Shown here piece after piece: positions 1 through 64,000 of a stretch of DNA of 64,000 nt. Position 1 is the first letter of the stretch. Each line of letters opens with the position of its first letter. The translations under genes were made by a program, and so were the position numbers. Source of the DNA: Heterotrichella gracilis (taxonomy: Eukaryota; Sar; Xanthophyceae; Tribonematales; Xanthonemataceae); contig JAULBX010001226.1 of the NCBI GenBank assembly GCA_032358255.1, positions 91,563 through 155,562 of the forward strand. Reading direction: 5' to 3'. The notes under the pieces were generated by a model. It searched no databases and was not told the origin of the DNA. It saw nothing but the letters and a program-made list of their open reading frames with translations.

Positions 1-778
1 CACACACGTACACAACTGCCTCCCTATGCCCTATCGCACCCATATACTCGCTCCTCCATTAACCCGCCACCCCAACATGAGTTGAACACCTCCTGCAACA
101 AGTAATACGCGTGCATATGTATGGGGGCGTTCTATTATTTCTCCTTTCCTCTCACACGCATGCATGCATGCATTGTGTGTCATCCCAAAACGGGCTGCCA
201 GCCCGTCCGTTTAAGAGGGTTAAAAGGTGCTTGTCAGCGTTACCTAGCTCAGGGTTTGATTTTGCGCCACGTTTCTTCCGCGCGTGACCCACAGCGCCTG
301 TCATGGTGCACGGTCACTGGTTAGGGTAATACCACCATCCGCCCAGCAAGTTGGCAACCCAAGAATCACACGGAACAGGCAACCTTTTGCTGTTGTAGCC
401 ACGACGGAATTCAAATAGGCAAGGTACGTTCTGAGGGCGTGAAGTAAACCGAGGAAGAGTGTCCGAGCTAGGGGCTGAATAACAGAATAACAGAATAATG
501 ATGAAAAAGCCCGCCGCAGTCCGCAGTCCGCAGTCCGCAGCTAGGGGCTGGAGTACCTGGGGCAGCGACCCAACGGGTGTGTTTTTATTTACCCCTTGAA
601 TGCTTGACAGCGCAACCAAAACGCACTTTCTCCTTCTTATTGCAATTGCAACGCACGAACAGTCACTTTTGGCTCCAGGCATTCACAGGACCCTCCGTTG
701 TGCTTTGACCTTCACCACTTGTACACTTGGGTAGTGGGTCCATCTGTTTTCCAAACCCCGCCAAAGTTACCACCCACC
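1..778. other. Upstream spacer, no gene seen
   Basis: I see no supported coding exon here. The interval contains short CA-rich and CTGCAGT-like low-complexity stretches and would hold the promoter of the membrane-protein gene that starts near 779. Short open frames on both strands lack splice continuity and recognisable sequence. Confidence 0.5.
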
Positions 779-3120
779 ATGGCTGGTGGAGGGGTGGCGG
801 AGCCCCTTCTGGGGGCGGAGGTGGAGGAGGGTTGCGAAGGGGGCGTCTGATCCAGGCCGCCGCGTGTAGCGGCGGTACCAGCGGCTGCGGAGCACGGGGA
901 AGATGAGGTGGAGGATGGGGCACCAGACCTCCATGGCATCCTCGCTTCGGTGTTCACGCTGTTGGTGTCGCTACCCGCGCTGGGTAAGGAGTAAAGAAAC
1001 GTCTTCCTGGGAAAGTTGTGGTGGTTTTGGTAGACTTGGACTGTGGTGGTTTTGTTTTAATGAAATTGCAGGTGTGCATTGTGCTGGGCACGTTCATGTG
1101 CCATAAGGTGCATGTTATAAGGTTGTTGTGGGGTGTTGATATAGAACGGGGGTTGGTGCAATAGGTGCATTGGTTCCAAGGCCCCTTGGCAGTGTTTAGC
1201 TGCCCTTCCTATTAAGTGTGTGCCCTTCCTCTATGTGCACTTCCCCCCTTGCTTGTGCCTCTCCCTTGTGTGTACGCCTCCCCGATGTGTGATGGCCCCC
1301 CTTCCAAGACCCCTTGGATATCAACTGACCGCCGCCACCTCCACCCACCCACCTTGTGTGCCCCTGCAGTTGGCTCCTGATGCTGGCCGCTCCTGCTGGC
1401 AGGTGAGACACAGGCAGGGTTTAGGGCACCTTTAGGGTTTACCAGAGTCATGAGGCAGCCAAGCTTGTTGGACCCTAAACCCTACCGCAGTGGTCGTTGT
1501 CTCAGGTTTCAGTGTTGCAAGGAACTTGACTCTCTTTAGCCCAAATGAACTTATTACAGAATGCACACCTTGTTTTGCAATTCGTGTTACCATCACCTCA
1601 TCGATAGAACCCCGACTGTTTACCACCATGCTTATTAAATGCTGCACGTGCACACCCTTGTAGGGTTTCGCTGGAAGTCCTCGTGCGACTGCTATCATGG
1701 TCGCGAGCGGCACCAGGCGTGAAATTTCCTGGCAAACCCTAGCAGGGCTTTGATGTGAGATTGTGTGTGCACCCTTGCAGGGTTCGCTGGAATCACTGCA
1801 ACGGCAGGGGCAAAAGCATTCGCACACGACATCAGCTGGGGGATTGACCTGGCAGCGCTGACCAATGTTGCCCAATACACGTGGTGGAAGGTGGCCGAGC
1901 GCAAGTGAGTCCCTGAGTGCATCCACTATTGTTGCTCTTGCATGCAATCTGGCAATCCCAGTTGATTACAGTAAAGAAAGTATCAAGGGGGAACTCAACG
2001 TATGTGACTTTTTCTTCTCCTTATCTGGTGCTGGCATGGATTGTGACCCTAACCCTAAACCCTAAACCGTAAACACCTTTTGTGCACATGGGGAGTCACC
2101 TCCAGCGTTACCTCCCCTTGTACCTGGTGCTGGCATCCATTGTGAGGCCAATCCTAAACCCTAAACCCTGAATCCTACACCCTAAACCCCTTGCTTGTGT
2201 GCGCAGGGGGAGTCACTTTCAGCGCTACCTCCCCTTGTGCCTGGTGCTGGCATCCATCCCCCTCATCATGGCAGACCCAACACGACATGTGTTGCAAGGT
2301 GAGACGCAGGCCCTGGGGTTTAGGGTTTTAGGGTTAAATGTTTGACGTGCTGCAAGGTCAGCAGGAGGCCCCAGGGTTTAGGGAGGGGGCTCTGCGCCTG
2401 GTGTTGTGTATATGACCGTTTAGAGTTCGGATTGTCTGCAGGTTTGTTATGTGTATAAGAATATACATGGTGTGCTTGCATAATACATGAGGCTTTGTGC
2501 ATGTATTTGTTGCTATTCCCGCCTTCAGGTGGTTGTCGTGCAAATGTGAAAACCAGCCACATCGCCACATGCAGCCTTCGTTGTCTTCTGCTCTCTTCTT
2601 TCAGACGCAGAATCTTCCCCCTACTGCTGCAGATTCCGACATCTGGCCTGCCCCCTCCTCCAGCATGTACATTGGGGGTGATTGTGATCCCCAGGGCCTG
2701 AAGGGCTTCCTGTGCCTCACCTTGGTGGGGTGGCTGTTCACCATTGTGTTCACCTACACAGGGTTTGGCCTGCTGCTGACAGGTGCGACACCCTAGCTGG
2801 AAAAACGATAATAGAAACCCCTTGCTAAACATCAATGCCCCAAACAGTCATGCTCTCTCTCAAGCCTGGGATTTGAACTACCACCTTGCATCTTGCAAAA
2901 TGATCACTGGCCAAAATTTTCCTTGGGCATGGAAATGAATCTCAAGTCCACCGAAATCTTACAATCATGCAAGCCGGATTCTGCCCTCAATCGGTGTATG
3001 ATTCTGAGCTCAATGTCGGTCGCAGGTGTGGTGATTGGTGCGGGTGTGCCTGGCAAGGTGCGCAAGGCCTGGAGGGACCTGCGTCGCGCTCGCCGCCGCA
3101 GCCCACCATCCGCTGTGTAG
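779..3120 (+). CDS. Small multi-pass membrane protein, function unknown
   Basis: Phase-compatible exons are 779-983, 1781-1904, 2207-2298, 2633-2782 and 3026-3120 (TAG stop), giving about 221 residues. Three hydrophobic regions are visible: one around the exon 1/2 join (ILASVFTLLVSLPAL), one in exon 3 (LPLCLVLASIPLIM) and a long one in exons 4-5 (LVGWLFTIVFTY through VVIGAGV). The tail is very basic (VRKAWRDLRRARRR). The start is ATG 779 in a good CCACCATGG context, but an in-frame TGA at 848-850 separates it from the conserved part, and no other in-frame ATG follows in exon 1. Either the true 5' exon lies elsewhere, or this allele is broken, or the base call is wrong. Two other exon-like pieces (about 1072-1123 and 1370-1402) look hydrophobic but do not fit in phase. 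The family is not recognised. Confidence 0.6.
1647..2372 (+). repeat. Exon ghosts in introns of the membrane-protein gene
   Basis: Three decayed copies of neighbouring exon edges are visible. 1647-1705 resembles the acceptor and start of the 1781 exon (CACCCTTG-AGGGTT-CGCTGGAA). 2081-2145 resembles the start of the 2207 exon (GGGAGTCAC, CTGGTGCTGGCATCCAT), with a shorter piece at 2021-2045. 2333-2372 resembles the end and donor region of that exon at 2283-2325. Telomere-like CCCTAAA tracts lie beside them at 2043-2066, 2150-2190 and 2310-2335. Confidence 0.75.
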
Positions 3121-4561
3121 CCAAGGGGTACAAGAGTACAGCTTGGAAATGTCACGCGGAGGGCAGATCTGTCTGGGATCAGCAGGCCATGTCTGACATT
3201 CGCAAGCACAATTCCAGATGGATACATCTTCTGTACCCTTGGGTGAACGTGGACCAGGGTGATATGAAGGGGAGGGGAGGGACCCACATGGGAGGGTTTC
3301 AGCGGGCAGCCGGTGCACCAGCCCTTGTCGAGGCATGCGCGTGCACATGACGCGAAGGCGCCAAATCCAGGCTCCCCTGGCAGCGCCTCTGCTGATCCGC
3401 CACGCAGCATGCTCTCGATCATCGACTGGTGCATGCGGTCTGCCGGGAAACCGCCCAACTTTTTGTACCATAGCATGTAGCAAGTATGCGTGTTTGAAAA
3501 TCGTCAAGTCATAGAGTCTGCAATCTAATGCAAGTTTGTAGGTTTGTGTGCATTGGCCACCTTATGGAGGCTTGTTGCAGTTGCTGACATTCTGTGTCTG
3601 TGTGTAGATTGTGGCACCCTTTCTGGGTGAATTATGGCTGCGCCTTATCAATTACAACGCCTTGTGAATCATTCACGTTAATGTGCACACTTGCCAGGTG
3701 GCTCATATGAAATTATGGAGCAACCAAGATTATTCACCCGCCTAGACCTGTACTTTATTAATTAATCCGTGAAGTTGGGGATCAGGCATGCAATGCCTTG
3801 CGCAATTAATGAAAAGGTTAGACTCAGTGTTTGTAAGCACTGTCAGTATTATGGCATTGTTGAAGTCTCGCTAGTTACTAGTTGGGCTTCCATTGTAAGG
3901 CCTTTTGCAACCTTTATGGATACTTCCTCTGAGGTGGATCGAAGCAGCTAAGCCGTCCCAATTGTACTAGAAGTCTCCAGCTCCGATGGGCATTTTGCAG
4001 ACAATATATTTGGTGACTCACATGGGTGAAAGAAGAAGAAAGAAAGAAAGGGAACGCAGAGGCGTAGTTAGGGGGCCACTGGGTGCGAGACCCATGTGGT
4101 CCCGCATAACCCTCAGTACCCCGCCGCTTTGAAAGGCTTTGGTCAATGCAATGTACCACTGCAAAACTGGCCCATCCGAATGCTGTGGTTGAAACCACAG
4201 CAACCAAGCATGCCAGTGCCATAAAAGAGCCAATTGGATACAAGTATAATCTCAACGGGAGGTGTAATCTCGACGGGCCCTGGGATCCAACAAGGCAGTT
4301 GTGGGGAGGCCTTCATGTAACATGTTGTGAAATTTTAGGGTTTATTAAAGAGACCTATCCATACACATTCTGCCAAAGCTATGCTGCTTTCAGTGGAACC
4401 CATGCCAATCATCCAGCCTCCTTGCATGGGCGGCAGCACAAGCGGTACCTTTGGGGCCCCTTGCACCGTACAAACCCTAAACACAAGCTTGCTACTTCTC
4501 CATCTCAATCATCTGTTGCTGCCCTCGAATCTCACACCACCACGCTTCCAAACCTCCAACG
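3121..4561. other. Spacer between convergent genes; dispersed repeat copy at 4030-4100
   Basis: This lies between the stops of the upstream + gene and the downstream - gene, so it holds two 3' untranslated regions. No coding exon is supported. At 4030-4100 a purine-rich run (GAAGAAAGAAAG) is followed by GGCGTAGTTAGGGGGCCACT and GGTGCGAGAC. Related pieces occur at 19236-19316 and 63761-63830, so this is probably a copy of a short dispersed repeat. Confidence 0.5.
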
Positions 4562-7500
4562 CTATTGCCCCCCCGCCTTTGGAGTTTTCTTCTCCCCTTG
4601 CAGGGTCGGCTGCGTGGGCGGCGTGATCGGCCTCCCCTTGCCACCCTTCTCCGCCTTCTCCGCCTTCTCAACCCCCTGGAACACCTCGCTGTGCATCAAA
4701 ATGTTCTCCCATTTGTCCGGCACCTTCACCGAGCCATCTGTCTCCAGGTAGTGGGGCGCAGCCGGCAACCCTAGGGTTCTCCACGTCGACCCCGCACGCT
4801 CAGCTTCCAGTAGCGCCTACAGGCAAGCCAGCAGGACCCTTAGCAAACCGTACATTATGAAAATGTGACTCGTAGAATTTTACACAATGCCTACGAGCGC
4901 TCAGCTACAAGTAACTTCTGTAGAGAGTCCATGCAACGCCAAGGTGAGGGTGACATGGATTCCCCAATACAGGCAGATCAGCATGCCTTCACTATCCACA
5001 TGCCTTGCATAAGCCAGCCCAGCTTGTCCCCCTCCTTTGCGCGAGCTATGTGGCAACTATGCACTGATAATTGATAAGCTATGTTAGGAGTTGCATCACT
5101 ACTTCATCATTACAGTGAGGCGCACCCCAGCACATGCAATGACACCCGTCCAGACTGGAATTGCGGACATCCTCATTCTTGCTTTCAAATATAAGACCAA
5201 GTGCATTCTTCTACTCACCGCCTTGTCGCTGCCTGCCCCAGATGCTCCCTTGCTAGGGTCAGGGGCAGCGCTGAAATCGACTGAACGGGAGGGGTCCGTT
5301 GGGTACAGCCGCTGGCAGGTGGTCATCAGCCGCTTGATGGCCTGTACACACAGGGAAGAGCTTGGAGTTCACAATAAATAATGTCGTTAGAATTCCATGA
5401 GTTCCAGCTACTGGCAGTATTAAATTGGATATGCACACTGGGAGTTAAGTGCAGGTCCAACAACAACAACCGTCCAGACATGGTGATAGGTGGACATACT
5501 GATGGGCAGATGGATTAGAAAGGCAGGTAAGTGGGTCCTGTTCACTGTCCATGAAACCTCGTACCCTCCACCGTCCATCCACAAGACCCTCCCCCAGCCT
5601 CACCTGCAGGTACTTCCGTGTTGCCTCATCTGTCATGATGTGTGATGTGCCCTTCACATTCATCGAGTGACTGATCTTCTCACGCGCCGAGCGGTCGTGG
5701 ATGCCGATGGAGGTCACGCCGATGGGCCAGGGGGCGGTGCCTGCAGGTGGGTGGTACATGCAGCATTGACAAGAGTGCAAGGGGTGAAATGAGGGGATTT
5801 ATGCCAATGGAAGCAACTTCCATGGGCCAGGAGAAGGTGCCTCTGGTTGGGAGTGACCGGCATTGATAAGTAGACAAGGGGCATGATGCAACCTCATTTA
5901 ATTGGAATGGAATTTTAAATTTAAATAAAGAAACACTTTTATTGATAGTTTGTTAAAAGGACAACTGGTGTACTATTGCCCTCACCGATGCTCATCTTCA
6001 TGTACACATCCGATGCCTGCAGGTAGTTCCTGTCCCTGATGGCCCCCACCATCAGCCACAGACCAGCCTTCACCTCGTCGCTCAGCGCGCGCTGCTGCAG
6101 CATGCGGAATAGCGGCTGGAAGAACGTCATGGTCTGCTCAAACAGCAGCTTGGCTTGCTGACCTGCGCAAGAGAGCCAGTGAGTTATGCACAAATCCTGT
6201 TAACCTGGGAGGCGCGCTGCACATCTGCCAGGAAATTATGGTGGTCCTAAAAGCTAAACCCTTGCTAGCTTGCGCTGCTGCAGCATGCCGAAAGCCTGTC
6301 CCAAACCCCACCTATGATTATCACCTGGCCCCAAGGCCGCCTGGCCCCCAGCTGTCGTGCCTCCAGATGTTGGCGCCTGAGGACTCACACCACATGCAGA
6401 AGGTAACTACTAACCCCAATCCAAACGCAAGCCTAAGAGCTTGCAGGTTCTGATTATGGTTATGGTCATACCTGGCCCCGAGGCGGCTATCTCCGGCTGT
6501 CGCGCGTCCAGATCGTGCCGCCAGTCCTCGCACCATGTGCGCAGGTACATGAGGATGCGCTCCACAACTAACACACATTGTTCACCAGCACCCCTGGTCT
6601 GCAGGGAACACCACATCCCAACGGAGTTTCAAGGGGTTTCAATCGTTCCCACCTGGCCCCGAGGCGGCTATCTCCGGCTGTCGCGCGTCCAGGTCGTGCC
6701 GCCAGTCCTCGCACCAGGTGCGCAGGTACATGAGGATGCGCTCCTCCACAGGCAGGTCCTGCATGCCCTGGCGCAGCTTCACGGCATCCGCGGCGCGCTG
6801 GAAGGTGGCCATCAGGTCCTGCATGCATTAAGGGTTTGGTTTAGGGTTTTGGAACTAGGGTGCTGGCCCAGCTTCACGGCATCAGCGGCGCGCTGGAAGG
6901 TGGCCATCAGGTCCTGCATCCGGGCAGGGTTTGGTTTAGGGACGAAGTTAGGTGGTCACGAACCCCGCATGCAATGTACATTAGGGTTTCAGGGCAGCAC
7001 GGTGAGTTGCACCGGCTCATTATAGGAATATTTTGTATGCAACCCCACCCCACCCCACACCTGGTGCTTGTACCTAATTAAACTATGCCCCCATGTACAT
7101 AACTACATAAGACCCCACCTGGTGTGCTAGGTCCTCGGCAGCCTCTACGCGGTATAGATTAGGGTTTGCAAAAGGGTACAGGTATGCTGTTGGGTTAGGG
7201 TTTTGGGTTAAGGTTTCTGGTTTGTGTAGGGCTGTTGTCCCCACCACCACACACTTGGTGCGCTTGGTCCTCAGCAGCCTCCTCGCTTTTTGGCTGCTCC
7301 TTCACCACCGCGGGCGAGGGAGGCGCCTTGGCCCGCGCGCGCTGCTCCTTCTGGATGGCCAGCAGCGTGTTGTCCTGCTGGCCCCCACCCGCGCTGTCAT
7401 CAGCCAGCGTGAGGGCGGCGGACGCAGTGCGTAGCCTCATGACCCGGGCGGCGTCATCCTGCGTGGGGCGGGTGGGTAAGTGCTTTGGGTGTGTGGGTGT

Positions 7501-8865
7501 CGTGCCGAGACGCATGTGTGCGTGCTGTGGTCTCGTGTAAAGGCGATGATTAATTAGGGTATTAATAAGAATGTTAACAAGGAAAGGAATGCACCCAGGC
7601 ATGGCAGCGATGACATGGGGGGTATTTATGATAACTTGCGTATTGTCTCGTGGTCTAGGGTGTATGGTTGCATGAAGCTTTGCGGTGCACTACTGCTGGT
7701 TTAGGGTCAGCGGCAGGGTTTTCCACGCACCTCCCCAAACAGCGTCGCTGGCTGCTGCAGCAGCCTCAGCCGCCGGATGACCTCCTCTCGCGATAGGCTG
7801 TCACGGGGGGATTCAGGTACCTGCAGGTAGGGACAGCATTTCATTCAAGAACCACTTCTCTAGGGGAGGGAACAGAATGTGCACACAACCCCTAAACCAG
7901 CGTGGTGACCTGCGAGTGGATATACGTAAACACACCGTGATCAGCAATTTCTATACCCTTTGTGCTTACTCATAATTTGCGGTGTAGGTAACATGTGCGC
8001 CTAGGTGGCATGCATCCGCCAACAGTGGCCACATGCCCGTGCAGTCCTGTCTCTCATTTCGCTGGCAAGCGCCAGACCACCATACAAACCCTAAGGGTGA
8101 GTTACCTGCTGCTCGTCCTCCCCCTTTCGCCTCCTTGCTGAGGCATCCTGGTCGGTCACGACCTTCCGCCGCAGCTCCTGTGGAGGGTGCGCACACGGCG
8201 TCAGGGTGCACATAGGTTTTAGTGTAGGGTTTGTGCTGTGGTTCAGGTGTTGGGTTTTTCGCCTGGCCTTAGGCATCGTACGTATGGTTTGTGCTTGGTA
8301 GGGCGCATATGGAGGGCAACTTGCTCATCTGGCTGTCCTGTTGATATTCATAGTTGCAAAACTACGCAACTTGCACCGATGCTTGTGCTCCTGCTCTGAC
8401 AAATACTCCACCCTCGAGCCCACCTCGCCCGACCTTTGAAGTATGTGTAAGGTCTGAGAGCGGGTCCGAGATCAGAGATCAATTGAGGTGTCCCCTACAA
8501 GACCCCTACTGTCTCGCCAACAAGCATACCTTTAACAGTGCTTCCTATATGCATGCATATGCGCCTTTAAACAGTTCTGCCTCCTCCTCCCCTCTCAAAT
8601 GCTCAAGCATTTCAAAACGCGGTTTCTCAGATGACCACTGTCCTGTCACACGCATGCCTACGAACCAACTTGTTTCCTCTGTGCATGCCCACTGTTTCCT
8701 ATACGCGTGCATATGCACCTTTTGCTTATTCTCCTCCTCCTCCTCCTCACGCAGCTTCTTGAGTCTCGAGTCGACGATCTCGGAGCGCTTGACGTACTTC
8801 TTGCCGCCAAACTCCTCCGCTGCTGTCTTGCGTTTCTTCTCAAGCAACGCCTTCAAGCCATCCAT
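4562..8865 (-). CDS. PRP18: Pre-mRNA-splicing factor PRP18
   Basis: Nine GT-AG exons join in phase: 8719-8865, 8106-8177, 7731-7820, 7255-7458, 6653-6818, 5986-6162, 5604-5740, 5219-5341 and 4562-4816, giving 456 residues. PRP18 is a U5-associated factor acting in the second catalytic step of splicing in the nucleus. The N-terminus (MDGLKALLEKKR, FGGKKYVKRSE) is the usual PRP18 opening. The SFM-like motif REEVIRRLRLLQQPATLFGE is in exon 3. The conserved C-terminal helical domain carries APWPIGVTSIGIHDRSAREK, DEATRKYLQ and the PTDPSRSVDF motif. After that is an extension with KVPDKWENIL and a Lys/Glu-rich end, longer than the animal protein and, from memory, like plant-lineage forms. The start is the ATG before the KALLEKK helix. 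The join from 7255 to 6818 is in phase but spans a ghost-rich intron. Confidence 0.93.
6321..6575 (-). repeat. Two ghosts of PRP18 exon 5 (3' half plus donor)
   Basis: 6470-6575 is nearly identical to 6650-6746, including the donor-side CCTGGCCCCGAGGCGGCTAT and the TACATGAGGATGCGCTCC block. It breaks off where the real exon continues. 6321-6405 is an older, more diverged copy of the same segment. Both lie in the intron downstream of the real exon. Confidence 0.85.
6861..7152 (-). repeat. Ghosts of PRP18 exon 5 start and exon 4 end
   Basis: 6861-6920 repeats the 60 bp at 6766-6825, the start of exon 5, with only a few differences (CAGCTTCACGGCATC, GCGCGCTGGAAGGTGGCC). 7117-7152 repeats the 3' end and donor of exon 4 at 7249-7285 (TTGGTCCTC-GCAGCCTC). 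Both sit in the intron between these two exons, each on the side of the exon it resembles. TTTAGGG motifs lie next to them. Confidence 0.85.
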
Positions 8866-10195
8866 CCCGGGCTTGCAACGGGTCGTGCCCACTATCGTAC
8901 ACTGAATAGAGTGAATAGATCCTAGTTGTGGCGGGCGGTTTCAGGGGCGGTGTGTGGTTTGGTGGGTGTTGTTAACCACACACCTGACGAGTACACGGCA
9001 TACAAGGTGCCAGCAAAGCAGATGCAACCAATTGCAGCGACCACAGCCGTTTGCCTGCCCAAGTGCTTTCCTCCCGGTTGGAATATGAGCGGCATTACGA
9101 ACAGAAGTGCGTAGGTAACACGTCAAAGCAGACGGCTGGCTGTTGCGCAGCAAAGAATGGGTGGCGAGGCTAGGAACTGCAGTCTTGTATTGGGACCACC
9201 ACCCCTCGCCCACATGTTAAGTTTCCAAGACATGGGTTATATCCTCACATACACCTCGCCCTACTGCACTGATAGATTGTCGTCGCAGGCTTAGTACAGG
9301 AGCAAAACCAACCACCGCATAGAAGAACATCTGGCGTGGAGTCTGCCACACAGGTACGTGGAAAGAGGGAAAGACGGCATGGCTGTGGCCGAATATTCGA
9401 CCGTGCGCACTCCTATCTCTTGGACAGTAAGGCTGCACGTAGCCTCGTTGATTGCAGCGCCTAATCCAACCGCTTCTCGAGTCAGCTTTCACTTGCTGGA
9501 GCTGCCAGTTTGCTCGTGGTGCTTTGGTGCTTATGCATGCGTCATATGCATGCATAGTGGGACCAGAAATCTGCAGATGGGCAGCCTCCAGACTTGACCA
9601 CCAGCTTTGACCACCGTTGTCAACTGGAAACGGCTTAAAATGTTGCAAAGCAGTCTCCACTTGATACTCCCCCCGTAGTTCAACTGCTGATGCTGAACAA
9701 GTATCAAAGGTTGTTCAAAGGTGGCGAAGCCAAGTCACAGTGATGCACTGAACTCACGGGAGAAGTGGTGCTGGCTAACTCTTAAGCTAACGCAACGTGG
9801 TTATCATCCAGGTTGTATCTGCAAGTCATGAACCATTTAGTTGCACTGGTCTGTGCAGGGCTGACCACAGAGAGATCGCGCCACGCCTCAGCCGCAGCCT
9901 ACAAGTAGCCCACAGCAGCAGCAGCATCCACCTAACACAGCACACAGCAGCTGCAGTTACGTTACACAGCAAAACAGCATCCACCACCCAGAGCGCATAC
10001 AGCAACAAGGCATCCAGGACACAGCACGAAGCGCCTTGCGGGGTCCCCACAGCCATCAAAACCCTACACACCTCTCCACCGACCCACCCACATGCCAGCC
10101 AAACCACCCAACTCCCCAGCAACATAAGCCCCACACTACGCTCAGGATCCTGCACCAGCCGTCAAACCACTGCCCTGCGCAGGCCTGCAGCCTCG
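8866..10195. other. Divergent intergenic region, probably two promoters
   Basis: This 1.3-kb spacer separates the start of PRP18 (-) from the start of the RCC1-repeat gene (+), so both promoters should lie here. I see no clear TATA element that I would defend. An open frame in phase with RCC1 exon 1 runs from ATG 9797 and is rich in Ser, Thr and His. It could be an N-terminal extension or just 5' leader. The part from about 9900 to 10190 has CAGCA/ACACAGCA-type repeats. Confidence 0.5.
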
Positions 10196-13100
10196 ATGAC
10201 ACGCGCACAGACACACTCGGAGTCGGTGCGGTCTGTGGCATCAAGCGTGGGGGCGCTGTGCGATGGCCTGCCTCGCTACGCCACCGAACCGCCCGTGGAG
10301 GCGGTGGTGTTTGCATGGGGGGTTGGGGACGACGGCCAGCTGGTGAGTGGTTGGGATGGTGATTTTGGGCAGGGTTTATGTTGGACTTTAGGGGTCACTG
10401 GCAGGTTTTTGCCTGGGGCGTGGGGCAAGGCTAGTTGGTTGTGGGTCTGGGCAGGGTGTAGGTGTTTGCTTGGTGTGTTTGCAGGGCCGTGCCCTTAAGG
10501 TTGGATACCTACGTGACGCCACCACCAGTTCCCATGTACACCCTCTTGCAGGGTTTGGATGTGGATGCCTACGTGACGCTACCGGGCATTCGCATTATAT
10601 CCCCCAACCCTAAACTGCAAACGATAAACCCTAAACCCTCCTGCAGGGTTTGGATATTGATGACTACGTGACCGCACCCAAGGTGGTGGAGGCCCTACTG
10701 GGCATCCGCATGCGTGGGAAGGAGTTTAGGAGCGAGCCCCTGGTAGGGTTTTGCAACGCTGGACCCTAAACCCTAACTACCAAATGCGCTAGAGGGTCAT
10801 GCAAGGGAAGGTTTTCAGGAGCGAAACCCTGGTAGGGTTTTCAAACGCCAAACGGTCATCCCAAGCCCCCATTGAGGGTTCCTGGGTGGTGACGCCGGTG
10901 TCCTGGTCCATGTACTTGAATACAATGAATTTGTTCTACTGATAGTTCATTCATCATCATCACCACAATTAGGGTTCTTGCATGGTGCAGCAGGACGCAT
11001 ATACACAAGGGCAATAAGACAATACCATGTCCTATCTTTTCCTTATTACCTTTGGTTTACCTTGCAGTGTTGACGACGCCTGTGCTGCGATGCATCCCCT
11101 TTTGTATCCCTTTCCCTTGCCACTCCCTGATAACACACCCTACTGTGTGGCCGCCCATCATCATGAACCCCAAATAATAAACCCTAAAATACCTGCTACC
11201 TAACACTATCATCCCGTCCCTGCTCCACCTCTTGCAGGTGGCAGGCAGCCGCAACACCCTGGCGATAGATGCAGATGGACAGGTGGGATGCCCTAAACCC
11301 TTAACCTCAAACCTTGAAACCCAAAGCCCATTTATGTCTGAGCACAACTGATCCAGCTCTTATTCCAGCCTGCTCGCTGTGAATTCCACCCTTCAGTCTT
11401 TGGTCTGCTGGGTGGGGTCTTGATGTTACTGATCTTGATATTACTGATCACGGCTGATTGCAGGATCGCATGCATGACTGATGTAGCTCCCATCCCCCAT
11501 TTCAGCCTGATCACTTGGAATTTCTTCCGTGCAGTTGTGGTCCTGGGGATGGAATGCGCGCGGGACTTTGGGACACGGTCACAGGTGGGGATATTGTTGT
11601 TGAAAATTTGAAAAGTAATTGTTGCTTTGCAGATGGGGTTACCCTGTATTTCATTCACAGTGAAGGAGGATTCTACCCCTCATGCTTCGACGGATCTGGG
11701 TCCCTTTCACTTGGATGAAACAAGTTCACCCATCCAGGAAATCCAAAACCCCAAAGCTGACCCTGAAAACCCTCGTCATGCAGGTCCACCGAGCGCAAAC
11801 CCCGCAGGGTGGCCTCCCTTAAGGGGGTGAGGATAGTGCAGTGCGCGCTGGGGGGGTGGCACTCGCTGGCAGTCAGCGACAGGGGGCAGGCATACGCCTG
11901 GGGGGGAAATGAGTATGGGCAGTGCGGGGTCAAATTTGACCAGCGCGACATCACATTGCCCACCCCCATCCTGCCGGGGCTAAAAGTGCTGCAGGTGGCC
12001 ACAGGGGGGATGCACTCGCTGGCGCTCATTGAAACTGGGGAGGTAAGGCCTTGCAGCACAAGTGCTCAGTCTGGGGGTGCAAAATAACATAGGAAAACGC
12101 GAAGTTGGGACTGGAAAGGCAAAGGAAATGAAAAGGAAATTCGTGACAGGATATATTGGTTTCGAGGGGTAGAAACCATTGGGCAAGCCATGGGGCAATT
12201 CCAGCACGACCATTGAGCTGCGCCTAGCAGTGCTTGCCACTGATAGTAGTATTCACCTTGCAAAAAAGTACTGCAGTACTTTGAATGGCCAGATTCTCCT
12301 CCCTTCAGGTGTGTCAATGGGGCCAGCATGACTATTGAGCAGCGGCCCCGCAATCATGGTATCAATACCATGATATGTAGTGCTGATAAATATAAGAAGA
12401 CGGATTTAAGTGAAATGCTTATGTTGTTTCCCGCCCTCCTCACAGGTATGGCAGTGGGGGGAGCCCTGGGGCGACTTCAGCATGACCATTGAGCAGCGGC
12501 CCCGCAAGGTGCAGGGGGCTAACGACATCGCAAAGATAACCTGCGGGGCGTTCCACAATCTGGCACTCAACTGGTGCGTGGCAAGGCAAAACCCTGCTTT
12601 AAACCTCAGCCCTAGGCTGGTGCTTGTCAGGTGGAATCGTGTGCACACCCTACTTTAAGGTTACATCGCCAAGATAACCTGCGGGGCGTCCCACAACCTG
12701 GCACTGGTGAGTGGCAGGACAACAGTGCTGCCCTAATTGCTAAACCATACACTGGCGTATGGTAGCCCAAACCCTGTGCACACTCTACTTCATGTTGCCA
12801 TCGCCAAGATAAGCTGCTTTGCAAACATGAACCATGCACCTCAATTGGAGAAAAACCCTAGCCCTAACATCTGAATCCTTACGGCGTTGAACTGAACTGG
12901 TGCTTGGCGGGGCATAGTTGTGTACACCTGGACAAGGGAACTAACAATCTGTTTAGGGTTTAGGGTTTAGGGTTAGTTGTGTACACCTGGACAAGGGAGC
13001 TAACAATCAAGGTTGTTGGTAGTTTAGGGCGGTGTTTGCACGCTAAGAAGCAAGAATCCAATTTTAATGGAAACTACGTCCCCCTGTTTCACAATCAAAT

Positions 13101-16100
13101 ATAACATGTATTTTATCTGTCAGGGAGGGCCAGGTGTTTGCCTCGGGCATCTACGACTTTGGCCAGCTAAGTAGCGGCACCACAAGAATGAGAGTTGTAT
13201 AAAAAAAATCCATTTTCTTTGCCTGCTAATTAGCATTTTATTCCCATTTCCAGGGAGGGCCAGGTGTTTGCCGGGGGCATCATCAACTTAATCCAGCTGG
13301 GCAGCGGCACCACAACAATAAAGAAATATGACGAAAAATGGCCTGCTAATCAACTATTAATTCCCATTCCCAGGGAGGGCCAGGTGTTTGCCTGGGGCAT
13401 CAACGACTTTGGCCAGCTGGGCAGCGGCACCACCTGCTACTCCACACAACCGAACCCCGTGGTAGGGTTTGAGGATGTGGCCATCGCTGACGTGTCGGCA
13501 GGGGGGTGGCACTCGATCGCCCTCACAGTGAATGGAGGTGCGGGCTGGTTTAGGGTACTGCATGGGGTTGGATATGGCATTTCTGTGGGATATGCATTGG
13601 AATGGCTTGGGGCTCACCCTGTGGTAGGGTTTGTGGATGTGGGCATCGCTGGTGTGTTGATTAGAAAACTCCACCACATTGGTGTGTTCCCAAGACAGCC
13701 CTAAATACCTCTGTTTGTGACTCACGTCAAAATTTTCATCTGTAATCCTCCCGAATTTTCTCTCACCAGAGGTGTATGTGTGTGTATGGGGGTGAGTATG
13801 GGCGCCTGGGTTTGGGCGACAAGGGGGGCGCCAGCAGGCTCAAACCCTACCAAAGACCTTTCAACTCTAATCCAAACCTACCTAGAATGGTACCAAAAAG
13901 GCTGCCGTACCCAACCAACCTAACCAAAAGCCCCCATATCTGCAGAGGTGTATGTGTGGGGGCGGGGCGAGTATGGGCGCCTCGGTCTGGGCGACAAGGG
14001 GGGCACAAGCAGGCTCAAACCCCAAATAACGTTGCCAAACCCTGCAAAACCCTATCAACCCATTTCAAAACCCGCTTTTCGCAGAGGTGTATGTGGTGGG
14101 GCGGGGGGAGGACGGACGCCTGGGCCTGGGCGACAAGGGGGGCGCCAGTAGGCTCAAACCCTTCCAAGCATGACCCTAAAATGGACAAAATGCTACCTTG
14201 ACACTCTACCAAAAGGGCTGTTGTACCCAACTACTCACTTTAAACCCCCACACTTCTGCAGAGGTGTATGTGTGGGGGAGGGGCGAATATGGGCGCCTGG
14301 GCCTAGGCGACAAGGGAGGCACGAGCAGGCTCAAACCAACACATGTGCATCTCCCCGAGGAGGGGTGTGTGGTGGCAGCATCGGCAGGGGGGACGCACTC
14401 CATGGTGGTGACTGAGGAGGGGAGGCTGTACGTGTGGGGCAGGGGGTCCTTTGGGCGGCTGGGGAATGGCGCCATCCAGGAGTGCTACTCGCCGGTGGAA
14501 ATCACGCTGCCAGGTGAGTCGATGTTGTTTGAAAGGGGGGAAAGTAGTAAATTAGTAATGCCATGGGTGTAGAGGTGGAAGCAACTGTGACGGGGTGTGG
14601 TTGTTTATTGGGGTTTCTTAGGGTTTGGGCGGCTGGGCAATGGCGGCATCCAGGAGTGCTACTCTCCCGTGGAAATCACGCTGCCAGGTAAGGGGATGCT
14701 GTGGTTTTCGAGCGTAAAGTAGGGTTTAGGGTTTAGGGTTTTCAAGCGTAAAGTAGGGTTTAGGGTTTTCAAACGTAAAGTAGAGTTTAGGGTTTTCAAG
14801 CGTAAAGTAGGGTTTAGGGTTTTTAAGCGGAAAGTAGGGTTTAGCGTTTAGGGTTTTCAAGCGGAAAGTAGGAATGGAGTGGCTGACTTGCCATGGAGGT
14901 GGAGTGGTTTGGAAGGGCCTGTGACGGGGTGTAGCTGTTTGGTAGGTTTTGGCAGGGTTCGGGAGGCTGCGGAATGGTCTTATTGTAATCCGACTGGGAA
15001 CATCACTTGTCTACTGGCTTCAGTGTATTTTTGACCCCTCTTCCCCTCTTTTTCCAGGTGGGCTGGAGCGGTGGCGGGTGGTGAGCATATCCTGCGGGGG
15101 GCGCCACTCCATGGTCCTGGCGGTACCCTTCAATGCAGAGGCCTCGCAGGTATGCTTAGGGTACTAACCTAAACCCTAAACCCCAATCCCTTATCCCTAA
15201 GCCACTCCATGGCGCTGGCGGTGCCCTTTAACGCAGGAGCCTCGCAGGTGCAGACCAAATCCTAGACATCAAAACCTGAAAACTTAACTTGTGCGGTGGG
15301 TGCTAGTCAATGGTGCTGACAGTGCCTTTCAACGCAGAGGCCTCACAGGTGCGCGTAGGGTATTCGTTTAACCCTAACCTCCAAGCCACTCAATGGTCCT
15401 GGCAGTGCCTGTCAGGGCAGACGCGCTCAGGTGTGGTTAAGGTCTTAAGTATAAAGTATTGAACCGTAATCCTGCGGATGGTGGTGTTGTCGGCGCCATT
15501 CAAACCCGCGGCGATGCAGGTGCATCCCAAACCCTCTACTTGAATCCCTGAACCCTGCACATAACCCTACACCGTTGAATGAAAGGGGAAAGTGAGTACG
15601 GTAATGAGAAAATATGCCATTTCTGGGCAGACTGGTTGTAAATGAATGAAGCAAGTCCGAATGTGTGCCAGTTGGAACCACACCAGGTAATAAGCAGATG
15701 ACGGCTGGCAATGCTTTTTTTTGTTTATGGTCAGTCTGAATCCTTGTCCCTGTAATGCGTAGGCGCCCACTCCCCGCCGCCTGTCGGGTCGCCAGCTGGC
15801 GGTGACCACAGGCAGCGATGCAGACATCGAGTTCTCAGAAGCTGAGTTGGACCAGGAGGGGGACTATGATATTGGGGAAGAAGAGGAAATGGAGATGCCA
15901 GCAGGTAGGAAAATATTTTATGCAAATGAAGGGCAAAGACTGGAATCATGCAAAGTATTTTAGTGGCAAATATTGGTAGTTATGGTGGCTGAGGTGGAAT
16001 GGGAGGGGGGTTATAGTATTTAGGAGGAGGACGTGCCAGCAGGGAAAGCGGGGGTGGTCAAGTTGCTGAACTATCAAAAATGGGCAAAATGTGATGAGGC

Positions 16101-17493
16101 CTTATGTTTGCAAAATTCAATGCAGAGCAGGCAAAAGCCAAGCCTACATGGCTGTGCATTGCGTCATACCAACCATCCATGGACAAGCAGGAGACCCATG
16201 CCTGGATCGACCATATACTGTGTCACATTTGCCGCATGTATCACTTATCTCACATACCCCTTGCAGGGGAGGCTGGAGCTACCCCAAGGGGTGGCGCAGG
16301 GGCTAGGGTTTCTGGGGAGGGCTACCAGGCAGGCACTGTGGCCTCCCCGCATCACGACAGCGCTCTACTCCCCCCTGTGCTGGAAGGTGCGCTACTACTC
16401 CATCAACAAGACTATACCATTTGCAATCCCCTTCTCCTGTCATGGTGTTTTACTCCCTGGGCTGGAAGGAGCTATGTCATTGTGGATTCATACGGGGATG
16501 GGATGTCATGACAGTGTCCCATAGTTGCTATGCTGTACAACTATTGCCGGTGCCGCTGTGTACACAAAGTACGTGGTCGCCACCTGTTTTTGCATTCCTG
16601 GGCCAATCCATATCCCCATCGAACAGCAGCCATGGTCTTGGGGACAATGGGGGGGAGAGGAGGCAGGGGGCAGGATTTATGAATTTGGGCTAAATGCAGG
16701 GCTTCTGGTTTTGGTACTGGGTCACGGCATGTCAAAAAACCCTGTGAAACCCCTCAGCATCTCCCCTGTCCAGGTGCGGCCTCTGATGAGGTGTCCCTGG
16801 GTCAGCCCGAATCCCCACCCGGCAGCAGCCACGGTCTCGGGGATGGGGTAGCAGGGCCTGGGCAGGGAGAAAATGAGGAGGAGGGGGAGTATGGCACCAA
16901 TGGCGTGGAGGAGGGAGGGGGGGAAAGCCCCGATGGGGACTCGGATGGCGCTGCCAGGCTGACAGAGGAGTTTTACCGGCCACCCCAGGTGGGAAACCCT
17001 GATGCAAACCCTAATACCCCACGACCCTGCTACCGTGGAAGAAAATCCTCCCCAATCCCTGCATTGTGAAGAAGCATGGTGAGGGGCGGTGGCATGGCGC
17101 TGGAGGAGTATTGCCTTTGGCGGGGAGCCCTGAAAACCCTGAAACCCTTCAGTGCTGGTAGGAGAACCTGCAGTAAATAGTGTATCTTGTCCCAAGCCAA
17201 ACAGGATTTTCTTGACTTTTTACCCCCACCCTTGACCCCAGGTCAACGAATAATAGGACGTCACATCTGGTATTTTGTCAGCCTCCAATCTTGACAGCTA
17301 TCTAAAAAATAGAGGTCATGTCCTAAATTCAGGTTTTTCTGATACGATATCCCCCACCCTTGGCCCTCAGGTTGACGACGACTATGGTGCCACATCTGGC
17401 GCTGAGTCAGCCACCGACCTTGCCGAACAGCAGATGCGGCACTCCCAACAAACCGGGGAGATGGCGGCGCGCATGATGCACACGATACTGTGA
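10196..17493 (+). CDS. RCC1-repeat (beta-propeller) protein
   Basis: Thirteen GT-AG exons join in phase: 10196-10342, 10647-10742, 11238-11282, 11535-11584, 11784-12042, 12446-12573, 13374-13537, 14262-14513, 15058-15149, 15763-15904, 16267-16386, 16774-16988 and 17371-17493 (TGA), about 610 residues. The first two thirds hold RCC1 blades with the usual G-W-G...G-Q-L-G and G-x-x-H-S/N-x-A/V pattern: VFAWGVGDDGQL, LWSWGWNARGTLG, AYAWGGNEYGQCG, VFAWGINDFGQLGSG, VYVWGRGEYGRLGLG, LYVWGRGSFGRLGNG, with GGWHSLAV, GGMHSLAL, GAFHNLAL, GGTHSMVV and GGRHSMVL. The rest is an acidic, Gly/Glu-rich tail without recognised domain. RCC1 proteins include the Ran exchange factor, UVR8-like photoreceptors and many others; the sequence does not decide which. 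I do not see the Trp cluster expected of UVR8. Start: ATG 10196, with upstream in-frame ATG 9797 possible. Confidence 0.88.
10495..10860 (+). repeat. Ghosts of RCC1 gene exon 2, both edges
   Basis: 10495-10530 and 10545-10600 copy the start of exon 2 (CAGGGTTTGGAT, GCCTACGTGACG). The second keeps an acceptor-like TTGCAG. After the real exon, 10797-10855 copies its end and donor with flanking intron (GGAAGG-TTT-AGGAGCGA, CTGGTAGGGTTTT). Confidence 0.8.
12170..12365 (+). repeat. Two ghosts of RCC1 gene exon 6 start
   Basis: 12180-12240 and 12306-12358 each contain the core CATGACCATTGAGCAGCGGC-like block of exon 6 (real copy 12446-12510). The second is closer to the real exon in position and in identity; the first is more decayed. 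Confidence 0.8.
12655..12930 (+). repeat. Ghosts of RCC1 gene exon 6 end and donor
   Basis: 12664-12715 copies the end of exon 6 (ATCGCCAAGATAACCTGCGG, CACAA-CTGGCACT) and even carries its own GGTGAGTGG donor-like sequence. 12788-12815 and 12885-12915 are shorter pieces. A pure TTTAGGG run occurs at 12950-12975. Confidence 0.8.
13119..13320 (+). repeat. Two ghosts of RCC1 gene exon 7 start
   Basis: 13122-13190 and 13252-13316 each copy acceptor plus exon start (CAGGGAGGGCCAGGTGTTTG, then GACTTTGGCCAGCT or a variant, then AGCGGCACCACAA). The real exon begins at 13374. The copies carry substitutions that change blade residues (GCCTCGGGC and GCCGGGGGC for GCCTGGGGC, replacing the blade Trp). 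A further ghost of the exon end is at 13600-13665. Confidence 0.85.
13766..14160 (+). repeat. Three ghosts of RCC1 gene exon 8 start
   Basis: Three copies begin at about 13768, 13945 and 14083, each starting GCAGAGGTGTATGTG-like or close to it, followed by TATGGGCGCCTGGG-like and GGCGACAAGGGGGGC, then AGGCTCAAACC. The real exon begins at 14262. The middle copy keeps an intact acceptor and an open frame in the blade register. All three lose similarity at the same place, just after the AGGCTCAAACC block. Confidence 0.9.
14620..14700 (+). repeat. Ghost of RCC1 gene exon 8 end with intact donor
   Basis: 14624-14693 repeats the last 70 bp of exon 8 (TTTGGGCGGCTGGG, ATCCAGGAGTGCTACTC, ATCACGCTGCCAG) with its own GTAAGG donor. 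A much weaker piece is at 14952-14985. Confidence 0.88.
14706..14875 (+). repeat. Tandem array of a 27-bp telomere-like unit
   Basis: About six tandem units of GCGTAAAGTAGGGTTTAGGG plus TTTTCAA, each containing a TTTAGGG heptamer. The first unit has an extra heptamer. The array lies in intron 8 of the RCC1 gene, immediately after the ghost of the exon 8 end. Units differ at single bases (GCGT/ACGT/GCGG). Confidence 0.9.
15195..15525 (+). repeat. Four ghosts of RCC1 gene exon 9 end
   Basis: Copies at about 15199-15252, 15300-15354, 15385-15435 and 15476-15525 each follow the pattern AGCCACTC-ATGG, GGC-GTGCC-TT-AA-GCAG and CGCAGGTG. The real exon ends at 15149. Identity generally falls with distance from the real exon. 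Confidence 0.85.
15975..16690 (+). repeat. Ghosts of RCC1 gene exon 10 end and exon 12 start
   Basis: 15985-16040 resembles the acidic end of exon 10 (GAGGAGGACGTGCCAGCAGG against GAGGAAATGGAGATGCCAGCAG). 16590-16680 resembles the start of the 16774 exon (TGGGCCAATCC...CAGCAGCCATGGTCTTGGGGA against the real TGGGTCAGCCC...CAGCAGCCACGGTCTCGGGGA). Confidence 0.7.
17240..17305 (+). repeat. Ghost of the RCC1 gene last exon
   Basis: The sequence around 17238-17300 (CCCCAGGTCAACGA, CACATCTGG, GTCAGCC) parallels the acceptor and start of the last exon at 17366-17430 (CCTCAGGTTGACGA, CACATCTGG, GTCAGCC). Confidence 0.75.
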
Positions 17494-20118
17494 AAAGGCC
17501 CAAACGAGGAGAGGATTGCACCCGGCACTGTGCCTTTCAAAAAAGAGCAAAAGGGGAGATTGCGCGCAGCATGAGTGTAGTGCATTGCCTGGATTTGTTC
17601 CAGGGTGTGGTTAGGGATTAGGGTGTGTGCACCAGGACCATCTTAGCAGACAGTGTGGAGGTGCCCCCCCCAAGAGTTGCTTGTTGCGCGCCTAGTCCAC
17701 ACAGTATACTTGGTGCTGTCGTATGATGAACACTCTCAACTGTTCAACTTCGAACCCTAAGGAGTGGTGTTTACGGGGCGCTTTAGCTCAGCGGTGCCCT
17801 ATTTAAGGACAAATCTGTGAATTGTGTGCACTTTGGGTTGCATTGATTTTACTAATTTCTTTTGCTCCTTCTGAATGGGCCAACCGGGGTGTTTTTTCCT
17901 GGGAACCCTATACGCACATCCACAACGTGAAGCCTTCGGTTATGTGTGCACTTTCTGGATGGATTACTATGACACGATATGGTGCAGTATGAGAGTGGGG
18001 TTTTCTAATCGCTATTTAATGTATTGTAGCAAATTCGTAAATATGTGGAAAAAGCCGTACTCTGCGGCTAGCTAATAGGTCGTATCACTAGGGCCTATTG
18101 AGCTGTTACAATGAAGTACCTTTGCAAAGCACAATTTGGTATGCGCAAACATGACTGGCTCAACTTGAAAGGATTAAATCAAGTTGGCATGCACTACTTT
18201 AGTATAATGAATAAAAAAAAAGGTAAAGCCCTACGCGAGACGCGTGATTTTGGGGACGAACCCGAGGAGGCATCAGCCGCGAAACTGTGCACCCTTTAGC
18301 TAAGCGACCCATCCAGAAAGTGACCCTAAGTCATTCCCAGGTGAGCAGTCGAGCGGGTACTAATCCTACCGACTATACCTGAAGGGCCAATTAAATGGGC
18401 CTTTGTGCTCGTGAACTCGAGCTACGAAGCTCGCTAATTAATTAAGGGCCGTCAGAGTGGATCCAATTTTGCACTGTGAGTGAAGGCCCCTAGATCCAGT
18501 TAAACCTCAGGTGTACAGGTGTGGCCGTAAGAGGGTTAACTTCCGTGCACGATGTGGCGTAGTGTCTGAAGGGCCCGCCCGGCGTCATTGACATGTATCT
18601 TTAACAAATGTGTGCACTGCCGGCTGAATGCTGCATAGACTCAGCGCTACAGTAGTGCAAGTCGCAACATGCAAAGACTTAGTCTTTATTACAGTAACTG
18701 TTCATGTAAATAAATTTAGTCTTAAGACTATGAAAGAAGAAGAAGAAAGAAAGAAACAGAACGCCCCCACACACGGCGGCAAACCACAACCAGCAATGTT
18801 GAAAAACACAGACAAGCCGGGCAGCAACCAGTGGAACATGGCGTGGGTAACAAGGGCATAGCACCTAAGCATAGCCCCGATTAATGTCTGTCAGTGTACG
18901 AGTCACGGGGAGCAAAGTACGAGCTGGCGGAGCAAAGTACGAGCTGGCTGAATTACATACAATACAAGATATTGAATACCTTCGCAAAACATGTTACAAC
19001 CCCCAGCCTGTACAGCCCTGAGGGCCTATTAGTTACTCACAGTACACATGCTTTCCAGCAATACTGCCAAATTAGTAGTCAAACTAGTAGTCAGCCATGC
19101 GGCGCCAAGCATTTCTTGTGACACAGTGGCCGTGTATTAATATTATACCAATTACTGACCCACCCCACTTTAGGTCCTGATGGGGAATCCGATATATGAT
19201 AACTTATCCTTAAAGGACGACACATGCGGCTTACTAATAGTTGAAAAAAAAAGAAAAAGGGGACGCACATACTGTGGCGTACTTAAGGGGCCGCTGGCTC
19301 GCACCAGGGCACCAACCATGGAGCTGCAGCCAGGACGGCTGAGTAAGACATACCCCTTCGCCCCATTTGAGACTCTCCTACCAACGTCATCATGGCATGC
19401 ACTTGGGAACACAAGCATCCGGACGATAAACGTCCTTAACCAGGCGAGTCTCATGTTGACAGTTACCACTGCTTTCGTCTGTCATGCTCTGTTGGCCATG
19501 TCTGCTAAGAAAATCCGCAAAGGATTTATTTAAATTATGGGGACCTGGTGTGCACCAACCTAGAAACCCTACAGCTAAGAAGATCCACACAACCCTTATT
19601 TATGTAACAACGTAAGATTTACTAAATCACCCTGTACTAAACGTTGACTGAACGTGGTGAGCTTATTAGTAGCTTATTACTAAGGTGACGAGCTCTCTAG
19701 TAGTGTGTTGAACTGATCTCTTGAACTTTATTTATATAATCCGCTCTCATTGGTACAAAGTACCTTCTTGACTGTGCGCTCGACAACAAAACCTTGTGAC
19801 TGGCCTTGTATTGAAACAAACTCCATGTTTGCACTGTGTACTCAAGGTTAGAAAAATTTGGAGCACATTTTAGAGATAAGCACCACACCAAGACAACCCC
19901 GTGCACCCAAACTCTGATTTGTTTTAGTAAACCAATCCCTAAATAGTTCCCGTACGCTGACCAGTCAACAGTCTAACACAAAACATGTGAATAGCCCATC
20001 TACTTGCCAACAACTACAAGCCTTGGCTGATTAAGTCCCATCATTGCACTCTGACAAGCCTACGTGCTGCATTATGCACACCTGTAAGCCAATGTGCTAC
20101 AAAAGCACCTCACAAAAC
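17494..20118. other. Spacer between convergent genes; dispersed repeats
   Basis: No coding exon is supported in this 2.6 kb. The part at 18700-18895 is, in inverse orientation, related to 43762-43900 (shared TGCCCTTGTTACCCA and CCCGATT/GGGGCTA blocks). 19040-19110 (CAGCAATACTGCC, AGTAGTCA) is related in direct orientation to 40825-40860 and 43915-43960. 19236-19316 belongs to the purine-run plus GGTGCGAG family. A short tRNA A-box look-alike at 17780-17795 is discussed under rejected items. Confidence 0.55.
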
Positions 20119-23100
20119 TCATGCCCCCGCCTGCTTTGCGTCTCCTTTCGCCCCAGATGCTGACTGAGCCATTGCAAGCTCTGGGGTCCACTCATCAAAC
20201 GTCGGCTCCCGATCCAGTGCACCCTGGTCAACACTCCCGCTCGGGTAATGCTCACGTGATGCACCAACCGCAACAGCTCGGGGGGTGGGCGATGCTGAAT
20301 CCCCCTCCTTGGTCTTCCGCTCTATGTCCGCAGATTGGGAGCCAACGGCTGCATGGCCTGCGCCTTCGGCTACTGGAGGTGGCGGCCCGTCGTCCATGAT
20401 CTGCACTGCCATCTGGCGCATGTGAGCCGCGTACGTCGCGCCGTTCATCCCACCCCGCAGAAATTCCTTCAAGGTGGCCTCGCTGCTGTCCGCGCGCCCC
20501 AGAAGCGGGCGATCCTCCCCACCGCCACTGCTTTGATGGAACAGAGGGTTGTGGCCACGGCTGCGCAACGCATTGAATGCATCGCCAAAGGCGGCGTCCT
20601 GCCAAAAGTCGGGAAGCACATCCAGAGGCGGCGTAGGCATACACGCGCTGATGCACTCCTGCAGAGTGGTCGTGGCTGGCCCCGGTTGCGTCTCCTCCTG
20701 GCCTTGGCTGAGCTCCGACAGAGCGGCAAGCGGGGCATTCCTGGACAGAAACGCGTATGATTCCGCTGGCCGGGGGCTGAACGCAAACGAGACCTTGCGA
20801 CTAACGTCCGCTCCCGCAACATCCTGACTGGCGGCATGGGATGCATGTGCATCACTTGGCTGGGAGGCAGCGGTCAGCAGTATCGCTGCAGCGTTTGCAG
20901 CATTCCTTTGCAGACATGTTGCCAACTGCTGCTGCTCGTCAGGGGAGAGGCACGACGGGGTTGCCTTGGGCCCCGCGGTGGATGCAGCGGCTGTGCCAGG
21001 CGCCTGCTTGGCATTGGCCGCATGAGTCCACAGATCCAGGCTTGCTGCATCAACCCGGTGCCCACTGGCCAACGCCTTGGGAGCAACCCCTTCCCCGGTT
21101 GCCTCTGGAACAACCGGGGCGGCAGCGCGCTGGACCGCCATGGAGAGCGGTGCGCTCGACAGCTCCTTCCTCTGAGCGAAGCTCAAACCCCCACCACTGG
21201 ACAGGGCATCGCCACCGGTTGGCGCTGGGGTGTCTGCAGCGACCGTGCCGCACAGCTTTGCCGCTGCTGCAAGCAGGGCGCTGGGGTGGGAATCCGATGA
21301 TGGCGAGTGGCACGGGGAGGCCGCTGGACCGCTCTGACTCAGAAAATGGCCAGGTGGTAGCAGTTCGCCTAGCCGTATCCCGGCGGACGAGCCAGGGGCG
21401 CTGCTGGTGGGCGACCCCGGCGCACTGGGCGTGGGGGTCGACAGGAGGCTGGCTGTGGGCGAGGCAGGCTTGCTGGGGGCCGGTGAGAAGGGGGACACGC
21501 GCCTCTTGATTGGCTGCCGGGAGGCAGCAGGCATGTGCACACATGCGTCGCTGGCCACGCCAACCGCCTTGGCGGCGCAGGGCGGCCCCTGACTGAGCGC
21601 AAGCGCGTGCACGGCGGCGTCGCCGGTCGCCCCGCGCATGCTGCCATCGCCTGCTGCGCTCAAGGGCGCGACGCCCTGGGTGGGCATCGACAGCGGGCGC
21701 TGCACTTGCAGCTCCCTTCTGCTGCGGTGCGAGCGCACCACCGCCTGGTGGTGGCTGCGCGTGAAGGCCTCGGTGGAGCGGATGGAGGCAATGACTGCGG
21801 CCATGTCGGGGCGGAGCTTTGGGTCCGCCAGCAGGCAGCGGTCGATGAGGTCGGAGATCTCGGAGGGGCACTCATCAGGCGTTCTGTGCGCACAAACGAA
21901 ATAGAAAAAAAATTAAAAAAATAGAAAAAAAATGATGCATTAAATAAGTTATTATTGATTGATTGAATGATAATTCATTTAAGGATAATAATGATATAAG
22001 GTAGAGAAGGAAAGAGGGGAGCTACGCAGCCTGTCTTTAAACAAGCGCGCTGCCGTAGTATCCACTGAAAACACAACAAATAACTTCCTATGGCTAGTAC
22101 CATACAATGATGACCGTCTTTGGAGCTGGTGGGCAGTGGCCCATTCCCTTGGCTAAGGGCACACTCCCCACCTGGCCACCATTGGATGTGGACATTAACA
22201 ATCATGTTTTAGGGTGCACACAGAGGCAGCTTCACCCTAGCCTTGGGTTGACTCATCCCAGGCAAGGTGGTCCCCACGCACCTCCCTGGGTGCTCGACGG
22301 CACACAAGCATGTCAACAGATACTTATGCGGCATCCACCTCAAGACCACCCTTTCCCTTGCAAGGCAGGGCCCCTCAGCACCTCCCACAACCCTCACCCA
22401 CGCCAACCCCAGACTAGGAATCACCGCGCCTTACAAGGGTGGTGCACCTAAATCCTCCACCCTACAACGGTAGTGCACCCAAATCCCCAGGCAAGGCCCC
22501 CCCACTTCACCCCCCCCCCCCCCAAAAAAAAACCTAACCTAGGGTCCACCCACCTCAGCTCACGCAGCTTCCCCCGCACAGGCAGCTCCCCCGCGCAGAT
22601 CTCCCACAGGACCACGCCAAAGCTGTACACGTCGGCGGCTGTGGTCACCACACGCGCATCCATCATCTCGGGAGCCATCCAGGACCATGTGCCCGACAGC
22701 GCCTGCGCGCTCATGGTGAACTTCTCGTGCATGATGTGCGCAAGGCCCACGTCCGCGATCTGCACAGCGTGTGTGAAAGGGTGGTTGAAAAGAGCGTGGG
22801 GATAGGCCCAGGTAGTAGGGTTCAGAGCTCATGTGTTAGGGTTTAGGGTCACTTTGCGTGCGCCGTCCATGGACACGTGCCGAACAGCGCCTGGGCATTC
22901 ATGGTGGAGTTCTCTTGCATGATGTGTGCCAGGCCCACGTCCGCGATCTGCAAGCGTGTATGCATCTAAGGGGTTAGACGCAGCAGGGACACTGGGTTGT
23001 TGCTAGTGAGGGGCTTGGCCCAGGTTGTAGGGTTCAGAGCTCATGGGTTAGGGTTTAGGGTCACTTCACGCAACCCATGTGCCAAACAGCGCCTGGGCAT

Positions 23101-26100
23101 TCATGGTGGAGTTCCCTTGCATGATGCGCGCCAACTCCCAATGAAGGACATCTGCAAGGGAGTTCAGAGCGCCCAACGCCAGCCGGTGTTGGACGCAGCA
23201 GGTCCAGTGTCGACAGGAGCCAACGTAGATATGACTACGTACGCTGCAGCTGCTTGAATACCGTAGTAATCACCTAAAGGTGACCCTAAAGGTGACCCTA
23301 ACAGGTACCTGGGGTACATGGTGGCTATTGCAAAGCGCCTGCAAATGCTGGGCAAGGAATCACACATTCACACTCACTTGGCATAGTACTCGAAAACAGA
23401 CAAACAGAGGCACCGCCGTAACCTTCACGCTGCCCACATCACCCGACACCACAAGTTGCTACACTGCTGCGTTGCATTGTGTTTGCATTGCAAGGCACTG
23501 GCAATGTTGCAAGTGCAGGGATCCACACCTTGGCCAGGCCGTCCCTGTTGAGCAGTATGTTTAGGGTTTAGGGTTAGGATTTAAGGTCCACACCTTGGCC
23601 AGGCCGTCCCTGTTGGGCAGTATGTTTGCGCTCTTGATGTCCAGGTGCAGCACGTTCTGTTGGTGCAAGTAGTGCAGGCCCAGCGCAGCGTCCAGCGCAG
23701 TGCGGTGGCCCCTGCAGCGAAGGGAGGGGAGAACACACCGGTCAGGTCCGGACAAATATGGGTATGGTAATCCCACTAAATCTGCAAAATCCCATTCAAT
23801 TTGTTGACGACAATGGTCACGATAAATTTCAGATACGATCACAAGTATGGTTACTGTAGGTAGTGCAGGCCAAGCGCAGCGTACAGCGCGGTGCGGTAAC
23901 CCCTGCATTAGGGAGACAGACAGGGTTAGGGGGTTGAGGTATTTACTGATTAAAAGAATGAGATTGGGATCTACAGCGATACCGATTGCGAGTTGTGATT
24001 TCCGGCATGTGCAGGTGGCGCAAGCCCAGCGTACTGCGTCGGCTCTTGCAAGGAGACATTGCAAGCATAATAAAAAAGGAAAATGAAAAGGAAAATGAAA
24101 AAGGAAAATGAGAATGATGTTGCTCTGAGTAACCGCTGCAGCCCAGCAGTTGCCCGGGGCTCACTTTAAACCGCAAACCCATAACCCTGCATGCATCCAC
24201 CTAAGCCCCGGACACCTCACCTGTTGTACCAGCTGTACTGCTGGCTCCTGGGCCCGCCATTGGTGCTGCGCAGCGCAGTGTACAGGTCCCCACCAGCCAT
24301 CAGCTCCTACATACAAAAATATTAAGTAAAAAAATATTGAAAAGAAAGCAACTAATGAAAAATGAAGCGCATAGAAATATTGACAATTATCATTGGAGAT
24401 TACTCGATTATTTGACAGTCACATTCAAGGCGCCAACTCAGGAATACAAGGATAAATTTAATCATATATTTCGTTTTCATGGTTGTTTATTATTGATTTA
24501 CCATCATGATTGCCGTGCGGTCCTTGTCAAAGGCGGCCCCCAGGAACTGCACGATGTGCGGGTTGTGGCAGGCGCGCAGTATGTTGACCTCCTTGACCAC
24601 CTCCTTGATGTCCTTGTCGGTCATATTGATGGGGTTGAGCACCTTGAGGGCCACATGCAGCGCGCCCTTCCACTCCGCCTGGTACACCTGCACGGGGTGT
24701 TGGCAGGGACTTGGTGGAGTTTCATTAGGGTTTTCGGTAGAGATGGGGTTGAGCACCTTGAGGGCACGTGCAGTGCGCCCTTCCATTCCGCCTGGTACCC
24801 CGGCCATCTGATACCAACTCTTCCCATCCCAATATGACGCTTGCCATCCCAACATCAGCCCTTGCCAGCCCGAAATTGCCCTTGCCAAGCACCATCTCCG
24901 ACCCATCCTCGTTGCGACAAATCTGCACATCCTCAGGCGCGATGTGCATTCTAGGACCCCAACCAAAAAACCCTACTCAAGAACCCTCGCCCAGGATCAA
25001 GTCTGATCCGTCAAACAACTCCCTTCCCATCCCAAAACCACGCTTGCCATCCCAACATCCGCCCTTACCAGCCCGAAGTTGCCCTTGCCAAGCACCATCT
25101 CCGACCCGTCCTCGTTGCGGCAGATCTGCACATCCTCGGGCGCAAAGTGCCAGTCAAAGGCGGCAAAGTCAAACAGGCCCCCGGGGTTCCGCAGCAGCTC
25201 CTTGCTGCCGCTGTTGGCCGAGTCGGAGCGCATGGGTGGCGGCGAGCTTGCCCGCGAGCCCGAGCGGCGCTCGGTGGGGTGCGTGGCCGAGGAGGGGGGG
25301 GATGGAGGGGGTGCTTCTGTGTGCTCAAGGCTTGGCCTGCAGGTGAGCGAGGCAGGGCGTCAGCTGGCGGCATGCGTTTTAGGTGTTGGAGCAGCAAACC
25401 CTGTTGCTTTTCCATCACATATTGCTCCATCACATCTTGCATGTGAACTGCTTCTAGAGCAGGGAATCTGGCATTTACGCTGAAAAGGCACATACTTACT
25501 TCCTGCTGTAACATGCCACTGCATCAGGGGCATACCAAGTATTATTTCAGCGGTTGTATCATGGCATATTAAGTACGCCCCCGACTGGCTGCATGCTATG
25601 GACCTCACCTTGCGGGTACCCTGTGCGGAGCCAGGAAGTGCAGCGCCTCCCTCCGCACAATGACCAGCAACGAGACCCCGGTGGCGTGGATGCCCACATA
25701 GTCTACCAGCACAGTCAGCAGCGACAGGACAGCCAGGGTGAAGGCCAAGGCGCGGGCCTTGCACACTGCGGCAGACCATGCTCGCCTGGCGACCTTAACT
25801 GCCTTGGTAGCAAGACTATCCACGGGTGGCAAGCCAGGGAGGACACCGACCACTGCAAGAAAACACGTTTAGGGTTAGGGGTACAAGGTTCAACCCCAGG
25901 GAGTCCCTCAGTGACGAATGCAAGGGTACACGCACAAGGGTTTAGGGTTTGTGGTTCATCCCAGGGAGTATGCGCTCCACTGCAAAGGTATGTTCAGGGT
26001 TAGGCAGCAATCCGAAAAGCAATGATTCCCCGCCCAGCCATTATTGGAAGCGACTTGAGAGGTCAAGTCCTAAACCGACACCCTCAACAGCCAACGCTCC

Positions 26101-29100
26101 CCGCACCTCGGTTCAGGCTGCCCTTGATGGAGTAGCGCACGGTCTTGGAGCCATGCAGCAGCGCCATGGTGTCCCTCCCCTCCAGCACCAGCATGCACGA
26201 GCCGCTCCCCACACTGCACTCCACCTCGCCCGTGGCGAACGAGAAGGACGCCAGGGGCCTGCCCAGCACCCGCTGGCTGAACCTCAACCGCCTGATGCTC
26301 TGCCACGTGTCGGCATACAGGTCTAACACCGTGTCTGCGACGGCCTCCCTGCAGCGGTCGATGTTGTGGCACTGGCAGGTGAGCGCGGCAGCCTGCATGT
26401 CGCCCAGCCTGACTGAGCTCCGCCCGGCCGCCTGCAGGCGCACAAGAAATAGTTTAGGAAAACGAATCTTATATACATTGATTGTTTACATATAGGAGTT
26501 TACTTGATGTTTACTTTGAGTAAGGAGAGCCTGCAAAGCTCCTGCCAACCGCCTGCAATGCGTAGAATACATAAATAATTAGGAAACATGCTCACAATAA
26601 ACAGAAATGTTGCGTAATATGCGTTGGATGGCAATCTGGTCGAGCTTATCCTCACAAACTGCAATGTACGAAACAGACAACTTTGGATTTTCCGGAAGCG
26701 CAAGCACCTGCGGCCATATGCCGCCATAGCGGAATTAAGTCAACCTGGTGTCACAGGCATGTCATGCCACACTGATAAGATGCCTTGTCGCACAAGCATT
26801 TTTGCAGCTTGTGCCTTAATTTGTATTCATATCATTCACCCACCAGCGCCAGCTGTGTGTACACTTCCACGGGAGGCATCCCACTCTGCCACGTGCTCTG
26901 GTCCACAGGCAGGCAATCCAGCGCCTGGGTGGCAGACAGGTTGCGCACACTGGCATGCGAGCACAGCAGCAAGCCGCACTTGACAAATGGCTCTGCATGG
27001 ACAGATTTAAGAATTAAAGGCTATGCAGCACATAATTGAGCATTAATGGCTCTGCTGGCAGGTGATTCAGCATTACAGGAGTTTTACATATAATTTGAGA
27101 CAGTCAACAGGGGGCATCAATGGCTCTGCAGGCAAAGAATTTTAGCATGAATGGCTCTGCTGGCATAATATTTGCTCATCATGCGTGTCACTACACCCGC
27201 AAAGTGAAGACAAGATGGGAGCTATGAGACAGGGTAGCTGCAGGTGGGGATGAAGATGGGGATGGAGATGGGGATGCTTGTGCATTTATTGTAGCCACCA
27301 CAGGGTCCTACACCCGCACCCGATAGGATACATAACTAGGGCAAGCAACCACATGAACCAACCCGCCGGTGCAGGGGACAGGCTGCGACTTGTTTCATCC
27401 TTACAGCATGCATTCATTGTGACTTAATGAATTTGGTGTGCCGCACCTGTGACGGCTGGGACAAACAGGTGGTCAAAGGAGCCGCCCTTGAAGCGGGTGA
27501 GCTGCGCAGTTTCCTCGGGGTTGCGCGGGTCATAGGTGATCCACGGCACAGCGCCATACAGTACTGAGAAATTTTTGTAGGAGCCAGAATCGCTCCCTGG
27601 CCCCGGGACACGGAACTGGGCTGGTGCAAATAAGCGCTGAGCCACTTGCACCTCGTTCCTCTTGGAGCTGAAACGGCCCTGCAGTGCGGATTTAGGGTTT
27701 AGGGCTTAGTAGAGGAGCGTTGTGGCATTTGCACCTCATTCCTTTTGGACATGAAACGGCCCTGCAGTGCGATTTTAGGGTTTATGATTTAGTGATGGAG
27801 CCTTGAGGCACCTGCACCTCGCTCCTCTTGGTACTGAAGCAGCCCTGCAGACCAAAAAAATCCCACTAGTAATCGGACTGCCATATGGGTCCAAGTTGTA
27901 ACAAAAGACGTGCACCAAAGTGGGTGGCTTCTAGTCTTTGCCAGGCACTCTTTTAATCTGCAGTGCACATATACTGCTATATAAGCGCTCCAGTTATGCA
28001 CTGTTGCATGCAGCCTCGCAGCACAGGCAACATGCATTGTTGAAGGGTTTGGGGTTAAGCAAAAACCCTCCTTGGTTGCTTCACAGGTTCTAAAACAGCT
28101 TTGCAGCCAGCCTGGATGATAGACGGACTCAATTGCTGTGCATGGGTGGCAGTGTGATGCCCTGCGTGTCTGTTCAGCCTGCTGCTTCTGCTTCTACTTG
28201 CCTTGAGGTGGTATATGCCAATTTGGGAAACAGGGTTCAAACTTGGCACTGCACTTTGCAAAGGTGGAATCCTTGCTACTTGAACTCTGCACCACCATGG
28301 CGCGTAATTATGCACCACAGATTGCTGCTTCACAGGATCAGAACCACCCCGCAGCCGTATGGAGCGTGAGCCAATGCCAATGTCACAATCCCACACCCAC
28401 CGGGAGGTAGCTGTACGCCTGCTTGGCAAACAGCTGGGCGCACGTGGCCTCGTCCGCCTTGCAGTGGAAGGTGTGCTTGGACCCCACCACCTCCTTCCAC
28501 TGGCTTCCACTGCCTTCGTCGATCCTGGTGATTGCCGGGCGCAGGGGCAGCGACACGCTTTCATTGCTCTGCGTGACCACCCTGCCCCGGGCATCGAAGA
28601 TGTCCAGGGCCCACCAAGCCAAGGAGTGGGACTCTGGAACCACACGCAACAAGAAGTCACAGCATGCGATGGCAACATGTGCATTGGCATGCGTGCACCC
28701 TAAATGTTAACCCTAATCAACCACAAAACCCTAAGCAGTGTGTGCGCATACAATGGCATCGAAGATGTCCAGGGCCCACCAAGCCAAGGAGTGGGACACT
28801 GAAAGCACAGGCACAGCGGGATGACAAAGTGCATCAAGGGGCCACACAGACGACATCGGCGCAGCATGCATGTCACGTTGCACAAGCACCCTGCATGCAT
28901 GAAAGACCACACTAGCCACAAGCGCCCTCCACCAACCAACAGCTATCCTCAAGAGCCGATGCCAGCGGCGCGAGCTGTCAGCCAACAACCCTACTGAATT
29001 GATAGTAGGGTTGATCACCAGGGTTTTTGGCTACGTACCGGCGCAGTAGTCCCAGTCAGACCCAGCAGGTGCCCCAGCCCCCCTTGGACAGCTGTCTGTG

Positions 29101-30826
29101 TCAACAGGGCACCATGGGCGGTCCCCTTTGTCTGACGTGAGCACGCACGCTGAGCCAAACACCGACTTTGAGATGTTGTGCGTGGCATCCAGCACCGAGA
29201 ACCGAGTTTTGCAGCTGCACCCAGCAGCTGTCTTAGGTGCAGCGTAGTCTGCACCCAGGGCACACACAGTGTCGGCACTGCAAGGAACCTTCGATTTCCC
29301 CCAAAAAAACAAGGGAAACAATCGTTACAGAGGTACCTCTGCAGCAATGCTGTGTATAGTTTTGAATTTTTTGCTCCCAGGGCACATGGCTTCATATACC
29401 GCTACTGGCGCGAGCCTGCTTGCTAGGTTTTGTGGTGAGCCACGGCCACAAGGGGGTACAATTTACTGGAGTTTGTATGGGGCTGGCACTTGGCAGAGGT
29501 TTGTAAAGGCCATATGTGCATGGGCGGGTGGCCACTATATGTGTGCAAACACTCCCACCAGGAGGGTATTTAGGGTTTAGGGTTTTCTTACCTGTGAAGC
29601 AGTAGTCAAAGTACACTCCTGCGCTCAGCTGCCGGGGCGTGTACAGCGTGCAGGTAGACGGGTTCACAATACATATTGGAACTGGGACGCCCGGCCCGAA
29701 AATGTCTGGGGTTGGAGTAAAACAGTGGCTGCAAACAAAGGTGGTGGTTGGTCAATTGCCCACAGATCGGGTGTAACGTGGGCAAGCGACATAAGCACTA
29801 TACAAGCGAAGGCTGAAGCAGCACGTAAGTACCTGTGAGGCGAGCGTAAGTGCTGTCCCGCTGTGCCTACTAGGGAGTAAGGCTCCGAGCTGCATGTGCA
29901 ACCGCCACCAGTGTGGCCTGGGGAGGTGATTACCAGCCCTTTGAAGATAAGGAAATGGAAAATGAGAAATGAGAAATTAAAAATTAGAAATCTGCAAATG
30001 CACAGTGTGGCTCTCCAAAGATGAAAAAGAAACAAATCAGAGCACAAATCTGGCATGGCGAGGTTACGACTAGCCATGCAAGAGGCAAGGCCGGTGGGTT
30101 TGCATCAATGCAGCTGGTACCCAGTGCAGGAACGACACCAATAGCTGGCTTGAGTGCTATGCTCTTGGGGCCCACGTATCAGGGCAACACTGTGTGCGCA
30201 ACCTCGAGCTGAGGGCATTGTTGTGGGGCATTGTGGTGGCTGAATACCGGGAACCAATCCTGGCCATTGTCAATAAAGAGCGCACCAGACTGGGTTCACC
30301 TGAGCTTCCCCTCACCCTAAGCCCTACATACCTGCTGCCTCTGGGCTCCCCCGTTGTGCCTTGTTATCCTGCACAGGTTAGGGTTATGGTTTAGGGTCTT
30401 GAGCCGAGGCTGTGGCCTCCTGCACAGTTGCGAAACACGTCGACGCAACAAGGGAAGCTGCAGTATGCTTGCACTTTGGAGGGTACAGTGTGGGCTGTGC
30501 CACCTAGCAAGGGGCACCCACCTAAAAGGGTGTTGTGAGGCACATTCTGCTTCAGGCAACTGGGAGGAATGTACTATACAGGTGCACTCTGCACACTGGT
30601 GGGTGTGGAGTTGCGGAGCGCACCTACATAGTACATCCCTACAAGCACAGATACCCTGCAGGATATTCTGTAGGACACCTGTAGGATACCTGTAGGTATG
30701 GTCTGTGGGTCAGTTGCCATCGACCATCCACACCACGCTCACCTCACCGGCCGCCCAGGTGTCACCAAGCAGCAACACCAACACCACACCCACGTAGGAG
30801 ACCCTGGCCCATAGCTGGAGGGACAT
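20119..30826 (-). CDS. Receptor-like TKL-family protein kinase
   Basis: Exons in coding order: 30743-30826 (ATG 30826), about 29831-29887, 29592-29728, 29039-29277, 28401-28633, 27447-27678, 26844-26992, 26107-26431, 25609-25852, 25069-25336, 24502-24687, 24221-24306, 23594-23711, 22554-22759, 20119-21883; about 1,440 residues. All joins from 29277 downstream are in phase. The join 29592 to 29277 and the link from exon 1 are not, so small exons are missing there. Exon 1 encodes a signal peptide (VGVVLVLLLGDTWAAG). The ectodomain is Cys-rich, with repeated DYC ends (FDYCFT, WDYCAE). A membrane span (TLAVLSLLTVLVDYVGI) precedes the kinase: P-loop GKGNFGLV, VALK lysine, HLDIKSAN catalytic loop, ADVG in place of DFG, GTWSWMAPE, DVYSFGVVLWE. 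The 587-residue tail is Ala/Ser/Pro-rich and unrecognised. It probably senses an extracellular ligand at the plasma membrane. Confidence 0.85.
22855..23165 (-). repeat. Two ghosts of the kinase exon carrying the ADVG motif
   Basis: 22865-22955 and about 23085-23160 copy part of exon 22554-22759 and its acceptor (GCGCCTG-GCATTCATGGTG, TTGCATGATG, CCCACGTCCGCGATCTGCA in the nearer one). The further copy has lost the CCCACGTCCGCG block. TTTAGGG motifs flank both. Confidence 0.8.
23527..24060 (-). repeat. Ghosts of the catalytic-loop exon, both edges
   Basis: 23528-23560 copies the donor side of exon 23594-23711 almost exactly (CACACCTTGGCCAGGCCGTC). 23855-23910 copies its acceptor side (GTAGTGCAGGCC, AGCGCAGCGT, GCGGT). 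24010-24050 is a weaker second copy of the acceptor side. Confidence 0.85.
24728..24960 (-). repeat. Ghosts of the VALK exon start and the P-loop exon end
   Basis: 24738-24800 copies the acceptor end of exon 24502-24687 (ATGGGGTTGAGCACCTTGAG, GCGCCCTTCCA-TCCGCCTGG). 24834-24950 copies the last 90 bp of exon 25069-25336 plus about 20 bp of intron, with roughly one mismatch per ten to fifteen bases. In that copy the donor GT has become GC. Each ghost lies next to the exon edge it copies. Confidence 0.9.
27015..28360 (-). repeat. Ghosts of receptor-kinase ectodomain exon edges
   Basis: Short copies of the acceptor edge of exon 26844-26992 (AATGGCTCTGC) occur near 27046, 27120 and 27150. Copies of the acceptor edge of exon 27447-27678 occur at 27728-27775 and 27808-27852 (CACCTC-TTCCT-TTGG, TGAA-C-GCCCTGCAG), with shorter pieces near 28085 and 28328. 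Confidence 0.75.
28752..28805 (-). repeat. Near-identical ghost of the 28401-28633 exon start
   Basis: About 45 bp at 28756-28803 match 28590-28636 almost perfectly (ATCGAAGATGTCCAGGGCCC and GCCAAGGAGTGGGAC). It looks like one of the youngest duplications in the window. It ends with the acceptor position altered from ACTCTGG to ACACTGA. Confidence 0.9.
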
Positions 30827-33377
30827 GGCTGAATCGTTGAGCCCCTTTCTTGCCAGCAGTTCTGAGCTTTGTCGCAACCTTGCGGACGCTCAAACCATAC
30901 ATGTATGCCCTTTAGGGACACACGGGGTCGTTCCAAGGTCCAGAGCTAGCCTGCAGTGCGAAACCATCGGGTCATTCACCAAAGTGGGCTCATAGGCTGC
31001 CTCGTGTGTCGCAGCGCAAGCTGCCATGATGTGCCGGTGAGCAACTCGCCAGTGGGTCCCAACACCAATGCTATGGGCCAGTCCAGTCCTGATGCAGCGC
31101 TTGATACAGTGACCCAACTGCACTTTTTCCAGAGTGACCCGCTGATGCTTTCGTATGCCTTTGCGTGGCACTACGTAGTACTTGCAGCACTGATGGTGAC
31201 GCACCTCCTCGTCCCGTCCTCAATGCTTGTTCTACAACATCGCGCTAGGAGCCATACATGCCATCAGGCCGGGACACCCCGAATGAACCCAGCGCTGTCT
31301 GCGATCGGCATGCAGCTTCCGCCAGGTCTGTACACGGGTGTGTTCTGCTCCAATTGGCCCCAACCTACCAGCAAACACCATGCCGTGGGTTTCCCGTTTG
31401 AAGGCACAGCCTGGTACTAGTGACAACAGGTCAACACCCAACCGATCAACGTAGCCTTGCAAACACAGCGTTATGTTGGAAATATTTCATGTAAGGTACA
31501 CCATGGGAGGTGCGCCACCTTCCAAACCTCCGCTGGCACTGTCTGGCGTCTAAGTGTCTATAAACCTGTGGCCATTTTGGCGTGCTGTGGACGAGTGTGG
31601 CAGCCGGATCAGCGATCAGAGATCATCCTATTCACTGTAATTATACCAGTGACCAAAATTCTGCGTAATTGCAATGGTATAATTCTATCACATGGTGTCA
31701 CCATCAATTGAGCTTTGGAACTCATTAATACTGACATTCTCGAATCTCCTTCTTAGCCGCTCTACCCACGCTCGACGGACATGCAAAGCACCTGTTACTG
31801 TTGCATGCACGGTGAGCTGCAAAGGTGTTTTGCCCGCCGAGCACCTAGGTGAAACTCTCAGAGCGACGGCATGCCAGCACCAGCCAACGGCACCAGCCAA
31901 CGGTACTTGTGAATCACGATCCTGTAGTCAAGGTGCCGTCCTTGGACAGGACGGCAAGATAGGCTTGAGCTTTCGAAAGCCGTGATCGCGGAGCCGTTTT
32001 GCTGACTGGATCCAGCTGAATCGGTTGGAATGGGTTCCAGCTTTTAATTGCAGCACGCAGCTTACGTCATATGAGGAGGACGTCGAGGCTGCAGAGGCGA
32101 AGCGACCTTCCTCGTCGCTTTGGGCCCATCATGGCATGAGGGGGCCACTGTGCTGCCCCGTCTAGGTAGGCCGTGTTCAGGTTCAAAACCCTAAACCATA
32201 CCCTAACTCACGCCTCCACCCTGTATGGGCTCGATTGGCTGCCCGCCAGAAGATGGTGGCGCCGCCTGCCAGGAAGACCAAAGATAGGGTTTATGGGTTC
32301 TGATGTTAGGGTTTTGCCCCGCGTTCGGGGTGGAATGGCCCCTACACAAAGTCTCTTCTGGGGCGAGTGCGTATGGGGGGGATGTTTTTCCCCTGCACTG
32401 GATGCAGTACACACACTGACTGCATTTTGTCTCTCACTGCTGAGTGTTACAACATGGGGCATAGGAAGCTTGCAGGAGCACACTGTCAACTTATCAAAGT
32501 CAAAACCTCAGAAGTGGGTGCTAGTTTACACCGACAGTGCTACAAAAGCACGGCAAACTGCCATTACTGGCAAGTACACCGATAACTCTCGGAGTGGCCA
32601 GCACTACTCGGCCAGCACTACTCGGCAAGACCCAATTGCACAAAAACCGGTGGAATCTATTATAGGCACATGTGTATAAACTTGTGCTCTTGCCCGCCTG
32701 CGCAGCGCATTTCCAATAGCATCACTGGGTGGCGCTAAACATGGTCCACTAGGACTTTGTACAATGCGCCAGTGAGTGGCACTTCGCTGTAGACATTTGG
32801 AGGTTGCACAACACAACACAGTTTTAACTACGAAACGTGGGTGCTAGTACACCCAGATGCTTCTGCAAAGTTGTGTAAATAACTCTGAAAAAAGTAAGCC
32901 AGGAAAGCAGATGACAGGCAGCAGGAAAATGGCAGTGCGCACACAGTACTGAATGTCCCTAATTGGGTGGTGCACAAAGTGAACCTGTAAACCTTAAACC
33001 CTAAACCCTCCCTGTATTAAGCACGTGCATCGGGGCGTACACATGCTCCACTAGCCTTATAACGTATATATCAAGATGTTTTACAGAGAAAATACTTGGT
33101 CGGTGTTTGGGGGACAAAGAAATATCTGGAAGACCATGCGTTCTGATAATAATAACAATCCATCAGTATAAGTATTCACACTGCGCACTCCATGATATGT
33201 TGCAAAATTGCAATTAGAATAACAGTCCCCTACACCCCATACTAATGACATCCTGCACTGAGTAGCAACAGCCTACTCTGTGCTCAATTATTTCCCCATT
33301 GTTCCACAATCAGCGCGCCTATTCAGCGACAGGCTGCGTACTTATTAAGTTACTCATTTATTTAATCATTCCGTCTC
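30827..33377. other. Spacer upstream of the receptor kinase, no gene seen
   Basis: The proximal part should hold the receptor-kinase promoter. I find open frames on both strands but no phase-linked exons or recognisable sequence. 32568-32632 has a short direct repeat (GGCCAGCACTACTCGG twice). Telomere-like CCCTAAA occurs at 32190 and 32994-33008. Confidence 0.5.
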
Positions 33378-34000
33378 CTACTTGACCTCAGCAGGCGATC
33401 CAGTCCCCCCCCGCACCCCCTCCCCTTCCAGCAGATGAGAACACACCTCTCTGGCAAAGGCGCCATCCTCCGACAACCTCCTTGCAAAGGGAGATGCGTG
33501 CCGGCTGCTCCCCGTTGAGCCTGACCCCAGGGACACAATCCTGGGGTAATCCTCAGCGTGGTACTCAAAGTCGACGTCAGGCTCCGCCCCGCCAACATCA
33601 CCCGCATCGATACTTGCCTCCGCCCTCCCTACCCTGTCACCGGCATCCACCATTGCCATAGGCAAGGATATTGAAGGGGCCCCCTTGTGGCCGCGCATGG
33701 CCCTGCCGCCGCCTATGCTGTGGCTTTTGAAAGCCTTGCTGGCGGCGCGGCGTACGCGGCGGGTGGAGAGCGGCGCTTCAATGGCTGCTGAGCGGCGCGG
33801 GTGGGCGTCATCCGCGCTGGCGACGCCAGCTGGGATGGGCTCAGTGGGGACCAGGGATTTCACGGGAACCCCATCTGGCTGCCCTGCTGGGGACCCCGGG
33901 AGCATGTGGGAGGGTGCGGTGGCGGTGAGCGTCGGTGTCTTAGCTGAGCTGGCAAGGGCCGCATCCAGATGCACTGCTATCAATCTCTGTCGTGCGCCAT
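33378..34000 (-). CDS. Orphan open frame, unrecognised
   Basis: A long frame on the minus strand ends in TGA/TAG context at 33378 and stays open to about 34037. Its base composition and third-position G/C bias resemble the confirmed exons, and residues such as DVDFEYHAEDYPRIVS, GSGSTGSSRHASPF and ARRLSEDGAF suggest a real, Ser-rich protein tail rather than chance. There is no convincing start; the 5' end (MLRHVRN...) runs into AT-rich sequence, so this is probably a last exon whose upstream exons are lost, displaced or not recognised among the repeats at 34140-34520. No family is recognised. It could also be a gene remnant. Confidence 0.45.
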
Positions 34001-34139
34001 TAACTATAGCTGCGCAGTTACGTACATGCCGCAGCATGCCACCAAACCAATGTCAAACCCAAATGCTACTGGGCATACCATAGAGAAGCTGAGAGATTGA
34101 TAGTTACAGCTGGGTACTGTAGTAATATATCAAGATGGG

Positions 34140-34373
34140 GTGCCTGATGGCAATGTTGGATAGATTGGAGCGCCTGATGGCGAGACTGACTGAAACAGGT
34201 AAGCGCCTGCTGGCGAGACTGGGTTGGAACATGTGAGCGCCTGCTGGCGAGACTGGGTTGGAACATGTGAGCGCCTGCTGGCGAGACTGGGTTGGAACAT
34301 GTGAGCGCCTGATGGCGAGACTGGGTTGGAACAAGTGAGCGCCTGATGGCGAGACTGGGTTGGAAGCCTGGGG
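34140..34373 (+). repeat. 34-bp minisatellite, about seven copies
   Basis: The unit is GCGCCTGCTGGCGAGACTGG followed by GTTGGAACATGTGA. Full copies start near 34204, 34238, 34272, 34306 and 34340, with a variant 33-bp copy at 34170 and a degenerate one from 34140. Variants alternate GCCTGCTGG and GCCTGATGG. On the minus strand the array is open in one frame, encoding repeats such as SNPVSPAGAHM. Confidence 0.92.
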
Positions 34374-34520
34374 AAAGCCTACACGCGAGGGTCCCAGGGG
34401 CAACACAGCCGGAATACCTAGGGACGAGATATGATGGACAGCCTAGAGGAACAGGTCGGAAAGCTGGGGAAAGCCTACACACGAGGGGCCCAGGGCGACA
34501 CTGCCGGAGTATCTAGGACA
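34368..34520 (+). repeat. Two direct copies of a 55-bp segment
   Basis: 34370-34425 and 34460-34516 share TGGGGAAAGCCTACAC, CGAGG, CCCAGGG, CAACAC or CGACACT, GCCGGA and TACCTAGG/TATCTAGG. The minisatellite ends at the edge of the first copy, so the two events may be linked. Confidence 0.85.
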
Positions 34521-36490
34521 AAGCATCATGAGGCCACCATGGGCAATCAAGGAACGAGGCCACAATGGGCAAACATGGGTAGGGCACAGTTATACTCCAC
34601 CGTTTGTGGAGGATAAAAAGGCAGCGTGAGCATGCACTGCATCCAACATATAGCCATCAAAGTGGTTCCCAGAAAGTATCTCAAGGGGGAAAACACCTTT
34701 AACATCACCAGAGGGGCACTGTATGTAAATGGGCAGCAACAACTGTATGAGCGTGGCATCTCAGCGTGCTACCTAGGCTATACGGTAGCAGGTTTTGAAA
34801 GTAGGACAAAATCGGTGATTTCAACATCATATGGGTTCAACATAGTTGATTCGGGTTAGTGCACCGCTTGTGTACAGATGTGGGTAATTGTGGCTCTGTA
34901 TCGGTGTCCTTGCCTATGCCCTATCACAATCTGCAGAGCAGCGCACCTCACACTGTTGCTACTTTGTTTGCCCGATGGGCAGTATGATACACTACTAAAT
35001 CAAGGTGTTGCTTGTACGCTTACTCTAATTTGCAAAGCATAACAGCGTGAATGTGAGGCATTTTGTATTAACAGGGCATACATGGGTTCAGTGGGGAGCC
35101 AAGAAACCGGGATGGCCGCACCCTAGCTGGAGGGTTTACGGAGTCTCCAGGGTTAAATTAGGGTTCAGGGTCTAGGGTGAGCCTCAGTGATCACCCTTAT
35201 GAGGCCCTAAAGTCGCATGCGCACATATGCATTGCTCTCATGGGCATAGGAACAGGCTACCACGCTTACTCCCTGCTCATATTGCATCTCAAGGGTTGCT
35301 GGTTCATCAAGCCAGAAGCCGCCACACCTACGCTTCAACTTTATGTATCAACTCCGGGTCACGCCATCTGGGAACCTACGCGGTACCTGAGTAAAAAGCA
35401 GTTGCCCATGGGAGGTTGTGGTGTATTTTTGACCGCAGGGTGTTTTAACCTCTCATTCCAACAAGTTCAACAACCCAGTGAACCGTCCAACAAGCCCGCT
35501 GCCTCCTGCAGCTAATATTGTGGGTGGTTTTGACTACCTAAAACTAGGTACAGCTTGTGTTCTTTATCACCTGTCAACAGGTGAATCGTTGTAGTTCGGC
35601 GTTGCTGCACTCTTCTGAGCTTGTTTCGATACATCGTCCTTGAGTGCCGAGGCTTCAACGGCCTGCCCTTCAGCTGATTGGGTTGCAGTGCTGGACGACC
35701 AGCTGCAATGGGCCACAACTGCTGAAATGTACATAAACGTGCCAGTCAACCTCTCCAGCCTTGGTAAAACCGTGTTTTTGCCATGAAGTGGTTCACGAAG
35801 CTCGCCAAGTCGATGGCGAGGACTCCTGACCCAAGGTGGGTGCACAGCATTTTGACAGTGCACAGCAGCAATTTGGCAGTGGCCAACTTGTCCGTCGAAG
35901 GCCTGGCACTTATGTCATCGCTGGTATGCTTTAAAGCAGCCTGTAGTATAGGTTTGAGCCTGATGATTGGACTAGTGGAGCGTCATGGGTGGCCAAGGCG
36001 TTCACTGCTCATGTGTTAGGGGTAGTGGAAGCAGGGTTGTTGACCTTCAGCAGATATCCAGGTAGCCCTGTACGATCGGTGGCCAAGGACGTCACTCTTG
36101 AGGATAGTAGTTGTAGTTTCAGTTTTGACTGCTTTGTGTTCCAGCAATACAGCGGCCAGCCCTATCTGCCTTGCCCTATAGCAATAGCTAGCCAGCCGTG
36201 TGTCCTGCACTGTTGTTCTAATACCTGCAACCCCCTCTCCCACACCACCAACTGGCGGTGGACGTGCAGCGTGGTCAGCAAAGCAATGCACTAGATATAG
36301 GGTAGGGAGATTTATGGGGTATTGTCAATTTTCTAAGATTACCCTATGCTCAGTGGCCTCCCCCCTGCCCCCCTTGCGCCGCTCCCACACACTTCCAGCA
36401 GGGGCCTAGGCCCTTCGCTGCAACAAACCCCACTCTAGGGTCCAAGGTCAAACCAACGTGTCCTCACAAATACCTTTTGCTTGCAGCACG
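34521..36490. other. Spacer, no gene seen
   Basis: No exon is supported. The 3' part would contain the promoter of the kinase gene that begins near 36491. Short palindromic and AT-rich stretches are present. Open frames at 35177-35515 and 35567-35863 lack family resemblance and splice continuity. Confidence 0.45.
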
Positions 36491-39400
36491 ATGCTCTGCT
36501 CCCTGCACCTCACCCCACACCACCACCAACTACCCCTGTTGCTGTGCAGGTCAGGAGGCCAACCTCTTCTACCTCACGAGGCCACAGACCCTACCCAAGG
36601 GCTGTCAAGGGCAGACCCCGGCCAAAGGTTGACAGCGGCAGACCCTACCCAAGAGATGAAAACTAGTGACCCAGTGGCAGACCCTACTCAGGGGTTGACA
36701 GCGGCAGGCGCAACCCAAACGTTGGCAGTGTCAGACCTTAATCAAGGGGCGGCGACTGCGCGCTCCACTGATGGGTTGTCAGCGGCAGACCCTGTAGACC
36801 CTACGCAAGAAATGACAGCGACAGACACTACGCAAAAAGTGACAGTGGCAGACCCTTCGCAAGGGTTGGCAGCACTCTACATTACTGAAGGGTTGACAGC
36901 GGCAGACCCTACTCAAGGGTTGACAGCGCCAGGTCCTACCCAGGGTTTAACAGCACTATACCCTACCCAAGGGTTGGCAACGGCAAACCCCACACAAGGG
37001 TTGGCGACAGCAGATCCTGCCCATGGGGTGACAACCACAGACCCTACCCAAGGGCTGAAGGAGGCACCAGCTCCTAGGGAGAAGCGTGCAGAAGGTATGT
37101 GCTTGAAGCGCCTACACAGGTGTGCATGCAACTCCTAACATGGCAAGCTGTGCGGAAAAACACCACGTGTGCCACATGCTAGTATGGTAGTGAGCAGCCG
37201 TTGCCTGTTTGCTGCATCATTGGGCTTGAGACCAGCTGTGTCACATGTAAACAGTATGCATGTAGGGATATTAAACACATACAAACAGGTGAATGGTGCC
37301 TCGTCTGGCAATAGGCCTCTCACCCCTGTGTGCATCGCCGCAGGCACCCCCCAACCATGTGCACTGTCGGCGTCCCCACCCGCCACCCCCACCCCCACAC
37401 CCCACCCCAGCCACCTCCCCACCGCCACAGCGCTGCCACCGCCAGCCTCCGGCCGCCCCCCACCGATCGCCCCACCAGCCCCCTCCCCCCCCACCACCCG
37501 CAGCTGGTCGGATGACAGTGGGGGCTTGGACGAGTATTCAAGCGTGTATGGATCCTCATGCTACCAAAGCTCGAGCATAGGTGCCTCATACCCGGGCCCA
37601 GCATACGAATCCATCACCACCACCGCCCGCCACAACCTACCACCGGTACACACACCCCACGTCCCCACCACCACTAGTGCCACCAACCGCCGCCACCAGC
37701 CACCACCGCCACAGCCCGCCCCAGCCACCAACCCCCATCAACCTCGTGTGGACCCCACCACCCCACCCGGCTCGCAGCCGCAGGCCCCCAGCATACATTG
37801 GTGTGATCCGCTTACTGGGGAGACCAGCGCGTTGCAGGTTACTGCAATCTTGGCGGGGGGCAAGTACCAGGCTGTTCGGCAGCTGGGGACTGGGGCCTAT
37901 GGCAGCGTGTATTTGGCGCAGTGCAAGGCGACAGGGCACCTGGTACGTGGAAAAACCCTGCCAAAAACCCTGCGCGCATCCATACCCGCCGTGCGATGTG
38001 CACAGTGTAGGGGTTCGCAAGAACTGCCACTCTTGCGGGTGGAAGTGCAGACAACCACCTGGGTCCAGGATAGGGTACCGTTTTGGGTTAAGGTGCAGAG
38101 ATTAGGATATGGTAACGAGCATGTAGCGCAGTGCGAGGCGACGGGGCACTCGGTACGGAAAGAAAACGTGGAAACCTCAGCGGAACATCCTGCGCACACC
38201 CGCCACCACCCACACCACACCGCCACCTGCCCTGTTGAATAGGTTGTGTTGCAAGTCCAGGGTTAATGGAATGCATAGGGTAAAGGATAAGTGCGTAAGG
38301 GGCAGGAGTTTAGTGGGCACAGGGCAGCTGGTAAGGGGAGGAATCTTAGCAGAAAACCCTACGCACACCCTGTAGCACGCTCTGCGTGTGCATGAGGGGT
38401 TCAGCGGTGTAGGTTGCGAGGACCGCATGGGCAAATGATCCACTCTGTCCTGTGTCCCTCCCGCCCCCACTGCCCCCAACCCACCCACCCACCCACCAGG
38501 TGGTGATCAAAATTGTGGGTCACCACACCACACGTGTGGCCGCCCAAAATCTGGACCCTGACGGGACGGATCAGGCCAAAGTTTGAACCAAATGCTACCC
38601 TCTGTGGTCTGCATGTGCCCATCAAGCCTATTTCCCTGAATCTACATCTTCCCCCCTTACGCAGGTGGCGATAAAGTTTGTGGAGGTGCACACGCCCCAC
38701 GTGCTGCAGCTGGTGGTGCGGGAGGCGCTCAACCTGCGCGCCCTCACCGGCCACCCCCACGTGGTGCCCTTCCGGGAGCTGGTGCTGACCCACAATGGAG
38801 TGGGATTAGTGATGGATTACATGAACGGGGGCGCGCTGTCAGCGGTGCTGGCGCAGTATGGGGTGCTGTCGGAGCTTGGGGCAAGGAACCTGTTCCAGCA
38901 GCTGCTGGCGGCGGTGGACTACATGACCCAGAAGGGGATCGCAAACCGGTGAGAGGAGGGGAGGGGGAAGCCCTTTGCTAGGGTCTGGGAAAGGTGCATC
39001 TCCGCAGTGTCTGATTTCTCAGAAGGGGGTCACGAGGGTTGGGGAGGGGTGGGGGGTTGGGGAGGAGGGAGGGGAGAGGAGTTGGGTGTGGGCGGTGGTA
39101 CCCTGGCAAAGGTGATGCCAAGATGTGGCTGGCGCAACAGGGGGTGGTTTCGAAGATTGGGGTCCGGAGTCTGTGTTGATAGCTGCTGGGTTGCTGTGGA
39201 GAACATGGAGCACAAGGGGGTGACAGGTGGGGTGCAATTTTCTGAGAGGTGGGGTCAGGGTGTTAGACTGAATTTAAAAATCCAGGTTCATATTCGATTA
39301 ATATTACTTATGGGTTGGAGCCTTGCATATGGACTGTGCCATTGTCCAACGACATTTGCAGCAACTCCGGCCCTGTCCCAGGAGGTAAATCTGGGGCTGC

Positions 39401-41223
39401 ACAGCCCACCAAATCACCACCGAAAGAACCTCATTCGCTCCTCCTCCCCCTGCAGGGACATTAAACTGGACAACTTGCTCCTGGACTGCCCTCCTAACTG
39501 CGACCCTCAGCTCAAGGTGTGCGACTTTGGCCTCTCAAAGGATGTGTCTCGCAGCAGTGCACCCCATACCCTGGTTGGCACCCCGCTGTACATGGCTCCC
39601 GAGGTGCTGCTGAATGTGAAAGAGTACGATGGCCACAAGGCGGACGTGTGGTCCTGTGGGGTGGTGCTCTACTACATGCTGCACGGCAGGTGCGGGAAAT
39701 CCTCCACAAACCCTCCATCCACTGCAGGTACTAAGAGGGTAACAGAAAATGATGTAGGTTTGCTGCAGTCCGTGCAAACCGATACCGTTAGGTGGCGCAT
39801 CCTTGTCCCCCTATAATGTTGCAGGCGCCATGCCCCCCTCTTGAATCCTCCCCTTGCATGCACTTACCTTCCTGGATCACAGTTTGTAGTACACGGGCCA
39901 CCCCAACGCTGCCAACCTTGACTCCTAACAACCACAAACCAAATTTAAATCGAATACCACAATCACTCGGTGGCAAGCGCCCGTCAAGCACTGTCTGTGC
40001 TTTCAACGCCCCCCTCTCATGTTGACCATCTTGGGCCTCCCATGCAGGCACCCATTTGAGCACAGCGTGGGTGGCATCAACAAATCAACCCTGGACCCTT
40101 CATACGTTGCCCAACCCTTAAACCACACCCCAGCCTCCCTTTTGCAACCAAGCATTCAGCCACTGCCACTGTCACAGTGTCCGATGTACTCCTCCCCTGA
40201 GCTCTCCCCTCCTGAGCCACCTGCTCTTCCCCCTTCCAGGCACCCATTTGAGCACAGCTGGCGCAACACAGGCGACCCCAATGCGCCCAACCTGGCCCTC
40301 CAGTCCTACTTCAAGGCCCTCATGAACCAGGAATACGTGCTTTCGGAGGCCCTCAGCCCAGACTGCAGGTAACGTGTGGAGGTGTATGGGTTTGTAATGG
40401 GTTTGGTCCAGGTGCAGTTCAGAGCCTTATGCATCAAGATGTGTGGGTGGAGGGCCCACTTGGTAGGGCACTATGGTGCAGGCATTAAGTGTAATCATGA
40501 ATCAAGAGCAATCACGTTCAAAGACTCGCAGCTTAGACTCGGTAATGGTGGGGCAGCTGGAAATGTGATGAGGAGAGAAAGCACAGTTGTGTGAGCACAA
40601 CCTCAAATGCTCCAAGCTCAAAAAGGCAATGATAAAGGGCGCCGTACTTCATAGACTAGTTGATAATTGGATGGAATGGCCACCACAGTTCTTGTAACCC
40701 ATAGGCACCTGGCGTTGTGCAGTCCCTTGAGATTGAAGGGAACTCGCGGAGCTCTTGCTCTCCTTCACACAGGAGCGCCTTCACAAACTACCAAAGGGGG
40801 CTAAAAGTAGTTATTTAGTTACATGCATTCCAGCAATACTGCCAGATCAGGAGTTAGTCTAAAAAGGAATTGAAAACTACTTAGAAAATACTTTGCAGTT
40901 CGCCCATATTGCCACCCCTTTTCCCCCTTCCTTCCTCATCTGCCTTACACACCCTTAACCCCCCTCCCTGCTGCAGGTCCATCCTCACCTCCATGCTCCA
41001 CTCAGACCCCGCTTCCCGCCCCTCCATCAACACCCTCATGTCCCACCCCTGGTACAACCAGGGCGCGGAGGAAAGTCTAGGGCCAACCATCCGCGAAATC
41101 AACCGGGGATACGCGCAGCGCCCGTCACCCCCTGGGATGCAGAGTGAGGACGACATCAAGAACATTTGCCGCGCAACTTTCCCTGCTCTCAGAGCGCGCA
41201 ACGACCAGCTCGACTTGGGTTGA
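36491..41223 (+). CDS. SnRK2-like Ser/Thr protein kinase with repeat-rich N-terminus
   Basis: Exons 36491-37094, 37344-37942, 38665-38948, 39456-39689, 40240-40368 and 40977-41223 join in phase, about 698 residues. Residues about 25-190 are a degenerate 9-residue repeat (ADPTQGLTA). A Pro/Thr/His-rich linker follows. The kinase domain has [10 protein letters not shown] (P-loop), VAIKFVEV (lysine), [13 protein letters not shown] (catalytic loop with Asn in place of the usual His), [44 protein letters not shown] and HPWYNQG. The sequence around [14 protein letters not shown] and the short C-terminus fit the SnRK2 branch, which acts in stress and nutrient signalling in the green lineage. It is a paralogue of the gene at 43299-46677. 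The start (ATG 36491) is uncertain; an acceptor-like site at 36549 would allow an upstream exon. Confidence 0.88.
36560..37075 (+). repeat. Coding tandem repeat (27-30 bp unit)
   Basis: About fifteen units of the type TTGACAGCGGCAGACCCTAC plus CCAAGGG lie in exon 1 of the kinase gene and encode variants of LTAADPTQG. Most units keep the reading frame, with unit length varying by multiples of three. The paralogous kinase lacks this block. Confidence 0.9.
38105..38550 (+). repeat. Ghosts of kinase exon 2 end and exon 3 start
   Basis: 38110-38170 copies the end and donor of exon 2 (GCGCAGTGC-AGGCGACGGGGCAC, GGTACG-AAA), real copy 37915-37955. 38495-38545 copies the start of exon 3 (CAGGTGGTGATCAAA-TTGTGG, CCACAC-ACGTG), real copy 38660-38705. 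Each lies on its own exon's side of the intron. Confidence 0.8.
39165..40110 (+). repeat. Ghosts of kinase exon 3 end and exon 5 start
   Basis: 39180-39230 resembles the end of exon 3 (GCTGCTGG, GTGGA-ACATG, AGAAGGGG in the real exon; GCTGCTGG, GTGGAGAACATG, ACAAGGGG here). 40044-40085 copies the start of exon 5 with acceptor (GCAGGCACCCATTTGAGCAC then AGCGTGG), real copy 40236-40265. Confidence 0.8.
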
Positions 41224-43298
41224 TAATTGGCTGTGTGTGCAGCCTGCTGTGTGGGGCGGCGCTTTGCTTGGTTGATTATTTCATTTCAGCGGATTGTGGA
41301 TGGATGTGTTTGGGGCCGCATGTGGTCCCGTAGTTGGTCAGCTAATTTGACTCATTTGACTGCAAAGCTGGAGTGCATGGTGTGTAACTAGGTATGTTTC
41401 TAGCTGACCGCATTATTGGCTTATTGGTTGTATTCTCCAAGGTACTGTTGGCACACATGGGAGATAACTTTCTTGGAAGGATCCGTTAATGCAGCATCAA
41501 TTTTTTCCCCTTTTTGCAAGTGGCTGTGCTCACGCACATGAATAAAGTAGTTTCGATGCCCTACCACTTTGTAGCCATTGAAGAGCAACGAGAGAGGTCC
41601 TGGGGTAGTCCCAAGATTCTGTGTTTTGCTTTTTGTTTGCGATTTGGGAATGCTTTTGTCAATGACTCCTTTGTTGCACCACTTTGATGTCACATGGGGC
41701 AGTGCGTGGACGCTGCAGGGGTTGTTGGCGTTCTGTGGTGCCCATGGGGGAAACAAACAAGCTACAATCGTTTATACCTGCATATTTAGCTCAGTGCCTG
41801 AGAGTCACCAACAATTACATTCAGTGATCGGTCCCGAGGGATGCAATTGGTATTTGGAATCCTCTTTATCCTGCACTTTTTAAAGTGAGTGGGTTCCAAG
41901 TGTAGAGTCACCCATAATATGACATGTTGAGAGGAGGTGTGCAGGTCAAGCGCAATGTTGATGCAGAGGTTGGGCATGCTTTGAAATTTATTAATCAAAG
42001 GCAGCCTCAGGATGAACAGCCTCTTGTCAAGTTTTGACAACAGGTTGAGGTTTGAAAATGCCTGGGCATGTCTTCATTATACCCATTTGCAAATTAATTA
42101 GTTTACACATATTATGCCGGCGTTCTGAAACAAGCTTCCATGCCTGTATGGTATTCAATAATATTTAACTATCACATTCAATTTGTTGCAACTATAGTAA
42201 TTGTGACAAGCTCTTATGGCGCCAGCTACGCGCTTTACCGGTAAGCTAAGTAGCCCACATGTAGCCTGCAGGCGGGCAAGCAACACTCGACAAAATGCGC
42301 CCCCTTATTACCGTATGTGCCATGGACGAATGATTGTGATCAATAATTGTGCTAAACATGTGTACACTAATATGTGGCCTTTGCAAGTACACCCAACGAG
42401 GCCAAAGCGTGCTGACCTCAAGCATGCATGTGGTGCATTGGGCAAAACCCATGGCAAAAACGTTTGTAATGAAATTCAATTAGTATGCAATGCAATTGAT
42501 AGAATCTAGCGAGCTGCAGCAATCTCGCTAGCTGGCAGCCGCTGCTGCTGCATCTCCCCTAATTAAAAGGCTTCAGCCTGAGGCTTTGAAATGGGCCCCT
42601 TTGCATATGCCACCCTGTGGGGCACCGTGGGGTCCATCCGGTAGGGCACAGGGCGTGCAAGCGCAGTGAAATACCGTGACAGAAGGCACTGAAATCCGCC
42701 TGGCCTTTCAACCTAATATACTGCTTAGTACGCTTAGTACCACCATTATGGCAGCCAAAAATTGAATTGGAGCATGAATAATACCGTTGGGGACTGCCTA
42801 CTGCCACCTGGTATGTGTGGTACAACAAGTCACGCATGTGAATGGATATCCAGCCGCATCCATTTTGGAAACAGCTTTCATAAACGCATTGACCAAGCCA
42901 CTCCCACTCTCTACTCAGAGGAACTACAACTGTCCACAAAAGAGGCAAGCAACAAAAGAGGCAAAAGCACTGAAATGAAAACCAGACCCTCCTCTATGCA
43001 GTTGTCCCTTGGCAATTTCTTTGAAAGTGAAAAACCTACTCAACATGATGTGTACATGCCTGCACATCCAGCAGTCTCTGATGGGAAACAACTTTCATAA
43101 ACATGTGGTTGAACACCGCCGCTAGGATGCAGCCCTTCGTACATAACCCTAGACCACACCGATTTTGTACAAAAGACCTGCAAGGACCTGAAACCCTCTA
43201 ACATGGATGCCCCTGCGTGGAATCCAGCCGCGGGAGAAAATGCAGCTTTCACAATAGCAACGACCACACCCCCGACCTTGAGCCCTGCATTGGGAGTC
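41224..43298. other. Spacer between the tail-to-tail kinase genes
   Basis: This 2-kb spacer holds the two 3' untranslated regions. No exon is supported. 43040-43200 has short stretches of high-GC sequence but no continuity with either gene. If the kinases arose by an inverted duplication, the axis should lie here; I see no long inverted repeat. Confidence 0.5.
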
Positions 43299-46200
43299 CT
43301 AAAACCTGTACTTCCCTTCTGCAGCCTCGAAGGAGGCTTGGCACAGCTCCCGAATTTGCTGGCTGGTCTGCAAGCCCGGTGGCGGGGGGATGTACACCAG
43401 CCCCCTATTGATGGTGTGGAGGGTGCGGCCCAGGGAAGGGAGGCAGCCCTCATTGAACCAGGGGTGGGACATCACTTCCAGCGTGGAGGGGCGGGAGAAG
43501 GGGCTTGGCACGAGCATGGCGGCAAGGAGCCGCCTGTGGGGGACGGGGGTGGGGGGCGTCAAGGGGAGAGGGGGCGGCTGGACTTTGCTGAAACCCAAGC
43601 AGATACATGACATGCATTTGTTGAAATATAATGTACCTCAATTCGTTTGTATTTACATACGAATACAAGTACAGCAACTCACTCATATTTGGGTAATAAT
43701 TGTGGTGCTTGAGCGCATACAAATGTAGTCATTTTATGCACCCCATGATATCTGTAATGACAGACACCAAACGGGGCTAAGCTCAGGTGCTATGCCCTTG
43801 TTACCCAGGTAGCTGTCAACACGCCATGCCCCACTGTTGCTGCCTGAACTGTCTGCGATTTTCTAAATTGGCTTGTGGCCCACGGTGCAGTTGTGTTAAG
43901 TACATTTCACACGAATTCAGCAATATAGCCAGATTAGCAGTCAATCTTGCACATGCGGGGCCATGCAGCTTGTTCCTGGCACTTTTTAAATTACTTATTG
44001 AACCCACGCAACATAAGGTCCGGTGCAGCCATGTGTAATAGCATTACTTGTCTTTCTTCCCTTCTTCAGTAACAGGTGGACTTTTCATGATAACCAACAA
44101 GAGTTATTATGCACTGCTGCAGTGTGGTGTGAGGCTGCTTGACAGCAACGGGTAGTTCTCGTAGTGCATAAGAAGGGTATTTTCAAATCCTGGTTTCAAA
44201 TCCTTATACTTGGATGCAAGGTGTAATAAAGGTTATTCAATTGGAGGGGAATTGTCAATATTTCCCTCCCAAAAAGCGGCAATACAACAACAGGGGTAGA
44301 AGGTTTTGTAATGTATTTTAAACCAGTACCTGCAGTCTTCCGAGAGGCTGTCTGCCAGGACGTAATTGTCATGGTGCTTGAGTAGCGCTGCCAGATACGC
44401 CTGGAGTTTGTAGTTGCGTGTGGTGCCAGCGTCACCAGAGCGAGGGCCATCAAAGGAGCAGCAGCTGCTCTCAAAGGGGTGCCTGCAGGTGTGGAAGGGG
44501 GGGTATATGGTCCAATGCTGCAAGAAGTGCAACATCCACAACGGCCCTCGCAGCAGGGGGAGAGGGGGGGGGAGGACAGCAATAGGGTTTATGCACAACA
44601 ATATGGTTTATGTACAAAGTTTAGTTCCTATACAGCGGACCGCCCATACACTCACCACACAGGGGCTGAACCCTACACCCTACCCCATGGTTCTATGGTC
44701 TGCTCACACCTTCCATGTGCTCACACCTTCCATGCAGCATGTGGAAGGGCACCACCCCGCAGGACCACACATCCGCCCTGTGCCTATCATAACCATGTAC
44801 TACATACTACAGGGTTGTGCCCACATGGCTGTCTCCCAGCACTGGCCAAGGCCAAGCGGCTTCTGCCACGAACTGTCGGAAGGGTTTCTGGGGGGTGGCC
44901 TCGCACCTCCCATGCAGCATGTAGTAGAGCACCACCCCGCACGACCACACGTCCGCCTTGTGCCCATCATACTCGTGCGCATTCAGCAGCACCTCTGGCG
45001 CAATATACAGCGGGGTGCCAACCAGGGTATGCGGCCCGCTGCTGTTGCAAACATCCTTTGAGAGGCCAAAGTCGCACACCTTGAGCTGTGGTTCGCAGTT
45101 AGGAGGGCAGTCCAGGAGCAGGTTGCAGGGCTTGATGTCCCTGCAGGAGCAGGGTTTAGGGTTCCTGAGGCCAGGGTTTGCAGCCCAAAAGGCAGTGCAG
45201 CAGCAGGTTGCAGGGACTGGATGTCCCTTGTGGGGAGGTTTATCCCAGGGTATGCGGGGTGTGGGAGGTTGTGTGGCAAGGGTTTCCATCGCCTCCCTCA
45301 CCTGCTTGTCATCCCCTGCACCAACCCTCCAAAAGTAGCCTCCCGGGACCTCCGCACCCGTTCCCTTTACCCTCAACCCCCCGACCTGCCGTTCCTCCCT
45401 TTGGTGCCCCGATTGCAGGCCCTAATGCAGAATGCCTAAACCCTGATGCAGAATCCCAAGCCCTCACGCATACCTCCCCCCTCCTTTGCCACCCGCCTGT
45501 TGCTGATCCGCTGCTTCAGGATGTAACCACTGCCCACACCCACCTGTCCCAAACCCTAGTGAAGAGTTTCCCCCTCCCTTCCCTCCCCCTCCCACCCACC
45601 TGTTGCTGATCCCTTTCACCACCATAAAGTCCACTCCTGCCACCAGCTGTTGGAACAGATGCCTTGCCTTGTCCTCACACATCTTCCCGCACCCATCCAG
45701 CATGTCAGTCAGGCTGCCCATGTTCATGTAGTCCATCACTATCCCCACACCGTCGGGGGTCAGCACCAGCTCCCGGAAGGGCACCACGTGGGGGTGGCCG
45801 GTGAGGGCGCGCAGGTTGAGCACCTCACGCACCACCAGCTGGAGCATGCGGGCGTCGTGGACCCGCACGTACTTGATGGCCACCTGTGTTGCGAGGGTAA
45901 AAGTCATAGTTTGTATGGGTTTGTATGGGTTTCTCTGGGCCCTGTTGGTCTTTGAGCGGATAGGCGGCAGCATTTGGTGCAGGTGGCGGGAGGCTTGAGA
46001 GGGCTTGTGGGTGGTAGGTTGAGCACCTCACGGACCACCAGGTGCAGCATGCGGGGGGCGAGGACGCGCACGCACTTGGCAGCCTGCGGGTTCAGGGTGT
46101 AGGGTTTCAAAGTAGGGTTTTTTCCCGTGCGCTCACTGAGCAACCGCGGCGGCTTACCTGTTGCCCCGTGCGGCTGCATGTGGCCAAGTGTACAGTCCCA

Positions 46201-46677
46201 TAGCTGCCCTTCCCAAGCTGCGACAGGGGCTGGTATCTCCTAGCAGCTGCCATTGCAGAGTGCTGAAGCAAAGTGGGTTGCCCTGTGGCGGGGTCGCACC
46301 ACCGCAAGGTGGGTGCTGGTGCAACCGTAGGAGGGTTTTGGGAGGGGGCACAGCGGGGCTCAACCCTAGGGGGGGCTTGGGCGGCCGCAGGGGCATGTAC
46401 CCCTTGTGTACCTCGTGGTTGTAGGCGGTTGTGGTAAGGGTTTGGCACGAGGTTTGAGGGGGAGGGGGGTGAGGGTTGTGGGCAGTGGTTGCCGAGGTCT
46501 GGGTGGGGAGTGGGCGTTGTGGCGGCGGGGGCGGCGGTGGTGCGGAGGGGGCTGGTGGCGTCACAACCCCCCTCCATAGAAGCATCACTGGTGCTGGTGC
46601 TAAGCTGGTCACACCCGCTTGTGCCTGTGGAGTTTGTGGTGGCTAGGGGTGACAGCACCTGGGGAGGTTGCGATCGC
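43299..46677 (-). CDS. SnRK2-like Ser/Thr protein kinase, paralogue of the 36491 gene
   Basis: Exons 46158-46677, 45600-45883, 44907-45140, 44330-44482 and 43299-43533 join in phase, about 475 residues; the 5' exon is not found, because 46677 looks like an acceptor (GTGTGCAG) and no start precedes it. An internal Met (ASMEGGC) could be a start. Motifs: [10 protein letters not shown] (P-loop), VAIKYVRV (lysine), [13 protein letters not shown] (Asn for His), [45 protein letters not shown] and HPWFNEG. Exons 3 and 4 of the paralogue have exactly the same lengths here (284 and 234 bp), and all intron positions in the kinase domain agree. The N-terminus is Pro/Thr-rich and shares WCDP-TG just before the kinase but lacks the ADPTQG repeats. 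Confidence 0.87.
44720..46085 (-). repeat. Ghosts at four exon edges of the second SnRK2-like kinase
   Basis: 44727-44790 copies the end of exon 44907-45140 (TCCATGCAGCATGT, AGCACCACCCCGCA-like). 45183-45230 copies its start (CAGCAGCAGGTTGCAGGG, GATGTCC). 45490-45545 copies the donor end of exon 45600-45883 (CCACCCGCCTGTTGCTGATC). 46012-46080 copies its start (TTGAGCACCTCACG-ACCACC, AGCATGCGGG, ACGCGCACG-ACTTGG). Confidence 0.85.
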
Positions 46678-48447
46678 CTGCACACCCCACAGAGGTGCTG
46701 TCAGGGTTTTTGAAGGCGAGGCTGCCCTGCAGGGTTATCAGAATTCGAGGCTATGATACCTAGAAGTCAGTACTGCTCGTTCTTGAACGGTCTCCACCCA
46801 CTGATAGCCAAGAGGGTTCCATGGGGGAACGCCAGAGGGTTTTATGTTTTCGACAGACCCTGCACGGCATCGCCCCAACCCCCTGCTCCGCTATAACGGT
46901 GGTGACCGTTCAAGGACGAGGCGATACGAAACCCCCTGCCACGAGACAATGTACATCCGAATTCCTAGTGGATCCATGCCCAGCCGTGCCGTGGTTGGGA
47001 AGATCTTTGTCGCAACGAGGTTGCAATTGACTGCTTGCGCACTTGTATACACAAGCGCAACGCAGGTACAGTGCACGCCGTCTTTAGGCGACTTTGCCAT
47101 TGGTTGTGTGGGCAGCGACTTCGAGACTGTTCGGGCCCCTAGTAATTGCGCCCCCGTTTGTTACGAGCACTACTCTGTTTAAGACTGAAGGTTACTATTT
47201 CGACGTGTCGTCAAAAATGTGCCTTGCCTCCGCATCGAGTGCACTGCCTCGAGTGCACGCTGCCTCGAGTGCAAGCAAGTGTCGTCAAAATAACATGCGA
47301 GTCGCCACACTCAACGGAACGTGCACGCACCTTTCCTGCGGCCCCATTACCCCTCTCCGCAGGTTGGTGATCCAGGTGATGGGCATTTTTCCCCACCCTT
47401 CTGAAGCGGCTGGGCAACGTGCTGGGCACGACCACAACGTGCTGGGCACGACCACTTCAGAATTCTGTTGTATGTGCGCAATCGCTGATGGGACCCACTC
47501 CTTGGGCACTCTATCACCGTACCGTGATAGTCTGTCGACAAAACAACCATCTGCGTGCGCCTTGCCAGTTGCGCATATGTGGTCCCAAACTGTACTGAAT
47601 TGGCGTTAAACTGGACCTTCTGGTTTAAACCTGCTGGCGTGGCGCGTTGCCTGCACGAGCTTCGCGCTGCACAAATTTTGCGCCCAATGCAGTGTACTGT
47701 TTAGACCTCCTTATCATCAGGCTTATGTAATGCGAAGTCGAACCAGCGGCCTTCTGGTCGGCCCAGCGGGCAGATCAAACTAACCAAAATTTGCAATATT
47801 TTATTGGACATGTTTGCAGTCACATTCAGCGAGCCAACCCGGGCACAAGACGTGGAGCTTTGATGTGAAAGCCAAGTCAAGAGTACCACTTGGGAATGTG
47901 GTACCACCACCACCACCAAGCAGCAGTGACCAGCAGAACAACACATAGAAATGCGCAAGCAACAACCAGCCCACCAGCAAAGCAAGCTGCTTGTGACAAA
48001 ACAGAATAACAAACTGTCTCGACACCGTGTTCAAAGGGACACACACATACTTTCCTCTGCACGCTAGATGGTGGGCTTTGCCACGTGAAGGGCACACCGT
48101 GTGTGCTCAGGTGTCAGGTGTCAAGCTTGAGGGCTAGCCAACTCACATACAAACTTGGTGCACACTCGTGGCTATGCCCAACAATGCCGGGTGCCGTGGG
48201 CTACGACTTTGCAGGGCCTGGCTGTGGTGTCACATCTATTGGCTGCCCCGCCACTCCTGCGTGTTCCAACATAGCTGACGTTGGAGAGCTTCATGGTTAG
48301 CGACAATATGCACGCAACTGAAACCGAACAAAGACTTTCTGCACGCGCTGGTACTTGCGGGGCCGGCCATCAATATTTTTGAAATTAATTATGGCCCCGG
48401 GTATTGCCACTGAAGAAAGCAAGGAAAGGTGGCAAAAACGTGGGAGT
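46678..48447. other. Spacer, no gene seen
   Basis: The missing 5' exon and promoter of the minus-strand kinase may lie in the proximal part, but I cannot identify them. 47235-47280 has a short tandem GCCTCGAGTGCA-type repeat and 47415-47455 a duplicated GTGCTGGGCACGACCAC. Open frames on both strands are not supported. Confidence 0.45.
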
Positions 48448-50892
48448 TTATACAAATACATATTGACAGTTCAAAGTGAAAGCCACATAGTGTAATAGGG
48501 CCTGAGGTAAATACATACATACACTGCCCACCTGGAGGTCATCCAATAGCTTCTCTGCCTGCTGCGGCGTGCCCCTCACTGCAGCATGGTGGGAGTGCAG
48601 CACTTGGGCCAGAGCGCCTCGACCCCCGACCACCGCCACTCCCTGCGCACACGCACAAGCACCGGCCAGGGTCAGGGTCAAAGGCAGCAGGTGCGCGCAC
48701 CAAATGGCCGAGTATCATACACACGTGATGGGTGTGTGGTTTGTTAACATTACCCGCGGCTAGTGTGTCACCGGGACCCTATGTTCGGAGTTTCTGAGGA
48801 CTACAGGTGACATGTGCCTTGTGATTGTCCACCCGCCTCCCCACACACCACCCGCTCGCTCACCAGATGCACAACTCAGGGCCATGTTAAAAGTGGGGCC
48901 AACAAGCTTTAATGGTAAGCTGCTGGCGTGGTGGGGTATGCATGTGTAATTAAGACCCTAGGTTAGGGCCATAGGTTGGGTTTCACTATGCCTTGCGCAA
49001 CCAATCAGCATGGGGTGGGCCTCCGTGGCTTTCCATGTACCTAGGTCAAAGGGTTTCCCATGACCATATTCTAAGTTTTATAAGGATGCCTCGACCCCAC
49101 CATCACCCACGCTTCGCACCCATAGCACAAGGCAGGATCAAGGTGGTATACATAGTGCATGATCAAGACAAACAGTGCCAGGAAATTGCTGATTGGTCCC
49201 GCATGTGCAAAACTGCCTGCGATCTGGCTGTATTGCTAGAATGCATTTAAATGACTAGCTAGATGTGCTCTTTTCTCCGGCGCATACATGTGCCGCATGC
49301 GGCAGTAGGTGGTTGGTGCTAAACCTTAGGAGATGTGCTTTAAATCCATTAGTGCCAGGGTATGTGCCCTTCCCGCCAGCGCATGCATGAGCTGAAAACA
49401 AGCGGTAGTGAGGTGGCTGATGGTGCCAAGTTTAGAAGCCTTACTGTAATTGAATCAGGGCTATCAGGGATACAATACCGCCAGGCATCCATGAGCCGCA
49501 TGCTACAGTACGGTGGTTGGTGCCTAAATCTAGAAACTTTGCTGTAAATTTATTTAGGGCTAGTACATGCCCAAAAGGGGCTACTTGGCGCCGCATGTGC
49601 AAGACTGACTGCCATCTGGCTGTATCGCTGGGATTGCATGGAGCTAACTATGTGCCCTTACCGCTAGCGCATCCATGAGCCGAGCCCCCTCCTCCTGCCC
49701 CCCCCGCACCACCACCTGGTGCCGCTGGAGAATTTTAACAAGCGCAACACGCCCAGAGCCAAACCGCTCCTCCTGCGGTGCCAACTTGACGCTTATGTAA
49801 AGTGGAAATTGGCGAAGGGACAAAAAGGGAAATCAATGGGGGAATAGGTGGACAAGCTACGCAGCCTGTTCATTACGGGCGCCCGATGTAAGCAAGCGAA
49901 GCAAAAAAAAGCTGGGATGGGCAACCTCCAGATTGGGTCACAAGGGAATGCAATGCAATAGCTGACTTCCTGACGGTGGTCAGGGTAGGGGACTACACAC
50001 ATGGTGCCATCAGGCATGATGCCGTGCAGAATGCCTGCCTGCTGAAGGATATGGCCCTATTCTACCAACTACAGACTTTTAGTCTACAGTAAACTACCAA
50101 TTAGAGACTAAAGTCTATAGTATATCACAATTTCTTGCCCAGCAATACGACAGCTTTGCTACAAGGCAGTGCCAAATGCTGCAATACATGGCGATGAAGC
50201 ATTCAAACAGTTTCACGGGGTTACCCAAGTCCCCTGCCCGGTAGCAAGTGGGCTAGAAGTGGATAGTGTTGCTAGGGTATGCTTAGGGTAGGCTGGGGTG
50301 CCCTTACCAGGAAGCGCGCCACTGCCGTGTCCTGTCGTTTGGCTAGCGCTTCCTCATCAAAGTCCCGGGGCCCAATCTCACTGCCTGGCTGCGATCACAA
50401 GCGGAAACTGTAATATTTAAAACACTATCTAGGAAACGTCAGAAACCAAACTAGGAAAAGTTTGTGGGCTGCCCAGTGCCTTAAGAGACTTGCGCCAGCT
50501 TCAACAATACGAGTCTCATGTAAACCAAGGGCCTTGGGAGTCAATCTCGCTACATGGCTGTGGTCACAAGCTGGGCGCAGGTCAGCAACCAGACCAGTGC
50601 ATTGGTGATCAGCCTACTGCCCCACAAACCCTAGGAGCCTCATTTAAAACCCTCACGACCTCACTGCCTGCTGCCGGCGTCGCAAGCGGGGTGCAGGCCA
50701 GCGAACAAATCCGTGCTCTCAGCGGCTAGCAGCCCATGCCCCAATTAGGGTCTCATCAACACCATAACAATCAGCCTATGCAGAGTCGAATCTACCTTGA
50801 TAATCTCTGGGAGCTCCCTCCCTGCAACAGCCTTCTCGTGACCCAAGGCGCTTGATTCACTGGGGGAGCACCCGTCGGCAGCCAGGAACCTG
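48448..50892 (-). CDS. Unrecognised protein with two homologous 37-codon exons (partial model)
   Basis: Four exons are supported: 50796-50892 (FLAADGCSP...PEIIK), 50308-50388 (PGSEIGPRDFDEEALAKR), 49662-49772 and 48532-48642. All later joins are phase 0. The last two exons are both 111 bp and their products align without gaps: GRVALVKILQRH, VVRGGQEE, ARLMDAL against GRGALAQVLHSH, AVRGTPQQ, EKLLDDL. This suggests duplication of one exon encoding a helical repeat. Reading through the 48532 donor gives a stop at 48448. An extra exon may lie near 49990-50030 (GIMPDGTMCVVPYPDH). The 5' end is not found. It could be part of a larger gene or a decaying one. I do not recognise the family. Confidence 0.5.
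49180..49650 (-). repeat. Repeated intron segments, partly exon ghosts
   Basis: 49270-49310 and 49360-49395 resemble the donor edge of exon 49662-49772 (ATGTGCCCTT-CCGC-AGCGCAT-CATGAGC). 49195-49245 and 49590-49640 are two copies of another segment (GCATGTGCAA-ACTG, TGC-ATCTGGCTGTAT), also related to 62829-62855 and 63025-63060, so this one is a dispersed family. Confidence 0.7.
50505..50715 (-). repeat. Two ghosts of the 50308-50388 exon start
   Basis: 50530-50585 (GGCCTTGGGAGTCAATCTCG, CATGGCTG-GGTCACAAGC) and 50650-50700 (CCTCACTGCCTG, GTCGCAAGCGGG) both copy the acceptor edge CCAATCTCACTGCCTGGCTG with CGATCACAAGCGG. Confidence 0.75.
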
Positions 50893-52388
50893 CGCGGCAC
50901 CCAACAGTGGCTTCCTGACATGCACTCTGGCAGCACAGTGACTGCACTTGAAGGGGATCCAGCCGTATTCGATAGCTGAGGGGACCTTGGAAGACTCCTC
51001 TTCCGAGGTTACCCTGAAGGGTCCTCAATGTACAAGTACTGTGTGCGTGTGTGCAACAAAGTATCCCAAAGGCCATAGGCTGTGGCGGGCATGCCTCGTT
51101 TCTCTGTGTACGTGTGTGCCCCATAGAGAAAGAAGGCATCCCGTCACAGCCTATGCCCCTATGGTATACATTTCAACATGGATAGCGTATCAACCTGCAG
51201 GGGTTTGCAAGGTTTCGTGTGCCAACGTCCAGAAAACCCATGGCCCTGCCGCGAGCCCTCTTATCCTTCCAATGAGAACAGGGGTGTATTGGAGGACATG
51301 GGTAGGACTATTATTCACAAAGCTTGCGTGCCAAGCCAACGCCCAAAAAAGCTCCTCGGTAAATCCTTGCACACAATGCATGCATGCATATGGGCGAAAT
51401 GTGCTAATTACCGTGTCCTATTGCAGTGACCATGTGGTGCGTTGGTGCCACAGTCGTCAACGGCGGCAGCATACGAGAACAATTCTGCAAAGCTAGTAGC
51501 GTGCTGTCATTTTGTGGGCTTTTCATCTTGTAATCTTGTAACTGGCTCTCACCTGACTTGGGTCCACCCCCCAATTGCATGGTGGCGCACAAGCCGAGAG
51601 CGCAAGCAGGTGTGCTGCAGCAACTGGGCAAACATAGACGCACGTTTCCCACCAAGATACTCTATGTCTGTTTGAACCCCAGCTTGTAGTGGCTGTGGCG
51701 TATTGCTCGTCTCGAACTGGGCGGGACAGGAACGCAGGTGCCAATCTTGTTGACAGGGTGAACCACTTCTACGCCCACTTCTGGCAACAGCACATGCACA
51801 GGTACACGCCACTGGGCTGATATGCCTTACATATGTGTAAGAAACAGCGGTATGGCAGAGAGCAGCATGCAGCATGGCTCAAATACCGTGGCCACCATTA
51901 CACGTTGTTTTTTTACAACGAAATATGATCCCCCAGTAGCAAAGCATGTTTCCCAGGGATTTGCTGAGAAATAACAGCAACACTCAAATCCCCTTGATAT
52001 TGCAAACAATCCGGATCACGGTTTATCCGACGATATCTTTCGGTCAGTCTGCTGACATGGCATGCCATGTCACCTGGATCCGTCATCAGATATTTTGCTG
52101 GGCGAAATCAATTTCATATTACGATTAAATCAATCGTCGTCCACACGTCTTTTTTGCGTGCCGTGCCCTTGCAAAAGCAAGCAAAAAGTTGCTCAAGCCA
52201 GCCCTGGTTGAGATAACGTAGCGCGCCTATAGCTGCTGCGCAATCACCGTGTCTAGTCACTTCGCGCTCTGTGCGTGAGAACAGGTGTGAGGGTTGTAAA
52301 CCTCCAACTCATATCTTCGTTGAGCACATAAACCCCATCCCTGTTGCTCAAGACGTAGCCTTTGACGCCTCTTGCACCACAGCCCACG
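50893..52388. other. Spacer upstream of zeaxanthin epoxidase
   Basis: No exon is supported. The 3' part should contain the epoxidase promoter; the 300 bp before ATG 52389 are mixed in composition with no element I would name. The minus strand at 50930-51000 has a short Cys-containing frame that I rejected as a gene. Confidence 0.45.
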
Positions 52389-55300
52389 ATGGACAGGGCG
52401 CTCTGTAACTCGCTTTGCTCTAGCCAGGGTCATGCACAGGCCAGGGGTACCAGGCAGGTCAGCCCTTGCCCGGTAAAGAAGGCGAGGTCTCCAAACGTGC
52501 TGCGCACGAATGCAACCCTACGTAGGCCTGTTGTGGCTTCCTCCCACTCACCAAACAGCTTGCAAGTGAAGGCAGCAGCCACCCTCGAAGCTCCATCCTC
52601 AAGCAACGGTGCAACTAGCCAAACCGGGAAGGTTAAGGTGCTCATCGCCGGCGCTGGCATCGGTGGCCTCGTGGCTGCGCTGGGCCTCCTCCGCAAGGGC
52701 TTCGAGGTGCAGATCTTTGAGAGGGACTTGACGGCAATCAGGGGAGAGGGCAAGTACCGAGGCCCCATCCAGGTAAAGCTCCACCTTTGCTGTCTAGGGT
52801 GCCCTGTTGTTGGGCCGTTCTCACCCATCAGGAGCACGTCCCTTTTGGAAGCTTTTTCACGACCTTCCATGGCAGTGTACGTGGCGTAGCCTCTGCTTCA
52901 GGTTGGACATGTTTTTGAGAATTTGCTGCAACCTCCTCAGGTGCAAAGCAACGCGCTTGCTGCTCTTGAAGCCATCGACCCAGAGGCAGCTGAGAAGATC
53001 ATCCAGTCGGGGTGCATCACGGGAGACAGGATCAACGGGCTGTGCGATGGCGTCACTGGAGACTGGTAGGTGGCGGGGCACACATAATTATTGTGGTGTT
53101 GTGCTTTTTTGTAGCACTGACTGTGAGTTATTTCCCTTACCAGTAGTGCTGCCTCGGTTGGTCAGCTGGTTGGTGGGTTTCTGTGCAATGTATACTGTGC
53201 CCTACTGCTAAGACATTGGCAGGTGGTGGGAAATCACACCCAGTGGTGCGTCGCTTGTCTGTAGGACTCCTATAGATGGTGCTTTGTATGTTTGTAGCAG
53301 TGAAGTGGGTGGTGGTCCCTAGTACTCAACTGTTGGTGGGTTTCCACACTGTGTTTTTTACCTTAACACCTCGTGGTTCCAGGTACATCAAGTTCGATAC
53401 CTTCCACCCAGCAGTGGCCCTGGGGTTGCCTGTCACTCGCGTCATCAGCAGAATCACGCTCCAGGTATGCTGCGGCCAGAGTTTGCAATACCACCATAGG
53501 GTTTCCCTCGAGTCCTGTCCAAACCCTACCACTAGACACAAACAAGGTAGTTGTGGTAGGGTTGTTGCCATACCAACAAGGAAGTTGCACAAGCTGGGGC
53601 TGTGGCTTCGCCTATTCCTGTTCTGCACCTGTTTATTGTGGGTAGAGGCTTGCCTTGCACCAACCCGCTCTAGCAGGCCTTGTACCGTTCAATATCCATT
53701 GCACCCACGGGGCCTTGACACATGTGTACTCAACTGCTTCAGGAGATCTTGGCTGAGGCCTGCGAGTCGATTGCTGGCAAAGGGGTTATACAGAACGCCT
53801 GCCAGGTGGTGGACTACAGCGAGCAGGTGGACCCAGCCACTGGCAAGCGCACCGTGACAGCCATAATGGAGGACGGGAGCACACACACCGGGGACATCTT
53901 GGTTGGGGCTGACGGCATCTGGTCCAAGGTAGGCACCGCCCTTCCAGGCTACTGGTATTACAGACGTGGCAGGAGCTACTGTACTTGCAGGTGTCAGGCT
54001 CACTAGGGCTCTGCTACAGTTCCATAGTCATGTGGGCCCTAGTGAGGTATAGCACACATATAGAACCCAGTGCAGTCTCCACACTCCATGGGGGCGTTTA
54101 GGGGCACACAGTAGGGCACATGCACCAAGCTAGGCACCGACTTGCCAGCGCACAACGAGTTGCTGCAACGGCAGGAACTGGGTCACTGCAATTCAGGCTC
54201 TGGTGCAGTTGCAGCAGCGGGGTCACGAGGGGTAGTGCCTGTGCTTACTCACTCCAGTCCCTCCCACACGGGGGCGACCTTCATTAGTGCAGCGGCGGTC
54301 TAGTCCAGGCGCACAGGCACCACTCTACCAGGCTCAGGCTTCCAAGAGTCTGTTTCATTGCACTGGCAAGCCACTCTGAGCCGCCCTTTCCGTTATCCAA
54401 ATGCCAGGGCTCCACTGGTGCAGTTCTTCGGGCGTCTGGCCACTGGCAGGGCAGTACCTCCGCCACCTGTAGTTGCCCCCACACCCACACCCACATCCAC
54501 ACATAGACCACACTGCATTAGGTGAAACCTCCCCCTGACCCCTTACTCGCAGGTGCGCCGGAAGCTGGTGGGCGAGACCTCCCCCATCTACAGCGACTAC
54601 ACCTGCTACACTGGCATCAGCGACTTCACCCCCCCTGATATTGAGACCGTGGGGTACCGTGTGTTCCTGGGGAACGGCCAGTACTTTGTGAGCAGTGATG
54701 TGGGCGGTGGCAAGATGCAGTGGTATGCTTTCCACAAGGAGGCGCCAGGTGAGACACAAGGAGTGGATGCGTGTGGTGGAGTGGGGGGGGGTGATGGGTA
54801 TGGCAGGATGGCGGTCAATCTTTTCAGTTTTTTTGTGTGGGGGGGGGGGATTGCCAGTACTGTCAAGCAGGGATGACAGGGGCAAGATGCAGTAGTATAT
54901 GGTTATCAAGGGGGCGCAGGTGTGCCACTGAGACAGGCAGTTTGGATGGTAAGGGCCGTGTGGACACGTGTTGTGGTTGGGTGTGTATTCGCAAATGGGC
55001 AGTACACTGTAAGCAGCGACATCGGGGGCAAGACCCTGCATTAGGGTCAACTAACCAATAAATGCCAATTTATTTAAAGGATGATGATGGACGCTCCACC
55101 TGCCACCTGAGGGGAGGAATTTGGTGGCATCGGCAAAAGATGGCTACAAGAAGCAGCATTGGCCGGGCCTGTTCAAAACCTTGAAACGACAGTGTGAAGG
55201 ACCTCACTGGCCATTATCTAAACCCTAAAGCCCACGGCTATTGCTTCCAAAACCCTTACCCCTGTACTATGGCCTATTCACACTGAACCCCGAACCCAAC

Positions 55301-58300
55301 GGCCATGGCTACCAACCCCATTTACCCTACAATGCGCCTAGTCACCCTGCACCCTGCGTTTCAGGTGGCACCGACGAGGATGGCCACAAGAAGGAGCGCC
55401 TGCTCAAATTGTTTGGGTCGTGGAACGACAACGTGGTTGACCTCATCAAGGCAACGCCCGAGGGCGACGTGCTGCGCCGCGACATCTACGACAGGGCGCC
55501 CATCTTCACGTGGACCAAGGTGAGCGGGTTTGTTGGGTGTGTACGGTTTGGGTTTAGGGTGTCTGGGTGCAGGGATGGCATGAGCAGTGCCAGGACAGGG
55601 TATGGGTGGCACAGGGGGTTCAGGACTGGCTGCTGATTTGCCTGTACTGCTGGAACACATGTAAGCGGTGGGGTGGCGGGTGGCGAGGATGGTGGTGTTG
55701 GTAGCAAGGACCTGCGGCAATTTTTTGAGGATAGATTGCCATTGCGTGTTCATGTGGACGTCGGTGGGGATGGGGGTAAGGGAGGGGACAGGGTGGGCGA
55801 TTCATGGGCAGGTAATCACTGCCGCATGAACCACCACCCCACCCACCTCCCTTCAGCTGCGCCGCACCCGCTTGCACTCCCTTAACACCCTCCTCACCCT
55901 CCTACACCCTCCTCACCCCCCCCCCCTCACCTCTTCAGGGTCGTGTGGTGCTTCTGGGGGATTCCGCCCACGCCATGCAGCCCAACCTGGGCCAGGGGGG
56001 GTGCATGGCCATAGAGGATGGGTACCAGCTGGCGCATGACCTGGACAAGGCGTGGGAGGAGAGCAACAGTGCTGGCAAGGCGCTGAACCTGGAGAAGGTG
56101 CTGGAGGGCTATGCCTCGGTACGTGCAGGGTGAGGTGGGGTCGTGGGGGTGAAGTATGGTCTAGGTGTGGTGGTGGGTGTGTAGGGGGGTGTAGGAGTCA
56201 TATGGGAGAGTCACATGTGGGAGGATGGGGTTTGGTGGGCATTGAGGGCGGGTATGCATGACTCCGCATGACTCAGAAGTGGGGCAGGAGCGACTGTGCT
56301 GGCACTGGGTGTGGTGGGGCAGCATTTCTAGATGCATTGTGGCTGTGGTGTTTGTGTTTTGACAAAATGCGTTAGGAAGTGTCATTCCAGCTTTGAAGCC
56401 AGATCAGTATGCCTGGGTATGCCTAACCCGCCCAAAAATCAGGTGCATGCAGATTATTACACTGCACAACCCCTCAGCTTTCACAATATCCACCGAATCA
56501 CACCACCCACCCACCACCACCCACGCATCCCCCACCACCCACCCGCAGAAGCGCTTCATGCGCGCCGCCACCATCCACGGCATGGCTCGCATGGCAGCCA
56601 TGATGGCATCAACCTACAAGGCCTACCTGGGCGAGGGCCTGGGCCCGCTGTCCATCCTGACCAAGCTCAAGATCCACCACCCCGGGAGGGTGGCTGGCAG
56701 GCTGGTGATGGGAGTGACCATGCCGGCGGTGCTGCAGTGGGTGCTGGGGGGCAACTGCAGCGCGATTGAGAACGGGGACAGGGCGCCCGCCTGCAGGCTG
56801 GAGGACAAGCCCACCACGTTTGATGAGAAGGTGGGTGGGTTGAAAAGCCTACCCTGAACCCTAGATGGCAAAACCTGGTGGTGGTGACTTGTGTGGTAGG
56901 GATGGGTGCTGGGGAGAGACTTTATTCTGGAGAGAGTAGACCGGAAAGGGTGCCCGCCTGCAGGAAAAGAAATGGTGCGGGGGTGGTATTAAATACCCTT
57001 GACTATGAACCCTGAATTGTAAAACGCAAAGGAAGTCGGAGGTCTGTGGTGGGGGCTATTGCGGGTGAATTGCCGTCCTGAGGCGACCTTGACCCGAGAC
57101 GCTGCTAGGGTTTCATTTCCCACCACAAAACATGTGGCCTGCTTGCATGCGCAACCCCATCCCTGCACCCAGCACCCTCGCCCACCCAGGGGTGCACTGC
57201 TCGCCACCAGCTGATCACATTCAACCTCCTCACCCCACCCCACCGCCCACCGCAGGACTTTGGCCTGTTCATGAGCAATGACGACGCGCTGCTGCGCGCC
57301 ACGCACGCCACCTGGACGCTGCAGCCCGTGGTGGGGGGCGCAAATGGCAATGGGAATGGGAATGGGGCGGTGGCAACCGAGATCAACCACGAGGAGGAGC
57401 GCAACGAAGTGAGGATAGACGAGGAGGGGGTGCTGGTGGGCAGCGACGCCAGCTGCTGCATCGTGCTGGACGTGCCTGCGGTGAGTGGACGAGGGGTGCT
57501 GGGCTGTACATGGGCGTTTGCAGGGTGGTGGGTTGTTATGGAGCTTGTGGTAGGTTCTGTTAGGGTTTTGATGGGCCTAGTGTGTTTTTGCTGTGGGGGT
57601 TGTAAAGAATTGTAGAGATGCCACTTGCGGCATGTGCTGGTGTTTTGCATGTGGTATTGCTGCAGTTTCTTGACTCGTTTTCCCATATCAACCCATTGAC
57701 CCCCATCCCTCCCTGCTGCCAGGTTGCGCCCTGGCACGCTCAGATTGACAAGCGTGGCGAGGACTACTACGTGACCCACCTGGACGAGGGCACCAGCACC
57801 TACCTCAATGGCAAGGCGCTGTTTGCGGGGACAAGGGAGAGGATCATGCCAGGTGGGTGGAATGCAGAAAGTGTGTATGTTTTGGTGAAGATGGAACGAC
57901 TTGGTGATTCTCGGTTGTTAGGGGATCAAGGCAGTTTAGGGATTGGGCAATGAAGATGAATGGATGGTCCTGTCGGATGGCAGGCGGATGGATGCAGAAC
58001 CCTGTAGTGCCCCTTGCTATCCCAGCATGCCCCCTCCCTCCCTGCGCATCTCCCCAGAGTACAAGGTGCCCATGAAAACCCCGTCCTCGCCTTCACCCAC
58101 CCCTGACCTCACCCATCCAGGTGACGACGACTTCACCTTTGGCCCCTAAACACCCGGCTGCGTCTCCAGCTCAGCCTCAGGGTGTAGGGTCTGGCCCACG
58201 CCCCCCTGACCACCCCCTCCCCCCTTGACCCTCCTCCCCACCCCCCATCCCCAGGCGACGACCTCACCTTTGGCACCCGATCCCCCGGCTGCTCCTTCCA

Positions 58301-58421
58301 CGTGCGCATGCGCCACCCCAACCAGCCAGTGGCCAAGCCCCACCTGGCGGTGGATGGCAGCGGAGTGACTATCCTCCCAGACAGTGTCGGCTCCCAGGCA
58401 GTGCCGGCTGGCAAGCCATGA
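52389..58421 (+). CDS. ZEP: Zeaxanthin epoxidase
   Basis: Eleven exons join in phase: 52389-52772, 52941-53065, 53383-53464, 53743-53928, 54553-54748, 55365-55519, 55939-56118, 56549-56830, 57256-57480, 57723-57852, 58255-58421; 703 residues, normal for the family. ZEP is an FAD monooxygenase that uses NADPH and O2 to convert zeaxanthin via antheraxanthin to violaxanthin in the plastid, the dark arm of the xanthophyll cycle. The first 80 residues are Ser/Arg-rich with few acids, like a transit peptide. Then come the dinucleotide fold (VLIAGAGIGGLVAALGL, FERD), RGEGKYRGPIQ, WYIKFDTFHP, GLPVTRVISR, the GADGIWSKVRRKL motif, and the FAD motif GDSAHAMQPNLGQGGCMAIE. Exons 9-11 encode an FHA domain (GVLVGSDASC, APWHAQI, TYLNGKAL, DDLTFGTRS). 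The Asn/Gly run (NGNGNGNG) before it is unusual. Confidence 0.95.
54805..55170 (+). repeat. Ghosts of ZEP exon 5 end (two) and exon 6 start (one)
   Basis: 54848-54925 and 54990-55040 copy the end of exon 5 (GCCAGTACT-T, AGCA-GATG, GGCAAGATGCAGT; and GGGCAGTAC, GTAAGCAGCGA, GGGGGCAAGA). 55112-55165 copies the start of exon 6 (GGTGGCA-CG, AAGATGGCTACAAGAAG-AGC). Order within the intron is donor-side ghosts first, acceptor-side ghost last. Confidence 0.82.
58105..58200 (+). repeat. Decoy copy of the ZEP last exon with usable acceptor
   Basis: 58116-58149 reads CCAG followed by GTGACGACGACTTCACCTTT and GGCCCCTAA. It copies the acceptor and start of the last exon (58251-58275). Spliced from exon 10 it is in phase and encodes GDDDFTFGP then stop, against GDDLTFGTRSPG in the full exon. 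Similarity continues past the stop (CCCGGCTGC). Its use would remove the last 46 or so residues. Confidence 0.85.
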
Positions 58422-60480
58422 ATCTTTGGAATCCCCCAGAGTTGGGAGAGGGAAGAGGAGTTACAGCACCAATGACAGTACGCAGCTAGGCATGCGGGAG
58501 GGAATCGGAGAGCTGGGACTGCAAGCATAAGGGTAATGGATGTACCCTTTGAGGCGGGATTGAGTTGCTGGGAGTGGAGGCGAGGATGGCCAGTACGGGG
58601 TTGGGAGCCCTGTGCGGCATGGTGCCAGCTGGCTGTGCGGGCAAGTGATACAGTTTGCAGGGAGGGTTTCTTCCGGCGGCGTTTGTCGCGCTGGAATGGA
58701 AACGAGGGGGAGGGAGGTGGAGGGCAGCTGGTATGGCAGTGGCAGGCCTGGTGCATACTTGTCTGACTGCCAGCTGGCAGACTCGTGAGGCGCCCTGTAG
58801 GATTTGGAGAAGAGATATGACCCATAGGTTGGGAGGAGAGAGGGGGGGTGTATGGTATAGCCATGACAAGAGCTATTATTACTTGGGCTGTGGAAATATG
58901 GGATGGGTGCAGGGCTGCTATCTTGCTCATTGCCTGTTTTTTGTTCAACCATTTTCATTGCTGAAAGGGGGAATTGACTTGCCAGTATTAGCTGACTGCC
59001 ACTACTGGCATTGTCTGGTGTGAGATTCGCTGGTGCAGGGCAAGGTGGGTTTGGGGGTGTAGGTGTCATTTTCGATGGGTTGTGTGGGTGGGTGGGGCAT
59101 GAGCTGCAAACAGGGTGGCCATTCGTGTTGGTATTGGGCCCCAGGGGAGTTTCAGAAGTGCGCCATTGGGTTGGCCAGGCAAAGGGGCGCCTTGTACATA
59201 GGCAGGGTCGGCGATTGAATTCAGCCTCACTTGCGTTTCGCAAGGGGAGCACTGTCGGGGGTTGATTTGGGATTGGAGGGTTTTGTACCATGGCAGTCGG
59301 TCAGTTGAGAAGACCAGGGCATTTATTTGGAGGTTCAGCTGGCTTTTTCAGAGGCGCTGACAATCATTATGATCCGCAATATGATTGTTTATTTTTGTAC
59401 CATGCCTTGTGGGAAGAATATGAAATGCATGTTTTTTTCGGTGATTGGTGTTCCAATTTGGCAACAAGAACAAGGGAAAAGGACTTCGATTTTGGTGCAC
59501 CCGCCCACCCCCTAGGGGAGGAACCAGTTTTGCCTATTGGGGGGAGGCTGGCAGACCTGGGGCCCTTGCCAAATGCATGCCTTTCTGCACATACGTATTT
59601 TAAGCTCATAAGTAGCTCATCCCCTAGTACTTAGTACGTAGTATCCAGAATCCATGAGACGGTTTCCAGTGTCATGCCGTTGCGGACTTGCTTTCGAGAT
59701 GCTGCGAGAATGCACAATAGGGTCCAACTTTGAGTAGTGCCATCCCCCGGTGAAGGCAAATTGAGCTATTGTATGGCAAGATGGCTTGTAAGAATACTTA
59801 CCACTGTAAAGGATACAGTAACTTATGATAGAACCTGTTGGCCAACCGATTGACCAATGGTTTAACCTCACAGTGTGTCAATGAGAAGAGTTTTCATTTC
59901 GAAGCAATTGTTCGAAGCATTCTAGGGTATTTATATCATGCTTTAGGACCCTAATTACCTAACCCCGACACTGTTTTGCCTGCGTTATCGACACAAAAGG
60001 TGTTTCACCACGAGGCTGATCGCTTTTTCGTTGTTTTCGCAAGGCTAGGTCGAGTGAAGTAGTGTTGTTGTTTCACGTATAACTCACAAGTGAAGTAGTC
60101 ACTGGGTGGCTCTATTAGGCAGTATACTAGTGGTATACCAGTGGAGTAAATCTTGGTGGATGAGCCCACCAAAACCCAGTGTGGGCTAGGCATTGTCTCA
60201 CCAAGCTGGAAAGTAAACAGCACGCTGTACCACGTTTGGGACACGCATTTGACACTACGTTGACGTTCACCACTGTCTTACAGCGGCTGCCTTCTGAGGA
60301 ATCGCATACCCAGTCACTCTAGCAGGGCAGTATCGGTAGCAACCTTCTGGTCTGTTTTATGATGACATGGGGCCGTCGGGTAGTGGAGTATAGCCTTGTG
60401 TGCTGCTGCCAAATGGTCTCCGACTGACGAGCTGTTTTCCTCACGCGTCGGGGACGCGTTGGGAGCCTCCCTTTGCCTCC
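58422..60480. other. Spacer, no gene seen
   Basis: This holds the ZEP 3' untranslated region and the upstream region of the next + gene. Open frames on both strands at 58480-59290 are long because of base composition but show no family resemblance or splice continuity. The AT-rich part 59640-60250 is featureless to me. Confidence 0.45.
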
Positions 60481-63400
60481 ATGCCTCAATGCGGGAGTGA
60501 GGTGCTGGGAGCCGGGCTGTTGGCCGGGGTGTTCCTGACAGTGCTTGGGACTCTGGTAGTGCTGGACTTGGGTGAACAAAGCTCGAGGCGTGAGGGTTTT
60601 GTCTTCGAGAGCCTTACCACGCCCCCCGCCCCCCCCGTGAACCAAGGTAAGAGTCTGCCAACTGTACAAACCCAGTCGGTTGTGTCTGCAAACCACACGT
60701 CCACCCCTGCCTATTACTCGACAAATCGCCAAGCGTTCTGCTCAAACTGTGCACTACCCGTGCATTGAGGACCCGGGGTCCAATTGAGGCCTCTCGGTGG
60801 GCACCCATGGCCCCACATTGTGCATGCAAAATGGGGCCCAAGGGGTGCAGTGCAGCATAGGCCTTTTTCTAGTGGGTCACGTTGCACGCTGCTGGTGCCG
60901 GTTGGGTCATATGTAGGTATCAATACCAAGGAGTATTGAAGTCTTCGTTAGAGGTGGCCTGGTGCACTTTGTCGTTCCCCGACACCCAATTCTGCGATGC
61001 AGTACAATCAGTGTGCAGTGCACAGCAGCAAGTACAGCAGCGTTATTCCCACCTATGCAAACCTTGCAAGGGGTCGTGGGTCACTTCCCAGGGGGTGTCA
61101 CTGCCTACTCATATGTTATTCCCATCTAAGCATACCTTGCAAAGTATAGTGGTTTCTTATATTGTGGGTCATTTCCAGGGGTGTCTCCACACACTCATCT
61201 GTTATAACCATGCACCTGGCTGAGCTGCCTCCTTGGTGACCCCTAACTAGGGTTGGCAACAGTGGCTGCAGCACCATGTCAAACCCTAGGGCACCTTTGC
61301 ACCAAGTCAACCCTAGGGGCCAGTATCTGCAAGCACACGTTTTATTACACCTTGTTTCATGTGCACGCCTGCTGTGCTGACCCACAGGGCCAGGGGCTCT
61401 GGTGGCTGGCGCACTACACTCTCCTTGTGTGCTGCAACCCTCTTGAAACACGTTTCCAGTACTTTTTCTTTTGCTGTGCTGGAACACTATGGATAGGCAC
61501 AGCAAGCGCGCATTTCACATGATGTCTATAGGACAGCCGTTTTGGGTCGGCCTGCAGGGGTGGCGGCTTGGGGGGGTACAGGCAGGCCGGACAACTTTTA
61601 AAAGTCGTGTTTTTTTTTCAGGGTGGATTTAGGAACAGGGTGTTGTTTGGCTGGTTTAGGATTCAGGGGTTGTTGGCGCCTGTGGTGGCAGCCTGCAGGG
61701 AGGCAGTTGGGGGCGCAGCAGGGGTTTGAGGGTCTAGGGTTTCACTGGTTGGGCTAGGGTTTAGGCGGTTGCTGACACCTGTGGTGCGACCTCGCAGATG
61801 CGGCACCTGGCGGGCAACAGGCGGGCACAGCGCTTGAGAAGACTGTCCTCACCGCCCTGCTGGGCTGCCTCACAGCGGTGCTAGCAGGGCTGCTGCGGGT
61901 GCTGGTGGGGAAGAAGGTGTTCCACAAGCACCCACTGCGTCAGCTGCAGCCGAGGTGGGTGTCATGGGTTGTGAGTCACTTGTGACAAGGCGCAGGGGTT
62001 CAGCCAACGGGGTTTAGGGTTGGTGGTTAGGGTGAAGGGTTGGCACCGCCCTGCTGGGCTGCCTCACAGCAGTACTTGCAGGGCTGTTGCGGGCGCTGGT
62101 GGAAAAGGAGGTTTTTTAAAAGCAAACACTGTGGCGGCTGGAACCAAGGATGGGATTTCTTGAGAGGTGTAGGGGTTCAGCGTTTCTTGAGATTTGTGGT
62201 CTATGGTTGGCATATATGACCCAAGCTGTTTTAAAAGGCATTTCTAGGCCACAGGCCACCCTGTCACGCATGTTGGGTGTCTATTGGGTGTCCTTTGCAT
62301 GTTCATCTCTCAGGAATTAAGCTCAATCCGCTTTGTGGCAAGTTGGAGACGGTAAATGGTGTACCAGCAAGGGATGCTGACAAGTCATCATGGGTCACAA
62401 GGACCCTAAACCCTACTTTTGTGTTGTAGCAGGAAGGGCCGCAGGGTACCGCTGGGCGAGGGCCAGCCCCACCAAACTAGGTCCACTCCCAATGCCGCGG
62501 GGCCTAAGGAAGGGAGCACGGCTGCTGGATTAAGGTACAGTTGCAGTCTCGTGCGAGTGCCAGGTGGGATGCATCCACCGCTGCTGGCCACACGCCATGC
62601 GCTGCGGTTGTCCACAAGCCGCTACCATGTGCCGTCACCATGGTTCGTCAAGCGGTTGTCTCAAACTTATCAAGAAAATGTGATGACAAAGTAGGATGTT
62701 TATCTGAAACTCTGACGGACAATTTGGGGTTACTGTTACTCTGTTTTGGCGCTGTTTATACCATATCACTCCTATATTGCAGTCAATAGATGGTATAAAC
62801 AGCGCCAAAACAGAACCGCCTGGCGCCACATGTGCAAGATTAGATGCCAATCTGTTGTCCACAAGCCGCTGCCGTGTGGCGTCGCCGTGAAAGCAAGCGG
62901 GTTCTCTAACCTTGTCCAAATGTGATGACAAAATAGCAAGCTTATCTTGAGATTCCGGCAGGCATTTTGAGTTCACTGTTACTCTTATCACTCCTATCTC
63001 GAGATCAATAGATGGTGGAAAATAGCGCCTAGCGCCGCATGTGCAAAAGTATGCTAATCTGCAGGAATGCATGTGATTAACTTGCAAATACCACTGGCAC
63101 GAAAAGCAGGCAACATGCATCTTTTCTCTTGGCATGTGTTGCTTGTGCTGCTCCGCCTGGGTGTTTGCTGTGGTTATTCCTACTGCAGCTGGCTTTCATG
63201 GATCAACCTGTTATTTTGCTGTGCATTTTTCTTATCCCTGGCTTTTGTTGTGGCCCCAGGCGCAATGAGTCTTCGCCTGACTGCACCCAACAAGAAGTCC
63301 ATATGGCAGGCTCCAAAGGTCTCCACAAGCGCAGCGCGGGCGGACAAGGTATGCTGTGCCGGGTTCATGGTCCGAGGACTGGGGTCTAGGGTTTAGGCAA

Positions 63401-64000
63401 AGCCCACTCGGGAAGGGTCTGAAAGGGCTCGGCGAGCGCAGCGGGAAGGGACCAAAGCTGGCAGAATGGCCATTAGGGTTAAGGGTTTGAGTGGAGTGTT
63501 TGGAACTTGCGCGATTTTCACTGCTAAAGGCTTAATGGGGGTTGTTTGTGACCATACCAAAATGGACTTCCATCCGGTAGGCTTGGTGGTTTAGGGTTTA
63601 GGGTTTTAGGGTCCGCCAGCGCAGCGGTAGTGACCGCGGTGCCCACTGGTGCGCACATGCGTCACCACATGTGCCTAAAGTGCCTACTCTTCCATGTCAC
63701 GAATCCAAGTGGCACCTGACTGTGGAAGCCAACGCCGCAAATGCAAATGGCCTTTGTGAGAAATAGAGGAAGAAAGGAATGCACAAAGGCGGAGTTGGCG
63801 GGCACTGGCTCGCACCAGGGCACCCCAAATGGTTTTTCGTTGTGTCGTGCATTTGTAACTGAAATCAAGGGCTCACGGTATTGCAACTCTTGCCTGCAGA
63901 TGCCCCCCGCTCTCACCCATCAGCTGACCGACCCGGCCGCCCCCCCGCCCCGCCCCCCCGCTCCCCCACCCCCCCACCCGCCGCCGCCCCAGGCCCCTCC
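60481..64000 (+). CDS. Two-span membrane protein with Pro-rich tail, 3' end beyond window
   Basis: Exons 60481-60646, 61798-61954, 62433-62534, 63260-63348 and 63900 onward. Exons 1 to 3 join in phase. Exon 1 starts MPQCGSEVLG and has a hydrophobic span (LLAGVFLTVLGTLVVL). Exon 2 has a second span (TVLTALLGCLTAVLAGLL) followed by basic residues (GKKVFHKHPLRQ). Exon 3 is basic and polar. The frame of exons 4 and 5 is ambiguous: direct joining gives RRNESSPDCTQQE and DAPRSHPSADRP; another frame gives SLRLTAPNKKSIWQAPK and MPPALTHQLTDPAAPPP, which looks more natural but needs a missed exon in 62535-63259. The last visible part is a strong Pro run. The family is not recognised. Confidence 0.62.
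61655..62165 (+). repeat. Ghosts of exon 2 of the two-span membrane protein gene
   Basis: 61660-61715 resembles the acceptor side of exon 2 (GTTG-TGGCGCCTGTGGTGG, CTGCAG). 62045-62160 copies most of its 3' half (CGCCCTGCTGGGCTGCCTCA, CAG-GTACTTGCAGGGCTG, GGGCGCTGGTGGAAAAGGAG). The copy has a frame-breaking change (TTTTTTAAAAG for TGTTCCACAAG), so it is not a usable exon. Confidence 0.85.
62608..63060 (+). repeat. Two tandem copies of a ~247-bp repeat
   Basis: Copy 1 begins TTGTCCACAAGCCGCTACC at about 62608, copy 2 TTGTCCACAAGCCGCTGCC at about 62855. Shared blocks in order: CAAGCG, AATGTGATGACAAA, TTATCTGA-A, TTACTGTTACTCT-like, ATCACTCCTAT, TCAATAGATGGT, AGCGCC, GCATGTGCAA. Both lie in an intron of the membrane-protein gene. 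Related pieces occur at 49190-49240 and 49590-49640. Confidence 0.85.
62741..62813. repeat. Perfect 23-bp-arm inverted repeat
   Basis: 62741-62763 (CTGTTTTGGCGCTGTTTATA then CCA) is the exact reverse complement of 62791-62813. The loop is 27 bases and includes ATATCACTCCTATATTGCAG. It lies inside copy 1 of the tandem repeat; the second copy has lost the left arm. It could be the terminal repeats of a very small element, a transcript hairpin, or a product of template switching. Confidence 0.92.

What the first reader, a model, noticed from the sequence alone, without database searches (positions are those of the whole stretch)
1647..62165. Introns across the whole window are built from decayed copies of their own exon edges
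In all seven confident multi-exon genes, on both strands, introns carry one to four partial copies of the neighbouring exon. The copies include the splice site and often some flanking intron. Donor-side copies lie downstream of a donor and acceptor-side copies upstream of an acceptor, so order and orientation are kept. Copies usually grow more diverged with distance from the exon. This is what repeated short tandem duplication across an exon-intron junction would produce, with selection keeping one copy and the rest decaying into intron. Such a dense, gene-wide pattern is not something I know as a described feature of a green-algal genome, and it would be a clear mechanism of intron growth. 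The mechanism is inference; the copies are seen.
Basis: partly seen in the sequence, partly recalled or inferred. Interest (0 to 1): 0.88.

Follow-up and report, generated by a model that had tools for sequence, protein, structure and literature searches.

The report
Telomere-patched exon copies enlarge introns
In this probable green alga many introns hold decaying copies of the neighbouring exon's edge, and the DNA between exon and copy is often patched with the cell's own chromosome-end repeat, which suggests that introns grow as scars of repaired DNA breaks at exon edges.

Summary
The copies are real and far above chance. They are almost always same-strand, lie close to their exon, and occur in 20 of 27 other 10-kb loci sampled. 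They are less universal than claimed: about one intron in five in the window and one in eight overall has a detectable copy; the zeaxanthin-epoxidase-like gene has only weak ones. "Older with distance" is not supported.

The mechanism looks different from plain tandem duplication. 59 of 61 young pairs have a spacer: A-B-A-C. A is mostly 20-105 nt of exon plus, in young pairs, usually only 2-27 nt of intron across the splice site. B is rich in the species' telomere repeat (TTTAGGG/CCCTAAA): 32 of 83 spacers, against 6 and 6 flanks; 18 of 42 against 4.2 expected at matched distance from the exon. Telomeric tracts also cluster 5-35 nt inside donors genome-wide, in both orientations (164 matches against 47 at 100-130 nt).

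Best reading: staggered DNA breaks at exon edges were filled in, duplicating A, and joined with telomeric or other filler; the hidden copy then decays. Flank duplication with telomeric insertion is known as a minority event in mammals. Its density, exon-edge focus and role in intron growth look new. Empty-site and transcript tests were not possible.

The parts
6651..6744 (-). Exon edge (donor side) of a PRP18 gene: the source copy A
   Evidence: Gene model; Pfam Prp18 domain covered 2-143 of 143 with the extra copies left out by hand (not run with them in)
6470..6563 (-). 98% copy of that exon edge, ends 2 nt past the donor (an in-frame cassette exon cannot be excluded here)
   Evidence: both differences at third codon positions
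6564..6650 (.). Spacer B (87 bp), not duplicated, only one match in the genome (itself), no telomeric motif
6313..6405 (-). Older copy, 72% like the copy at 6461-6547
   Evidence: E 0.007
6768..6941 (-). Acceptor-side pair 6768-6846 / 6863-6941 with a 16-bp spacer; includes 28 nt of intron; the copies end in telomere-like sequence
10537..10672 (+). Acceptor-side pair of the RCC1-like gene: copy 10537-10577, spacer 10578-10631 with CCCTAAA, exon edge 10632-10672
10709..10848 (+). Donor-side pair; spacer 10760-10797 holds CCCTAAACCCTAA
12915..13008 (+). Intron-intron pair (97%, 35 bp) whose 24-bp spacer 12950-12973 is almost wholly TTTAGGG repeat
13121..13433 (+). Three-copy acceptor-side array including intron end, RCC1-like gene
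13767..14337 (+). Four-copy acceptor-side array (copies near 13767, 13943, 14082, 14259), RCC1-like gene
14450..14702 (+). Donor-side pair 14450-14528 / 14624-14702, 90%
15103..15443 (+). Donor edge and three downstream copies; first spacer 15152-15200 holds CCTAAACCCTAAACCCC
22674..23133 (-). Acceptor-side exon edge and copies, protein kinase gene
23522..23627 (-). Donor-side pair (98%, 41 bp); 24-bp spacer 23563-23586 is degenerate telomeric repeat
23669..23907 (-). Acceptor-side pair, 90%, match starts 5 nt before the exon
24628..24804 (-). Acceptor-side pair, 91%; copy has lost the AG acceptor and one base of frame; spacer holds a telomeric motif
24815..25150 (-). Pair with 39-53 nt of intron included, 90%
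27633..27850 (-). Array, period 83, about 2.6 units; unit contains TTTAGGGTTTAGG
28590..28813 (-). Acceptor-side pair, 93%; spacer 28649-28754 has only one match in the genome (itself)
37898..38157 (+). Donor-side pair, 80%, kinase gene
40039..40258 (+). Acceptor-side pair 40039-40066 / 40231-40258, kinase gene
44720..44971 (-). Donor-side pair of the second kinase gene, 88% (donor placed by eye; the gene model overruns it)
45106..45228 (-). Acceptor-side pair; spacer 45143-45190 holds TTTAGGG
45813..46078 (-). Acceptor-side pair, 87%
61850..62154 (+). Donor-side pair (111 bp, 81%); spacer 61960-62043 holds TTTAGGG

Best explanation
The introns grew by faulty repair of staggered double-strand breaks at exon edges. 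Step 1 (inferred): the two strands are nicked some tens of nt apart, one nick inside the exon and one usually 2-27 nt inside the intron. Step 2 (inferred): both overhangs are filled in, so the stretch A is present on each side of the break. Step 3 (filler shown, enzyme inferred): telomerase adds TTTAGGG repeats to a 3' end in a good share of cases, other sequence is added in the rest, and the ends are joined, giving A-B-A. Step 4 (shown as a pattern): one A stays exon; the other, with B, lies inside the intron and decays nearly neutrally. Step 5 (arrays shown, order inferred): some A-B units are later amplified into short tandem arrays. A plausible enzyme set, by analogy only, is telomerase plus the telomere fill-in complex CST-Pol alpha, which makes small duplications at breaks in mammalian cells.
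For: Spacers in 59 of 61 pairs of at least 85% identity; isolated pairs at about 96-98% whose spacers are not repeated beyond the copies. Telomeric 8-mers in 32 of 83 spacers against 6 and 6 of 83 equal-length flanks; 19 control heptamers give 0-4 spacers. In 44 donor-only or acceptor-only pairs: spacer 19, outer intron flank 1. Matched for distance from the exon: 18 of 42 against 4.2 expected, z 7.3; with copies free of the motif 12 of 35 against 3.7, z 4.6. The species' telomere is TTTAGGG: several contigs begin with CCCTAAA arrays. Genome-wide matches of CAGGTGAG followed 5-35 nt later by a telomeric 12-mer: 79 G-rich and 85 C-rich; at 100-130 nt 26 and 21; backwards controls 0 (a few matches share one donor). 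Pairs at >=88% identity: 37 with exon, 3 intron-only, although introns are 58% of the sequence. Among 28 pairs of >=85% with one splice boundary, the exon part is longer than the intron part in 25. Near-neutral decay of the copy in 62 exon-intron pairs: divergence 0.082, 0.074, 0.187 at codon positions 1, 2, 3 and 0.155 in intron; 27 frameshifting and 0 in-frame indels in coding columns. Literature passages: horse telomeric insertion at a staggered break with flank duplication (PMC7215372); CST-Pol alpha small duplications (PMC8355091).
Against: 51 of 83 spacers have no telomeric 8-mer. G-rich telomeric tracts are not enriched 5-35 nt before acceptors (109 against 106; that acceptor string overlaps the reverse of donor sequence). 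Repeat orientation does not sort by which break end it should mark. Some pairs are full tandem arrays. Of 44 pairs of >=85% with a boundary, the 16 with several boundaries were left out of the exon/intron comparison; some include longer intron parts (24815-25150: 39-53 nt; L014: up to 78; L027: 35 and 43), and 2 of the 28 counted have 74 and 124 nt. Position-3 to position-1,2 divergence is 2.4 (95% 1.96-2.95), above the roughly 1.6 that I would expect (own estimate) for a purely neutral copy; the 37 exon-exon pairs show 0.132, 0.094, 0.151. Exon interiors 60-120 nt from the edge also match the intron above chance (13 of 282 twice, 4.6 expected). No empty-site allele or relative was available. 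Why breaks should focus on exon edges is unexplained.
Confidence: 0.6

Rival explanations
1. Plain tandem duplication across the junction (replication slippage or unequal exchange); spacers are parts of the unit that diverged or were replaced later, and telomeric motifs merely sit in introns.
For: Nearly strict direct orientation; real full-unit arrays (L014, L017, window 13121-13433); older pairs often include long intron parts (below 85% identity the exon part is longer in only 20 of 40); two young pairs have no spacer.
Against: Spacers of isolated pairs at about 96-98% identity share nothing with the flanks; telomeric repeats sit between copies rather than outside, also after matching for distance; intron-only pairs are rare.
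Confidence: 0.2
2. Telomere-like tracts are functional intron elements (C-rich ones as branch site or pyrimidine tract, G-rich ones as splicing enhancers) and act as microhomology hot spots that trigger local duplication.
For: At -20 to -40 from acceptors 92% are C-rich; C-rich tracts before acceptors 131 near against 77 far; the motif also peaks near donors in introns without copies.
Against: Near donors both orientations are about equally common (79 and 85), unlike a strand-specific RNA signal; the excess in spacers holds after matching for position.
Confidence: 0.15
3. The copies are real alternative or mutually exclusive exons.
For: Some copies keep splice sites and frame (6472-6567 is 96 nt, 98%); third-position excess 2.4; my gene finder calls both copies exon in 37 of 126 pairs.
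Against: 27 frameshifting and 0 in-frame indels in 62 exon-intron pairs; position 1 and 2 divergence is about half the intron divergence, as for one neutral copy; the PRP18 domain is complete without the extra copies.
Confidence: 0.04
4. Assembly error or mixing of haplotypes.
For: L014 has a 100-N gap inside its array; the assembly holds a bacterial contig.
Against: Copies show graded divergence, recur on many contigs, and lie almost only in direct orientation.
Confidence: 0.01

Closest known systems
Short interstitial telomeric sequences inserted at double-strand breaks in rodents, primates and horse (PMC2246262, PMC7215372; passages read)
   Same: Telomeric repeats of the species inserted at breaks; some events duplicate the flank, and a horse example is ascribed to a staggered break; random filler also occurs.
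   Different: There: flank duplication in 6 of 130 rodent, 4 of 25 primate and 3 of 66 horse loci (2 more horse loci complex with duplication), and the human intron share is compatible with random placement. Here: short degenerate tracts, many flanked by exon-edge duplications of tens of nt, focused just inside donors, dense. Comparison with insertion-less sites was done there and is missing here.
Intron growth by internal staggered breaks in new Daphnia introns (PMC4202315; passages read)
   Same: Direct repeats from staggered breaks, insertions, introns lengthen passively.
   Different: Daphnia exon-copy repeats are 4-12 bp and belong to new introns; the string 'telomer' does not occur in the text searched. 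Here repeats are far longer, sit at edges of introns that extend well beyond them, and often carry telomeric filler.
CST-guided Pol alpha fill-in making small tandem duplications (PMC8355091; passages read) and patch-mediated duplication in rice (Vaughn and Bennetzen 2014; seen only as a reference there)
   Same: Staggered ends filled in, giving direct duplications; the fill-in machine is the telomere one.
   Different: In the passages seen those are adjacent duplications without telomeric filler and with no link to exon edges.
Tandem genomic duplication model of intron gain (AGGT model; PMC3443670, passages read)
   Same: Duplicated splice-site sequence.
   Different: There a new intron is born between the duplicates. 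Here existing introns grow; no copy abuts the far splice site (closest 46 nt, 53 copies).
Direct repeats near intron borders (Rogers and Bendich 2025, PMC11782384; abstract and outline read)
   Same: Direct repeats near splice sites ascribed to break repair.
   Different: 4-30 bp repeats at or near the two intron borders, read as insertion scars of the intron itself; the abstract does not speak of exon-edge copies inside introns or of telomeric filler.

Membership tests
Telomeric insertion at a double-strand break (short ITS) | Inserted repeat equals the species' own telomere repeat | tested here: met
   CCCTAAA arrays at the starts of contigs C70, C140, C526, C609, C717, C770, C824; spacer motif is the same
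Telomeric insertion at a double-strand break (short ITS) | Repeat lies at the break, between modified flanks | tested here: met
   32 of 83 spacers against 6 and 6 flanks; 18 of 42 against 4.2 matched; but 51 of 83 spacers lack it
Telomeric insertion at a double-strand break (short ITS) | Orthologous empty site without the insertion | not testable with these tools
   No relative is held
Telomeric insertion at a double-strand break (short ITS) | Genomic placement compatible with random breaks | tested here: not met
   Concentrated in introns and near donors; so this is not simply the mammalian kind
Staggered-break intron growth (Daphnia) | Direct repeats flanking a non-homologous insertion | tested here: met
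Staggered-break intron growth (Daphnia) | Short repeats of 4-12 bp | tested here: not met
   Exon parts mostly 20-105 nt, 9-68 in the young set; repeats under about 28 nt were below my detection limit, so short ones may also exist
Simple tandem duplication | Homology as long as the period, no foreign spacer | tested here: not met
   59 of 61 young pairs have a spacer; met in 2 young pairs and in arrays
Introner or other mobile element | Inserted sequences form a repeat family | tested here: not met
   Two spacers match only themselves in the genome; 54 spacers match other sampled loci only through telomeric motif apart from one weak hit, plus 12 hits within 1.5 kb in their own locus
Tandem-duplication intron gain (AGGT) | Copy abuts the far splice site of the new intron | tested here: not met
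   Closest 46 nt among 53 copies
Mutually exclusive exons | Reading frame kept in both copies | tested here: not met
   27 frameshift and 0 in-frame indels over 62 exon-intron pairs; pairs with both copies called exon were not in that test

The most novel reading that the evidence does not exclude
Exons, with a margin of about 25 nt, are preferred sites of staggered breaks in this alga (for instance where spliced mRNA re-pairs with the gene and forms R-loops that end at exon borders). The breaks are treated like chromosome ends, by telomerase and telomere fill-in, and sealed. Events that fall across a splice site survive because the copy and telomeric patch are hidden in the intron. This would be a continuing, genome-wide engine of intron growth that links telomere maintenance to gene structure.
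Probability: 0.3. Interest if true: 0.9.

Novelty: new variant of a known kind. Interest (0 to 1): 0.74.

Why it matters
How introns lengthen is usually inferred from old, saturated sequence. Here one genome shows a graded series from 98% copies to faint ones, with the source (the exon) preserved by selection beside it, so rate, position and filler of the events can be measured. The telomeric filler points to a specific, testable enzyme route, and the exon-edge focus raises the question of what breaks DNA there.

Tried and rejected
Rejected: chance (shuffles and reversed control). Simple tandem units as the usual form (spacers). Spacers copied from elsewhere in the genome (two searched; 54 compared with the sampled loci). 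Fresh intron birth. Copies taken from spliced mRNA (they carry intron bases past the splice site). Templated insertion with random orientation (2 inverted against 126 direct pairs). A gradient of telomeric motif with distance from exons as the whole cause of the spacer signal (matched control).

Led nowhere: orientation of the telomeric tract as a marker of the break end. Age against distance. Organism name by paper search. G-rich tracts before acceptors. A plasmid-collection search gave no match. No transcript data, relative or second strain was available. The library holds only open-licence papers, so this is weak evidence of absence.

Caveats: gene models come from my own small gene finder, trained on the same sequence without RNA evidence; it calls some copies exons, merges genes and misplaces some splice sites. 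N runs were read as A for gene finding and in the pair counts, which matters inside the L014 gap; sequences with N were skipped. Thresholds differ between calls (E<=0.001; E<=0.01).


Full report
WHAT THE WINDOW IS. The window is bases 91563-155562 of contig C15 in a 68.5-Mb, 903-contig assembly with no relatives in the collection. I wrote and trained a small splice-aware gene finder. It finds a putative membrane-protein gene (856-3120; my reading, not searched), a PRP18 splicing-factor gene (4562-8865, minus), an RCC1-like gene (9690-17493; my reading of the repeats), a protein kinase gene (from 20119, minus), two further kinase genes (35783-41223 plus; about 43299-46700 minus) and a gene with FAD-binding and FHA domains (52432-57852) that I read as zeaxanthin epoxidase. 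Pfam supports PRP18 (4e-46), two of the three kinase genes (8e-49 and 4e-52; the third was not searched) and the FAD and FHA domains. That the organism is a green alga is likely (zeaxanthin epoxidase, TTTAGGG telomeres; recalled associations) but was not tested.

THE COPIES ARE REAL. In the window, 61 direct repeat pairs start less than 500 bp apart (two arrays included), and no inverted pair less than 5 kb apart; controls give almost nothing. In 20 further 10-kb loci there are 41 direct pairs under 1 kb and 2 inverted, none in shuffles; 7 of the 20 had no direct pair under 1 kb, one of them a bacterial contig. With 8 more loci added and the bacterial one removed, 20 of 27 loci hold at least one pair at E<=0.01. 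Among introns, 61 of 508 overall and 20 of 93 in the window hold a BLAST-detectable copy, and such introns are longer (median 415 against 262 nt).

THE HIDDEN COPY DECAYS. In 62 exon-intron pairs with one splice boundary, divergence is 0.082, 0.074 and 0.187 at codon positions 1, 2 and 3, and 0.155 in the intron part; all 27 indels in coding columns shift the frame. One conserved copy plus one neutral copy predicts positions 1 and 2 at about half the intron value, as seen. The position-3 excess (2.4, 95% 1.96-2.95) is larger than the roughly 1.6 I would expect, so a minority of copies may be or have been coding. The 37 pairs in which my gene finder calls both copies exon show 0.132, 0.094 and 0.151.

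ANATOMY: A-B-A-C. One search shows the alignments. The copy holds the exon edge and the splice signal and then usually stops. Of 61 pairs of at least 85% identity, 59 have a spacer; 28 have one splice boundary, 16 several and 17 none. Among the 28, the exon part is longer in 25; the intron part is 2-27 nt in all 13 donor cases and 2-20 nt in 13 of 15 acceptor cases, the other two being 74 and 124 nt. The 16 with several boundaries are not in that count; some reach further into intron (24815-25150 39-53 nt, L014 up to 78 nt). Among pairs at about 96-98% identity and 35 bp or more, five are isolated (6470, 23522, 12915, L006, L029) and their spacers of 24-121 bp are not repeated beyond the copies; three more belong to the L014 array, whose spacer is itself repeated. 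This excludes a contiguous tandem unit for the isolated events. Two spacers match only themselves in the whole genome; 54 spacers match other sampled loci only through telomeric motif, apart from one weak hit, and have 12 hits within their own locus. In L014 4476-5255 the form is A(BA)3C: the last copy is followed by different sequence, as if an A-B-A start had been amplified.

TELOMERIC FILLER. Eight-mers of the TTTAGGG repeat occur 1189 times in 334 kb, against 36-140 for 19 permuted heptamers, and cover 7.96% of spacers, 5.8% of intron-side copies, 1.23% of other intron, 0.43% of intergenic sequence and 0.20% of exons. Of 83 neighbouring pairs, 32 spacers hold the motif, against 6 and 6 equal-length flanks; control units give 0-4 spacers. 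Because the motif is generally denser near exons, I matched for distance: 18 of 42 spacers against 4.2 expected from the 398 of 507 introns without copies (z 7.3); with copies free of the motif, 12 of 35 against 3.7 (z 4.6). Two spacers of 24 bp are essentially telomeric repeat only (12950-12973; 23563-23586). TTTAGGG is the telomere of this species: arrays stand at the very start of at least seven contigs in telomere orientation. The majority of spacers (51 of 83) have no such 8-mer.

GENOME-WIDE CHECK WITHOUT GENE MODELS. The donor string CAGGTGAG is followed within 5-35 nt by a telomeric 12-mer in 79 matches (G-rich) and 85 (C-rich), against 26 and 21 at 100-130 nt; reversed controls give 0 (a few matches share one donor). 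Several of these sites come in same-strand series 70-224 nt apart (for example C487, C197, C656, C211, C225 and, before acceptors, C195, C446, C263), as arrays of copied edges would. On the acceptor side C-rich tracts are denser near than far (131 against 77) and G-rich tracts are not (109 against 106). A selection filter could explain this, since an acceptor-side patch must still offer a branch site and pyrimidines; this is inference.

WHY EXON EDGES. At 88% identity or more, 37 pairs include exon and 3 are intron-only, although introns make up 58% of the sequence and intron-only duplications should be harmless. Damage or repair therefore seems focused on exons with a small margin, and only events that cross a splice site can hide. 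R-loops of spliced RNA that end at exon borders would do this; that is speculation.

MECHANISM. Best reading: a staggered break, fill-in of both ends (A duplicated), telomerase or other filler (B), end joining, then decay. The pattern is shown; the break, the enzymes and the timing are inferred. In horse, a telomeric insertion at a staggered break with flank duplication is described, and flank duplication is a minority class in mammals (6 of 130 rodent, 4 of 25 primate, 3 of 66 horse loci; PMC2246262 and PMC7215372, passages). In mammalian cells small duplications at breaks depend on CST-Pol alpha, the telomere fill-in machine (PMC8355091, passages). In Daphnia, staggered breaks are held to lengthen new introns, with exon-copy repeats of 4-12 bp (PMC4202315, passages).

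VERDICT. A real, unusual and measurable mode of intron growth. It is a new variant of a known kind (break repair with flank duplication and telomeric filler); what looks new is its density, its exon-edge focus and its apparent role in building introns.

Noticed in passing
G000 contig C1 (locus L002): The 894-kb contig has 33% GC in the 10 kb sampled and bacterial-type two-component kinases and regulators, probably Bacteroidota (my reading of the ORFs, not searched); the assembly contains a bacterial associate or contaminant.
   Followed up: partly
window 34168-34365: A 34-bp minisatellite of about 6 units in a long intron or intergenic stretch; dropped from the pair counts.
   Followed up: no
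window 36585-37058: 27-bp in-frame repeats giving a [13 protein letters not shown] protein repeat ahead of a kinase domain; dropped from the pair counts.
   Followed up: no
window 35783-41223 and 43299-46700: Two similar kinase genes on opposite strands; probably the source of the 10 inverted self-matches more than 5 kb apart. Coordinates of those matches were not printed.
   Followed up: no
window 14703-14872: A 27-bp minisatellite in an intron whose unit contains TAGGGTTTAGGGTTT: perhaps telomeric filler that later expanded.
   Followed up: partly
introns, -20 to -40 from acceptors: Telomeric motif there is 92% C-rich; CCCTAAACCC may be used as branch site and pyrimidine tract.
   Followed up: partly
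window 6472-6567: The 98% PRP18 exon copy is 96 nt long, in frame and has both splice sites in my gene model: a possible newborn cassette exon.
   Followed up: no
L017 around 1976-2483; L014 5663-6007: Other donor-side multi-copy arrays with regular periods.
   Followed up: no
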